Below are positions 1-64,000 of a DNA stretch of 64,000 nucleotides, piece after piece. A program made the translations under genes and the position numbers. The stretch lies in the NCBI GenBank assembly GCA_009746045.1, contig RPFO01000579.1:656160-720159 (forward strand), written 5' to 3'. The stretch comes from Mesostigma viride. Taxonomy: Eukaryota; Streptophyta; Mesostigmatophyceae; Mesostigmatales; Mesostigmataceae. The notes under the pieces were generated by a model. It searched no databases. It was not told the origin of the DNA and saw only the letters and a list, made by a program, of their open reading frames with translations. The first letter of the stretch is position 1. Each line of letters starts with the position of its first letter.

Positions 1-822
1 GCCCGGCGCCAGCCAAAGTGAAAAATGGCTGAATGCGCTCTGTCAGCCAAAAGGCTGCGCCGGATCGAAAACGGCAACTTTGGGAGTGTGCTACGAGCTA
101 CGTTGGTTGTACGACACGTGGCACTTTTCGTAGCATCTCTTAGTAGAAGCTCTTAGTAAGCGATAATATTAGCATAGTCTCCAAGTAGAAGCAGTTCAAT
201 GATGATTCAACATTCTGTACTGCAGTGCTCCGCCTTCAGGCTGGTTGTTGGTGCTATGGCGGAAACTTGCAAGAATGACGTCAAGCCGGCGGAAATTTGA
301 TGCCTATCGCCTGATGCCAGGTCCGGTGTCAGAATCAACAACAACAACCTGACGCCTGCCTGAAAGTTGATACGTCTTCCTAGAATCAACCAATGCTTGG
401 TAAGTTCTCAGCGTAAGTTGTAAGTACAGCAGGGCCCAAGCGGACTCCTGCACTTAAAATCAAACGCCGGACCGAGCTAGCGGGATCACCAGAGCGCACT
501 CCTTTCCTAAAACCAGGCGCCGGACCGGCGGGAGGAGTTAGCTCCTGAAAATTTTCCTTCGCGCCGCCCTAAAAATTTCGACAGGAGTATGCTCCGTCGC
601 CAAAATTCTGCCGCCGGACACATTTACCCCCGTTTTGGGTGCTAGCTCCACGTCCGGAGGTGCCGCGCCGGACACACGACGGAGTGAGCTGTTTTGGCTG
701 GATGTCCCCCCTCCTGCCGTGGGTAACTGCACACTTTCCCCCCTTAACCTGCACATGTTTTTCCACTTTCAAAATTGTCTATAAATTCCTGCCACCTCCT
801 CCCTTCACACCAACACCCCCAG
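1..822. other. no gene seen; upstream intron or intergenic DNA
   Basis: I see no coding block here. The TH1 gene begins mid-domain at 823, so this stretch is probably the intron preceding that exon, and the N-terminal ThiD exons lie outside the window. Between about 420 and 660 the motif CGCCGGAC recurs with similar neighbours (GGACTCCT, GCACTCCT, GGAGGAGT), a degenerate tandem repeat. Confidence 0.5.
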
Positions 823-3800
823 GTATGCGACCCCGTGATGGTCGCCAGCAGCGGCGCGAGGCTCATGGCCCCTGGGCTCCTCGAAGCCTTCAAGACCCGT
901 CTACTGCCCGCTGTAACGCTGCTCACCCCCAACCGCACGGAAGCGGAGGCGCTGCTGGGGCGGTCGCTGGCGTCGGCCAGGGACGTGGAGCGGGCGGCCA
1001 GGGACCTGGTTGCCGCGGGCGCCAGCAGCTGCCTCATCAAGGGGGGCGATGATGTGGATGAGGCGGGGGGGGAGCCCGAGGTTGGTGTCGTGGGATGCTA
1101 ATTATACTAGTGATGGTGCTAGTAGTAGTGGCGCTAGTCTATTGAGGCGGGGGGGGAGACCGGGGTTGGTGTTATAAATAATATGTGTTATACATGCAAC
1201 TGTTGTACAAATGTGCAAATGTGTCTTGCAACCGGCACAACCCTCCTTCCTTCTCATGGTGATTGCTGTGCTCAATGAGGCGGGGGGGGGGGGGGGGGGC
1301 GAGCTTGAGGTTGGTGATGTGGGACGGTCGTGAGGATAACAATGTTTCATGATGATAGCATAGTCATCGAGGGGGGAAGGGGGAAGGGGGGCGGCAGTGG
1401 GCCTGAGGTTTGGGTAATGCGCGCGATTTTTATTTTGAATTATGCATGCAAATACGTCTTGCGACCTACACGACCCAACATCACGCGTAGCAACCATGTA
1501 GGCACAGTAGCATGATATGACCCAAAGGGGAAGGGGGCGGGGGCGGGGGGTTGGAAGCCCGACATATGTGTCGTGCGATCGCTGGCGATTGGCTTAGTTG
1601 GGAGTTACGTCAATTAACTAGCATGTGGTCCCATCAGGCAGCCATTTGATGCTGATGGCCCAGTTTGGGGCTGGGACAGTGCCCAAACGGCTGCATATCA
1701 GCGACTGTGTGGTGCCTATGGGCAGCCGTTTGGGCAGGACTGCCCCCAATCATCGGCCAGCTGGGTGGGCTGGCGGCGTCTGTTTCTCCAGCCTTTCGCA
1801 CCGGCCTGCTAGCTAGCATTGATTGTGACAAATAGCTAGCATTTGTAGTAACAAATAGCTAGCATGGATAGTGACAAATAGCTAGCATGTATGTTGAAAA
1901 ATAGCTAGCATTTATGTTGTCAAATAGCTAGCATTTGTAGTCACAAATAGCTAGCATTGATAGTGACAAATAGATAGCATTGATAGTAACAAATAGCTAG
2001 CATGTATGTTGAAAAATAGCTAGCATTTATTGTAACAAATAGCTAGCATTGATAGTGACAAATAGCTAGCATTGATAGTAACAAATAGCTAGCATGTATG
2101 TTGAAAAATAGCTAGCATTTATGTTGACAAATAGCTAGCATTTATTGTAACAAATAGCCAAGCAAATAGCTAGCATTTATGTTGACAAATAGCTAGCATT
2201 TATGTTGAAAAATAGCTAGCATTTATGTTGACAAATAGCTAGCATTTATAGTAACGAATAGCTAGCATTGATAGTGACGAATAGCTAGCATTTATGTTGA
2301 CAAATAGCTAGCATTTATAGTAACAAATAGCTGGCCTGCCGTATCTTCGCGCCCCCCCACCAGACCGTTTGCGCAGCTTAGCTGTCCATACATTGGTGCT
2401 GACAGGTGCCCCCTGTTTACTCTGTTCTGTTGACCCACCTTTCGCTGGCCCCGCAACACCAGTTTGCGCAGGACTGCTGGAGTGACGGTGAGCAGGTTTT
2501 GTGGCTGACCTCGCACCGCGTGCGTTGCGGACGCCAGCACAAGACCGTGCACGGCACGGGATGCACACTGTCAAGCGCGATCGCCGCATGCCTGGCCAAA
2601 GGGCTCAGCCCGCTGGAGGCCATCGTCGCCGCCAAGACGTGCGTTGTGTCACAAGTGCCTTATTACATAGTCCTCTACCCAGTCACTTTAAATATAGTTC
2701 CCTACCTAGTGCTAAACTAATGGAAAACATCTATATGTGCCTTAAAACATAGTACCCTAAGGAGTGCTATACTACTATAATTATGCATCTCATGGCATTC
2801 TTGTAAGCATCAGTTTCCTTTTAATCATAACCTGCTCCTTTCGCCTCCTTGTAAATGTCCCCCCTTGGCAGATGACAGCTACGTGGCTGACTCCCAACCT
2901 CTTTCTTGCCTCTGTTCATTTGTCTATATTCTTATAACCACATTGTTCTTGTTCGTGTCCTCCCCTTCTTGTTTGTGTCCTCCCCTCCTTCTGGTTCGTG
3001 TCCTCCCCTCCTCGTTCGTGTCCTCCCCTCCTTCTGGTTCGTGTCCTCCCCTCCTTGTTTGTGTCCTCCCCTCCTCCAGGTTCGTGTCCTCCCCTCCTTG
3101 TTCGTGTCCTCCCCTCCTTGTTTGTGTCCTCCCCTCCTCCAGGTTCGTGTGCTCTCCCCCTCCGTTTTCTCGTCCTCCCCTTGTCCTTGTTTGTGTCCTC
3201 CCGTCGGCAGCTAGGTGGCTGACTCCCAACCTTTTGGGTGGCCTCTATTTATGCCCCTGTGTACTATGCCTACCGTCTTATACAATATTTTCATCCTCCC
3301 CTCGGCATGCCATATATACTACACCATATTCCCTATACCATGTGCCATATACCATATATATGACCTCTGTGTATATTGTTCTTGTTTGTTTTCTTCTTGT
3401 TTGTATCCTCCCCTCGGCAGCTACGTGGGCGAGGGCATCGCGCGTGCGGTCGGCGGGGGTGTCAACCAGCCACCCCCACAACGCGGGTCCACACCGCCAC
3501 ACGACAACTCACTCCGAAACGGCGGTGCGGAGCCACGGCTGGCATCCGTAAAAGGTCCCCAGCCCATCGCACCCACTACCTGGCCACCCGTCCACCGGCC
3601 CTCGAGGAAATCCAAGCCTCATGCAACCCCCCAAGGGACACCAAACTCGCGAGAATCAGCGAGTGCCAACGTGGATGACGTGGCCCGGCCGGGTCAATTG
3701 GACACCTCTTCTATTTCTGGCGACGCCACCACTTTCCCATGGATCACACAAATCGCTGCCGCGGGCCGGTGGGGCCACCCGGGTGGCGCGCTCGAGTTCA

Positions 3801-6800
3801 TTCGCATCCAGCCGGGCGAGGGACTTGGCTTCTACGTGATCCTGTGCCGGGCGGAGTCGTATCTGCGGGAGTTGCTGGCGGCGGGGTTGACCACGGTCCA
3901 GGTAGGGCGTGCCTACTCAACCACTATTTGTATAATTAGCGACTTGTAGTGTACTTCTGGTTGACCACCGTCCAGGTACTTCCATGCCTACTTAGCTGCA
4001 TGTTAAGTATCTGCTATCAAATCATCTGCTACTGACCACGGTCCAAGTAGGGCGTGCCTAGTCAGATAGTGCAGGTACTATTAGCTACTATAGTTTAAGT
4101 ATCTGCTATCAAATCATCTGCTACTGACCACGGTCCAAGTAGGGCGTGCCTAGTCAGATAGTACAGGTACTGTTAGCTACTAGTAGTGTACTTCTAGTAA
4201 TATAAGCTATTTGCTGTATGATCTCCACGGTAGCTTGACTCAGTGCTATCCGTGGGAGCTTCTGTCGGCCGGGCCGACCACCGCGCAGGATGCTGCTTGT
4301 CTATTATGTTATCAGCTTCAGCTAATTTGATTCGTGCTAGTCAGCCAACCAGCGGGCATGATAGCTCTCCGGGTAAATTTCTGTCTATATCATTAGCTAT
4401 CAGCTCCGTACTAACTCAGGCCGGTCGGTGGGAGATATCTAGTTAGTTTGTTGCTTTCTGATCTGACGACAAAGTTAGTGGCCGGCCCGATCATGGTTCA
4501 CCGCATGCATGCCTTGTTATTTTATTGCTTATCGCTAACTCAGCGAGGACTTGGCCAGCTGGCTTGCTGTACTGCCGGAGAGCAGCTATCTGCGGCCAAG
4601 GTAGCTGCCTCTTTCATTCAATTTGTTAGTCAGTTCGTTGGTCAGGTAGCTAGCGAGCTACACGGCTAGTTAGGCAGGCAGGTGGGCAGGCAGGCAGGTA
4701 GGCGGGCGGGTGGGCAAACACTAGCGTACGTACTTGCTGAGCGATCATGCCCCAAATCATCCGGTCACAAGATTTCATCTGCCCTAAAATGGTGACAGTG
4801 TCCAGATCTTAGCGCCCCGCAACGGGCAGTGTCCTCCTCCAGTTGATGTCCTGCAACATCTCTTATCTCCCGCAACATTTCCATTGCACAATGCTAGCAT
4901 TTGGCAGACTGTCCTTCTCTTCCTCTCCCCACCCAAAGAAGACAACTTCTGGGTGGGGAGAGGAAGAGAGGAAGAAGACAACTTCTTTGGGTGGGGAAAG
5001 GAAGAGAGGAACAAGATAAATCTTGAAAAGAAGATCTTTTCTTGAGAGAAGATAGCTTTTAACGCCTCTCTCCCTCGGCCCTGGGTTGGGGGCGTGCGGG
5101 TGTGCGTCCTGTGTTGTGGGTGGACAATACCTGCAGCTGCGCATGAAGCCGTCCGACGTGCCCGGCCTCTCCTCCCTCCCAACCCCGGAAGAAAGATCGC
5201 GTGCCTACCTCGCAGCGGTTGAGGCAGAAGCGTCCAAGTTCCTCCAAATCATCGACGAATTCTCTTCCTCGTCGTCGCCCACGACACCATCATCAAGCCC
5301 CGGCACAAAGGCCCCCCCCTTTACTGCCAATACCCAGCCCAGCCCTGGCGCCAACATCCCCGCGTCCCCCCCCAACCCCAGCCCCCGCCACGTCAAATTC
5401 ATCCTCAACGACCACTGGCAGATTGCCCTCCGCCTCAAGCAGACACCATCGGGCGCCGCCCACCTGTGGGGCGTGCACCTCGGCCAGGAGGACCTCGTCA
5501 CGGCCGACCTGTCCTCGCTGGCGTCTGCGGGGCTGGGCCTGGGCGTGAGCACGCATAACCTGGCTGAGCTGGCGATCGCGCTGGGCGTCCGGCCGAGCTA
5601 TGTGGCGCTGGGGATTGTGTATCCAACCACGTCAAAGGATATGCCGACGGGGCCCGTGGGCACGCCCGCGGTGGCGGCGTGGCGTGCGCTGGTCCCAGAG
5701 TCGGTGCGTTTCACTGATTTTTTCGTAATGTTAAATGTGGTTCTTAGAGAAATGTTAGGCTTTTTTTTCCACAGGGCACTGGTGCCAGAATTGGTGTTTT
5801 TTTCCCTACGTTCTAACACCTTGAAAAGCTATGCGATATCTTGGGAGCGTGCTGGTGCCAGAGTTGGTGCGGTTTTCGCTCCCTATTATTAGATAATACA
5901 GCTTTTGACGGTACTGGTTAGATGGTTCGAAAGTTTGTTAGAACGTGACAAGGTTGTTAGATCCTTTAAAAATGTATGTTTTCTCCTGAATGCGCTGGTG
6001 GTGGTCGGCAGCATCAACTTTATCATCGCCTACCTTGCTTGCATGCATTCGTGCTTACTTGTACGTGCACCTTTGATTAGGGATACAACAGGTTTGAGTA
6101 TAATGGTCTCAAGTCCCGTTATTTTGGTGGGAGTCCGCGGCATCAAGTTAAGTTAGTATGAATATGGGCCGGAATCCTTGTGCCGCTCGGCTCTAAGGTT
6201 CCGGACCAATATTTACCCACTGATAACCACTCGCTGGTTACCTGTGGTGCACATAAACTCATGTTACCAGCGAGTGGTTATCGCTGGGTAAATATTGGTC
6301 CGGAACCTTAGAGCCGAGCGGCACAAGGATTCGGGCCCAAATTCATACTAACTAGTTTATCGACCCCTACCACTGCGTATCCTCCACCGTTTCATGAGGG
6401 CGACTGTGATTGAAAAATATGAATCTGAGTCAGGGGGATCACCTTGCTTGGGCGTAGCAGTATGCATGTTCACACGCCTACTTGCATGTGCCTGTGTGGT
6501 CAAGGACCAAGTGTGATGTCGTCAGGTCTCCCTGGTGAAAATGATCGACAACAAATTGAAAATGAAGCTCTACCTGTATGCATGCACATGTACTGCTACG
6601 TGCTCGCTATAGTCACTTGCACATGCACGCGTGCCTACGTTCTACTTCATCCTACCCCGACCCGGTGCCGTAAAAGACGGATCGTGGGCAATCAGCGGCA
6701 TCCACCTGACCACTAGAAATGATGTTTACGTCATCAGGTCCCCTGGGTGTTTATCAGCGGCATCAACTTATGAAATGGATGGCTACCTGTACCCCACGAA

Positions 6801-7771
6801 TATCTTACGGATTGTATGTCCACGTACGGCGAGGTAATCTGTCACCTGGCCCCCCTGGTGGCCATCGGCAGCATCAACTTGGTTTAACCAGCGCCTACGT
6901 GTCATGCTTATTGACGTATATTTGCCTTACGACTTTGTAACTTTTATCATCACTTTGTGCCGTATTTGGGTTTATGCATGTAACTGTGCTTGTACTGACT
7001 TGTGTCGGACTATCAAGGAGACAACCAGCGCAGGCCAGAAATCGGGAGAATCTGGACTATGGTAGCTCGAGCCTGCCGTTATCTTTTCCGCGTTTTCGAG
7101 TCGTTCAGGATGATGAATATGAATGGAGATGGAAATGTGTAGCCTTGTGCATTGAAATTATGGCTTGCTTACGTGTAGAGCGACTAGATGACATAGACGG
7201 TGGGGCCGGAAACAGCTTGCTTGATCAGGGCGTGTGTTTCGAGCCTAAGTGGCCGGGAGTGTCTAGTGGTGAGCACCATTGCTGCGATCGCTCTCCCACC
7301 ATTTACGAGGAAGTACCCGCAAATGGAAAATCACTGAAAAGGTCTAGCTAGTCAGTCATTACGTTAGCCATGCCATGTTTCCAAACGTCCAAGAACTGCA
7401 CACGGTGCAAAGGCAAAAATCCGGAGGACAGCACATAATCATGATTCATGCCCGGACTCCACTCGTAAGCATCGGCCGCGTCCACCTAATTACATGCCTA
7501 CCCATACCCATGCACGCGCGCCTACCCATGCATCCACGCAAACCCACACCCATGTATACCTGCTAATGCTTGTATGTCCTTGGGGGTATTTCTTCGTGTG
7601 CATGAGTACTCACGTCACCAGGTCCCCCTGGTGGGCATCGGCGGCATCAACTTGGAGCGCGCCCCCAATGTGCTGGCGGCCGGCGCGGACTCGGTGGCCG
7701 TCATCACCGCCATCACGCACGCACCTGACCCGGTCAAGGCATGCCGTGATTGGCTGGCTTTGTTTAACTAG
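823..7771 (+). CDS. TH1: TH1-like bifunctional HMP-P kinase / thiamine-phosphate synthase (ThiD-ThiE fusion), 5' part missing
   Basis: Phosphorylates HMP-P to HMP-PP (ThiD half) and joins it to the thiazole phosphate to give thiamine phosphate (ThiE half); in plants this enzyme is plastidial. Five exons fit in phase: 823-1080, 2472-2638, 3421-3901, 5137-5703, 7622-7771, giving 540 visible residues and a TAG stop. ThiD signatures are CDPVMVASSG, LLTPNRTEAEALLG, IKGGDD and the anion-hole motif HGTGCTLSSAIAA. A Pro/Ser-rich linker of roughly 100 residues follows. ThiE signatures are LGFYVI, TTVQLRMK (across the exon 3/4 junction), ILNDHWQIAL, WGVHLGQEDL, LGVSTHN, RPSYVALGIVYPTTSKDMP and VGIGGINLERAPNVLAAGAD. 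A Ser/Pro insertion of about 50 residues interrupts ThiE before ILNDHW. The ThiE half reads like the proteobacterial (E. coli) type. The first part of ThiD lies upstream of the window. Donors are GTTGGT, GTGCGT, GTAGGG and GTGCGT; all acceptors end in CAG. The family call is secure; exact exon ends are inferred. Confidence 0.9.
1058..1545 (+). repeat. decayed copies of the TH1 exon 1/intron 1 donor junction
   Basis: The true junction (gaggcgggggg...cccgag|gttggtgtcg, 1058-1095) is echoed at about 1141-1177, 1274-1324 and 1391-1420, each keeping a G-rich block followed by GAGGTTGGTG or a close variant. A second shared block (tgcaaa...gtcttgc followed by cacaaccc or cacgaccc) recurs near 1200-1245 and 1445-1477. 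This indicates tandem units of roughly 100-250 bases that include the exon end. Confidence 0.7.
1720..2480 (+). repeat. acceptor echoes and ~20-bp satellite in TH1 intron 1
   Basis: From about 1805 to 2335 a tandem satellite has units near 20-22 bases, each containing AAATAGCTAGCATT followed by a variable TATGTTGA, GATAGTGAC or TATAGTAAC. On either side are copies of the exon 2 acceptor. GTTTGGGCAGGACTGCC lies near 1728 and GTTTGCGCAGCTTAGCTG near 2364; the functional GTTTGCGCAGGACTGCTGG ends at 2471/2472. The units are contiguous with no unique spacers, so this is not a CRISPR array. Confidence 0.75.
2639..3420 (+). repeat. TH1 intron 2: acceptor echoes and C/T-rich minisatellite
   Basis: The exon 3 acceptor reads CGGCAG|CTACGTGGGCGAG at 3415-3433. 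Two earlier copies read CAG|CTACGTGGCTGACTCCCA (from about 2877) and CAG|CTAGGTGGCTGACTCCCA (from about 3208). Between them (2945-3205) is a minisatellite with units near 20 bases built on TCGTGTCCTCCCCTCC. The donor side also repeats loosely (TGCCTTATTACATAGT against TGCCTTAAAACATAGT). Confidence 0.75.
3886..4305 (+). repeat. TH1 intron 3: tandem copies of the exon 3 donor junction
   Basis: The junction TTGACCACGGTCCAG|GTAGG is repeated at 3960-4002 (TTGACCACCGTCCAGGTAC), 4032-4070 and 4124-4162 (CTGACCACGGTCCAAGTAGG). A weaker copy lies near 4267-4290. The two middle units are a near-identical repeat of about 90 bases. Some copies keep GT directly after the exon-like tail. Confidence 0.8.
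4917..4968. repeat. perfect 19-bp hairpin in TH1 intron 3
   Basis: CTCTTCCTCTCCCCACCCA at 4917-4935 is followed after 14 bases by its exact reverse complement at 4950-4968. A degenerate third copy of the right arm follows near 4990-5008. The hairpin sits about 170 bases before the exon 4 acceptor. The rest of 4306-5136 holds no gene. Confidence 0.8.
5685..6010 (+). repeat. TH1 intron 4: copies of the exon 4 donor junction
   Basis: The real junction GCGCTGGTCCCAGAGTCG|GT (donor at 5704) recurs at 5774-5805 (GCACTGGTGCCAGAATTGGT), 5848-5880 (GTGCTGGTGCCAGAGTTGGT) and about 5992-6010 (GCGCTGGTGGTGGTCGG). Each keeps a GT where the donor would be, followed by a T-rich run. Confidence 0.8.
6151..6353. 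mobile_element. foldback (inverted-repeat) element, ~203 bp
   Basis: It starts AGTTAGTATGAAT and ends with the exact reverse complement ATTCATACTAACT. The two arms of about 90 bases each pair almost completely, sharing blocks such as TCCTTGTGCCGCTCGGCTC and CCGGACCAATATTTACCC. A short unpaired loop lies near 6245-6265. It has no coding capacity. It is either a foldback MITE or a hairpin produced by inverted duplication. It sits in TH1 intron 4. Confidence 0.8.
7012..7345 (+). mobile_element. long copy of a TCAAGGAGACAACC dispersed element
   Basis: This family starts TCAAGGAGACAACCAGCGCA and here runs about 330 bases to near GCAAATGGAAAA. A second long copy lies in the opposite orientation at 21202-21518, and a 230-base copy at 19024-19250. 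Many truncated copies keep only the first 25-45 bases. No coding frame is supported. The TC start, usually preceded by A, is reminiscent of Helitron 5' ends, but I could not find a convincing CTRR hairpin end. Confidence 0.75.
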
Positions 7772-8600
7772 GGATGAGGGGCGCGTGTGGCTGAAGCTGT
7801 GATGCTGAAGCTGCACCATTGATGCTGCACCATCAAAGCTGGATTACTGAAGCTGGGTTACGGAAGCTGCGATCGTGATGTGGTGGTACCTTTTTGTTCT
7901 CAGATACACTCCGATATGCCTGTATACTAGTATGTGTTGATATCGGCGATTATGATCGAAACCTCATAGCGACGTCCATTGACCCGCAAGGGGTCCCATC
8001 GATCGGGGTCCCCCTTAGGGGTTGTAGAGTAAGAGCAAGTCTTTTCGGGTGCATGTGTGCCCAGTGCTTAAATATGGCACCTTTTGCCAGATTTTGTTGC
8101 CACCGTGCGGCCTGGCCGTCACTTCATGCCTCACGGATGGGGCATCGACATTGCCTAGCTGCTCCAGACTTGGATTCAGACCTGAAGCGAAAGTTGACGC
8201 TGCTAAACTTTGGTGATTATAAATGCTGCTAAATTTTGGTGATCATTGTTATATGGTTAGAATGCAAGGCCCGACCCTTGTCCCATGGCCCTGGTATGCT
8301 TGCTGCGGCCTGGCGCTACCTGTTGTGGGATCCTCCACCGAGCGGACACTACATTTCGCCACCCCGGAAACTACACATATGCAAGAATGTGGTTCCGTCA
8401 ATACGGCAGGGGGTACAAAATTTTCCACCGTTCATACATGGGGTTCCTAGCATATGTTATTCAGATTTTCGCCATTGGACAAAAATCAATCGGGCCTGAA
8501 CAGTTGCTGAACTCGGAAGTCACTTCGTCGATATTGCGTTCCGGTATATATGACGAACGCTTTGCTGCATGAGTAGTGTAGTTAGGTTTTCTAGACTAGA
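7772..8600. other. region downstream of TH1, no gene seen
   Basis: Directly after the stop there is a short degenerate tandem of TGAAGCTG-like words (7788-7870). A near duplicate AACTTTGGTGATTATAAATG / AATTTTGGTGATCATTG follows near 8205-8245. I see no credible coding exon in the rest. Confidence 0.4.
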
Positions 8601-8689
8601 TAGCTTAGAGTGAGCTTAGTTCGATTACGCGGCTTCGCCCACCTCCGCCCATCCAGCAAGGAATATGTGCTACATGATCTCCCAACAAC

Positions 8690-8915
8690 ATGATCTCCCA
8701 ACAAAATGAATGAAGGAGACCACCCCCAAGTCTCTTGGGGCTCCGCGTGTGACCGTGTATGGCATTCATAGCTATTCGGGCCGTGGTGCCCACAACCCTG
8801 TAACTAGGACCTAGATAGCTTACACCATCCATTCCATCCGGCCCATGTTCCCCTCCAACTGAGAACTTATGCTCACGTTGCGCAGTCACGTGGCTATTAA
8901 TTGAATATATTAATG
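8690..8915 (-). repeat. family A dispersed repeat (minus orientation)
   Basis: This repeat has other copies at about 17360-17475, 21800-22030, 28770-29110 and a fragment at 46276-46320. Shared blocks include CTGTAACTAGGACCTAGATA, CACCATCCATTCCATCC and a CACGTGACTGCGTCACGTG palindrome (degraded here). The outer end in other copies runs into a TTAATTAATTAA tract. It is probably a non-autonomous transposon or satellite-like element. Confidence 0.7.
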
Positions 8916-8925
8916 ATCTCCCAAC

Positions 8926-9619
8926 GGAGTCGGGGTAAAATTGGCTCTTTTTTAGCAAATTTAGCAAATTAGCAAATTAGCGGAAGGCGGGGGCCGAGAT
9001 TAATTAAGAGGTACCTTGAAATTAAATAAGACGCACACCTCTATCGAGATATATGTTCGGAGGCGAATTTCTATTGGCGTTAATTTGTAGTATTGTACGA
9101 AAACATGTCAAGGGTGACGGAAAGAAGGACTTATGTTCCAATTCAATTCAATGCACGACGGTATTGGACGGAGTTCCCGGTCTGGCAAGCGGATTTTGGA
9201 TCTCACGTTCAGAAAAGGGCTTGGGTACACGACGCGGCGCGACGTACGTTGTAAAAACCGTGGCGACTATTTGGCGCCGCGTCGGTCTTGACGTTGTTTG
9301 CTCCGTTGGATCTGCATCTACGGCGTTCGTGGGTTGTTTCGAAACCCGGTCGATGAGATTTTACGGAGAAGTAGGGTATATAAGTGATCTTTATTGTTTT
9401 CTTGATATAAGTGATCCTTTTTTGACCAAGCGGTGAACTGAATGTAGAAGTCGGAATAAATTATACGGTCTGACACGTTGTCGTACTATACTACAACTTA
9501 ACGCCAATAGAAATTCGCCTCCAAAAATATATCTGGATAGAGGCATGCCTCTTATTTAATTTCAAGGTACCTCTTATTTAATCTCGGGCGGCGCCCTCCG
9601 GGAGTCGGGGTAAAATTGG
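8926..9619. mobile_element. element with ~120-bp inverted terminal repeats inside a 19-bp direct duplication
   Basis: Inverted arms run from about 8981 to 9090 and 9480 to 9600. They share GAGGTACCTTGAAATTAAATAAG-type and GAGGCGAATTTCTATTGGCG blocks in opposite orientation. Outside the arms the 19-mer GGAGTCGGGGTAAAATTGG occurs directly at 8926-8944 and 9601-9619. The interior (9090-9480) has an open frame of about 127 codons with no recognisable domain. It looks like a MITE-type or foldback element. The long direct flank would be an unusual target duplication, or may be part of a host repeat. Confidence 0.75.
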
Positions 9620-9719
9620 TTAATTTGTAAACTGGGGACAACCTAGTCAGTATAAAAAGTGTTTGGAGTCATGATATAAATTTAATTTATGGTTAATATA
9701 TGACGAAAATTCATTAATA

Positions 9720-9925
9720 TGACGAAAATTAATTAATTAATTAATTAGGAACATCACTCCGTTGGGAGTCAATGTAGCACATATCCCTGAGAAGGGGCAC
9801 ATCCTAGGCTACCTCATGCAAGGGTGGGAATGTAAGCTACCCTTGCTCTAGGTGCACCAGGGCACCGGCACCACCATGCTGTCTCAGGTTCAACCCGCCT
9901 AAGGGGGGGATCCTGGCACGGGGGA
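9720..9925 (+). repeat. family C dispersed repeat
   Basis: After a TTAATTAATTAATTAG tract come CACTCCGTTGGGAGTC, TGTAGCACATATCCCTGAG and GGTGCACCAGGGCACCGG. Related copies are at 13155-13340 (same strand) and 23440-23600 (reverse). The CTCCGTTGGGAG end is an imperfect palindrome that also caps other elements in the window. Confidence 0.65.
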
Positions 9926-10036
9926 GGAAGATCATCATGGCTATACAAGGGCTAGGGCATGGCTTCTCGGCAGAGAGCATCTCTCTGCATAGGCATAGCA
10001 TTGCTAAATTCTTAATGCAACATCCATTTAAAAAAA

Positions 10037-10346
10037 TTAAATTAAATTATAACATGCCTCCGTGGCCGGGGAGGTCATGTAGCACATATTCCATGATGGA
10101 TGGGGTGGAGGAAGCCGCGTGATCGAACTATCCTAACTCTATCTAGAAAATCCTAACTACACTACTCATCAAAACGCCTCCGCCGCTTGGGGGGAGGTGG
10201 CAGTTGCCCACAGGGTCGGGCGCGTGTGCGCCTTGACAATCTTCTTCCACCGCGTCTTGTCCTGCATGGCCGGCAGTCCAAAGACGGGAGAGAGAGTGGA
10301 TGCGGTGCTCAAACTGGGCTGGGACCACTAGGTCGTCCAGCAACAT
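10037..10346 (-). repeat. family B repeat, probable LINE 3' region
   Basis: A near-identical copy is at 22376-22640. On the minus strand both copies end in a frame reading roughly KTRWRKIVKAHTPDPVGKPP at 22.6 kb, with a frame-shifted counterpart here. This is similar in composition to the C-terminal tails of non-LTR reverse transcriptases. Shared landmarks include GGATGGGGTGGAGGAAGCCG and CGTGATCGAACTATCCTAAC. The LINE assignment is inference. Confidence 0.5.
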
Positions 10347-10626
10347 CTGAACGTAGTTCGTGACAGGTTTCCCTACCCTTTTGGGAATGTCCTCGGGGCC
10401 AGGCCAGGTCAGAATGTGCCGCCCTGGCTGGCCAAGCCGCTGGGGGCCGGCCAGACCGAGGGTGGTGTCAACCTAGCTGGCTGGGCAACATCCATGGGGG
10501 TCCCATTATAGACATAGCATGGCTAAATGTTGAAGGCATCGTCCATGGGGGCCATTATGGGCGCACATGCGCGGGGGCCACATGCTAGGCTAAGCCTTAC
10601 TAATCTACACTACTGGTATGGATTCC

Positions 10627-11137
10627 CTAGTCTGAGGTGGCAGGAGGGGGCTGCCAGGGCTTGTGGTCAACGTGGATGACCGCCCCCCTCCAGTATACCG
10701 GCTTCCCCCCTGCGCTCTGCCGGAGCTGAAGGTAGGTCGGCCATAGCTCGCGTCGCCGCTGTTGCTGGGCCAGGGTCAAGTCGTCGTCCAGCGTGAAGCG
10801 AGTCTCCGAGAGCTTCTTGCGGCATTTAAGGAACGCCAGCTTGTCAGCCATGTACTTAAAGGTGAGGAGCACGGGTGCCGGGCCATGCAGCCTTCCCCCG
10901 CACGCGGGGGAGGCGGACAGCCGACATGTCCAGCTCACCAGTGAGTAACATGGGGGCAAAAATGTCGCGCTTAAATGCCTCAAGAAGGCTCGTGGAGGTC
11001 TCACCTGCCGGCTGGTCGAAGTGCTTGACGATGACATTGTGGCTGCGCCGGGCGATGTCGGCTTCCTCGCGAAGGTCGAGGGCTTGTTGCTTGAGTTGTG
11101 ACGAAAATGATCGTACGAAATTCTTAGTATAGTCCAC
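10627..11137 (-). pseudogene. LINE ORF1-like protein remnant, copy 1
   Basis: On the minus strand a frame begins near 11137 with MDYTKNFVRSFSSQLKQQAL and reads VIVKHFDQPAGETSTSLLEAF and DIFAPMLLTGE. After an intron-like GTGAGC segment of about 75 bases it resumes in another frame with FKYMADKLAFLKCRKKL, LDDDLTLAQQQRRRELWPTY and GKPVYWRGAVIHV to a stop near 10627. The pattern DLT-AQQ-R--ELWP-----R--G--P-WRGA--- is familiar from ORF1-type proteins of algal non-LTR retrotransposons. A second homologous copy at 13.6-14.5 kb supports a mobile origin. No reverse transcriptase is adjacent. Confidence 0.55.
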
Positions 11138-12053
11138 CTCTCGCTTGCCTGACGGAGGCCAACTTCACACTATACTGCGACGCAAATTCATTTTGTACTA
11201 AAAATTACTACGCACGAGACGTCTGACTGAATTCCTGCTAGGTCCAACGGCTGCGGTGCTGGACGCATGCTGCAATTCACTGTGGTTCAGTCCGAGCGAG
11301 GAAATTTATCAGAATGTCATGCACTGGCGATACAAACGTAACGAAATTTCCAAGTATCTTACGCTCGGAGAGCTGCCAACTTCCCTGCACCACATTCCCC
11401 GCCAAAAAAAGGTGTCCTAGGCGCCGAAATGTAGTGGTCACTACACTGTAAGTGCCCCAAGCTGTGTTCCACTCCAGTTGCGTCCCTTTGTTAACTTAGC
11501 GCGGTACTCTAAAAAGATCTTTGATACAGTGCTGTATGTAAGATGCCGGCCTACTCCTCTGCTGTATACTTTTGTATATGCCGCGTCGCACACTGTACCA
11601 TGCATAACGTCTGACCGAGGCGGAGATATTTTCCTTTTCGTCCGACCATTTGCATGAGATATTTGTGGAAAGCCGTCCACTTGGAATTGGCGGCGGTGGT
11701 TGTATTGATCCGCGCCAAGTTTGCTGAGATTTTGGCAGCACACGTGGCTGTGGATTGTGGCTCAACGGCACACTTGGCAGTACAGACTGCACCGTGTGTG
11801 TTTCAGCAGGTTGTGTCGCACTGGCTTATGCGACGACAGTTCGTCAATACGTTTTGGCTGCGATAGTTCCATGCAGCAAATTGACACTTGACAGCAATGC
11901 ATTACAGTATGTGCCGATTTGTGAATGTCGGCACTGGAGTGCCCACAGCTTGTCGTTTTGCATGACGGCTGGCTTAGAGGTTAAAAAGGAGAAACGAGCA
12001 GCTTTGTTGGACGTCGTTCGTTTCAGTTCTTCACTCACAACGTAGTTTTATCT
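11138..12053. other. no gene recognised
   Basis: Moderate-GC unique sequence. Short open frames exist on both strands but none shows a domain, consistent codon pattern or splice-linked partner. Confidence 0.35.
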
Positions 12054-12275
12054 GGCTGTCCGCGACACTCCCGAGATAGTGTATAGAGGGGGGGGGGTGA
12101 TGACCCCCCCCACCCCCCTACCCCCAAAGCTGGGGGGGCGGGGGGTAAAGGGTCGGACCCACACACACACACACACACAGAAAATCATGGGGTGGGGGGT
12201 GGGTGGGTGGGTTTGGATGCAGACCCCCCACCAACCCCCCCTGAAAAAAAGGGGGGGGGGGGGGGGGCGCCAGCC
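12054..12275 (+). mobile_element. G/C-run element, left copy
   Basis: It begins GGCTGTCCGCGACACTCCCG. It then alternates long G and C runs, an (AC)n tract and a final A-run plus G-run. The same 20-base end appears in reverse orientation at 15120-15139 with similar G/C runs inward (14945-15119). The two may be separate insertions of one hairpin-prone element, or the inverted termini of a 3.1 kb composite. Confidence 0.65.
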
Positions 12276-12412
12276 AAATTCTTTATTTTGGCTAAGGGAG
12301 CGGGTCCAAGAACACATCCGTCGCACCCATTCTCCTAGCCCTGGCTATGATGGTAGGCTGAGCACATCGTGCCTCTAAATTCACCCATTTGTGGCATTAA
12401 TTAGTTAATTCG

Positions 12413-12762
12413 ATCATTCATTCATTCATTCATTCATTCATTCATTCATTCATTCATTCATTCATTCATTCATTCATTCATTCATTCATTCATTCATTCA
12501 TTCATTCATTCATTCATTCATTCATTCATTCATTCATTCATTCATTCATTCATTCATTCATTCATTCATTCATTCATTCATTCATTCATTCATTCATTCA
12601 TTCATTCATTCATTCATTCATTCATTCATTCATTCATTCATTCATTCATTCATTCATTCATTCATTCATTCATTCATTCATTCATTCATTCATTCATTCA
12701 TTCATTCATTCATTCATTCATTCATTCATTCATTCATTCATTCATTCATTCATTCATTCATT
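12413..12762. repeat. (ATTC)n microsatellite, ~350 bp
   Basis: An essentially pure 4-base repeat of close to 88 units. It is followed at once by a CTCCCGTTGGGGAGTCACGG cap like those on other elements here, and a G-rich degenerate GGTGGGGGT tract (12800-12890). Confidence 0.98.
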
Positions 12763-13154
12763 AGACTCGTGCTCCCGTTGGGGAGTCACGGAGCACTAAC
12801 CCCGATGGATGGATGGGGGTGGGGGTGGGGGTGGAGAAGGGTAGTGCTGGAGGTGGGGGTGGGGGTGGGGGTGGGGGGTGGGGGGGAGGGGGACTGGAGG
12901 GTGGCGATTGGGGTTAATTAATGCTTGTCAACGCATGGATCGAGTCTTTCTTTCAGGGCGGATATGCGTCGTCTCCGTCCTGGCTGGGGTTGCCGGCGTG
13001 TTGACTGGGCCTCATCCCGCTCAAGGCGGGCCAGGAGGCGTTTGAGGCTGGTAAATTGGCGGGAAGGTTGACCGTGGCGTGCCTGGCGACCTTGCATCCA
13101 AATCATGCTCGCACGGTGCGACATGAGGGTGGAAAGGGGCTTGTTTAATTAAGA

Positions 13155-13345
13155 ACATAGCTCCGTTGGGAGCGTATGTAACACATAGCCCTGAGAAAGT
13201 GGCATCTATGCATGGGGTTTTAATACATTCAGTCAGGTAAACAACCTGCAGGTGTATAGGATGTAAACTAGCACCTGCTCTGGGTGCACAAGGTGCACCT
13301 GCACCGCCATCATGGATCATGCACCCGATCAAGCTCGCACGGGGT
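13155..13345 (+). repeat. family C dispersed repeat, second copy
   Basis: It carries AGCTCCGTTGGGAGCG, TGTAACACATAGCCCTGAG and GGGTGCACAAGGTGCACCTG, matching the copy at 9720-9925 with substitutions. No gene lies between 12900 and 13575. Confidence 0.65.
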
Positions 13346-13574
13346 GGCTCGGGGAGATGGCCTAGCTAGAAGGCCTGCATGACATACAGGGTGGAAGATA
13401 TATAGGGCTATAGGCTATAGCTGGTACATGGCATCTCACCAGAGAGTAACTCCCTGCATGGGCAAAGCATGACTCAAAATTGCTACAGCTATATTGCAAG
13501 GGCTGGTGTGGGCCCATCATGTAGGCATCAGACTCAGATGGCCACGTCACTAAGCTTTCTAGTCTACACTACTG

Positions 13575-14553
13575 CTATATATTCCCTAGGCTGGGGTGGC
13601 TGGGGTGGCCGGGGTGGCAGGGGTCGCCTGCCAGGGCTTGTGGGCGACGTAGATGTCCGCCCCTTTCCAGTAGACCGGCTAGTTCTGCCCTGCCGTCTGC
13701 CGGAGCTGGAGGTAGGTCGGCCATAGCTCCCGTCGCCGTTGTTGCCGCGTCAAGGTCAAGTCGTCCAGCGTGTAGGAGGTTCCCCCAAGCCGCTTGCGAC
13801 GCTTGAGGAACGTACTCCATCTTATCCGCCATGGTGTCAAAGGTGAGGAGCAAGGGGAGCTTACCCCGCGAGCGGGGAAGGCGAGTCACCCCCCGCGGCT
13901 TGCCCTTACTTACCAGTGAGAGCCATGGGGACAAGGATTTTGTTCTCAAACGCCAGGGCAAGGGTCTCGGAGGTCTCGTCCTGCAGCTGGTCGAAGTGCT
14001 TGACTATGACGTTAAGGCTATGCTTGTCGAGCTCGGCCTCCTAGCGGAGGTCCAGCGTCTGCTGCATGCTGCTTAAGTTGGGCGGCGATGGCGGAGGTGG
14101 TGGTGGTGTGGTTCATCAGCATGGCTGCCCAGGTCTGGTTGGGACTGGGGGCATCGCCGGCCTGCAGGGCCAGCAGGGGCTGGCCGGGCAGCGATGTCCT
14201 TCACCGCCTGGGCAGTGATGCCTGCGGTGTTTTGCAGGCAATGATTCGATGGCGATGGCATTGTCCTGCAGGCGCTTGTCGATGGCGAGAAACTGGGCGG
14301 TGAGGGCGTTGGTGGTGGTGGCGGTGGAGGCCAGGAGCTTGGAGGTGGCGGTGGTGGTGGAGGAGAGGAGGGGAAGCTCGGCAGCCAGCGTGCCGCCCAT
14401 GGCCGCCACATCTGCGGCGAGGGGTGTCATGCACGTGCTGCACAAGGGCCTGGTTGATGATGGAGCGGATTTCGGAGGTGCATGGAATGCATGGAAGTGG
14501 GAGCCCAGATCTCGGTGACAGTTTGTGGCATTGGAATGAACTTGGTTTGACAA
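13575..14553 (-). pseudogene. LINE ORF1-like protein remnant, copy 2
   Basis: Homologous to copy 1 at 10.6-11.1 kb. The minus strand reads, through several frameshifts, LTAQFLAIDKRLQDNAIAIE, NQTWAAMLMNHTTTTSAIAA, LNVIVKHFDQLQDETSETLA and ILVPMALTG. A GTAAGT donor-like break at the same position as in copy 1 follows. Then come FDTMADK and RRRELWPTYLQLRQ, a stop, and PVYWKGADIYVAHKPW. Stops and frameshifts show it is dead. Keeping the same break position in both copies suggests the parent element carried an intron. Confidence 0.6.
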
Positions 14554-14944
14554 TACCTACTTATTAAATCACATTAGACAACTCATACCTTGACCATGAT
14601 CATGTTGGACCGGCCGGGCCGGCCGCGCTACTAATTAACTCATAAGATTAACATTTGATGACCATATGATGGTGCCTTAAATTAAAAATTAAATTAAATT
14701 AAATACCATGACTCCGTTGGGAGATTAAAAAAATCAAATTAAAAGAGACAATCATTGGTAGACAATAAGGCCGGTGGCACGACATTTATGCAGTCGGTGA
14801 TGAGCGGTCGCCATGCACTCCACACACTTTTTGAGTTCTTGAGTGACAGCAGTGAGTGACCTGCAGAGCCCCGGCGGGAGAATTCCCGCCTTCAAAAGTG
14901 CCAGGGAGCATTCCCGCATTGTAGCAATGCCTGCGCAATTCCTG

Positions 14945-15139
14945 CGGTGAACCCCAATTGAAAAAAAAAATGGGGGGGGGGGGGTGACAACCCCCCCCCC
15001 CCCCCCCCCCGAACCCCCAAAACTGTCCAGAAGGGGGGGGGCGGGGGCGGGGGTCAAGACCCCCCCCACCCCCCACCCCAGGAAAACGGGGGGGCGGGGG
15101 GTGGTCTACACTATAGCCCCGGGAGTGTCGCGGACAGCC
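14945..15139 (-). mobile_element. G/C-run element, right (inverted) copy
   Basis: It ends with CGGGAGTGTCGCGGACAGCC (15120-15139), the reverse complement of 12054-12073. Inward it repeats the same order of G runs and C runs, with an A-run beside the last G-run near 14965. Confidence 0.65.
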
Positions 15140-15169
15140 AGTTATGTTGTCGCCATGTGATGCACTAGG

Positions 15170-16410
15170 CGAACAACCCGGGTGCGGCCTCCGACATGGT
15201 CGCATTTGTGGTTCTTGTCTGACATAAGAGGGACATGTCAGTTGATGGAAAGAGTCGGGGCAACGCGTCATCCAAGGACGTGTGCTTGGGTCGGATACCC
15301 ACACAACTTTGGTGAGGATTCTAGAGGTCTTGTAGGCTGGTGTTGGGGGCTGAGAAATAGGTCTCCTCCGGCCCATCTCAGCTGCGCCGGGGAGGGCAGG
15401 TCGTGAATGGCCAAGGTCAGCTATGTCGGACACAGTGGCCAATATATGGCATCCGTCACCCTGCTTTGGGTGATGGAGTCCATGGCCTTAAAGTGCGCTG
15501 ACAGCGCTAAGGCGGCCACTGGGTCTTGGCCATCAGCATATTCAAGCTGATAGTCTGGATGTTTAAGGATGTCACGTAACCGCTCTGACAGTTGCCTCGC
15601 GGTACGCAGCTGCCATCGCCTGGTGTCTGGCCAGGCCGACGTGCAGCTTCCTCTTCTATCCGTTGCCTTTTTCAGCGAGACGGAAGGCAGCCTCACGGCG
15701 GACCTCCCTGTCACGCTGACGAGCGCGACGTTCCTCATTAGCCACCAGCGCAGCCTGTTCCACTGCCAGTAGCGCTGGGGTGAGGACGATGTCTTTATAA
15801 TTGCTCCCCGTCGGGGAGGCTGGAGGTGTCCGACACCTCATCATCGGACATGGGTTGTCCGGAGATGAGGGCGACGGGCCTGCGCAGCACCCGAGTGAGC
15901 TTGACGCTTTCCATGTCCTTCTTTTTACGTAAGGCCATGGTCACTTGCCCGAACTTGTGTTCGAGGAGGTTGCGTCCTGTTACGGACGGGATATTGAGAT
16001 TGGACATAGCGGGACAAAATGTTATCGTCTTGTCAGGAGCCACAGACGCCGTCTGTCGGGGCATAAGCTCCCGGATGGTTGTCGTCGCGGTGGTGCCTGT
16101 CCAGGCTGCGGGGGCGAGGAAGCCACAGGGGCCGGCGCGGGGCCGGTGCCGCCTGGGGGGTTGTTTTCCTGCCTTACCGCAGCCATGGCTGCACCAGCAG
16201 TGGTTGCTGCTGGCGCAGCCGCCGGGGAGGGGGCCGGTTGTTCGGTTCCCCGTGTCGGAACCGGCTCCTCCACCGGCTCAGCGCACAGGGGAGGGGGGTT
16301 CTGAGCCGGACTGCCTCTGGGCAGCCGGACCCTCCACCTGGCTGTTATTATTATTGTACGTTGTTGTTGTTCTTCTTTTGTTTTTTTTTTCTTTTTCGAG
16401 ATATTAGCCG
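15170..16410 (-). pseudogene. gag-like or ORF1-like retroelement remnant, frameshifted
   Basis: On the minus strand the order is a Pro/Ala-rich leader (16022-16273) and a block with TITFCPAMSNLNIPSVTGRN and FGQVTMALRKKKDMESVKLT (15830-16040). Next is an Arg/Glu-rich helical block NYKDIVLTPALLAVEQAALV...ANEERRARQRDREVRREAAF (15660-15805). Last is a tail with LEYADGQDPVAALALSAHFK (15421-15540). The blocks lie in different frames. A structural polyprotein from a retroelement is my best guess. No protease, RT or zinc knuckle is visible. Confidence 0.35.
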
Positions 16411-16594
16411 CATCACCAGCCGCGGCTGCTTGTTGTTCTTGGGCATCCGCCGATCCTGCCCATCCTCATCATCATTGTATGTCAGCTTCTTCACGACCTT
16501 ATCGATAGCCATTGGATCGAGTGTTTGTAAAATTCAAGTTAGGAATGATAATGCACGAACGCGGTAAAGTTGCTTGCTTGGGAGCATGCAGGAC

Positions 16595-16640
16595 ATCAAG
16601 GAGACAACCAGCACAGGATATGGTTGGCAATGAATTGCTT
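16595..16640 (+). repeat. short TCAAGGAGACAACC copy
   Basis: Only the first 25 or so bases of the dispersed element are kept (ATCAAGGAGACAACCAGCAC). The following 16640-17355 has no gene I can recognise. Confidence 0.7.
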
Positions 16641-17359
16641 GATCATTCGAAAATAGGTTTACCCTTTATCAACACGTTCCTCTCACTGGCTGCGCCGCCA
16701 GTGACCGTTGGGTGCAGACCGTTGGCCCGAGGCCGCACGATGACAGGTAGCAGTCCAGTCACAGCATCGTGTGATTGATCACAGATCAATCCACTCTGCA
16801 GTACGTTCCCTATCTAGGATATTACTCTAGTACCGTCCAATGGTAGGACACTATGTATACTGGGTACTGACATCTGCCACGTACCCCAGAACCCAAAGTA
16901 CCAACGTATCTATCTAGGGAAACATATGTGACTCGACTAGCAGTCCTATCTGCATAGCCCAGTGACGTGGTATTTATATTCACATACCAGCGTAGGTTTA
17001 CAAGCCTGGCTTATTCATACGTTGTATTCACAATGCCTTAATTGAGACTTAGTCTGCAGCAAAGCATGCAGACTAACTCTAGTAGCCTTGACGAGCCGTT
17101 GCCCATGATTATTTTTTAAATACTGCATCTGAGGGTCACTACGCACTACGCACTACTATTTTATTTTGATCAGTAAGGAATGTTGTAGCTGCGATCGGAC
17201 CGTCGCGAGATTCCATTACCTGGCGCCCTAGTTTTTGTCGGGCATTCAGCAGGGTGACTGCTGTGTCGGCGTTTACATTTCGTGGAGGTGTTAGCATGGC
17301 AGCAATGTGCAAACCTTTTGTAAATGCCGGGAATTAATAGTCAACATTTACTTATCGAT

Positions 17360-17475
17360 ACCTGTAACTAGGACCTAGATAGCTTACACCATCCATTCCA
17401 TCCCATGTTCCCCTCCCACTGAGGACTTATGCTCACGTGACGCAGTCACGTGTCTATTAATTAATTAACTAATTT
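17360..17475 (-). repeat. family A dispersed repeat fragment
   Basis: It contains CTGTAACTAGGACCTAGATA and the palindrome-bearing CACGTGACGCAGTCACGTG next to TTAATTAATTAAC, as in the other family A copies. Confidence 0.7.
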
Positions 17476-17754
17476 ACTTATCGCCTTGCGTCCAGGCATA
17501 TTAGTTGTCTCACTTCATAGACATTGATATTGTGTTATAGCCAGTATTTAAGTACCGGTTCTGTCTGACAGGGAAACCGGGGAACCCCGGCCGGCCAGGG
17601 CAGCCCGGACAAACAATAGCTTATACCGGTCGAACGGGGGGGGTTTAATCCTGCTCTGAACACAGCAGACCGGTCGACTGGGGGGGGGGTTCCTGCTTGG
17701 CATATAGCATACTGGTTGGCCGGGGGGGCACCTCCTGACGTGGGCCGGGCCCCG

Positions 17755-17905
17755 TGATGTTAGACGCCGCAAGGCCCGCACCTTCAAAGAGCAGCTACTA
17801 GTAGAGGACATGGGGGGCCTAGGCCTCTCTGTGATTTGGAAGAAGATGATGGACAAGGCCAAGTGGGCCCAGGTCATAGAGGACAACGAGCCCCCCCCCC
17901 CGTGG
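17755..17905 (+). pseudogene. non-LTR retrotransposon C-terminal remnant
   Basis: A plus-strand frame reads RRRKARTFKEQLLVEDMGGL then GLSVIWKKMMDKAKWAQVIE. The L-----L----KWA-VI pattern matches the extreme C-terminus of many LINE reverse transcriptases, where a final Trp follows a Lys/Arg-rich helix. Only about 45 codons remain. Confidence 0.4.
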
Positions 17906-18126
17906 GGAAGCGCCCGCGTGTGCAAACCCGCGGGAGGCACGCCAGACAGCTCCCCTAGGGTAGCGTGTTTGATACTAAATATGCGCGAAAAATGCGCTGA
18001 GGCGTGGAATATGCAGAGTCTCGAACTTGTAGAGTATCAATAACAACAACGAGTTTATCACCCCAGCTACTATACATAACATCTTGAAAAAAATAATTGC
18101 TTTGGTAAGCAAATAGGTGTGTTTTA

Positions 18127-18825
18127 CTAAGCATTACGAGGACCTCGACTTGAGGGCGATCCCGTCTGGAAATCTGAGGATACTTTCTTGATATCCCTGA
18201 CAGCATTTGGATCTGGGCAGAGCCAAGGGAAGAACCATCTTAAGAGGCTCATGCCAGTGTTGATTTCTTTCGCCCGTTTCCGGCGCTGTCGCTCCTCCTC
18301 CGAGATATCTGAATTTTCGTATCGAGCAAGGTCTTGCCAAAAGCCGAGTACATTTCTAGACACAGCCACTACACCCATAAATGCAATTATCCACATGCTC
18401 TGATTGCAGCCAATGGAAACATAAAGGCATGCAGCAACGAACAGAAGCGAGCTTGCTGCCATCATCGAGGCAACTGGAAATCCAACAACGTACGGAAACT
18501 TCAGCAAGTACCTCAAACACTCTTCCTCGCTCCACATCGCTGTATACATCATGGCAATTGAGCAGACTACCACTGTCTGACCAGCGTAGCCTGCAGATAC
18601 GGCGCATAAAGCCACGTAGACATTCCACGGGATGTTGGAAGGAACCAGCGGGGGGCGTGACGTCTGCATCATCTGCAGGCCAATGGCCAATATCAGCGCG
18701 GCGACAACTCCCGAATTTGTGTGAACAGTATTCATAAGGTCTTTTATTTTCGCGCCAGGAGACCTTTCCTCAACGACGTCCAATGCAATGCGATTCATAA
18801 CCTTGAATTGAGCGACTCCGACCAT
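18127..18825 (-). CDS. four-helix integral membrane protein of unknown function
   Basis: From an ATG at 18825 the frame gives about 232 residues to a stop at 18127. Four hydrophobic segments are visible: VVAALILAIGLQMM, VALCAVSAGYAGQTVVVCSI, VASMMAASSLLFVAACLYV and MWIIAFMGVVAVSRNVLGF. A basic, charged cytosolic-type tail follows (SEEERQRRKRAKEI), and a hydrophobic WFFPWLCPDP precedes the C-terminus. The frame is open further upstream, and CATTCAG|GC just before the ATG could be an acceptor, so the gene may have an earlier exon. I do not recognise the family. Sustained hydrophobic periodicity and lack of stops make it a credible gene. Confidence 0.6.
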   Translation of the reverse strand: MVGVAQFKVMNRIALDVVEERSPGAKIKDLMNTVHTNSGVVAALILAIGLQMMQTSRPPLVPSNIPWNVYVALCAVSAGYAGQTVVVCSIAMMYTAMWSEEECLRYLLKFPYVVGFPVASMMAASSLLFVAACLYVSIGCNQSMWIIAFMGVVAVSRNVLGFWQDLARYENSDISEEERQRRKRAKEINTGMSLLRWFFPWLCPDPNAVRDIKKVSSDFQTGSPSSRGPRNA

Positions 18826-18876
18826 GATGAATATTGAAGCCTGAATGGCCAAGGTTACCGAGTGAAGTTGCGGCCT

Positions 18877-18952
18877 CGCCAAAGAATTGGTTTCCGAGTC
18901 GCCAAAGGATGGATTGCGGTCGCCAAAGGATGGATTGCGGTCGCCAGAAGTT
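18877..18952. repeat. tandem CTTTGGCGAC motif upstream of the membrane-protein gene
   Basis: On the minus strand the words TTTGGCGAC or TTTGGCGAG occur repeatedly, with CGCAATCCATCC between copies. A similar cluster is at 26730-26790 with CTTTGGCGACT three times. The position just 5' of the minus-strand gene could be regulatory, but it may be only a small dispersed repeat. Confidence 0.5.
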
Positions 18953-19023
18953 AGTTTGTGGTGCTGGGCGGAGGGTTACAGCACAAAAACATTAGTTTCC
19001 TGCACCTTGGCGATGGAGTTTTA

Positions 19024-19250
19024 TCAAGGAGACAACCAGCGCAGGCCAGAAATCGGGAGAATCCGGACCATGGTAGCTCGAGCCTGCCGTTATCTTGTCC
19101 GCGTGTTCGAGTCGTTCAGGATGATGAAGATGAATGGTGATGGAAATGTGTAGCCTTGTGCATTGAAATTATGGCTGGCTTACGTGTAGAGCGACTAGAT
19201 GACCTAGACGGTGGGGCCGGAAACAGCCTGCGTTGGGTTTTATAGCCTGC
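19024..19250 (+). mobile_element. TCAAGGAGACAACC dispersed element, partial copy
   Basis: Matches 7012-7240 closely (TCAAGGAGACAACCAGCGCA, AGCTCGAGCCTGCCGTTATC, GAGCGACTAGATGACCTAGA) and then diverges. Confidence 0.8.
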
Positions 19251-19404
19251 GTTGGGCGACGCCAGCTGCTGTGCGATCATGACCGTGCGATCATAAGCAT
19301 CCATTTTTCACGGAACGTATAATGCAACGGTGCTCTGGCTTGTTTCGTTAATTTGGTCTTCTCTGCGTCTTCTAACAGATTCCCATCCCCCTCTCAACTC
19401 CACG

Positions 19405-21064
19405 ATGTCGACGCCAACACGCTGGAGGAGGGCCTCGGCGGAGTTGCCAGATCCCTCCACACCGAAGAAACAAAGCAAGAAAAGAGGATCGGGGAATTCG
19501 GCGGCCTCTCCGATATGCTTGGATTTCTCGCCTCAGCGCTCTTCCCCCGCGAGCAAGCCGCGGCTTGTGAGGACCCTGCCTCCTCTTCAGGCGGATCGAG
19601 CAAGTGCGAGTCTGCGCCTGTGTTCTTAATGTCGGTAGAATTTTTTGGAAAGCATCGTCTAACATAACGACATTGTTTTGCGTGGCATTCGTACTTCAGG
19701 GAGAATTCGAAGGGCCTTTGAGGGATCGCACTGGTGTGTTAAGGAAGAGCGTGGTCCGCCGGTGTCCCGAGCGACGTCTACCGAGCTGCCAGCTGTGATG
19801 GTATTGTGGTGACTTACTGGCGGTTAACTGTGCTTGTCTTTGTAGGCCTTTTCTGCAATTGGGTTTACTTTGCATCAGCCATTTACACATGCATTGCTAA
19901 ATGTTACATGGGGTTGATTGGCCAGCCTTTGTAAGAGATGACCATCACTTGTTTTTTTGAAGGCATTGCTCTTCTGCCTGTTTCAATAATAGGTTGCCCA
20001 TCATTCGCACCTACAGTCCATCTCAACTACATCGTTCATTTTTTCTGTGTGTGATGGCAAGTTTGCATTTTACCATACCAATAATGCTCGCATCGCTTGC
20101 TAAGGAATATGGTTCGCGGGTATTTTCACTCTGCATTATGAATGTAGGGGGGCACTGAGAGCATGTAAAGTGAGCAGGTATGCATCAAGGCTGAGTCGAT
20201 GAGTTTTCCCAAAGTGGGTGTGCCCATGCCGCACCATGGTTTACACCCCACCTTCATCTGTTGGAAACTTGCGGGTTTTTTGTTCTGTTTACATGTTTAC
20301 TGACACTTGGCGAAGTTTCTCAGAGATGTCTATTGGGTGTGGGGCAATTTGGTTTGCATTGCTGTGATGTCACATGGGACTGTGGTAATGATGAGTCACT
20401 TGGAGGGGGAAGCAAGTGTGCACACCTGCCATGGGTCGGTAGCGCCAGTATTGGATTCCTCTTCGTTATGGGGAGACATTCTTGTTACATGTCAGTCTAG
20501 TTTCATAATGGTGTTGTTCTTTGTGACAAATTGGCTACTTTCTCGCGTGCCCCACACCCGTCTTGTCCATCGCTTGATTTGCGCCCTTGCTTGTGCACAA
20601 TGATGCCACTTGCATTGACTTGCATTGCCATTCCTCCACCCCTCCTTATTTCGCCATGCAGGCATTAGCTGCCGCCCTCTTTTATTTCCTCTCTCATTTC
20701 CTTTAAATGCTTAGGGCTTGATTTAGGATTCAGTCGTGTACAAGAACATCAGTGGCTAAATTTGATTGTGTCATGATTGCGTTTGCTGTTGCAGGTGGGT
20801 GGCTGGACGAATGCGAAGATGGACAGCAGAAAGAGGGTTTGCGGCGGCAAGGGCGTGAACGCTAGTCACCATTGTCAGGTGAAACTTGAGAATGGGTACA
20901 CATACCTTGCAATTGATTGCAGTACCTGGGTAAAGATTAATGATAAGCTGTCAAAAAGAAACCCAGGTCCGTTTTTTTTTTTCAGCAAGGCATGTGCAAA
21001 GAATCCTGAGATGAGCCTGCACTTGCCGGATGGTAAGGCCGTGCCTGCCTACTCCGGTTTATAA
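19405..21064 (+). CDS. possible three-exon gene, unknown product
   Basis: Exons 19405-19603, 19700-19800 and 20795-21064 join in phase to 570 bases (189 residues plus stop). The start is MSTPTRWRRASAELPDPSTP, followed by a basic KKQSKKRG stretch and a Ser/Pro-rich segment resembling a disordered nuclear protein. Exon 3 reads VGGWTNAKMDSRKRV, then GKGVNASHHCQVKLENGYTY and LAIDCSTWVKINDKL. Acceptors are CTTCAG and GTTGCAG with T-rich tracts; donors are GTGCGA and GTATTG (weak). I recognise no domain. It could equally be a retroelement piece, since repeats surround it. Confidence 0.35.
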
Positions 21065-21201
21065 ATGCCGCAATTTTGTTTTAGCGACCTTTGGGTCATT
21101 TGCATTTTGGGGCACAAATTTATATGGTATGGTATTTGATGATGCCAACTGGGATGTACCCTGAATAGGGCTGTATGCTCGTATGTACAACATAGAGTGG
21201 T

Positions 21202-21518
21202 TTTCCATTTGCGGGTATTTCCTCGTAAATGGTGGGAGAGCGATCGCAGCAATGGTGCTCACCACTAGACACTCCCGGCCAGTTAGGCTCGAAACACACG
21301 CCCTGATCAAGCATGCTGTTTCCGGCCCCACCGTCTAGGTCATCTAGTCGCTCCACACGTAAGCCAGCCATAATTTCAATGCACAAGGATACACATTTCC
21401 ATCACCATTCATCTTCATCATCCTGAACGACTCGAAAACGCGGAAAAGATAACGGCAGGCTCGAGCTACCATGGTCCGGATTCTCCCGATTTCTGGCCTG
21501 CGCTGGTTGTCTCTTTGA
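21202..21518 (-). mobile_element. TCAAGGAGACAACC dispersed element, long inverted copy
   Basis: Near-complete reverse copy of 7012-7345, ending at 21518 with the reverse complement of the TCAAAGAGACAACC start. A partial echo of its internal part (AAGATAACGGCAGGTTTGAG) follows at 21535-21610. Confidence 0.8.
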
Positions 21519-21799
21519 ACATAGAGTGGACACTCACTTCCATATTCCTCAACGACTCCAGAATTGTGGACAAGATAACGGCAGGTTTGAGCTACCATGG
21601 TCCGAATTCTTCCGCTGGTTGTATCTATAGTGATGGACTTTACAATGAATCTATTTTAACAAAATCGTTGCATGAGCCGTTAATGAATATCCATTATCAA
21701 GTAATAGTTGTCAAGATCACTCAAAATTAAGTGGGACAAGTCTACTTCAAGGTCTTGCACTTAGTAAGTACGTAAGTACTTGCGTGTCAAATGTTAATC

Positions 21800-22035
21800 A
21801 ATGATTTTAATTAATTAATTAATAGACACGTGACTGCGTCACGTGAGGATAAGTCCTCAGTGGGAGGGGAACATATGGGATGGAATGGATGGCCGGTGGA
21901 ATTAGCTATCTACGTCCTAGTTACAGGGTTGTGAGCACCGCGGCCCGAATCGCTATGAACGCCATACGCGGTCACACGCGGAGCCCCCACAGACTTGGGG
22001 GTGGTCTCCTTCATTACTACTTGCCATTAATTAAT
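21800..22035 (+). repeat. family A dispersed repeat
   Basis: TTAATTAATTAATAGACACG, then the CACGTGACTGCGTCACGTG palindrome, CCTCAGTGGGAGGGGAACAT and CCTAGTTACAGGG. This is a good match to 28770-29000. Confidence 0.75.
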
Positions 22036-22044
22036 TAACAAGCA

Positions 22045-23390
22045 CGTGACTGCGTCACGTGGGTGCCAATACAGAGTAAAGGAACCTTCAACCCTATATA
22101 CACAGTGAGAAGGAGGGAGGGCGCCCTAGCTTCTCTCACTGCCGCAGGTGGGCAGGCCACAGAGCGCTCTCTCCACGGCATGGTGCCGGGGCGCAACACT
22201 GTGGGTGCAATACAACCAGTGCAATACCATAGGTAGGCTGACGCATAGCTTATGCTACAAATGTGAGGTGGGCTCAAGACGTCGGCTAATTAAGGCGCAA
22301 GCTGATGGCCACAAGGTGCCAGAGCTAATTGAAGGTACTACTTGCCATCTATCCTTGCGTACCATCTGCCTCCATTAAAAATTAAATTAAATTATAACAT
22401 GCCGCCGTGGGGAGATCATGTAGCACATATTCCATGAGGGATGGGGTGGAGGAAGCCGCGTGATCGAACTATCCTAACTCTAAGCTATCTAGAAAATCCT
22501 AACTACACTACTCATATCAAAACGCCTCCTCCGCTTGGGGGGAGGGGGCTTGCCCACAGGGTCGGGCGTGTGCGCCTTGACAATCTTCCTCCACCGCGTC
22601 TTGTCCTGCATGGCAGTCCAAAGACGGGAGAGAGAGTATCCCCATATCTGCCTCCATATTACAGACAAACCAGGAGGCTGCCCGGGTGTGAGCCCGTCAC
22701 GTCTAGTGTAGCACATGTCCATGCCGAGTCTATCACGAAAAGTCCACGGGTGGCGGCCCTGCCGCGCGCAGCTTGGGGCACGTCAGGTGAGGACATATCG
22801 CCCAGGCTGGGCGGGCTTGGTGCCAGCTAGTCTATCTGATGTGTCTACCTGATCTGTGCGGGCCAGGCCGGTGCCCGGCTAGGCCCAGGCGCCTGTGCCT
22901 AATAATGTGGGAGACATAGGGCAAATCAGCGTACAAATCCTCATTAATTGCTAATGTGCAAACCAAAGGGGATGTTATGCGCATGGGCATGCCACGGACT
23001 ACTATCAAGGAGACAACCAGCTACTATATGCTAATCTCATTAGAAAATAATTACACCAATTAAAGTTACAAATATCGTCTGCATCATGCCCCAACCATGC
23101 ACTTAATACGTTAATATGCCGGATGTATGCCGTGATTTCATGTCAAGGAGACAACCAGCGCATGCCAGAAATCCGGAGAATCGCATGTATTTCGTGCGGG
23201 TCGGGCCCAACTGAATATTAATTAGTCAATTAATTACTTAATGATGCGGCGAGAGCGCTCTGTGGCCCGCCCACTCATGGCAGCATGAGAGCTCTAGGCT
23301 AGTGCACGCTAGTCAGGGGTGCCCGCTCCCTCCTTGTAATGTATGGGGGTTGGAGGTTCCTTTGTTGGCACCCATGTGACGCACTGATGA
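22045..23390. mobile_element. inverted pair flanking family B material
   Basis: The segment 22050-22190 (GGGTGCCAATACAGAG...CAGAGCGCTCTCTCC) reappears in reverse orientation at about 23230-23390. Between them are the second family B copy (22376-22640), a block shared with 29.0 kb (AGGAGGCTGCCCGGG, 22670-22770) and two short TCAAGGAGACAACC copies (23005, 23143). It may be a nested composite element. No intact gene. Confidence 0.5.
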
Positions 23391-23439
23391 TCTTCCCCCT
23401 CACAGGCATGCTCCCCCCTTACCCGGGCATAGCGTGATA

Positions 23440-23605
23440 GACCATGAGGGTGCGGGTGCCCTGGTGCACCTAGAGCAGGGGTAGCTTACATTCCCACCCT
23501 TGCATGAAGTAGCCTAGAATGTATTAAAAGCCATATGCCCCTTCTCAGGGCTATGTGCTACATCTACTCCCAACGGAGTGATGTTGATAATTAATTAATT
23601 AATGT
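23440..23605 (-). repeat. family C dispersed repeat, reverse copy
   Basis: Reverse complement of 9720-9925, including CTCAGGGCTATGTGCTACAT and CTCCCAACGGAGTGATGTT, ending in TTAATTAATTAAT. A short TCAAGGAGACAACC copy sits at 23647. Confidence 0.7.
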
Positions 23606-23784
23606 GACGCACTGGCGTGCCTATTAATCAATGACTGAGGATTATATCAAGGAGACAACCAGCGCAGGCCAGAAATCGGGAGAAATAACTGAGGATTATT
23701 CTAATTTCTGATTTGGCACGCCGCAAAGGTGAAAACCATTTGCGTTAATTCAGTGCCGGTCCGCGGAAAGCGCGTTCTGCAAAT

Positions 23785-23868
23785 GAATCCAGGCCGGAAT
23801 CGAACTGGGGACCTCTCGCACCAACTTTTGCTGACTATAGGACGGACGTCTCCTGATCCTAAGGCATC
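23785..23868 (-). repeat. tRNA-like (SINE) fragment
   Basis: On the minus strand CAGTTCGATTCCGGCC fits a tRNA B box (GGTTCGANTCC). It is preceded by GATGCCTTAGGATCAGGAGA, an anticodon-arm-like stretch shared with the copies at 59.4 kb. No 5' half pairs as an acceptor stem, so it is not an intact tRNA gene. A tRNA-derived SINE fragment is likely. Confidence 0.45.
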
Positions 23869-24089
23869 GCTGTTTGCACCCATCCATCCATCCATCGGGG
23901 TTAATGCTCCGTGACTCCCCAACGGGAGCACGAGTCTAATTAATTAATTAATTAATTAATTAATTAAGGCATCGCCAACTGACACCTACAGTCCACCTGC
24001 AAAAGTTCTCCTTTCCGGGTTATTATGCTCATACATGTGACGCAGCCTACGTGTATTTATCAGTAATTAATTAAGTTGTCAGAAACTGT

Positions 24090-24260
24090 TATCCTCAAGA
24101 AAGGCAGCAAATGGACTAAATGCTGCCAACGGCCTGTACGCGAAAATATGCGAGAACTCACGGTAGCCAGAAAAATCAGGGTTCGAACTAGCTACCAACT
24201 GGAACATATGCCATAGATTCCGCGATAGGGCGATTATCAACGAGGAAACTGGTCGGCGCG
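24090..24260 (-). repeat. second tRNA-like fragment
   Basis: Minus-strand GGTAGCTAGTTCGAACCC resembles a T-arm/B box. The neighbourhood (TTCCGCGATAGG, GTAGCCAG) resembles the other tRNA-like pieces. Not an intact tRNA. 24260-25330 shows no gene; it holds G/T-rich (24440-24500) and GGGC-rich (25245-25300) low-complexity tracts. Confidence 0.35.
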
Positions 24261-25335
24261 GGTCAGATATCTGGAGGGCTCTATATAAACATCACTTAAT
24301 ATCAATGAGACAACCAGCACAGGCCAGAAATCTGGATCGATGTGTCATTAATGACATGTTTGAGAAAATAAATGCTTAATAACATCGTTTATCTATTACA
24401 TCAATTGGTACCAAAAGCAAACTTGTCCAAATAGGGTACCGTGGGGTGGGGGGTGGGTGGGTGGGTGTGTGTGTGGGGGGGGGGTTGGGGGGGGGAGGAG
24501 CGACTTAAAATTTTCCACACCCATAGAACTTTGTCTCACTTAACATGACATCTCACACTGTGTGAGGAAACAGACACGGCTGTTTTCCAAGTCTGCCATT
24601 GGTCATCTTACTCCTAGGATGCCTCCGTAACATATGGCAATGACAATGGGACTGGTTATGCTTGGCAGAAACTGAAAACAGCAAGACATGTTGCCACTAC
24701 GCATGTGCAAGCATAGCTCTGCCCTGTGCAACACATAAGCAAGGCTACTCGGAATACGTGCAAAGCTTGCTATCTAGTGGACAGAAAATGCCCATGGTCT
24801 TCGGAAAAGCCTTGGATACCACTGTGGAGCTTTTCCCTGCATTCAATAGAAATAACTAAACATACATGTGCGCTTAAAAAATGCACAAAATGCAACAGCA
24901 CAACACAGTCAGCAATAACAGTCAAAGTAACCAACCCAACTTCCTATCCGAAAATAAATCAGAATTAGCATAGCCATGGTCCTATATTACATGTCAGAGG
25001 TCGATTTTAGAGACACTTTGGCTGCTAAGGTAGCAGAACAACCATAGTTACCCTGATGACCATGGCACTGCTGCGGCCACACATGGCACTATTGCCTTTT
25101 CAGCAGTGGGCCAACGAAAGAAAATTGTGCCCGACAGCGTGCCATGAATAGACGCAATGGGTGATAGAGAGTGGCGTGATAGCTGGCTGATTTATTGGCT
25201 GATAGATTGGCTGGTTAACTGGCTGTTTGGTGGGCAGGTGGTTGGTTGGTTGGTGGCGGGCGGGCGGGCGGCGGGCGGGCGGGCGGGCGGGCGGGCAGGT
25301 GGAGGTGGGTGATAAACTGAGGAAGAGCTGAATCA

Positions 25336-26304
25336 TTAGAAGCCATCATCCCTAAGCATATGCCAGCAATGTACAAAGTTCCCTCCCATGCCGTTATCCT
25401 GATCAATACAATTTACCTTTGTGGTGATCATCAGAGTGAAGACGCCGTCATCGCCACGAGCAGGGTCTCCATCACTGTACACGACCCCATCTCTGAGCCC
25501 TAATCTAGGCGTGCCATCCTCGTGCTCGGGGACGCCGAAGAAGTAAAAGGCATGATCATCCAGATCATCGCGGCATAACTTGCCCTGAATGTACACGCTC
25601 ATTTTATCCAGCTCGTTGTTGTTGTTGCCATCCTCCCTGCGCATCCGCCTGCTCGCATTCTGACACTGGCCAAGCGAAGACAGCGGCATGTCGGGATTCT
25701 GGGTTCAAAATAGATTGCGAGCAGCGCTCGGTTGAAGCCCTGCGTCGACCATCAAAGGTTTCAGCTTCTCCTTCAGCTATTTGGTGAATTTCACAATCTT
25801 CTGAGGAGTGGGCACTGAGCCTCCTGGGGCATCATCCGGCAATGCGTGTGGAGCATCGCGCAGCGTGTACATCCCGGTCTTCAACGTGGCATGACACACA
25901 AGATACTTGACAAGGAACGGGCACTGGTAGTCCTCAGTGCCGAGATCCTGGCTCTCGCTGTGCAGCTTTTCAGCGCCGGATTCGGGGCTGCCACCAAGCA
26001 GCTGTTCGTCGGTGCCATCACGGAGAATTTCGTCACCGCCAGCAAGGTCGGCTTCACGGCCGCCCTCGTTGATGACATCGAGACAGCGGGTGCAGCTGCA
26101 CGTCCGCGTCGCATACCGCATCTTGTGGGAAGGGCCTCCTGGCGGGCAAAGTGTGCAGTTCTGATTGTTGCTCTTGTTGATAGGGCCGTTGCGGGATACC
26201 ACGCGTGAATAAGCATCAGCCCGCTCCCTGGCCGTTGCATAATCCACTAATGGAGGCAGCGCAGACAAAAATTCTGCGTGCTGCCATTGCTCATGTTCGT
26301 CCAT
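25336..26304 (-). pseudogene. broken MULE-like transposase (N-terminal part)
   Basis: One minus-strand frame runs 26304 to 25336 with two internal stops, at 25779-25777 (TAG) and 25707-25705 (TGA). It contains MRYATRTCSCTRCLDVINEG, CPFLVKYLVCHATLKTG, TLRDAPHALPDD, LKEKLKPLMVDAGLQPS, MPLSSLGQCQNASRRMRRED and HAFYFFGVPEHEDGTPRLG, then VFTLMITTK. The Cys-rich zinc-binding start, the 'helix then G-x-P-x-x-x-R' segment and the 'F-F-G-x-x-x-x-x-D-G-T-P' plus 'ITTK' blocks are arranged as in MULE-type transposases of algae and oomycetes, upstream of the DDE core. The DDE domain is missing. The conserved reading frame across both stops indicates recent death. Confidence 0.5.
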
Positions 26305-26729
26305 CTCATAACATCAATGATGCATTTTGTACTGTAGGCTTTCCTATTCTAGCCCGCAAATGTCCCGACTGACAGCAATGCCATTAAAAAGCCAAAGCTA
26401 CGGAGCTTCGTCGGTTCACTGGCGTCACAATCCGCTATTCTTAGTATTCAGGAAGGCTCGCACAACAGCAGCCATCGACGCGGCAAAAGGCCTTAAAGAG
26501 TGCGCGATGAATTCATGAAATAATACAGAGGTACTCAAGTGTACCGGCCGCCATCTCGCCAGCTGCTTATTGCTTATTCTCTTATATTCTCTTTTCTTTC
26601 AGTAAGGTAAAGGATCCTGAGTTCCTGACTGATCAAAGCCAGTCACGCAGGCTGGCCGGTCTGCAAGCAGGTTTGCTTATTCTTCTAGCTGACACAACAG
26701 TGAAAAATTCCGCTTATGCTGCCCGATTT

Positions 26730-26790
26730 CACCTTTGGCGACTAGGGATTCGCCTTTGGCGACTGGGAACCCATTTCTTTGGCGACTCCG
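26730..26790 (+). repeat. second CTTTGGCGACT cluster
   Basis: Three CTTTGGCGACT words within 60 bases, matching the cluster at 18877-18952. No gene start is evident beside it. Confidence 0.5.
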
Positions 26791-27130
26791 GCCTTCCCCT
26801 CAAGGTTACCCACTCCTCGTTTTCTGCGTGTCTCATGAACGCCATTTTTTAAAGTGAACTGGCGTTAGTACAAGTGGAGTCGGCCAGTCGGGTCGCTCAG
26901 TGCTGAATTCACAGCATGCATATCTGGCATTAGACCCTAGCCTCAATTGAAAAGGCCATGGCGTCCTTGTGTGGAGACGGTTCCGGCGATGCGCGAGGTA
27001 AACTACCTACAGTAGGTGATATATCCGTCCTTTAAAAAATCTTGGGATTTAGACAAGACCCTCAAACGCCTGCGGGACATAGGAGGAATGGATGCATCGC
27101 CCAGGCATCTTCCTTATTCCATTTTTATCA

Positions 27131-27331
27131 GGCGGAGCCAATTTTCGGAAGAACCGTTAGGTTCGCCAGAATTGGCGAAGCTTATAAGGCCGTACACGTG
27201 AGAAAACATAGGAATAGGGGATGAAAATCCGTCAATCCATCCATACATCCATCCATCCATCCATCCATCCACCGAATTTGTCCCGAATTTGCAAGCATAA
27301 GGGTGAGGTTCTTCCGAAAATTGGCTCCGCC
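27131..27331. mobile_element. MITE-like element with 25-bp perfect inverted ends
   Basis: The first 25 bases (27131-27155) and last 25 bases (27307-27331) are exact reverse complements (core AATTTTCGGAAGAACC). The 200-base interior includes a (CATC)n run at 27236-27272 and no coding frame. No clear target duplication was found. Confidence 0.75.
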
Positions 27332-28765
27332 GTAGAGTTTCAACGGGCAAGTTGCAAACACGCACGTTACTTGATATTGTATATTTCGGGATCCAAAAAG
27401 ACGTATACTGTACGGGCTTCGCGCCAGCCGCCAAGCCGCCAACGCTTGGCAAAGTATGAGGTACGCAGTATGAACTGCAGTATGTAGGTCAGGCTGTGAT
27501 GATGTCAGGGAGCGCTAAAAAGCCGGCTGAAGCTGCCGTGCGCGTGACGTACCGCGCGTACTGTTGCGCCACGCGTCATGTGTCAACGTAGTCAACGTCA
27601 TCCAATGCAGTGGGCAGGGAGGCAGGAAGATGACTGGCACTTAAATCTACCAGTACTCAAATCAGTCAAATGCATTATCGCTTTCGGTCAAGCATAATTA
27701 CGCCATCTCCCGATGAATAACAATTAGCATTGCATGGTGGCTGATTTGAAAAGCGTCGTCACTCGTCCGTCGTGACGAAATGAGCCAACAAGGGCAAGGT
27801 CAGGCGCTGCGATGGCAACTCGCGCCAGTGGACGGCGCGTACTGCAGGGGAGTGGCGACTGTATACACAAGCTTCAATCATGATTAATGAGACAAGACTA
27901 GCGCATAATGGATTTCGTATTGCTTTTTCGTAAGTTACTGCACGGCGTATGTATGCGAGTCAAACATCAGACTCAGACGGTCTACGCGACGGTGCCCACC
28001 TAATGTGGTGTTTGGCCACAGGACGCCACGGCGCCGTGGCCTGGAGCTGGGTGACCTTCTTGCAGGCCGCTTCGATAGGCTGTGATGACGGTTCGCTCCC
28101 AACACACCGCTTAATGAAGGTGGGGAAGTCTGACGGGCGCTCTATGCGAAGCAAGATATTGCCTGATGCCTAGAAAAGACTTGAAGGCGCCGGGTCTAAG
28201 ATCTGGATACGGAAAGTACGTTTTCGTGAGCGTGGCCCGCACTGTCACCAGTTTTTGTTACTTATGCCATTTCCAGAAACGTACAGCGTCGCTCTGCAAT
28301 GTTTAACCTCGTGTGGACGGCTATCTCGGCATGGGAACACTTTTCTGTGTATATCCACCATGTTTGCGTTGCTCCGTTTTCATCAGCCTTGTAATCTGAA
28401 CCATAAATGTCCTGTGAATTTGGCCTACTGAGGGTTCACTGCTACGTGTCGCCTGGCATGACCCGGGTTCCTTTTTTTGGTTTCTTTTTCCTTTCATTTT
28501 TTGGGTTTCTTTTGCTTTTGTTCTTTACCACTTGCACCCGTTCACCTTCCACTGATTTGATTGCCTGAGCTGGCCCTAGATCCTAGCAAACCGACCCCTT
28601 GTTGTCCTTTCAGACTTTGAAAAGCCGGCAATAATTCTGGCACACCTGTAAAACCCCTGCCCGTCGAGACGGCCTTCCCACTCCCTGACACCCCTCCCTC
28701 ACACCCTGTCCCTCCTCCTCTGCACTGCAACGTGGCACCATCTGATTGGTCGGCACTAGACCCCC
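27332..28765. other. no confident gene
   Basis: A minus-strand frame at 27960-28154 (RIERPSDFPTFIKRCVGSEP) has protein-like composition and a CAG acceptor-like site upstream, but no partner exon was found. The rest is unique DNA without recognisable signals. Confidence 0.3.
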
Positions 28766-28769
28766 CAAT

Positions 28770-29115
28770 TAATTAATTAATTAATAGACACGTGACTGCG
28801 TCACGTGAGCATAAGTCCTCAGTGGGAGGGGAACATGGGATGGAATGGATGGTATAAGCTATCTAGGTCCTAGTTACAGGGGTGTGGGCACCGCGGCCCG
28901 AATCGCTATGAATGCCATACTTGGTCACACGCGGAGCCCCCACAGGCTTGGGGGTGGTCTCCTTCATCACTACTTGCCATATATCCTTGCGCACCATCTG
29001 CCTCCATATAACAGACAAACCAGGAGGCTGCCCGGGGGTGAGCCCGTCACGTCTAGTGTAGCACATGTCCATGCCGAGTCTATCACGAAAAGTCCACGGG
29101 TGGCGGCCCTGCGCG
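28770..29115 (+). repeat. family A dispersed repeat, longest copy
   Basis: Runs from AATTAATTAATTAATTAATA through the CACGTGACTGCGTCACGTG palindrome, CCTAGTTACAGGG, CACGCGGAGCCCCCACAGGC, AGGAGGCTGCCCGGG and ATCACGAAAAGTCCACGGG. The last part is shared with 22670-22770. Confidence 0.75.
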
Positions 29116-29555
29116 GCCGGGGGACCCCCCAAACAGGCTGTCAAAACGCAAAAAGCCCCCGCCTCACCCTGTTTTGGGTGACGACGAGGGCTCTCTGTGT
29201 CCGGATTCCAGCAGAAGGGGCCCGTGTCCAGCCAAACGGGACACCGGCCCCAGTGTCTGCAAAGGGTCTGGACCTTGGCCAAAGTGGCAAGGGTCTCGGG
29301 AAGCCACCAAACTTGAGCACTGTGCACCCACTCGCGGCTCGCGGCCCTTCCCGACCGCAGCGGCGTGGATACGTGACGAACCCGTTTTTTCCCCACCCAC
29401 TATCCACCTTAATCGTCGGCCCACCCGCCCTTGCCGCCCGATGAAGGCAGATTTAGACCGTTTTTGACGTTCCAACGAGTGGCGTCGAGAAACCCTTCTC
29501 GTTGGGCGCCATTCGGGGCATGCCTAGAGACACGGGTGCCGACAAGTGCCGGCGG

Positions 29556-29732
29556 ATGGTCACTTTTGGATAGTGGTCTTTTTTTTACACCAAAAGGAAA
29601 TTTATTTTATGGTAGTGCAAAATGAAAAGGACTTAGCCGTATACAGCATACACCTGTACGCATGCATCACCTCCACAGAAATAAACTTGGAGACGGGGTT
29701 CAAAAAGACGCACTATCCAAAAGTGACTATCC
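29556..29732. repeat. small inverted-repeat element
   Basis: GTCACTTTTGGATAGTG at about 29558 pairs with CACTATCCAAAAGTGAC at about 29711. The interior is AT-rich and non-coding. It is flanked by other unclassified GC-rich repeat DNA (29120-30300) with no gene recognised. Confidence 0.6.
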
Positions 29733-30699
29733 AACAAGTGCCATCGATAACCTCACCGCGACAGGTGCCAGTAGCGCCACCCTCTGAAACGCACGTGCCG
29801 GGTCGCGACAGTGGATAGGCAAAAAGGGCGTTTTTTTACCGTTGACCTGCGAGAAGCCCGTGCCGGCCAGGGAAGTTGGATAGGCACGCGCCAAAATTCA
29901 GCATCCAAGCCGGCGACTCCTGCCCACCTGCCCACCTGCCCACGCGACGTGCACCGCTGCCAACTGCTGCCAACTGTCAACCAGCACGGGGGGCAACACG
30001 CGCGGAGCCTAGCCAAGTCCAGCGTCGACTCTGTTGGGGCCGGGGGGATACCGGTAACCGTGGGAGCTCAAACTAGCTACAAGCTGCTAGGTGTGGGTGG
30101 GTTATGGCTGCGTGTAGACCTTTTGCAGGGCCTAGTTCCCTGTTCCCTGGCGTCGCTGTTTCCTGGAACAGGGCGGCTGGCCCAAGATGTGACAGGGGAT
30201 GCCTGAATCATTTCGACGGATCCGATTGAGCACCCTGTGGCATCAGGGAAGGGGGGGGGTCTCTGCCCCCCTGCCCGTTGCGCACATTCAGGGATTAAAA
30301 ACACTCCGGTGCTCTGTGACTCCCCACCGGGAGCACGTGTTTAATTAATTAATTGAACGTCGGATCGATCGCGTATGCACGATCGAGAGACAACCAGCAC
30401 AGGCCAATTAGATCTGGAAGATTCGGACAATGGCAATGTGTAGTATGGCATGTAGCCTGCAATTTCCCAGCGCCAGAAAGCGTGTGTGTGCATGCCCGGG
30501 TAAATCAATGTGACAGCCATGCATGCCTGTCATATGGTGGTTGATAGGAAGGAACATCCAGAACACATGGAGTTGTGGTACTCATGGAAAGGGACGCGCT
30601 GAATTCATCAAGCATACAGAAAAACTCATCCAAGCATACAAGGTGTGCTTTACTGCGAACTTGTGACTGTAGGTTCACACACATATTGCATCAGCCTAG

Positions 30700-33600
30700 T
30701 TACAGGAGAGACTCCTGCTCATCAGACGGGAACAGCCCCGTCCCTGGCCCAGTCATGTTAGACTGCGACCTGCTCGCACCGTCCTGCCACCCCGGAGCTG
30801 GGACAGCCTCTCCAAAGGGAGGCTGGCTGGGATCGCCCACATCCGCCCATCCCACCAAAGGAGTTGGTTTCTCGCCCACCTGGCCACCCAGCACATGGCC
30901 TCCTGTGCCCATCTCTAGGGAAACCACGCTCCCGCTGGTAGGGGCACCCCATGCCGTGCTGTCAAAGATTCCTTGACCGGCACTCCCCGCCATTGCTGGC
31001 GATTGGTTCAATGGGAAAGGGTCCACTGAAGGCATCGGGGGCTGGTCCGTAGAAAAAGCTGGCGGCACACCGACACTAGTAGCAGCATTGGTGCCGTCGC
31101 CAGCAGAAACCATGGATGGGAATGACGGCGGCGAAGGCAGCATGTCAGCAAAGTCTTCTGGGGTCGCCTCGGCTGACGTGGCCCCAGCAGCTTGTTCTCT
31201 AGTCCCGGCCGTCTCACCGGCATTGTAGAGATAGGCAGGAGCAGAGCCAGTGTCAAAGGCAGGGGCAGAGCCAAATCCAGAGGCAGACTCAAAGCCAGGA
31301 GTAGGGTCAAAGCCACGGGCAGGGTCAACGCCAGGGGTACTGTCTAAGCCCGAGTTAAACGCAGGGGCAGAGGGAGAGATAAGAGCAGGGCCAGCGTCGA
31401 CGGTGGGCCTAGTGGCGGGCGTCGACGCAGAGTAGGACATGGAAGCAGAGGGGGTGAAGTAAGCGGAGCTGTCCCCGATGGCGGCTACGGGGGTGCCGAC
31501 CGGGGTGACAAAAGGGGCAGATACGGGGGCTGTGGGTGGGGCTGATACGGGGGCAGCAATGGGGGCTGAAAAAGGGGCAGTAGCGGCTTGAACCGTGCCA
31601 CCTGTAGCGGCCGCACCGATAGCAGCATTGCCACCAATACAAGTAGCGCCAGGAGCAGCAGTACTGCCGGCAGGAGCAGCGGCAGCGGCAGCAGCAGCAG
31701 TAGTAGTAGCGGCATCATCAATGAGCACCGCAGCGATGGCCTGCGTGAGCCGGACCAGGTCCTCCTCAGCGACGCCGCAGGGGCCCAGGACGCTCTCGGT
31801 GGCCCTGCGCAGCGCGTCCGCCATAGAACCATTGTCTGCCATTGAGCGAGAGCCAGAACTGCGGAATTCGACCCCTTCAAAGCCAGGCCCAGGCCAGTGT
31901 TGAGCAGAACCACTGTGCGATGATGAGGGCGGGTGCGGTTGACCAGGGTAATGTGAGGATGGGAGTGGGGGCGGGTAGGGAGCAGTAGGCGCCGTGGCTA
32001 AGCTCTGCCGCAGCTCCGCGATTAGCTTCTCCGCTTGCTCCAATCGTTGACGTGCCGCGCAGGCTTCTTTGTGGGCTGACTCAGCCCGCCTGTTTTCCTG
32101 CAGGGTGCATACGGGTGCCAGGTGGCGCAAGATTACAGGAGGCACTTACGCGATTTTTCAGTCGAGTGAAGAAGGATACCAAGTGATCAGTAATGCTGGC
32201 ACTTCCATGGCGTCAACTGGTCTCTGCGTACTCTAGATTTGTGAGACGCTCAAGTGAATGATACAAATGAAAATGTGCCGTAAAATATCGTCGAAGCAGG
32301 CAGTAATTGAAACCATCTACTAGAGCTATGAAATATGTGTACTACGTAGTTACATGAAATAGAGCTATGAAATATGTGTACTTCGTTGTGTAGTATGCTA
32401 CTAAACAATATGCCTGCATCAAACACACGCGTTCTGGCCTGCGCTGGTTGTCTCTTTGATAATCAAACATATGTCATTGCAAATTGCTGGGGCTAATTTG
32501 AAGGAGACAATACCCACCACCCCGCACATCATATCAAATGAGAACAATACATTTACTGAAGGAGAAAAATGAAAGAACCCACTGATACACGCGACCACAC
32601 AAACACCACACAGCGACATCCAACGCATGAAAGTTATACCAAGCACAATATGTAAAAAACTACCTGGTCCAGCGCCACCACAGCGCGGTCCCGGTCCCTT
32701 CGCAGCGCCTCCACCTCCGCCTCCAACCGCGCGACGTCCATGCGGTTCCCCCGGAGCGCCACCGCAGCCGCCTCCTCTATCCCTCTGGCCTTCCTGTCTG
32801 CGTCCCCCGCCTTCCTCTCCATCTCGACCACTCTCCGCTCCGCCTCAGCGGACTTCCTTTCCAACTCAGCGACCTTTCTCTCGGCATCGGCCGCCCTCTT
32901 CTCCGCGGACGCAAGCTTCCTTTCGGCGTCGGCGAGTAATGCTCGCGTCTGGCGGGAATCGGAGACAGCGGCCTCACGCTGCGCATGTGCCGCTGCCACC
33001 GCCGCCACATCACCCCCACCGCCAACCCCAGTAGCACCACCACCAGCCCCGCCAGAGGCAACAGCACCAGCGGACCCGCCTACGGCCGCCTGCCGCTTCT
33101 CCTGGAGGGAGAGCCGCTCCTCCATTTCTCGGCACGCCCGCGCGCACCGGTCGGCAACGGCGGCTGCGTCGTGGGCCGCGTTGCGTGCAGCAGCTGCTAC
33201 TGCCTGCGCGTCCTTCAGCTCCTGGTCGCGGCGGGAGAGGAGCGCCAGAAGGGCCTCTTGGCTGGGTAGCGGGTTGCCGGCCTGCATCGACATCAATGGG
33301 ATACACGAATAAGACGCAGCAGCATGAGCAGAATGCATGAACAAGTTGCTATCGAAATCAGCACTAGGCCGAACAGCATGCGTGCATCAATAGCATGCAG
33401 CACTGTGGACGGCATGGACAGCGGTCAGCATCACTATACATTTGGCACCATGGATTGCCAGTATTCGTCCACCCCCCAAATGCTTGATGGCAGTAAGCCA
33501 TTGACCTTAGTTTCACACTACATTCACACTACCTAGTCGTGTGAATCTAAGGTCATCAAAAACTTCATCACACGCTGGAGAACCAATGACCACATGAGCT

Positions 33601-36600
33601 CGTTACGCCCAGTTCTCGTGCCATGTGCAAGTCCTCACTCCTTCCTACCAGCATGGCTGCCCTTCCCCGCGGAGGCTTCTTTGGCCGAACAAAAGCTTGC
33701 CGCGAGCAGAAAAGAGACACCCATTGGAAAATTGAGACCCAAGAAACCCTCGACAACCACCTCTTAACCTTCCCCTTTTCCCCCTCCCCCCTTCAGGTTT
33801 CCCACCCTTCAGTTCCAAACAAGATAGATTAGATATCCATCCCCCCCGAGATACCGCCTGCCCCATCTAAAAATATGCACCAGAATGAAGACACAGAGAC
33901 ACCAAAAGACATGTCTATCTGGCGATGCATTCACACGACAACTTGAAGCACTACCAACAGCACCACACACAGACACACAACCACCCACACACCACCCGTG
34001 CACATCCAACCTCAACATGTACACGCGAGTGCAGCCACACACAGCCAATGACAACAATAACCCACCGCATCGAGAGCTCCCTGCACGGGCGTGGCTGACC
34101 CCGTGGATGACGGTGAGGTCAGATTCGCGGCGTCCTCCGCGCCTGCCAACGGACTTCTCCCATCCACGCTTGTTGAGGAACTTCTGGCATCCCCGTGCCT
34201 GTCCACCGCATCCCTTGTCGCCCCTGCCGCCGCCGCCGCTGTCGCTGCCCCGGCTGCCGCAGCCAATGATGAGGAAGAGGAGGACGCGGAGGATGACGAG
34301 GAGGAGGATGCGGAGCGGGCACCCATGAGCGCCGCGGTGATCAGAGCCTGCCTCGCCTCCTCGGTGAGGTCATTGCTCACCTCCCCGGAGGACACCGAGG
34401 AGGGCGGCGAGGTTTTCCTGGCGACTTGGTGGCTGGGTTGAGCGGAGGCGGAAGAAGGGGGCGGTTCTGAAGACTGGCCGTGTGAGCCGGAAGCATGGGG
34501 CCCCCGTTGGGGGTCGGCTTTTTGAGAGGTCACGGTGGAGTAAGGCGGGGGCTGTGGTGCAGCGTTGGCGTGACCGGAGAGTACGCGACCTAATACCTGC
34601 GGGTGGACCGGGCGCTGTGGGGGGAAAGGGCGCTGCGGCGGCGGCTGCCCCTTGAGTGCTGCGACCGCGACCTCATGTTTGCCCATGATGGACACTACCG
34701 CCCTGGGGGGGAGGGGGGGGCAACAGGGGCCAGAGGGATAGAGGGAAAGAAGGGGGGGGGGCAAGGAGGGAGGGGGGGGAGGAGCAAGGAGAAAGAGGGA
34801 AAGAGGGAAAGAGGGAAAGAGGGAAAGAGGGAAAGAGGGAAAGAGGGAAAGAGGGAAAGAGGGAAAGAGGGAAGGAGGGAAGGAGGGAAGGAGGGAAGGA
34901 GGGAAGGAGGGAAGGAGGGAAGGAGGGAAGGAGGGAAGGAGGGAAGGAGGGAAGGAGGGAAGGAGGGAAGGAGGGAAGGAGGGAAGGAGGGAAGGAGGGA
35001 AGGAGGGAAGGAGGGAAGGAGGGAAGGAGGGAAGGAGGGAAGGAGGGAAGGAGGGAAGGAGGAGGGAAGGAGGGAAGGAGGGAAGGAGGGAAGGAGGGAA
35101 GGAGGGAAGGAGGGAAGGAGGGAAGGAGGGAAGGAGGGAAGGAGGGAAGGAGGGAAGGAGGGAAGGAGGGAAGGAGGGAAGGAGGGAAGGAGGGAAGGAG
35201 GGAAGGAGGGAAGGAGGGAAGGAAGGAGGGAAGGAGGGAAGGAGGGAAGGAGGGAAGGAGGGAAGGAGGGAAGGAGGGAAGGAGGGAAGGAGGGAAGGAG
35301 GGAAGGAGGGAAGGAGGGAAGGAGGGAAGGAGGGAAGGAGGGAAGGAGGGAAGGAGGGAAGGAGGGAAGGAGGGAAGGAGGGAAGGAGGGAAGGAGGGAA
35401 GGAGGGAAGGAGGGAAGGAGGGAAGGAGGGAAGGAGGGAAGGAGGGAAGGAGGGAAGGAGGGAAGGAGGGAAGGAGGGAAGGAGGGAAGGAGGGAAGGAG
35501 GGAAGGAGGGAAGGAGGGAAGGAGGGAAGGAGGGAAGGAGGGAAGGAGGGAAGGAGGGAAGGAGGGAAGGAGGGAAGGAGGGAAGGAGGGAAGGAGGGAA
35601 GGAGGGAAGGAGGGAAGGAGGGAAGGAGGGAAGGAGGGAAGGAGGGAAGGAGGGAAGGAGGGAAGGAGGGAAGGAGGGAAGGAGGGAAGGAGGGAAGGAG
35701 GGAAGGAGGGAAGGAGGGAAGGAGGGAAGGAGGGAAGGAGGGAAGGAGGGAAGGAGGGAAGAGGGAAGGAGGGAAGGAGGGAAGGAGGGAAGGAGGGAAG
35801 GAGGGAAGGAGGGAAGGAGGGAAGGAGGGAAGGAGGGAAGGAGGGAAGGAGGGAAGGAGGGAAGGAGGGAAGGAGGGAAGGAGGGAAGGAGGGAAGGAGG
35901 GAAGGAGGGAAGGAGGGAAGGAGGGAAGGAGGGAAGGAGGGAAGGAGGGAAGGAGGGAAGGAGGGAAGGAGGGAAGGAGGGAAGGAGGGAAGGAGGGAAG
36001 GAGGGAAGGAGGGAAGGAGGGAAGGAGGGAAGGAGGGAAGGAGGGAAGGAGGGAAGGAGGGAAGGAGGGAAGGAGGGAAGGAGGGAAGGAGGGAAGGAGG
36101 GAAGGAGGGAAGGAGGGAAGGAGGGAAGGGGGAAGGAGGGAAGGGGAAGGAGGGAAGGAGGGAAGGAGGGAAGGAGGGAAGGAGGGAAGGAGGGAAGGAG
36201 GGAAGGAGGGAAGGAGGGAAGGAGGGAAGGAGGGAAGGAGGGAAGGAGGGAAGGAGGGAAGGAGGGAAGGAGGGAAGGAGGGAAGGAGGGAAGGAGGGAA
36301 GGAGGGAAGGAGGGAAGGAGGGAAGGAGGGAAGGAGGGAAGGAGGGAAGGAGGGAAGGAGGGAAGGAGGGAAGGAGGGAAAGAGGGAAAGAGGGAAAGAG
36401 GGAAAGAGGGAAAGAGGGAAAGAGGGAAAGAGGGAAAGAGGGAAAGAGGGAAAGAGGGAAAGAGGGAAAGAGGGAAAGAGGGAAAGAGGAAAGAGGGAAA
36501 GAGGGAAAGAGGGAAGAGGGAAAGAGGGAAAGAGGGAAAGAGGGAAAGAGGGAAAGAGGGAAAGAGGGAAAGAGGGAAAGAGGGAAAGAGGGAAAGAGGG

Positions 36601-39600
36601 AAAGAGGGAAAGAGGGAAAGAGGGAAAGAGGGAAAGAGGGAAAGAGGGAAAGAGGGGGGATTTTTTTTGGGGGGGGGAGAAAGAAGGGAAAGAAAGGGGG
36701 AAAGCGTGTGAGCGAGGGTGTGTGGGGTGGGGAAGGAGGACTTGGAGAAAAGCCGCAGAAGCACAAATGGCCATGGAAGTGAGCGCAGGGGGTGTGAACA
36801 GGCATTGGAACAGGAAGAACAGCGGTCGTATACTATAGCAATGAATACATCATAACAATGAAGATACATTAGTGCTAGAAGTATACTGTACATGTATACT
36901 ATGCTAAGAAGTATACTGTACTTGCATGAAGTATACTGTACAAGAGTGGCATGACGTGTTTCAGATCGCTTGAGAGGAAGCATTACTCACATGGATGAGT
37001 AAGGTGCCAACTGCCCCCCGTAATGGGCCCATCTGCCTCCCGTAATGAGCCCAGTTGCCTCCCGTAAATAGCCCAACTGCCTCCCGTAATTAGCCCAGCT
37101 CCCCACCGTAAATAGCCCAACTACCTCCCGTAATGAGCCCAGCTGCCTCCCATAATGAGCCCAGCTGCCTCCCATCACTGACGTTGGGAGCTATCTAACG
37201 TGCTGCAAACCATAATTAGACACCTACTATGTCATCCATTACGATAGATAGCAAGCATCGCAGCATCGACTTAGGTCATGTGCCTCCACTCATGAGGCCA
37301 AGAGCAGGGGAAGGACGCTGAAGCCACAATGTTGGCCCACTCACAACTGTATTTGGCTTGACAAATTGACTGACTAATCTAATCAGTAATCATGCGCGTG
37401 TCCCCGTTGGTGATTCATGATGCACGCTCAAGAAAGTGCTCATACAAATCGCTGTAACTATCGCCCTGTTGACAACCTGCAAAACAATGCCTCCATTGGT
37501 AGGCCATAACGCACCATCGTCGATCAAATGCGTTGTGAGCCTGATAGATCTCCTGTGGCTCTTGGCCTTGCCCCCCATGCTAAACTGCCCGCTCCTGCGT
37601 TGTGACTCGATCACTCTCAGTGGCCCCTTACCAGATCTTGTTAACCCATTCGGTGGCCAGCTCGGGCGTTTCGGCCGCCAGGAAATACTCCTTCCTCGCG
37701 CGTGGCACCGTGAAGTCTGCCGTGTGGAGGACCCATATTATTTTTGAATGGATGGTTCCGTAGTTGTGTTTTTTAAGGGATTCCCAAGGTTCGCCATTAG
37801 ACGGTTGAGAGTTGAGCGCCCATCACAAATGTTCGGGTAATTTCACACACAATGTGTTAAGGGTTCCAACAAGGATGTGGGGAACGCGCCGATCACAAAT
37901 GTTCGGTAATTTCACACACACAATGCGTTAAGGGTTCCAATAAGGGTGTGGGGAAAGTGCGCAGGTATACAAACAAGTGCAAAAGCACGTGTAACAGCGG
38001 GTGTAATTATGTGTGCGTAAGTGGATCAAAGGCATGTGGGGCGAACTGCACAATATTATGGATAATATTCGATATGAGACTATCTATTTATAAAAAGTAT
38101 CAAAATTCAATATAATACTTTCTATTCAATAGTATATATAATAGTAAGAGTGGTAGTAATACTGTAATAGTAACAGTAATATTCTATTCTTTAAATATAA
38201 TACACTATATATTAATCAATAATATTCGATGTAATCTTATTCGATTATTCAAGGTGGCACATGATATCAGGGGTCAGGTAAAGCCTTGCTCCAAAAATGT
38301 CATCCAGAAAATAAGAAAAAAAAATGCAGCAGTCCACACAATTTGGACACAACACATCACTCCCACGCTGGCCTAAACGGGTCTACACTTGCAAAGCAAC
38401 CCCGCACAACAACACAGAGGGAGGGAAAGTGTTCAAAACTTCTACAATCGAAACTTCTTCAAATCGAATTTTCTTCACACAAAATGTGCCCCCTTCCGCG
38501 CACGTGCGCACTGCTGACATGTACAGCGAGGCAAGTTCATGCATTCCAGATAGGCATTCGAAGAGGATACAAATGCAGCACCCCTCGTACTCAGGCCCGC
38601 CACTGGCATGCCGGGATAGTTAGCCGACCAACCAACGCCGCGACCCACCCGGGTGGCAACGCGGCACACGAGGTTGCAAGGTGGCAAGGTAGCAATGCAC
38701 ATTGTAACAAGATCAATAATTGGTTTTGTCACATATCAAGCAGAGCACCAGGATGTCACATGTAAGACAAGGTAAGACAAGGGACCGTTTTATGAGGGAA
38801 AAAGAATTTCAGTGAGGCCATCGCCACGATAGCATTGCAGCCACAGTCTTACTAGAATCACTGCTCAAGTGACAGGAATTAAGACAGGTAGGGTCCATCA
38901 ACAAGGAAACGACTAAACAGTTTGTACATCCAGGAGACAAGGGGAAGATCTGTTGGGGACAATGCAACAGATTTTTCCCAATTGAAGATTGGGGAGAATC
39001 CAAAAAAATCTCCCCAATCCATTCCACTCTCGGCTAACCGACACTGGAGTCTGTTACTTGTCCCTCAACGCAACCATAAGGAAACGAGTGCTGCAAGTTC
39101 CTTGCGTTCACAAAGCACGTCCTGAACATGACAAAACAGGGTTTGCGGGGACATAACGGAGCAGGTCTGATCAAAGACCATGCCGTGGTTGAACGCGAGA
39201 ATTCTGTCCGATAATTAAAATATTATGAAATAATACAAGTTACTAAAAAATTTAAAAACTAGAGGTTAAGGGCATCCACGAGACAGTGTCATATAACTAT
39301 TATTCATAAATACGAATGACTAAATATGTTAAAAAATAGAAGTAAAGGGCATCCACGAGACAGTTTCATTTTACTACTATTCATCTTATTACTTCAGCAA
39401 CTAACAACTGAACCAAATGATAAAAAAAAGAAACGAAGAGCTATAGGAAACAGGATTTTTGACGGGGACAAGAGTGACGAGCACCGAGTTGCTACAGGAG
39501 GTTCACTCCAAATAATTGGGCCGAATGAAGGTCGACCGTCTTGAAAACCACGTGGAAAGACAGAGAAAAGGAACGCACTGCAGGTTCATTGGCGACACGA

Positions 39601-39994
39601 TGACCGTGGTAGTGCCATCAAAGTTCATGTAGCCCTTAGGCTGCCGGTCGTTCTGGTTCACCCTGCAGGGTGCGTGAATTCATACAACCAGCCCGACAAG
39701 GGTTACCGGCAGGAAAGGGTTAGATAACGCAGCAACGCAGAAAGATAGCGTGTAATAAGGCAGCATGTGACAAGACAGCGAAGGGAAGCAGCATGAGACA
39801 AGATAAGAAAGAAGTATGAGACAACACAGGAAAGAAGCATCGTGGCGGGTGCGATGTTGGATACGCTGCTTGATGTCAGGGCAAAGGCGAAAGGAAGGAA
39901 ATAACAAACACGAGGGCGTGGTCTGGCCGTACCGGTACTCTATGCGGCCAAGGGTGGGATCCAGGGAGCACCAGCGCTTGTTCCATCTTCGGAT
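30700..39994 (-). CDS. PH-domain / coiled-coil protein, partial model
   Basis: Likely binds phosphoinositides or partners through a PH domain and oligomerises through a coiled coil. Exons in order: 39994-39933, 39662-39579, an unresolved small exon, 37716-37632, 34702-34066, 33281-32664, 32097-30700 (TAA stop). The PH core reads IRRWNKRWCSLDPTLGRIEY, VNQNDRQPKGYMNFDG and TTTVIVSPMN. Its C-terminal part reads KEYFLAAETPELATEWVNKI, with the invariant Trp, continuing into AVVSIMGKHEVAVAALKG. A Pro/Ser-rich region and a charged Ala/Glu/Arg heptad region (AERKVAELERKSAEAERR) follow. The C-terminus is Ala/Pro-rich with degenerate GFxSAPAFD repeats and one DPF. Phases match at every joined junction except around the missing exon. 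The N-terminus before RRWNKRW is not found. The arrangement resembles plant PH/coiled-coil proteins; the function is unknown. Confidence 0.7.
34780..36655. repeat. 1.9-kb GAGGGAAG/GAGGGAAA minisatellite in an intron
   Basis: Pure purine on the plus strand in 8-base units: GAGGGAAA at both edges (34785-34870, 36375-36650) and GAGGGAAG in the middle, with only a few indels. It lies in the PH gene intron just upstream (gene sense) of the acceptor at 34703-34705. All frames are open on both strands only because of the repeat. The array could form triplex DNA. Confidence 0.97.
36987..37631. other. PH gene intron remainder with ~21-bp tandem repeat
   Basis: 37012-37175 is a tandem repeat with units built on CTGCCTCCCGTAATGAGCCC. 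The rest of the intron shows nothing I can name. Confidence 0.6.
37717..39578. other. PH gene intron(s) containing a missing small exon
   Basis: Contains a direct duplication of about 75 bases at 37820-37950 (ATCACAAATGTTCGG and GTTAAGGGTTCCAA in both copies) and an AT-rich patch at 38040-38260. A second duplication of about 90 bases surrounds GGGCATCCACGAGACAGT at 39269-39286 and 39347-39364. Phase requires an exon somewhere here that starts with one base of a split codon and ends in phase 1. Confidence 0.45.
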
Positions 39995-40059
39995 CTGTGA
40001 ATACGGAAAAAGAGCGGGACAGCGAGGACTGGGTATGAGTGAGTGAACAGGTGTGCGTG

Positions 40060-40078
40060 TGTGTGTGTGTGGGGGGGG

Positions 40079-40143
<65 letters not shown>

Positions 40144-40155
40144 GGGGGGGGGGGG

Positions 40156-40250
<95 letters not shown>
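40060..40250. repeat. (GT)n-G-(GA)n-G-(GA)n simple repeat
   Basis: TGTGTGTG, a G run, about 50 bases of GA, a 26-base G run, then about 90 bases of GA. It sits directly upstream (gene sense) of the PH exon acceptor at 39995. Confidence 0.97.
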
Positions 40251-40254
40251 GGTC

Positions 40255-42870
40255 GAGATATTTTTGCTGACACATCTGTGACAGATGAGAAGAATTACGT
40301 GAACGTGTACACGTGCCAGAGCGAGCTCGAGTAAACAAGAGAGATAGAAAGAGGCAGTAGGGGGGGAGGGAGAAAAAAATGGGGAAGTAGGGGGAAAGGG
40401 TTCAGGATGTGTTGAAGCGTTCACTGTGACGGGGGGGAATTCAAAGGACAAAAGGGCATGCCATCCAGGCGCTGCAGGCTATGCCCATTGCACTGAGACG
40501 ACAAGCCGCACTTCGGCTGTAATTGCCATCACAGCTGAGAATTCTTCCAACCCCGTCTTGGTCGTCAAATAATCAATTATGTTATGAATTTACTGAATGT
40601 CCTCATTTTAGGTACACGAGTTCGTGAAATCTGTTTGCTCATGTGCTTACAACCATCACCAAGGTGACGCGGTCTACGTGCTTAGTAATGAATCACCAAG
40701 GTGACGCAGTCTACGTGCTTACTAATGAACCACCAAGGTGACGCACTACCATGGGTCCATTTTCATTACAAACTTCCTGATAAAATGCCGTGGTGGAACG
40801 GAATCCCTGACCGATGGGCGGAACATCACTGCAAAACAAATTTCTTGATTGTTGACACAGGGGGAGAAAATTCATTACTAGCCAGCATGCACGTGACCTT
40901 GGCCCCCTTGGCTATCATGGCCTTCAGGCCCTGGCCACAGAATGGGCTTCATATCAACGAGACAATCAGCCCAGGCCTGACGTACGGAAGATCCCTACCA
41001 TGCAAGCTCGAGCCTGCCATTACTGGCATAGTGCGGCTCGGACCAGGTGGGGCACCAGGGTCCACAACAATCTAAATCATCATTATTATTGTTATTACTG
41101 TTCTTCTTGTTGTTGTTATTATTGTTGTTACTATTAATACATCCAGGCCTCCCCCCCCAAATAGTGATAAGTTCATTCAACAACAAATCTATGAACCATC
41201 TAGCGCTCTTCATAGCAGCCCATGAAACGAAAGAGTTCAAAAAAGTAAAAACCTTGGGCCCAGAAACTGGGGAGCCCAATCCCTCAGACACCTGTCAACC
41301 ACCGTTCATCAATTTGAAGATAACCCATGCTTCACAGAAAGCAACCTTGCACTGGCGCGAGTCACAAGTGGTCAAGGGTCGCCCTCACAAAGCCTAGCAC
41401 AGCAAAGACAGATGGGCATATGCTGCATGCCCATTATTTGAAGGCTTTGTTCATTGGGCGCCAGTGGTATCATTCTAACCTCAATACTTCCATTCTTTCT
41501 ACTATGATTCTTGTTCCAAAACGTCTGGAACAGCGAAAAGGGCTAAATTAATCTGCTACTAACACGGTATCGCAGTGTGATTGGTAAGATACAAGGCAAT
41601 TATGCACCCCTTCAAGCCACAGGCTGATGCAATACAATTGTTAAGCGCCAATCTGCAACTATTATGATGACATAGCCAGTCTCACAATGCTGGCATGCGT
41701 GATAGCCAACCAAAAACAACTGGGCCTGATGATCTCGGGTAGCGAAAAGCCTCCATTAAGACGACAGGCGGCCATGCAATTTGCCATTGCAGTTCACAAT
41801 TACAATTATGGGGTAGGCATCTGTATCCAAAACCGTCTGGTCGAAAATGCCTGGGCAACTGCGGCCTAAAAATTAAGGAAATTGCCGCCTCTAGGCGTGT
41901 AGCACGCCCTCAGCTCCACCGTCCTCAGTTCTCACAAACCCCTGGCATGCCGGCCAGATCTATATGAGAACTCACCGTGTCGGATCTCTTCAGCAAATAG
42001 CCGCTTATCAGCAGCGTTGCTGGCGGAGGTCCATCCCAATTCGATGCAAGGTTCTGTTAAGACAAGGCATCGACCGGCGCATAACATCCACGCAAACGAA
42101 CGTAGGTAAGATCCCGCTCACGGCACTACTATGGACGCTAAGGTCAAACTGCCCACCTAGCCAAGCTAAAGACTCAATGGCGCGCTAAAAGCGCGTAGAG
42201 CGAAAAATACAGCCCTGTATCCCTGGGAAAGCTCGTACCGAACTTTGCATGGCGGATTGTGCTGCCGACAGTTCAGGCCCAAATTGACAAGACGCGAAAA
42301 CGAGAGAACGTTAAAAAAAACGCGTGAAATCAATCTGGCTCTGCTGCACAACTATCTGATTGTTGAATTCATCCCGATACACAGCGCGAACGCTCCTCAT
42401 GGTGCTAGTAAACGCCATAGCATGCCAGCCTCGTGTGGATCTTGTGCAGCGCATCTTCTAGGCGGGTATGACGTGCTGCTCACCGCGTATGGGTATCGTA
42501 CCACGTAAGTTTTTACGCAGGGGAACCAGAAGGGGCGTGCAGCATGGCACGCACCACGTGGCAGGTAATCGAGAGCTTTTTCCGTACCAGTCACTTTCAT
42601 CGCTGAAGCTGACAGCGCCAGGTGGCAAGTGCCATGACAAGGTTCCCCGCAACTTGCCAATCGCACCGGGGGGTAAAAGGTTGGACAGGTGGCAGAAGAA
42701 AATCAGGTGGAGCTAATTATTACAGGCATGAGGCATTTGTGGATATTGCCATTTGCCAAGCACCGTCCGTAATTGTGGTAATTATCCGTGGCACATCCAT
42801 TATTGTATTTTACCACGCAGACCAGCAGATAAGCCAAAACGCCCAAGGAGTCCGTTAATTGTTTTGGGAA
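40255..42870. promoter_or_regulatory. divergent upstream region between the PH gene and the DUF3177 gene
   Basis: No confident exon. It must hold the first exon(s) of the PH gene on the minus strand and the promoter of the DUF3177 gene. Visible items are a triple of CACCAAGGTGACGC (40658-40743), a TCAAGGAGACAACC-type copy at 40954-41040 and a TTATTG-rich tract at 41080-41140. No TATA box stands out. Confidence 0.35.
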
Positions 42871-45856
42871 ATGGCAGCGCTGCTCCAAGCCAGGTCGGTG
42901 TTATCATGTGCTCATTTGCAGTCCTCATTTCCACACGGCAATCGCAAGCTTGTCCGGGCTGTCGCTGCCATCAACCGGACTTCCAGTGCGTCCCCAAATG
43001 CCGCAACAAATTGCCGACTGGATAGCCCCCCCGACGTGGCGCGTGGTAAAGGGCAGCTTGATGTCGACACAGAACCTCGGCCAGACGCTAAGCAATCCGG
43101 CAGCGTGCTCAAACACGCTGCTCTGGGGTTATTCACAGTAGGCTGCAGCCTTCAGGCCGGCACAGCATTGGCCGATGCAGGGAATTCGCTAACTCATGGG
43201 TTGTCGCAGGTACGTCTCGTGATCTGAATTCACGACATCTGGGCCTGGCTAGGACGCAAGCAATGCAATGATGTCTGCAGTTAGTTCTGACATGTTACAA
43301 CTTAAAGACACGAGCTCGTGATCGTAATGCATGCTCCCATGTACACCGTTGGATCGTCTGTGCGCTGTGCGTTGCCAACTGCAGGCGCTGTCCTTAGGTT
43401 TCCCAGCGCTCAACCCCGAAAGTACGGACTTTGTACGGACGATTGTCTGGCTCGACTTCTGGCTTGCCGTGCTGTTCAACGTCATCGCTCCCCAATGGAT
43501 TTTTGTGGGTGCCCTCAAGGCTGATAATGGGACGTTGAAAAGGGCAAACATCGCCTATTGGCAGGTTAGTTGATCCGGGAAAAAGTTATCAGATAAAAAA
43601 ATGCCAACCAGCCTGCTCTAAAGTTTGCAGAATAGCCTGTTAATCTACTAGCCTACTTATGATCTCTCTGTTTACCCTTAATCTACTAGTCTAGTCCATT
43701 AATCTACTAGCCTACATAGTCTCTCTGTTTACCCTGGGTTCAGTCATGACGATGGCATTGGCCAAGTACTGGCAATCTCTGCACGTTGTGACTGTGGTTT
43801 CAAACTGTCTGTCTGAGGGACTACGTGTGACAGGGTGAGATACGCTGGCACATGAGTTACAACGAGGCGCCGTGTGCACTATAAGTAAGTAGGTTTCTTT
43901 AGCTTGCGTTGTCCAAAGGGATGCTGCTTTGTCTTGGGGTCATAACAACTGGCATGTGGAACGTACTCGAGCCTCAGTGTGTAGCAGGTGCTTATGCATA
44001 CCGCCATCTGGGCACCGCTGCGGAAGGCTCCTACCGCTGCACAAGCCAAGCCTTTGATACTCTGACTCTGTCAGTTTATTGGTGGGAGACGAATGGGGTG
44101 AGAAGCCGGCATAGTGAGTGGGCATTTGGTCGGTGGGAGAGTGGGCAAGTGACAGATCAGGTGCGTGGCTGTGTGCAAGTGGGCTAGCATGTATCGCGCA
44201 TGCAGCATGCTCTACGGGGTGATGGTTCTTTTTGCCCATGCTTATGGGGAGGCAGACCCCTGGACAGCGGCTTGCCTCTGGTCCTCTGACAAGTGCGTGC
44301 ACGCACCTCCACACGCTAGTGCACACCGGAGCATGACACACTGTGTCGAGGTTGGCATGCTGCTACATGGAAGTGAATTGATCGAATTTCAGTTCGTCGA
44401 TTCAATGGTAGTGGGCAGTTATCCTCTAGTTTTTCAACATGTCTTCTCTGTTGTGCCTCTGGTCACCTTGTTCTGCACGGGCATGCTCCCTCATTGAAAT
44501 CGACGTCTACTCCCCTGACTGGCTAACAAAAGGCGATTAGATTACTTCTATGCTTTCTTTTTTTACACCTCTGGCTTCCCATATGTAACCAGGGCGCTCC
44601 CTCTTGATGACCGATCCGTCTACTGCCCAAAAACCATTAACGAGATCTCAAGTATTTCTTCATGAAAGTTGCCCTCCTTGGGGTGTCCTGGCTCTTTGCC
44701 ATGACAGGCCTGCTCCCTGTTCATGGTCACCGTCTAGCTCCCAACAACCGATAACGGGATCACATCTATACATACTTTGCCCTCCTGGCGTTCTGGGTGT
44801 CTGGACCAGGCCTGCTCCCTGTTCATGGTCACCGTCTACCTCCAAATCGGTGGCTGGTCGCCCGGCTTCAACACCGAGCTGGCGAGCGTGCTGGTCACGC
44901 CGGTCGCGCTCTGGTGGTGGAAGGACCTGGGGGAAGAGATCGATGGCGCGGATGACCCCCTGACCGCCACCTGGCGCACCTGGCGCAACGTGGCCACGGT
45001 CGTGTGCCTGTGGATTGCCGCCTCACAGGTGGGCATGGTGGCCCGGGTTGGGTAGATAACGTCGCAGATTGTGGCGCGTGGCCATGGAGGTGTGCCTGTG
45101 GATCAATTGCCGCCTCGCAGGTGGGCCAGCATTCGTAATGCCCAGGTGTTAAGGCGATGTGACGCATGACCGCTCGCATGTCCCTGTGGATCGCACCTTC
45201 TCGAGTGGGCATCGTGGCCCGGGCTGGGGTAATAGTTACAGTGATGGGCTTGGGTAAATAACTGCCAGTCACGGGCTAGCGGGCGTCCACTATAGCTTGG
45301 CAAGGCAACCTCCGTTCAGGTGATTGGCATCTTTCGTGATTCTTTTTCTGTACAGCGTACATGTCTTGGTCGTTGCATCGGGTCTGTCCTATTCGTTTAT
45401 CTAGTACATCAGAAGGGTATACACCTTATTTGAAATATGGTAGCGTACTACCCACGCGTAGGATGGAATGTCACTTTGCCAAAAGCTTACAAACCCTCAA
45501 CCCTGCCCATGCCAACCCCACCACCACGGCCACCACCCTGCCAGGTGTTCACGGGCAATCAACAATGCGCGCTCGAGCCTTCATTCGCCGGCGGGATCGG
45601 CGGACCGATCCTTGCAAACCCGACGTGCGCCGCATGGCTCGAGCCCGAGTACTACTTCAACCAGCTGCTGCACCCCTGGCTGGACCCTGGCGCAGCACGG
45701 GCGGCCGCGCAGGTGGGCCTGGTGGTCTATGCGGGCCGCTGGCTGCAGCTCTTGGCATTTGAGCTGCCCGCGTGTGGGCGGTTCACGTACAAGAATGAGC
45801 GATCGTCGTCGGTGTGGCTCACGCGGGTGCTCGGGTTCCTGGGCAAGGACCAGTGA
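42871..45856 (+). CDS. DUF3177 family membrane protein, probably plastid-targeted
   Basis: A nuclear copy of a cyanobacterial/plastid integral membrane family with no known reaction. Exons 42871-43209, 43385-43564, 44810-45028 and 45545-45856 join in phase to 349 residues. The start ATGGCAGCG follows GGGAA, a good context. Residues 1 to about 80 are Ser/Ala/Arg-rich, like a transit peptide, and residues ~88-103 (AALGLFTVGCSLQAGTALA) form a hydrophobic, thylakoid-signal-like or membrane stretch. Family blocks are VWLDFWLAVLFNVIAPQWIF, IAYWQACSLFMVTVYLQIGG (spanning a splice), LVTPVALWWWKDLGEEIDGA, WRTWRNVATVVCLWIAA, CAAWLEPEYYFNQLLHPWLD and VGLVVYAGRWLQLLAFEL. Length beyond the usual 200 residues is the N-terminal leader. 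It is convergent with the NeuC-like gene. Confidence 0.8.
44660..45240 (+). repeat. splice-junction echoes around DUF3177 exon 3
   Basis: The acceptor plus exon start (CCAG|GCCTGCTCCCTGTTCA, 44806-44825) has an upstream copy at 44705-44740 that is near-identical for over 30 bases but carries TAG where the exon has TAC. Downstream, the exon end and donor (GTGTGCCTGTGGATTGCC...CAG|GTGGGCATGG) are echoed at 45092-45125 and 45178-45230. Confidence 0.85.
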
Positions 45857-47297
45857 AAGAATTGTGTACTTATAGAAACTGATAGCATGATGAAAGAGCA
45901 TTATGCAGCGTGTCTGGGCAAGGACCGATGAAGGGAACAAGACAAGGGAGGAGAGTCAGGCGTAGGGAAGAGAGAGCCCTCAATGTGAGGTTTCTGAGCA
46001 CTTAGTCTGGTGACAAAGTTGTAGAAAGTAACCAGGGAGGAGGGAGCAGCATGCATAGTGTAGGGGTTCATGGGCAAGGACCAGTGAAGCGGTGAAATGA
46101 AGAAGTGAGAGGGAGCGCGTGGTTTCACCGAGATGGATTAAAGAAGCACTATCTTGACGTCAAGGGGAATCCGTCCCTTTACTATGTGCAGTACGCTATG
46201 CAGGTATGAAGAATCAAAGAGCAGGGAGCCCACCACCCTGAACCAGCTAAACTTATAACCCCAAACAATGGAGACCTGAGGACTTATGCTCACGTGACGC
46301 AGTCACGTGTCTATTAATTAATTAATTAATTAATTAATTAATTAATTAATTAATTAATTAATTAATTAATTAATTAATTAATGGAGACCTGGGTTCTTTG
46401 GGTGAGAACCAATTGAAGTACTATATGAAGTACTATATGATCACTCTGCCCAGGCGCACTGGGCACGGTCAAAGTTATCGGTATCAACAAATTGGGTATG
46501 TTGGTGTTTGTCAATGAGCTGTACAATAATCAGTCCCCATGCATATCACGATTGCAAATGTTATATTACACGTTATGTAGTACAATATAGTTAATTTTTT
46601 CTAAATATGAATTAATCTCGTGCTCCCGTTGGGGAGTCAAGTTTTCTAAATACATGCGTCATGACCAGCACGCAGACGATTTATGATTAGTAAAAAAAAA
46701 GTACACGTGACATGCTGCGAGATGCCCGCACGTGTGCAATGACACATGATCCCAAAATGCATTATAACATGTGCATGTTTGCTTTTCTCACATATACTTC
46801 AGAATGTTTTACAGTTTTCTGGGGTTGTTTGCATGAAGGGTATTCGAAACCCAGACACCATGCACGGGAAGACCGCACATGCACCACGTGCACGTTTATC
46901 CGCATGCCCCTTGTGCATCCAGGTGGCTTTCACTGGCGCCCCCGCAGCCATCATACATGCATGCTTGCTAATTAGGCGCACTGCAAAAAATGGTGCATGG
47001 TCACGCTATGCGCAAAGTCAGAGCAGAATCTGTGGCCCAAGCACCCGTCGCATCCTGTGCATACGGTTTACTGATTCAGCTTAGATGGAGCCAGGTAACC
47101 CTCGATCTACACCAGCGATAGTGCATAGTGTATACCTTGGCATCCCGCACAATTTCCTAGCCTGCACCAATTTCCTTATTGGGATAGCCAGGGAATGCTC
47201 AGTTGTGACGGCAGCAGCTAGGCACTTTGCAGTCGTAGAAGGCATCAATAGCCTCATTACACTACCTGCGACACAATACGCGAGAGATCAGTCAAGA
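45857..47297. other. convergent intergenic region
   Basis: Between the stops of the DUF3177 and NeuC-like genes. It holds echoes of the last DUF3177 coding bases (GGGCAAGGACCAGTGAA near 45840 and 46072, GGGCAAGGACCGATGAA near 45917). It also has a family A fragment joined to a TTAATTAA tract (46276-46383) and a CTCCCGTTGGGGAGTC cap at 46623. No gene seen. Confidence 0.55.
46308..46383. repeat. (TTAA)n tract
   Basis: About 19 consecutive TTAA units next to a CACGTGACGCAGTCACGTG family A end. Confidence 0.97.
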
Positions 47298-50200
47298 CTA
47301 CGCCTCATTGACCGAAAAAGCTGCGAGCTTGCCCACGACTGACGCATGCACACCATCCATCACCTCGGCAAGACCCCCGGGGGCATCAGCAACGTCACCG
47401 CGTGGGCGTGCCGGGGGCAAACTACAGCCAGCGTTGTTGCAGCCAGCACAACTGTCAGCTGGCGTCGATCCATGATCACGGGCCTCCACGTGCTCTCGCA
47501 CCGCCTCCAAGTCCACAAAGGGCTTGTTCATGCCCCCTGGCTCTCGAAGTGCAGTGTGGAGGAAGGGCATGAAGCGGCTCGTGGCGTTGCCGTCGCCGTA
47601 GAGCAGCGTGGGCTCGAACCGCTTACCTGCGTGCGGGGTGGCCGCGGAGATGGTGACAGCATGGGAAAATGGGAGAGGATGAGAGGGTCGTACACTGAGA
47701 AAAAGGAGAGCAGCGCGGGCTCGAAACGCTTGCCTGCGGGACGGAACCAACCAAAAAAACGAGAGGCGGAAAGAAGCCAGAGTTGCAACTAATAAGCATG
47801 AAGAAATTACATCACGGGACATGGCAATGGAGCGTCCTTCCTAAAATATAGAGCGGACGACGGTGGCGAGGATGAGGGATGGAGCAGTACCAGGCCGGCA
47901 GGATAAGATTAAGCACAACGAGGGGGAAACCGAGGCGCTTACCCGGCAGGGAAGAACAACCCGGCAGAATGCAGAACGGAAGGCAGCCACTCTCATGAGG
48001 GCAGGGTAAAAACAGGCATTCAATTAGTCAAGGCATGCAAATCGAAGACGAATTCAGCTAAGCGAGGCAGTCGATCAGACTGCGCAGCCGACGTTACCTA
48101 TATCGGCCTCCCCTTCAGCCGAAAGCTTCATAAAGCAGCCCCTCACCAGGGGATTACTCCAGGAGTGGATTACGTTACTTCTATCACGAAATTCCCTCTT
48201 CTGCGTTAACACCAAGAAAAAAAAAAACACCACAGCTCAGAGAATATAACTCCACGATAAACCTCCAGCGTGCCTATAGGGCGAGGAGGTCAAGTAAATG
48301 CACAGCTCGCCACAAAATTCTCCCTGAGCGCCGCCCCCCCCACAACGAATGCTCATGCAAGAACTCTACAACGACCTTCAGCCTAAACTGATAGTAGTAT
48401 ACGTTATGTTTATAGTCTACAGTCACAGGGCCTCGCGCTTCTCAGTTCTCACCAAAATTGTCTTTCAGCGCCGCCTCCAGATTTGCCTCCGTCACGTTCT
48501 CCAGCCTCATTAACGACGCCCGCGCGCCCGCCCGGTTGGCCTGCCTGCCCCCGATGCTAATCGAAGGCACCCCCAGCGCGCATGCCTCCCTGGTCCCTGC
48601 GCTACTGTTGCCCACCATGCACCCGCAGCTGCGCATGAGGACTGCAAACTCGGGAAACGGCATCGTGGTCACGGGGCGGATGAGCTGCTGCGGCGCCGCC
48701 ACCCGGCCATCCACTGCCAGGAGGCCGTTCCCTCGTCCCCCCATGACATCTCTCCTGTCCGCCACCATGTCGAGCACATTTTCCCCAGAATCGGGGCCCC
48801 GATCGCGGCTCTCTTGTGCCCTGTTGGAGTCTCCCTCGCCCGCCCCAGTAATGGGCACATCTTTCCAGTCCAACCCCGAGTGGTCATTCCCTTCCGCACC
48901 CTGGGCGCACACATCCTGATCATGTCCCCCCAGATTGCCATTCCCTTCTGCACGGAAGGGCGCAACTCTCCCGGCCTCCCCTGTGTGTACATCGCTCTCG
49001 TCTGCTCCCACATGGCCGTAGTTCCATACCGATGGACCCGGCACCATGCCCGGCATCAAGTAGCCACTGGCCACGTCCCCACTGGCCAAGTTCCCAATGG
49101 CCAGGTTTCCGCTGGGCCCGTTTGCGCGGGGCATGTCTTCAGCGGGCACATTTCCCCCGGGCACGTTGATCCCTGGGATAGCACCATGAGATGCCGGGGG
49201 TTCCATGTCTGCCGCGCCGTCGAGGCCCCCACTTTCTGAGCTGGAGCCTTTCTCCCGCCTGGGACCGGAATGCTGCGCAGATTCTGGGTGGTACCCGTGC
49301 CCACCCCCATGTGGGTTCCGTGGAGCGCAATCATGGGCCGAGCGCCGTGACGGCTGCAAGAAGCGATGAATCTCCGCGATCAGCGCCTTATTCCCAGGGT
49401 CCGTGTTGGGATAGAATAGGAGCGTGCGGAGGCCCATGCGCGTGGCGACGGTCAGGATTATGCGGAACTCCCGCACGGACGCCTCCATGTCGTTCGTGTC
49501 CGGGTGGTGCTGCACGAGGAGGAACTTGCGCGGCTCCACACTGTAGTGCTGCAGGACCTCGTCCTCTGATCGGCTCATCGGCAGGTGGACGTTGCCCAGC
49601 AGGACGTCGTAGGAAGGGCACCCCGCCAGGCACACGCGCGACGGGTGCTCGCCCAGCTGGAGCACGCGCCGGCGCGCCTCCTCGTTGCAGACCAGGTGGA
49701 AGTGGGCCAGCTTTGTGATCGCGTGGCGGAGGACACCGTCGGCGCTCCCGGATAGCTCACCGCCCTCCAGGTGGAGCACGCGGATGCCTGACAGGGAGGC
49801 AGCGGAGACGGCCGCGAACGCATCGTAACGGTCCCTGTTTGGGGGGGGGGGGGGGGGGGGGGGGGCGTGTTACATGAATAAAATGTTACTACTGTACATA
49901 TGCGGTACATACACTGCGCATATACTGTACATAAACTGTAGTATTTGGATGAGATCAAATGGATAAGATGTTAATGTGTTCATGTTAAAGAGATTTGTGA
50001 GACTTGTTGTGCTTTGGTCATGGTGGGTGGGAAGGAGGGGGGGGGGGGGGAGTGGCATGGAGGGAGAGTGTGGGCATAGGGGTGTTGTCTCCTTGATAGG
50101 GGTGTGCTCATATTTATTATCAATTAGTGGTATGTTCTCGTGATGATGGTAATACTCTCATGGGTGGGGGAATATGAGAAAACGAGGATTGACAGCGCTA

Positions 50201-51772
50201 TGTTCTCATGGTAGTGATAGGGGTGGGGGGAATAGGAGGAAATGAGGTAATTCCTGGGTAATTAGGGTTATAAGTACTATGTTCTCATGGTGGTGGTATG
50301 GTATTGGTGAGCCAAGGGTACAAACGTGTTCCGAGAAGAGGCAGGAAGATTGTGTTCAATGGGATCGATGTCAGTCGATCTGTGGGGGCAGGGGGGCGCA
50401 TTTACGGATGTGAGGGGCGGTGCGGTGAGTTGGTCAGAAGCAATAAGACTTGCTTAACCCTTGGACTTTGTCCAACTCCCCCCTATAAACAGGGGCCAGA
50501 TGGAGTAGGTGTTGCTTCATAGGAGTTGCTTAACCCTTGCACTGAGTCCGAATTCCCCTCTGCAGATAGGGGCCAGATGGAATAGGAGTTGCTTAAATGG
50601 CGAGACAAAATGTAGTGTGGGGTAGCGGAAATAAATGCAGCTGAGCTGTCGCTAACAGATGGTGACAATACCACAAAAAGCTACTTGCGTCGTGACGACG
50701 CTTGGAGCTGGCTCCTGGGCACTGCGATGGCATCATGATTCATACATTATTCATTGCTGATGTGAGCTCATGATCCAGCCGAATCGATGACTTTGCTGTG
50801 ATTAAACGGCCGACTCAAAACTATAGCTCATTGATTGAACAAATGACTTCGCTGTGATTGAATGTGCTCAATTAAGCCATAGCTATGATGAAACGAGCAT
50901 GGGGATAACCTCATTCTAATCCAGTTGGGGCCCGATTGAATAGATGCTAGCAGTTAGCCAGCTGTTGTTTGCATGCACCAGGGTGAAGTAAGATGAATAA
51001 AAATAGAAACAGTTGGGAACTTACTGATAGTGTATAGGTGCCTGCGGTCGACTTATAAACATACTAATGAAACATACTAATGAAACGTACTAATGAAACA
51101 TAAAAACTTGCATGCGGACCAGCTCGAAGCATATACATGAAATTGTGACAATGGACACCTGTCGCTGCTGGAAGGCTCGTGTGATAGAGTGTAATCAATA
51201 ATTAGGATATAGTGCAATCATCAATTAGGGTGCTACAAATGCACATTCCATGAGCATTAGGAGACTCTGGTACACTAAGCACACAGCTAGCAGGGGACAT
51301 TAGGACAAGTGGATTGATAAATCAGTAGACCATCTACCCATAGACAATAGCATCGTCAAAGGCCCTGTGGGCACTTAATGGGCATAAAGCCCCGGTTGAG
51401 GATTGCAGCCTAGCTGGGCGATAAAAATAGCATTATCTATGGGGACACCTACCCGTGGACGACGACAATGTCCGGCCTCAGCTGCCGGAAATTGGACGAG
51501 AGTTTGATCATGGCCATCGCGACACTGTCCACCATGGACTCGGAGGAGTCGCCCGCGACCAGCGTGTTGGTGGCGATAGACACGGGATATCGGGCCCGAA
51601 TCGTCTCGACCGTCCAGCCGAACTCCATGAGGAGGTGGCACCCAATCACCAACAGCTGCAGCTCCACCTTGCTGTCCTCATGCAACGCGGCGACGAGCGG
51701 CTCGAGCTTGGACCAATCCGCCCGGTTGGACGTCACCACGCACACCCGGGAACGCTCGTGCTGCTGGCCCAT
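47298..51772 (-). CDS. UDP-N-acetylglucosamine 2-epimerase, NeuC/GNE type
   Basis: Hydrolysing epimerases of this family convert UDP-GlcNAc (or a derivative) to ManNAc and UDP, the first step to sialic or related nonulosonic acids. Exons 51772-51453, 49834-48453 and 47626-47298 join in phase to 676 residues. Signatures are RVCVVTSNRADWSKLEPLV, DIVVVHGDRYDAFAA (HGDR split by intron 1), VLHLEGGELSGSADGVLRHA, ITKLAHFHLVCNEEARRRV, LGEHPSRVCLAGCPSYD, then MVGNSSAGTREACALGVPSI and LLYGDGNATSRF in the last exon. An insertion of about 165 residues, rich in Gly/Asp/Asn with NLAIGNLASGDVASG-like repeats, splits the domain before the PFPEF-VLM segment. There is also a C-terminal extension of about 85 residues. 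Normal family length is near 370-390. No signal peptide is seen, so it is probably cytosolic. Confidence 0.8.
47700..48452 (-). repeat. acceptor echoes in NeuC-like intron 2
   Basis: The last exon begins CAG|GTAAGCGGTTCGAGCCC (minus strand, 47629-47612). Copies with the same acceptor shape are at 47735-47715 (CAG|GCAAGCGTTTCGAGCCC, extending into CGCTGCTCT) and about 47952-47930 (CAG|GGTAAGCGCCTCGG, shifted by one base). The rest of the intron has no gene. Confidence 0.75.
49835..51452 (-). other. NeuC-like intron 1
   Basis: Starts (plus coordinates) with a G run of about 26 bases beside the exon 2 acceptor. 50440-50600 holds a 70-base direct duplication (GTTGCTTAACCCTTG..., GGGGCCAGATGGA-TAGG). 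50135-50290 has three loose copies of TATGTTCTC(A)TGGT. No exon seen. Confidence 0.6.
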
Positions 51773-52436
51773 ATTGCCGGTAAACTTACCGCCTATATAA
51801 GATGTTTTCGACGCGTACACTAGCTGGGAAGGCGGCACTTCAGGTAGCCGGGGCTTTAGCCATGCTCGTCCCAACGCACGCGGATAGTGCTTCTCACGTA
51901 AAATGGCGCCAACCACACTGCGACGAGCTGAGCTGCCTCATTTGTAGGCGACTGTCAATTGTACTGGCCACACGATGCCCGTCGGTCTTTCATATCCCTA
52001 CATGTAAAGACTGTCAATGGTTAATTACGTCAGCGGCGCGCTGTCTCTGCAACCTGCCATTGTCCGCACAGAAGTCACTGCTGACAAGTTACCCAGGGTC
52101 AAATCCAAAGTAATGACCATGATTATCCATCAATCTGTTACGTGTTAATTAATCCATCAAACCAGAGACGAACAGAACGCGCTGGATGCGAGGTATATTT
52201 AGCGACAGGCTGATCCTGAGACGCGCTGCGCAAGCATTCCATTCAGCACGAAATACAGGAAAGCGACACTTTCTATTGCTTTCGACTACCGTAATCTTGC
52301 CCCTAGTGTACCGACCTCCAGTGTAGATAAATCTGTTCTCAATCTCAAATCAAGTGGAGCAATATGGAATTGTTTGAGGACGCCCCGTCCTCACAACCTG
52401 TTGTTGTGTTGTTGTACTGTACTGTAGGAGGTGCCC
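51773..52436 (-). promoter_or_regulatory. upstream region of the NeuC-like gene
   Basis: The start codon at 51772 lies in GGCAATATGGGCC. The frame stays open further upstream, so the start is a choice based on family alignment. No promoter motif is obvious and no other gene is seen. Confidence 0.3.
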
Positions 52437-52447
52437 CACTCAGTGTC

Positions 52448-52689
52448 GGGTACAGGCATTCACGCCTTAAGTTGGGTTCGAGGTTTTGAGGGGGGTCAAC
52501 CCAACTTAAGGCGTGAACCCAACTTAAGGCGTGAATGATTCTACTAAATTCTACTAGTTTGAACTAAAGATACTTTAAAACTTTATTCTGAACTACTTTG
52601 AACTTGGAATGCCGAAACCCTATTTGACCCAACTTAAGGCGTGAACACAACTTAAGCCAACCCAACTTAAGGCGTGAATGCCTGTACCC
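52448..52689. mobile_element. MITE with ~29-bp inverted ends
   Basis: It begins GGGTACAGGCATTCACGCCT and ends with the reverse complement. The subterminal block CCCAACTTAAGGCGTGAA is repeated several times inside in both orientations. CACTCAG occurs just outside both ends (52437-52443, 52690-52696), a possible target duplication, although four extra bases lie on the left. Confidence 0.8.
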
Positions 52690-53690
52690 CACTCAGTCAT
52701 TCACGCCTTCAGGCGCGACTCACATCAGGCATGAGGCTTGGTGAACTGCGACGGTGAACTGTAGGTGAACTGGGTCGACGGCCGGGTCGTCGGTCCTATT
52801 ATAAGCACCGGCGCTTCACCGGCCCTTCACGTCTTCGAGTTCTCTGAATCACATGGGCGCAACTCACTGCGCAAGGGTCGCAACCACGTACGTCCAGTCG
52901 AGTACCTAGTGAACTGCTCGCTAGTGATCTGAGTGAACTGGCTCTGGAGGCGCGGGAAGTCGGCCCAGATTTCGCGGGAAAGGCGGGGCGCAAACGTCAC
53001 TGAAGCAAGTGCATGATGCATCCGGGCCAACATGCACGTGTTGTCCAGCCGGCTGTAAACCACTAATTTCTGCACCACTAATTTATCACAGCCGACTACA
53101 GAAATATGATAAAAACGCGCCGTTGACCTGTCGTGCATGTCGCTTCTCCAGCTACCTGTCTGCGTTCGCTTTTTTTGCAAGTTTTTCCAGGTGTTGGTGC
53201 GAGTGCTTCTCTGTCAATATTGTTTCAAAGCCGGTTTGTTTATTGGCTGGGGACGACCCCAGAGCCGCCCGCCGTCACATGCACAAAACATGGCACATGG
53301 CGCAAGAGGCGTTCGGTTATTTACTGGAGAAAATTGGCCCGATCAGCGAGCCGAATCTCCAGACAACAGCGGGCAAGGGCTCCGGTTGGACGTGGTAAGA
53401 CCCGAGCAAATGCTCATGGGTACATTATGAGAATGGCTTTCTCATAGCTGCGACTATGGTACCTTGGAGCGGGTATATGGCATCGCTTCAAACACGTGGT
53501 CCAAAAATGGGGAACGCCCTGGCATTCTGCGAGAACTTGTAGAAACAGCAAACAGCGGGCGTATGTTCCGGTTGGACGCCTATGGTAACCTGGACAGTGT
53601 ATACGTCGTCGCTGGCTCCCTGCAAACACAGTGCCCTGCCCACCCATACGTGCATGTGCACATGTGGCATGTGCGCATGCACACGCACAT
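52690..53690. other. no confident gene
   Basis: Two related but frame-broken stretches (53280-53400 and 53465-53630) share GTTGGACG with similar neighbours and look like a decayed duplication. No domain recognised. Confidence 0.3.
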
Positions 53691-53696
53691 GCACTA

Positions 53697-54057
53697 CACG
53701 CACACGCACACGCACACGCACACGCACACGCACACGCACACGCACACGCACACGCACACGCACACGCACACGCACACGCACACGCACACGCACACGCACA
53801 CGCACACGCACACGCACACGCACACGCACACGCACACGCACACGCACACGCACACGCACGCGCACGCGCACGCGCACGCGCACGCGCACGCGCACGCGCA
53901 CGCGCACGCGCACGCGCACGCACACGCACACGCACACGCACACGCACACGCACACGCACACGCACACGCACACGCACACGCACACGCACACGCACACGCA
54001 CACGCACACGCACACGCACACGCACACGCACACGCGCACGCACACGCACACGCACAT
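53697..54057. repeat. (CACACG)n with (CACGCG)n core
   Basis: About 360 bases of alternating purine-pyrimidine 6-mers, with the CACGCG variant concentrated at 53857-53920. Such alternation favours Z-DNA. Apparent His-Thr or Val-Arg frames are repeat artefacts. Confidence 0.98.
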
Positions 54058-54060
54058 CTA

Positions 54061-54325
54061 GAGTCCCTCCCTCCTCCCTCCCTCCCTCCTCCTCCCTCCC
54101 TCCCTCCCTCCCTCCCTCCCTCCCTCCCTCCCTCCCTCCTCCCTCCCTCCCTCCCTCCCTCCCTCCCTCCCTCCCTCCCTCCCTCCCTCCTCCCTCCCTC
54201 CCTCCCTCCCTCCCTCCCTCCCTCCCTCCCTCCCTCCCTCCTCCCTCCCTCCCTCCCTCCCTCCCTCCCTCCCTCCCTCCCTCCCTCCCTCCCTCCCTCC
54301 CTCCCTCCCTCCCTCCCTCCCTCAC
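54061..54325. repeat. (CTCC)n pyrimidine tract
   Basis: CCCT/CTCC 4-mers with single-base phase slips at fairly regular spacing, so a 60-base higher-order period is visible (slips near 54139, 54190, 54241). Confidence 0.97.
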
Positions 54326-54540
54326 ACACACATTCTTTTCATGGATGGGCATCTGATTTCCCATATTAGAGTGGGCATAAGCAAGAGTTTGTTTAATACC
54401 TTAACTCCTCACTTCATTTTGCAAATGTGAGTCAACTTTTCAGAATTATAATAATGGAAATTCCATTAGCTTACCAATCAGCCAATGTTTTCTAATGCAC
54501 ACGCGTGGCCACCAATGACCAACGACGAAGCAAGCAACGG

Positions 54541-56206
54541 CTACAAGTCATCGAAGAGCGCCTCATTGCCACCGTCATCATCGTCGTCATACCGCTTCCC
54601 CATGACCCCAATGAACTGCGAATAATCCTGCCCACCACTAACATCTGCGCTGCCATCATCCCCATCGTCCTTCTTGACATCCCTGTCTCTCCGCCGCGCC
54701 CGCTTGTCCTTAATCCCGACACCCGTCTCGCTCTCGCGGCCCCTCTCCTCGCCACTGGCCCCTCCCTCGCCCTCCGTCCCCTCCAGGGAATCCGATGACG
54801 GGGGCCGCGCCACGCCCCTGCCAGCTGTCACGATCGTGTCCCTCGGCACGAGCTTGACGGCGATCCGGCGGCGGCGGTTGAGCGTGTCGGGGTCGGCGCC
54901 CTCAGGGAGGACCTCGACGCGGCAGGGGCTGCGCAGGCGAGGCACAAAGTATTCGCCGCCGGCCTCCAGCTGCATATACCGGCGGGGAAAGAAAAAACTA
55001 GGCAAATCGGCAGGTTAAGTAGGCCTGCTACTAAGGTTAAGGTCAAAGTAAAGTTAAGGTTCAGGTGCAGGTTCAGTTTACCTAGACCGGCTTCTAACCG
55101 CAAACTCAAGTGGTTCCTTTCTGAGATAATTTGTCATACACAAGAGATGAAGCACGGTTACTTCAAAAGTGATGAACATGTTGTCGGAAAGGATAAGGGT
55201 GCCGCCATACGAGTTCACAGAACAACGAATCCATTCGTCAAACCTTGGTACTGAATATTTTCTAGGCCATACAAACCCAAACCCATCCTCGGCACCAGTC
55301 ACATGAGCATGAGGTAGAGTAGCATACTGATGAGAAACAATCACAATCACATTATAACCATGACACTTACCACCATTTACTAACCGGCCGACGCATAGCC
55401 ATCTCATCCTCATTTTAAGTATAATATTCACATCCTCGGCGGAGACCCCTTCTCAGTACCACACCATTCGACACTGTTATTACAATACCATGCCATTCGA
55501 CACTGTTATTACAATACCATGCCATTCGACACTGTTATTGCAATGATTGTTGTCATACTTACATCTTACATCCTCGGCGGGGACGTAGCCGTCCAGCTCT
55601 CACCCCATCTCCATACCATACTGACTATGACGATAGCAAATTTAAAACTAATGCTAAATATACTTTCGCTAGTACTGCTAAATATACTTTCACTAGTACT
55701 GCTAAAGATACTTTCACTAGTACTGCTAAATATACTTTCACTAGTACTGCTAAATATACTTTCAATACCACCGCTAAAATCACTACTGCAAATAATACTC
55801 ACATCCTCGGCGGACACGTAGCCGTCCAGCTGGCACCCCATCTCGACAAACATGCCGCCCCGGGGCTTGCCCGCCTCGAGCTCGTCGCTCTCGCTTCCGT
55901 CATCCGCCACAAACTTCTTCACCTTGGCCGCATGCACCTGTCCCTCCTCCAGATCCTGCCCGACAACATGTGTGGAGACATGAGACAAGCAAAGGGGTAA
56001 CAAGGGGCTTGAACAAGTCACAGGTAGACAACAAGGGACGAGGGACGAAAGGCCCCTTGCCTCATCCTGTGGGGTTCCGACCGCGAGCCCCATTGAGTGA
56101 CTCAGTAGAGGCAGAATGATCAACAAAGAGGGTCAGGGGATACCTGGCCCGTGGCCAGATCCTGCGTGTCCTCACGCAGGCACAAAATAATAATAATAAT
56201 AATAAC

Positions 56207-56238
<32 letters not shown>

Positions 56239-59200
56239 CAACACACAGTAGAAACAAGTATGAGTTGACAATGACAGCTGTATGATAAGTAAACACAGCA
56301 GAAACAACAAGGAAACAAGGTGATTAAGTCACAACAGTTACCGAAGGGCTCATCATGGGGTTTACCAAAGGGTGAGACATCAAGCCTCATGCAAGTCCTT
56401 CAGGACCGCACGTGCGGAAATACGCAGAGTACAAATTGCTTCAGGACCGCAAGTGTGAGGCATGAAAAGGTGCACAAAGTCACATACGAACGTAATCAAG
56501 GAATAGATTGACGTCATACAGGGTCAAAAGGCACCTGACATTCGCACCAGTCCTGCGTGTCCCTCGGGGACACTGGAGTCATGAATTAACAGCTAACACA
56601 CAGGCACGCAATAAGACACCCATGACCAGATGAGCAAGTAAACAATTCACTAAACAACTGACGTAATAACAAACTGACTAAGTCAATTAACTGACAAAGT
56701 CACAAATCAACCAAGTCCCCCTCGTAGTGGGCCCACACTCCACGCACAAGCACAGAGTCAGAACTCAGGCGACAAGGAACATTCCCAGTCATGAGCCGCA
56801 ACTTAGCAAAGTTGTTAACCTACGAACCTACGAAAGAGCATAGGGATCTAAAGACACTTACCACCCACCAGCCATCCAACCAACCATCTCCCCAATCCCC
56901 CCCCCCCCCCCCCCCACTCACCACCGCATGTACATTCGCACACATGCACGGATTAATTAACGCACACATATGATCAGCCACCAGCCATCAGCCACCAGCC
57001 ACCACCGTGTCTAAGCACACACACATGCACGCATGCCCCCCCCCCCCCCCCCCCCAAAGTTCTTGGAAAGAAACAAACTAGGCACCTTGAGGCGGAAGCG
57101 CCGCTGCTCCACCTTGCCGCCGCTCTTGAGGGAGAGCCGCAGCGTCTTGCGCCGCGCGTCGACCGCGATCACGCGCACACGCACACGGGTGCCGCGCTCG
57201 AGCCGCCGATCCGTCGGCTTACGCTCGCCGATCTCGCTCACGTGGAGCAGCCCGTCCTGTTATAGAGGGGATGGGCCCACATGCGCATATAAAATGGGTT
57301 GTTTCCCGTGTCAATGGCATGAATACACCCAATACCCATGTCACTCAGGTAGAGAGCCCGTCCTGTTAGAGGGGATGGGTCGATATGCATGAGGCAACCA
57401 TGAGGCAATAATGAGACCACTACTTATATATAACAATACACAACTACTTCTAGAGGCAACAATGAGACCACTACTTATATAACAATACACAACTACTTCT
57501 AGAGGCAACGATGAGACCACTACTTATATAACAATACACAACTACTTATATAGGCAACCATGAGACCACTACTTATACATAGCAATACACAACTACTTAT
57601 ATAGGCAACAATGAGACCACTACTTATATAACAATACACAACAAATACTTATACAGGCAACAATGAGACCTTTACTTATATATGTGTGTATCATGGGTTA
57701 ATACGTGTACCGGTTGAGAACCTTTTCAATGCAAATGACGACGATATAAACCGATCTCGCTCACGCGGAGCCAGCCATCCTGCTATAGAAAGAATGGGTC
57801 AATATGCGTGTACAGTATCATCCAGCGCACAGCTTGTAATGACACCGACACAAACCGATCTCGCTCACGCGGAGCCGTCCTGTCGTGATTCCAATATTTT
57901 GATAGTTTGTCATAAGGATCGCTGCGATGCAGATGTTCAGATGTTCAGATATTCAAAAGTTCAGAAGTTCAGAACACCTGGGAATTGCTTTACTACAATC
58001 GGCCTGGCAGGTGCGGCAGGCAGTCCTATTATATTCATGGGTCCTATTAAACTTTAGGGATCCTACTGTGTTGAATGGTCCTATTATAGTAGCAGTGCAT
58101 GAGTCCTACCATATTACATGGGTCCTATTTCTAAATGGGTCAATGCACGTATCGTTCGTTGGAGCAACGTTCAGGCCAACAGAAAACTGGGTGCTGCAAA
58201 TCTCTCTGTTGGCTCGGTTCACCAATCTCACCCACACGCAGCAGCCTGTGCTTTGCCGATTGGATGAATCGTTTGCAACTACGCCCAAGCAAGCAGACCC
58301 CTGACCCCATGGAGGCCGCCCTCCGGGAGCTAGAATAATACATAGAATAACTATTTGAATAATCATTGATAGCCCAGGGACGGTCACACAAACGAATTGC
58401 AGCGCGCTGGGTGTCGCAACGCCAATCTCAGTCACGGGGAGCTAGCCGTCCCTGATTGGGCGGGCGGGCAGCACATACTGGATAGATTGTGGGGATAGGG
58501 GAAGGTTAGTCTGTATACGGGTGTTTATTTTGTGCTCCCTACCGCCACACGAATGGACCCTGTTCGTCACCTTAACAAGAACGTGGCATCTGGGCACTAG
58601 CAAACCGTCCTGTTAAGATGGGCGGGCAGGCACGTGAAAGGATTGTCGCGAAGCTTTGTTGTAAGCTACTGTGGCATATAATGTTTATTGCAGTACACAG
58701 TGACTAAGCGACTGTTAGCGGATAGGGGGACGCTGTAAGGAAGCTCTGAAGCTTCAATTTTTCTTTCTTACCTAAAAGCTTTTTCATTCCATTCACAGTA
58801 TAACGCCCTTTCCTGCAGGATAAGGGGGACCATGGACATGGATCCATTAGAAACGGTAAGTAGGACCTACCATGTACAATGGCGAGGGGAGGGAAGATTG
58901 CTGTCCTGTTACCGCGGCACAAAGCACCGGATGGTGGCTCAGGATGCTGCCTCGCCCCCCTCCCAAAGCCCGAAAAAAAATAAATAAAAAATGATTGACA
59001 ATACGTATAGTAGCAGTAATGACGATAGTAATAGTGAAACAAAGAATGTGATAAAAGTAATAACAGGAATCTAGATAATAATATTAGGCATCCTTCAACA
59101 GGACATACTTAGGGCTTACGGAGTAGACATATTTGAAATTTTGAACTATGATGGTCCTGCACATGGCAACGATACGCATGACCGAGAAGAACCGGCCCGC

Positions 59201-61027
59201 AGTCCTATTCGATACATGAGCTATGTGAAGCGGCGAGGTAGATATGGTAGTTCAGGGGGTTGCCTTGCGGGGCCGTAGGGCAACCCACCTGGCTATTCAA
59301 TACACGAGCTCTTTGTGGCGGCGACCCATCTCGTCGTCAGAAAGCAACAACCGTGAAAACGCTAGCTGCCCAAATCCGAGATTCCGCGGAACACAGAAAG
59401 TAAGAAAACCTAGAAGCTACCAGCAAGGAATCGAACGTAGGACCTGTGGCATGATTTCGCGGCTGTGTGAGTCTCCCGATCCGAAGGCATCTCACTTAAC
59501 GTGTCGAAACACCCCAACTGCGAAAAACCTCTTTACCGGAGAGGGGTGCCAATATGTCCGATATTGCTGAATCTATAGAAGATGACTCACCACTAGACGT
59601 AAGTGCGCAGGTGTACTACGCACGGACCTACACGATATTCTAGTATCGCCGAAGTAGGCAGGTTGACCACGGCTGGAATCTGGTTTTAGTGTAACGTACA
59701 AACCTAGAGGACGTAGCCGAATCTAACTAATACCAACCGATCTTACATCGTCGTCAGAAAGCAACAACCGTGAAAACGCTAGCTGCCCAAATCTGAGATT
59801 CCGCGGAACACAGAAAGTAAGAAAGCCTAGAAGCTACCAGCTAGGAATCGAACATAGGACCTTTGGCATGATTTCGCGGCTGTGTGAGTCTCCCACCTGG
59901 CTATTCGCTACACGAGCTCTTTGTGCGGTGACCCACCTGGCTCGCGCCGACGTCGACGATGCACCCAAACGGGAAGCACGCGCGCACGCGCCCGTCCAGC
60001 ACCTTGCCGCGCCGGATCTCCTCCAGAGGGACACGGTCCGGCCCCTCACGCGTGATTGGCCCAGACTCCTCTACCCGTGCGCCAGCATTACTATCGTTGC
60101 CCTGCTTTCCGCCAGCATTATTGTTGTTTTTTACCTGCCTGGAGCCGCCTTGACGGGGGGGGGAGGAGGAGGCATTACCGCTGTCGTTGGTGGCGCCGTC
60201 GGCAGAGCCTGATGCTTTCGGGCGGCCCGCTGCGTCTTTTTTCTTGTTGTTGGGCTTGGCCTTGGGGGGGTTGTCGTCAAAAAGGGAGATGGTGTACCTG
60301 CAGGGGGGGGTGGGTGTGATGGTGGCATGTGTGTGTGCGTGTGGGGGGGGGAATCGATGAATTTCAAAAGGGGAGGAGGATTGTTCATGCAACCCCTTAG
60401 GGCACGACGAGCACAGCAACTTCCAGTCGGCCACTGCAGCGGTTGCCAGTATCCATGTTCAAGCAGCCACCAGGCGCTTGAGTGCGCGCCGAGGCTATGC
60501 TGCACGCTGAAGCTAGAGTGCACGCCGAGGCACGGGGTGGAGTGGCAGAGTGTGCGCCTGCAAACACGGCCTATATATCCCGACAGTTAGGGCGTACATT
60601 GAGCGTGGGCACAGGTATCATTACAGAGATATCCCGGGGACCCTGGGGCATTCATCATAATAGATTGAAGGATACGGGTTAAGTTGGACACGAAAAGGAG
60701 GAATGGGGCTGCCGGTAACGTGATAGCAACCTTTTAAATGTCGCAGCAGCGACGACAGTCGAGACCGCCGGCTGGCCTGGCTGGGACTTACCGAGTGCCA
60801 CGTACGGGTTTTGCCCCTGCAGCGCTCTTCTTTGCGTCGCTGCCGCCAGCACTGCAGATGCACCGGAGAGGTGCCTCGGTATGCTTCCGTAGGGGGGCTG
60901 TCAGCTGTCTGCTGGAGCTTTTCACTGCCCGGCCCAGACTAGACTTGAGCTTGGAGGGGGCCGCTGTCAAACAGCCAACTTGAGCAGATGCAGCATTTAG
61001 AAGCCCAATTGGATTCGCTGGGGCCAT
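54541..61027 (-). CDS. S1-domain RNA-binding protein, probably plastid-targeted
   Basis: Exons 61027-60792, 60297-59937, 57256-57086, 55955-55803 and 54969-54541 join in phase to 449 residues; the phase-2 split codon at exon 1/2 matches a perfect GTAAGT donor. Residues 1 to about 70 (MAPANPIGLLNAASAQVGCL..., rich in Ser/Lys/Arg/Ala) look like a chloroplast transit peptide. A disordered Asn/Ser/Lys stretch follows. The S1 domain (about 170-255) reads LEEIRRGKVLDGRVRACFPF, GCIVDVGASQDGLLHVSEIG (split by intron 2), RVRVRVIAVDARRKTLRLSL. A second, divergent OB-like unit starts DLEEGQVHAAKVKKF and continues GGMFVEMGCQLDGYVSAED, with an insertion. The tail is acidic (KRYDDDDDGGNEALFDDL). Proteins of this type bind organelle mRNA or ribosomes; the exact orthologue is not identified. 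Confidence 0.85.
55425..55850 (-). repeat. S1 gene intron 4: donor-junction echoes and 24-bp tandem repeat
   Basis: Exon 4 ends (plus strand) ACTCACATCCTCGGCGGACA then CGTAGCCGTCCAGCT. Copies at 55562-55612 keep ACATCCTCGGCGGGGACGTA and CCGTCCAGCT, and one at 55431-55450 keeps CACATCCTCGGCGGAGAC. Between them are a 24-bp tandem (GCTAAATATACTTTCACTAG, 55650-55770) and a triplicated CCATTCGACACTGTTATT (55475-55545). Confidence 0.85.
55956..57085 (-). repeat. S1 gene intron 3: weak acceptor echoes and simple repeats
   Basis: CAGATCCTGC at the exon 4 acceptor recurs near 56155 (CCAGATCCTGCGTGTCC) and 56548 (CCAGTCCTGCGTGTCC). It also holds (TAA)n at 56188-56236, two C runs (56897-56918, 57036-57055) and a CAGCCACCAGCCAT tandem near 56975-57005. 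Confidence 0.55.
57228..58840 (-). repeat. S1 gene intron 2: serial copies of the exon 3 acceptor and exon start
   Basis: The functional region (plus strand) reads GCCGATCTCGCTCACGTGGA then GCAGCCCGTCCTGTTATAGA (57228-57268). Echoes: 57350-57388 (GAGAGCCCGTCCTGTTAGAG), 57750-57810 (CCGATCTCGCTCACGCGGAG, CCATCCTGCTATAGA), 57854-57890, 58421-58470 (CCAATCTCAGTCACGGGGAG), 58600-58640 (AAACCGTCCTGTTAAGATGG) and weakly at 58810. A 60-base tandem (GAGGCAACAATGAGACCACT) occupies 57385-57680. Confidence 0.85.
59281..59950 (-). repeat. S1 gene intron 2: donor echoes and a 145-bp duplication
   Basis: The donor end of exon 2 (plus strand GACCCACCTGGCTCGCGCC) is echoed at 59281-59330 and 59890-59930 with CCCACCTGGCTATTC and CACGAGCTCTTTGTG. 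A block of about 145 bases at 59330-59474 is repeated at 59750-59894 with few changes (AAAGCAACAACCGTGAAAAC, GAGATTCCGCGGAACACAGA). Confidence 0.85.
59415..59492 (-). repeat. tRNA-like (SINE) fragment
   Basis: On the minus strand GATGCCTTCGGATCGGGAGA and CACAGGTCCTACGTTCGATT fit the same tRNA-like module as 23785-23868, with a B box TACGTTCGATTCC. A second copy of the 3' part is at 59831-59894. Not an intact tRNA. Confidence 0.4.
60298..60791 (-). other. S1 gene intron 1
   Basis: Bounded by GTAAGT (60791) and CCCCTGCAG (60298). Holds G/T-rich tracts near the acceptor and the near-duplicate GTGCGCGCCGAGG / GTGCACGCCGAGG at 60482-60533. No exon needed by phase. Confidence 0.6.
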
Positions 61028-61747
61028 TACTTCCCACAACAACTGGTACCAAGGTCCTGACAACCAAACACAGCTCAGTTTATAGAGAAACGGGGGCACA
61101 ACCAGAAAAAGGCAATAGATGCCGCTATTCAAATAAGCCGTAGCCCATTTGCATATACCAAGCGAAAACTCCACACGTTTCTAGCTTTTTCGGATTTTGG
61201 CAAGCCTGCCCTATGTCACAAAAGCATGCAAAGTGCTCACTTCGGCATGAGACGGCAAGATATCGTAAATTCCACGCATGAAATGGCCATTGCCACTGCA
61301 GTAGCAGAGATGCGCACTGTGGCAAGCCTGTGGTGTTACTCCAAGGAAAATGGATCGATCGATAGCCTAACGTGTCAAGACGTGGCAATCGGCAGAATTA
61401 ACAAAAAATCGATCACCATGGACGGCAGGTGGCCGCAAAAGCGCGCACGACGAGCCAAAACCTGTTTGAGTCGACTATCACCCACTTATTACTCGCCAGG
61501 TGGAGGCATGAGATGCGGCCAAATACACCGAATGCTGGCAGCCATGACAGTGCTGCCGGGCTTTTGAGAGAAATCAGAAATGCCTTAACCGGTGCGAAAA
61601 ATTCCAAGATTTTGCGGTTAAGTTTGAAAATCCATGGCCGGCCATATGGCCTAGCATACTGAGATCCAATGTCTGTGCGTGACATCATGTATATCTTGAA
61701 TAACATACACGTCTGGGACCTTTCTTTTTGGCGGGCGTCCCCGCAAA
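61028..61747. promoter_or_regulatory. bidirectional promoter region between the S1 and codanin-like genes
   Basis: The two start codons face away from each other 720 bases apart. No TATA box or shared motif stands out. Short open frames here have no domain support. Confidence 0.45.
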
Positions 61748-62860
61748 ATGGAAGGGCCAAGTCGGTTTCTTCCCCTAGAATTATCGATGAAAGAAGCGGA
61801 ATGGGGATATGCTGACGAGTCGGCGATGGAAGATGCCGACGAAGATGCGCTGGAAGACTCCGCCAACACGGCAGAAGGAAAGCTATTGGAAGCTTTCCTC
61901 AAAGAAGAGGTATCTTTGAAGGCCCTTCTGCAGTGGGTGAAGTCACCGGGGTTCAACCTTCCCGAGCCCCACGCGTACCTCGGCAGCTCCCTATCTCGAC
62001 ATGTGTTCGCATCATACTGTGCAAATTTCATTGCTCAGTCGTGCGAACGAGCAATTTGGAGCAGCGCTAGCCAGTCGCCGTTCCCCCGAAGCAGTCTACC
62101 TAGCCACGACACGCCCGACGGGATTACCACCGCCGAGAATGTCTCCGCGTCTCCCGCAATCCCCCCGGACGGCCTCCGACAACGCAGCTGGGGCGATCTG
62201 CGTGCAAACGACACGCCACCACCTGCTTCAATCTCCAGGGCTGCACCAGGGAGGCCGCTCGCTTATGCTGGTGACGTCCAACAGCAGCCAGGCCCCAGCG
62301 GCGCTAATCCTGGAGCACGCCCTGCGACGGCCAGCGGCGCTCCCTCTCTGGCCCCAGGAACCGCGCGGATCAGCGCCGATGCCAGCGCACCATCCGCGAT
62401 CTCAAATGCTAGCAAGCCGCAGTGGGCCAGCCTGGCCAACCGCCCAGGGCATGCGCTGGTTCCTCCAGGCCTAGCCGCCAGAGACACCGCCTCGGGTGAT
62501 GTAGCACGGCCTAACACCAACCCAGGTGATGTCACACGGCCTCATGTCGCCCCAGCTGACGTGGCAATACCACGACCAACTGCCAATCCAGGTGATATGG
62601 CGCCGTCACGGCCTCGTGCCGCCCCAGGTGACGCCGGGCGGCCTACAACGACCTCAGCTCAGTGGCCGCTGCAAGGCAAGCCGGCCGTGACTTTGGACGC
62701 GCGCGCGGTTAGGCCTCACGCATCTGGAGGGGCTGGCAGGGACAGCGGCGCGCCCAGGGACGCGGCGGTATCCCTGGATGACCGGGACTTCCCCTCGCTG
62801 GGTGCTGCCGTCGTCACGAAACCCGCACGGGCGGGGGAGGCTCCTTGCAGCCGCAACCAG
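61748..62860 (+). CDS. codanin-1-like protein, first exon only
   Basis: The ATG at 61748 lies in GCAAAATGG, a good context. Residues ~41-55 read LLEAFLKEEVSLKALLQWVK, closely matching the conserved N-terminal LLREEVS---VVRWI block of codanin-1 (CDAN1, fly Dlt). A long Pro/Ala-rich low-complexity region with RPxxxPGDVA-type repeats follows, then SLDDRDFPSLGAAV, in the place of codanin's EEFPPVGS motif. Codanin-1 binds the histone chaperone ASF1 in animals. The frame stays open to a stop at 62945-62947. I end the exon at 62860, where CCAG|GCAAGG could be a GC donor, but this is a guess. The large conserved C-terminal domain would lie beyond the window. Confidence 0.5.
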
Positions 62861-63084
62861 GCAAGGGGTGCTTGCTATCGTTACAACTTACACAGAAACA
62901 TGCTTCCTAGTGTGTATACTTTCTATAGTAAGCATGTGTTCTATTAAGTATAAAAATAAAATGACTAGCCAGTTCATTTAAGTTATGGGGTCGCTTTGCC
63001 CAGTTCTAGTTTGGAGAAGAGAACAAGTTGCTGTCTCCCACTCTAGCTTAGTGTTGTTGAATGAGTACATGTGATTATCTGTGT

Positions 63085-63205
63085 GAACATGATCTGCTAT
63101 GGCAGAGACTAGGCGTATATTTATGGTATATCTATTTATGGCAGAAACTAGGCGTATATTTATGGTATATCTATTTATGGCAGAGACTATCTGTCTATTT
63201 ATGGT
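63085..63205 (+). repeat. 39-bp tandem repeat
   Basis: Three units of about 39 bases containing TATTTATGGCAGA and CTAGGCGTATATTTATGG, the last degraded. It lies in the presumed first intron of the codanin-like gene. Confidence 0.8.
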
Positions 63206-63249
63206 TAGTTGATATGGTGGCTGCAAAGGAATCCTGTGCTGTGTCATGC

Positions 63250-63465
63250 ACAAGTGGCTAGCCAGGTCGATCCCATCGTACTCTGTCTATCTATTTGAAT
63301 AGCCAGGTTGATCCCATCTTACTCTGTCTATCTATTTGAATAGCCAGGTTGATCCCATCTCACTCTGCCTGTCTATTTGACTAGCCAGGTCAACCCCATC
63401 TCACTCTGTCTATCTATTTGACTAGCCAGGCCGATCCCATCTCACTCTGTCCATCTCCTGTACAG
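63250..63465 (+). repeat. ~48-bp tandem repeat
   Basis: About four to five units containing TAGCCAGGTTGATCCCATCT and CACTCTGTCTATCTATTTGA, running up to a CTCCTGTACAG acceptor-like site at 63465. Confidence 0.8.
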
Positions 63466-63629
63466 GTGCTGCTTGCACCTGGGTTGCGGGCTGCACTAAG
63501 GCGTAGAGGTCTGATGCGGTGTTTCCCTGCTTCTAGCCGTGTGGCGCGCTTCTTAGTGGTACCGTTGAGTCATCATATCCAAGACCTGCCTTTGAATGGA
63601 AGCAGCAGCGGGGGCCACAGTGCGGCGCA

Positions 63630-64000
63630 GACAGGTGCAGAGAGGGGCAGAGAGAGGCAGAGGGGGGCAGAGAGAGGCAGCGAGAGGCAGCGAGAGGCAG
63701 CGAGAGGCAGAGAGAGGCAGAGAGAGGCAGAGAGAGGCAGAGAGAGGCAGAGAGAGGCAGAGAGAGGCAGAGCGAGGCAGAGAGAGGCAGAGAGAGGCAG
63801 AGAGAGGCAGAGCGAGGCAGAGAGAGGCAGAGCGAGGCAGAGAGAGGCAGAGAGAGGCAGAGAGAGGCAGAGCGAGGCAGAGAGAGGCAGAGAGAGGCAG
63901 AGAGTGCCAGAGAGAGGCAGAGAGAGGCAGAGGAAGGCAGAGGAAGGCAGAGGAAGGCAGAGGAAGGCAGAGAAAGGCAGAGTGAAGCTGAGAGAGGCAG
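63630..64000 (+). repeat. 10-bp GAGAGAGGCA minisatellite, runs off the window
   Basis: Units of GAGAGAGGCA with GCGAGAGGCA, GAGCGAGGCA and GAGGAAGGCA variants. The long Arg/Glu/Ala frame here is a product of the repeat. Confidence 0.95.

Follow-up and report, generated by a model that had tools for sequence, protein, structure and literature searches.

Why do introns of several unrelated genes in one stretch of algal DNA contain altered copies of the exon edges that border them, and what kind of process would leave such copies behind? The question was raised by a window of 64,000 nucleotides, the whole stretch of DNA that was analysed, in an assembly of Mesostigma viride with a total size of 439.9 Mb. 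Mesostigma is described in the accessible part of the genome paper as a single-celled alga with a basal position among the streptophytes, with a genome of 441.8 Mb and a mean intron length of 1,142 bp (PMC6947507). The original prediction was that introns of four genes in the window are built from serial copies of their own splice junctions, hereafter called echoes, and it regarded this mode of intron growth as genome-wide and undescribed. Our analysis confirms the phenomenon, which we find moderately surprising.

Echoes in four genes of the window

Gene models were built from reading frame and GT-AG intron ends, and comprise 13 complete introns in four genes. The TH1 gene (ThiD plus thiamine-phosphate synthase) is represented on the forward strand by its last five exons (823..7771; exons 823-1080, 2463-2638, 3421-3901, 5137-5703, and 7622-7771), and the spliced model is 100% identical over 543 aa to the annotated M. 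viride protein Mesvir1/22390. The S1-domain gene, with five exons on the reverse strand (54541..61027; exons 61027-60792, 60297-59937, 57256-57086, 55955-55803, and 54969-54541), corresponds to Mesvir1/22397 at 100% identity (449/449 aa). In the annotation both proteins use the outermost splice sites and not the inner copies described below, which suggests that splicing ignores the latter. The models of the DUF3177 gene, with four exons on the forward strand (42871..45856; exons 42871-43209, 43385-43564, 44810-45028, and 45545-45856), and of the NeuC-like UDP-GlcNAc 2-epimerase gene on the reverse strand (47298..51772; exons 51772-51453, 49834-48453, and 47626-47298, the start codon at 51772 being assumed) were based on Pfam matches and reading frame, the NeuC-like model also on a paralog. 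Rfam and tRNA scans of the sequence gave no matches.

The NeuC paralog differs from the window gene in two respects. Its intron 1 is about 175 bp long (L002, 6494-6668) versus 1,618 bp for its counterpart in the window (49835-51452), and its third exon (L002, 8141-8665) continues into further sequence (ITARGGSKGIPGKN), which we take to be CMP-sialate synthase-like. The paralog may thus be a NeuC-NeuA fusion, unlike the gene in the window.

For each junction, the 40 exonic nucleotides at the border, with the intron side excluded, were aligned to the adjoining intron. The scores were compared with those of 400 length-matched pieces of introns from other genes and with introns resampled by a first-order Markov model, at a threshold of p<0.01. 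Each of the four genes which the prediction named contained echoes. The own intron exceeded the mismatched introns at 11 of the 27 junctions, i.e., at 6/13 donors and 5/14 acceptors, and 5 donors and 4 acceptors passed the threshold against the Markov introns as well. The predicted excess over introns swapped between genes was therefore present. At the other 16 of 27 junctions, TH1 acceptor 2 (exon from 3421) among them, no significant echo was detected with the exonic 40-nt query, so the wording "built from" claims too much for introns in general, although the echoes themselves are real.

The strongest echoes of the window belong to DUF3177, S1, and TH1. At the start of DUF3177 exon 3 the acceptor echoes lie at 44594..44744 (forward strand), with a match of 35/37 at 44708-44744, where CAG is kept, and a further copy at 44594-44630; the donor of the same exon is echoed at 45072..45205 (forward strand), in copies at 45072-45120, with GT kept, and at 45172-45205. 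The end of S1 exon 4 is echoed on the reverse strand within 55432..55611, by a 38/42 match at 55611-55570 and a copy at 55473-55432, with 24- and 29-bp minisatellites between them. The start of S1 exon 3 has five echoes in in-register alignment on the same strand (57335..58450; at 57362, 57776, 57884, 58249, and 58450). In TH1, on the forward strand, the exon starting at 7622 (exon 5) is echoed within 5988..6882, best at 6849-6882 (30/32) and further at 6738, 6683, 6526, 6117, and 5988. Donor echoes in this gene follow the exon ending at 1080 (1143..1172, with 19/20 exonic positions plus GTTGGTGT, and a further copy at about 1290-1309), the exon ending at 3901 (3959..4138, at 3959, 4030, and 4122, the latter two inside a 92-bp tandem duplication), and the exon ending at 5703 (5774..5866, two copies with GT kept). 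The exon starting at 3421 (CAG followed by CTACGTGG) has visible acceptor echoes at 2876-2903 and 3208-3235 on the forward strand, with an exon side of only about 9-11 nt, and these did not reach significance when the query was exonic only. In the NeuC-like gene, on the reverse strand, the donor of exon 2 is echoed at 48313..48338 (21/26, GT lost) and the acceptor of exon 3 at 47707..47733 (23/25, CAG kept), the latter with an 18-bp gap in the alignment with the paralog (C998). The other clear echoes of the window reach about 17-48 nt into the exon, with copies spaced 74 to about 1,630 nt apart.

Some repetitive features of other kinds were noted in the window. A palindromic, MITE-like element occupies 6150-6360 in TH1 intron 4, and about one fifth of this intron, not necessarily the palindrome itself, matches the other M. 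viride sequence compared, up to eight deep. S1 intron 2 contains a segment of about 146-150 bp twice (about 59328-59477 and 59746-59892, reverse strand), holding GTTCGATTCC, which, as read by eye, we presume to be tRNA B box-like, so that the segment is perhaps a SINE. Long simple repeats are located at 34733-36656 (an 8-bp unit x 241), 12414-12762 (TCAT x 87), and 53679-54323 (GCACAC and TCCC arrays).

Side, strand and position of the copies

A second set of genes, encoding CCT chaperonins, was chosen through Pfam PF00118 and blind to echoes. From 58 matches, 44 were entered, of which 40 lay in the DNA analysed; one on a bacterial contig (C2011) was set aside, leaving 39 exons. The neighbouring exon pairs numbered 23, and 19 of them could be resolved; the splice score retained 16 of these, and removal of a dubious one with its donor within a GTGC repeat (C777, pair 0) left 15 introns. 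Contig C2011 (1,488,356 bp) carries at locus L021 an intronless bacterial-type GroEL gene and a frame of 1028 aa that matches aldehyde dehydrogenase. This bacterial contig in the algal assembly is perhaps an endosymbiont genome, in which connection we assume that M. viride has a Rickettsiales symbiont. Contig C1641 (90,890 bp) has the same three CCT exon matches as C887, with identical scores, and is possibly an uncollapsed haplotype. The kinesin and aldehyde dehydrogenase families were covered as exon positions only.

With exact borders, 6/30 edges of the CCT introns were echoed (4/15 donors and 2/15 acceptors). When all 39 CCT exons were used without exact borders, echoes appeared at 16/78 edges on the right side, 3/78 on the wrong side, and 0/78 in reverse complement. 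The predicted genome-wide occurrence is thus supported in part only. Pooling of 31 introns gave 19/62 edge echoes on the correct side and strand (18/62 in a second resampling), versus 0/32 on the wrong side and 1/62 in reverse complement. The pooled echoes were contributed by the window together with upstream TH1 (13/28), the CCT genes (6/30), and the NeuC paralog (0/4), whose borders were 1-2 nt off in the pooled, echo-position, and spacing analyses. Neither of the two paralog introns had a significant exonic echo in the pooled edge test, and in the second of them an apparent decayed copy was visible by alignment. The bias to the correct side and the direct strand points to direct tandem duplications straddling the border, as had been proposed.

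These controls bear on chance or low complexity as a source of the echoes. TH1 donor 1 is rich in G, doubt attaches to several weak matches with scores of 11-13.5, and three weaker matches of the pooled set look like chance. As a general explanation, chance is virtually impossible to uphold against the mismatched, resampled, wrong-side, and reverse-complement controls, and for the strong cases it is already refuted.

The copies are private to their own border. Besides exceeding other genes' introns, donor edges matched non-adjacent introns of the same gene in only 1/36 cases of the pooled set, in agreement with the claim that each intron repeats its own boundary. No match to 11 of 12 echo regions was found within about 288 kb of other M. 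viride sequence (the genome being about 440 Mb); the twelfth was partly matched (0.22), which we attribute to the presence of the NeuC paralog in the compared sequence. A dispersed repeat, introner or transposon with splice-like ends would be conceivable in a repeat-rich genome, repeats making up 30.1% of intron space according to the part of the genome paper available (PMC6947507). Such an element would not match each intron to its own border rather than to those of other introns; we regard it as extremely improbable and reject it within the 288 kb compared, as the prediction did in denying a single repeat family.

Out of the 18 best echoes, 15 are located in that half of their intron which adjoins their own junction, including all 14 with scores of at least 16, and 9/18 retain GT or AG, which bears out the expected supply of splice-like sites. 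Introns could also be born by tandem duplication of an exon segment containing AGGT, with the echoes as remnants of that event, a route known in other genomes according to the portions seen of two reports (PMC3443670; PMC4974935). This predicts copies of the upstream exon end near the acceptor, against which stand the 15/18 echoes beside their own junction. We therefore reject intron gain for these introns, for which it is very improbable.

Tandem units, their decay, and copies away from splice borders

The youngest array was found at a CCT donor on contig C1468, with four near-identical units of 76 bp at lags of 76, 152, and 228. Each unit consists of 20 exonic and 56 intronic nucleotides, and relative to the first unit the exonic part is 90-100% and the intronic part 93-98% identical; whole tandem units thus cross this border. 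On C777 a CCT acceptor is accompanied by four copies, at lags of 87, 172, 256, and 338 (steps of 82-87 bp), all with CAG and with the intron half unrecognisable. The outer two have low scores of 16 and 14, and it is mainly their even spacing which makes them credible. Among 20 arrays the nearest lag was 60-120 nt in 13, and 34/52 copy spacings were 40-115 bp, both being tallies without a chance control of their own; one of the 20 spacing rows comes from the NeuC paralog and is labelled as a stop codon, being probably a donor. In most older copies the alignment is shorter than the full lag, so the older cases of the window fit whole-unit duplication in part. The junction is often crossed by the copies, to a variable extent, and the exon side of many echoes stops at or near it.

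Most old echoes can be recognised in the half that comes from the exon but not in the half that comes from the intron. The latter was detected at p<0.05 in 4/14 echoes, and in 4/14 when displacement was allowed, two of them new, giving 6/14 together. Neutral simulation gave 11.2-11.4/14 intron halves expected to be recognisable, versus 5/14 observed above its score threshold. Comparison of intronic copies with each other gave a mean identity of 0.68 for exon-derived and 0.43 for intron-derived parts, with the exon part higher in 20/23 pairs, though pairs within an array are not independent. These figures, together with the CAG retained in all four C777 acceptor copies, would favour echoes which arose in tandem and were then actively kept, whether through gene conversion with the exon as template or through selection for use as decoy or regulatory splice sites. 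Both are possible causes of exon-half persistence. The excess is, however, partly a consequence of finding the copies through their exon similarity, and the intron sides of DUF3177 donor copy 2 and TH1 donor copy 3 are preserved as well as or better than the exon sides. The 6/14 intron sides detected over two tests and the GT or AG kept in only half of the best echoes also speak against it. The echo region of NeuC intron 2 is apparently common to two paralogs, with the 18-bp gap inside it in one of them, so this echo may predate the gene duplication and was not strictly kept. Minisatellite turnover, plain in S1 intron 4, may add to the loss of intron halves. We consider active keeping, which is compatible with the explanation preferred below, rather improbable.

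Local copies are not restricted to exon edges. They were found at 17/118 intron-interior positions in the CCT genes and 49/196 in the window, i.e., 14-25%, counted over positions which are not independent and with minisatellites included. A similar test at p<=0.005 gave 1/208 positions in exon interiors, 36/150 random intron positions, and 9/150 positions in other non-coding DNA; in random stretches of two contigs 23/228 had local copies. Local self-duplication detected by blastn covered 16% of intron bases and was patchy, the mean ranging from 0 to 43% among 17 stretches of 10 kb taken at random. Overall, about 31% of exon edges were echoed versus about 21% of intron-interior positions, an excess which might be due to a slower decay of the exon side.

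Coding ends without any splice site were also copied. Stop codons were echoed in 2/8 genes, both significantly against 3' flanks and random stretches, and no echo was found at the other six. The DUF3177 case is strong: the C-terminal codons and the stop have two copies in the 3' flank (45908..46087, forward strand; 45908-45931, and 46064-46087, 23/24), and it was the one echoed stop among four genes in a test limited to the window (p<0.01). That of the C2122 chaperonin is moderate, with a gapped match of score 14 at a distance of 412 nt. A further candidate in the NeuC paralog, which would have made 3/9, was dropped since the frame runs on and ends in REEG followed by GTGA, more likely a donor. 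Neither of the two start codons available in the window genes was echoed, a very small sample.

The interior copies and the stop codons together indicate a process which apparently does not seek splice sites, although the stops are few, and the predicted tie to splice borders as such is not supported. A duplication directed to junctions, with splicing or transcription making splice borders hot spots (e.g., through R-loops or breaks at splice sites), would agree with the higher frequency at exon edges, with the many echoes whose exonic part stops at the junction or close to it, and with the six stop codons lacking an echo. It agrees poorly with one strong and one moderate stop-codon echo, with the abundance of copies in intron interiors, with the variable extent of junction crossing, and with the youngest unit, whose 20 exonic and 56 intronic nucleotides have no special relation to the site. 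A splice-specific mechanism is thereby weakened, and we hold it to be unlikely.

Origin of the echoes and comparison with known systems

The explanation we prefer, at a probability of roughly three in four, is that the echoes are decayed products of a border-blind process of local tandem duplication, with selection on coding sequence as the filter, and of the same kind as the "mirages" of amphioxus. Direct tandem duplications, mostly of about 40-115 bp, would hit gene-linked DNA irrespective of borders, and some would by chance span a boundary at which coding meets non-coding sequence. A duplication within an exon would harm the protein and be lost. One inside an intron or across a border would be tolerated because splicing or translation keeps using the outermost copy, i.e., the donor farthest upstream, the acceptor farthest downstream, or the first stop. 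Repeated rounds would produce serial copies, which small duplications and minisatellites would spread and substitutions decay, and with each round the intron would gain about one unit of length. In this way border duplication may drive intron growth. A stronger version, in which border-straddling duplication is a main route of intron growth and the exon-derived copies are in addition kept by conversion or selection as a series of decoy sites, appears to us a long shot.

Border-blind duplication would offer a mechanism of intron lengthening besides the repetitive elements with which the long introns of M. viride are linked in the accessible part of the genome paper (PMC6947507). Near-copies of splice sites also provide a natural test of splice-site choice: they often lie 60-120 nt from the real site, and the deciding signal should therefore lie outside the copied stretch. 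If exon-derived copies are truly kept, conversion or selection inside introns would become open to direct study.

Three known systems invite comparison. Intron gain by tandem duplication, as in the potato RdRp case (PMC4974935) and as reviewed for duplications with a splice border or proto-splice site (PMC3443670), both seen in part, shares with our echoes a duplication including such a border or site. It makes a new intron, whereas in M. viride an existing intron lengthens and the old sites stay in use; edge copies at the far intron end, expected from such gain, are not the pattern here. Rogers and Bendich (2025) describe, in the sections accessible, short direct repeats of 4-30 bp at intron borders, in which one border is matched at or near the other, and read them as insertion footprints (PMC11782384). 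The repeats of M. viride are likewise direct and at intron borders, but they are serial copies with mostly 17-48 exonic nucleotides, placed inside the intron near one border.

The nearest system is that of the amphioxus mirages, and the description of the echoes as undescribed does not stand. Mirages, in the portion of the literature on them accessible to us, are tandem direct copies spanning the exon-intron border, with units of about 10-160 bp, many of which retain AG or GT, and they leave regular splicing undisturbed. Our survey, with most subscription journals outside its coverage, returned no green-algal report and nothing nearer than mirages. Here, too, direct tandem copies of the border stand at the 5' or 3' side with degenerate copies in the intron, and both donors and acceptors are duplicated, in the window as in the CCT genes. 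The unit contains the exon-intron border at the C1468 donor and, with its intron half unrecognisable, at the C777 acceptor. The copies of M. viride differ in being mostly old and decayed, and in including one clear stop-codon case. They also come from a streptophyte alga, i.e., another kingdom, and from four named genes plus blind-sampled CCT genes, studied at the level of sequence. Lineage and breadth appear to be new relative to the mirages, and what had been a curiosity of amphioxus genes is carried across the eukaryote tree, which suggests a common and countable process.
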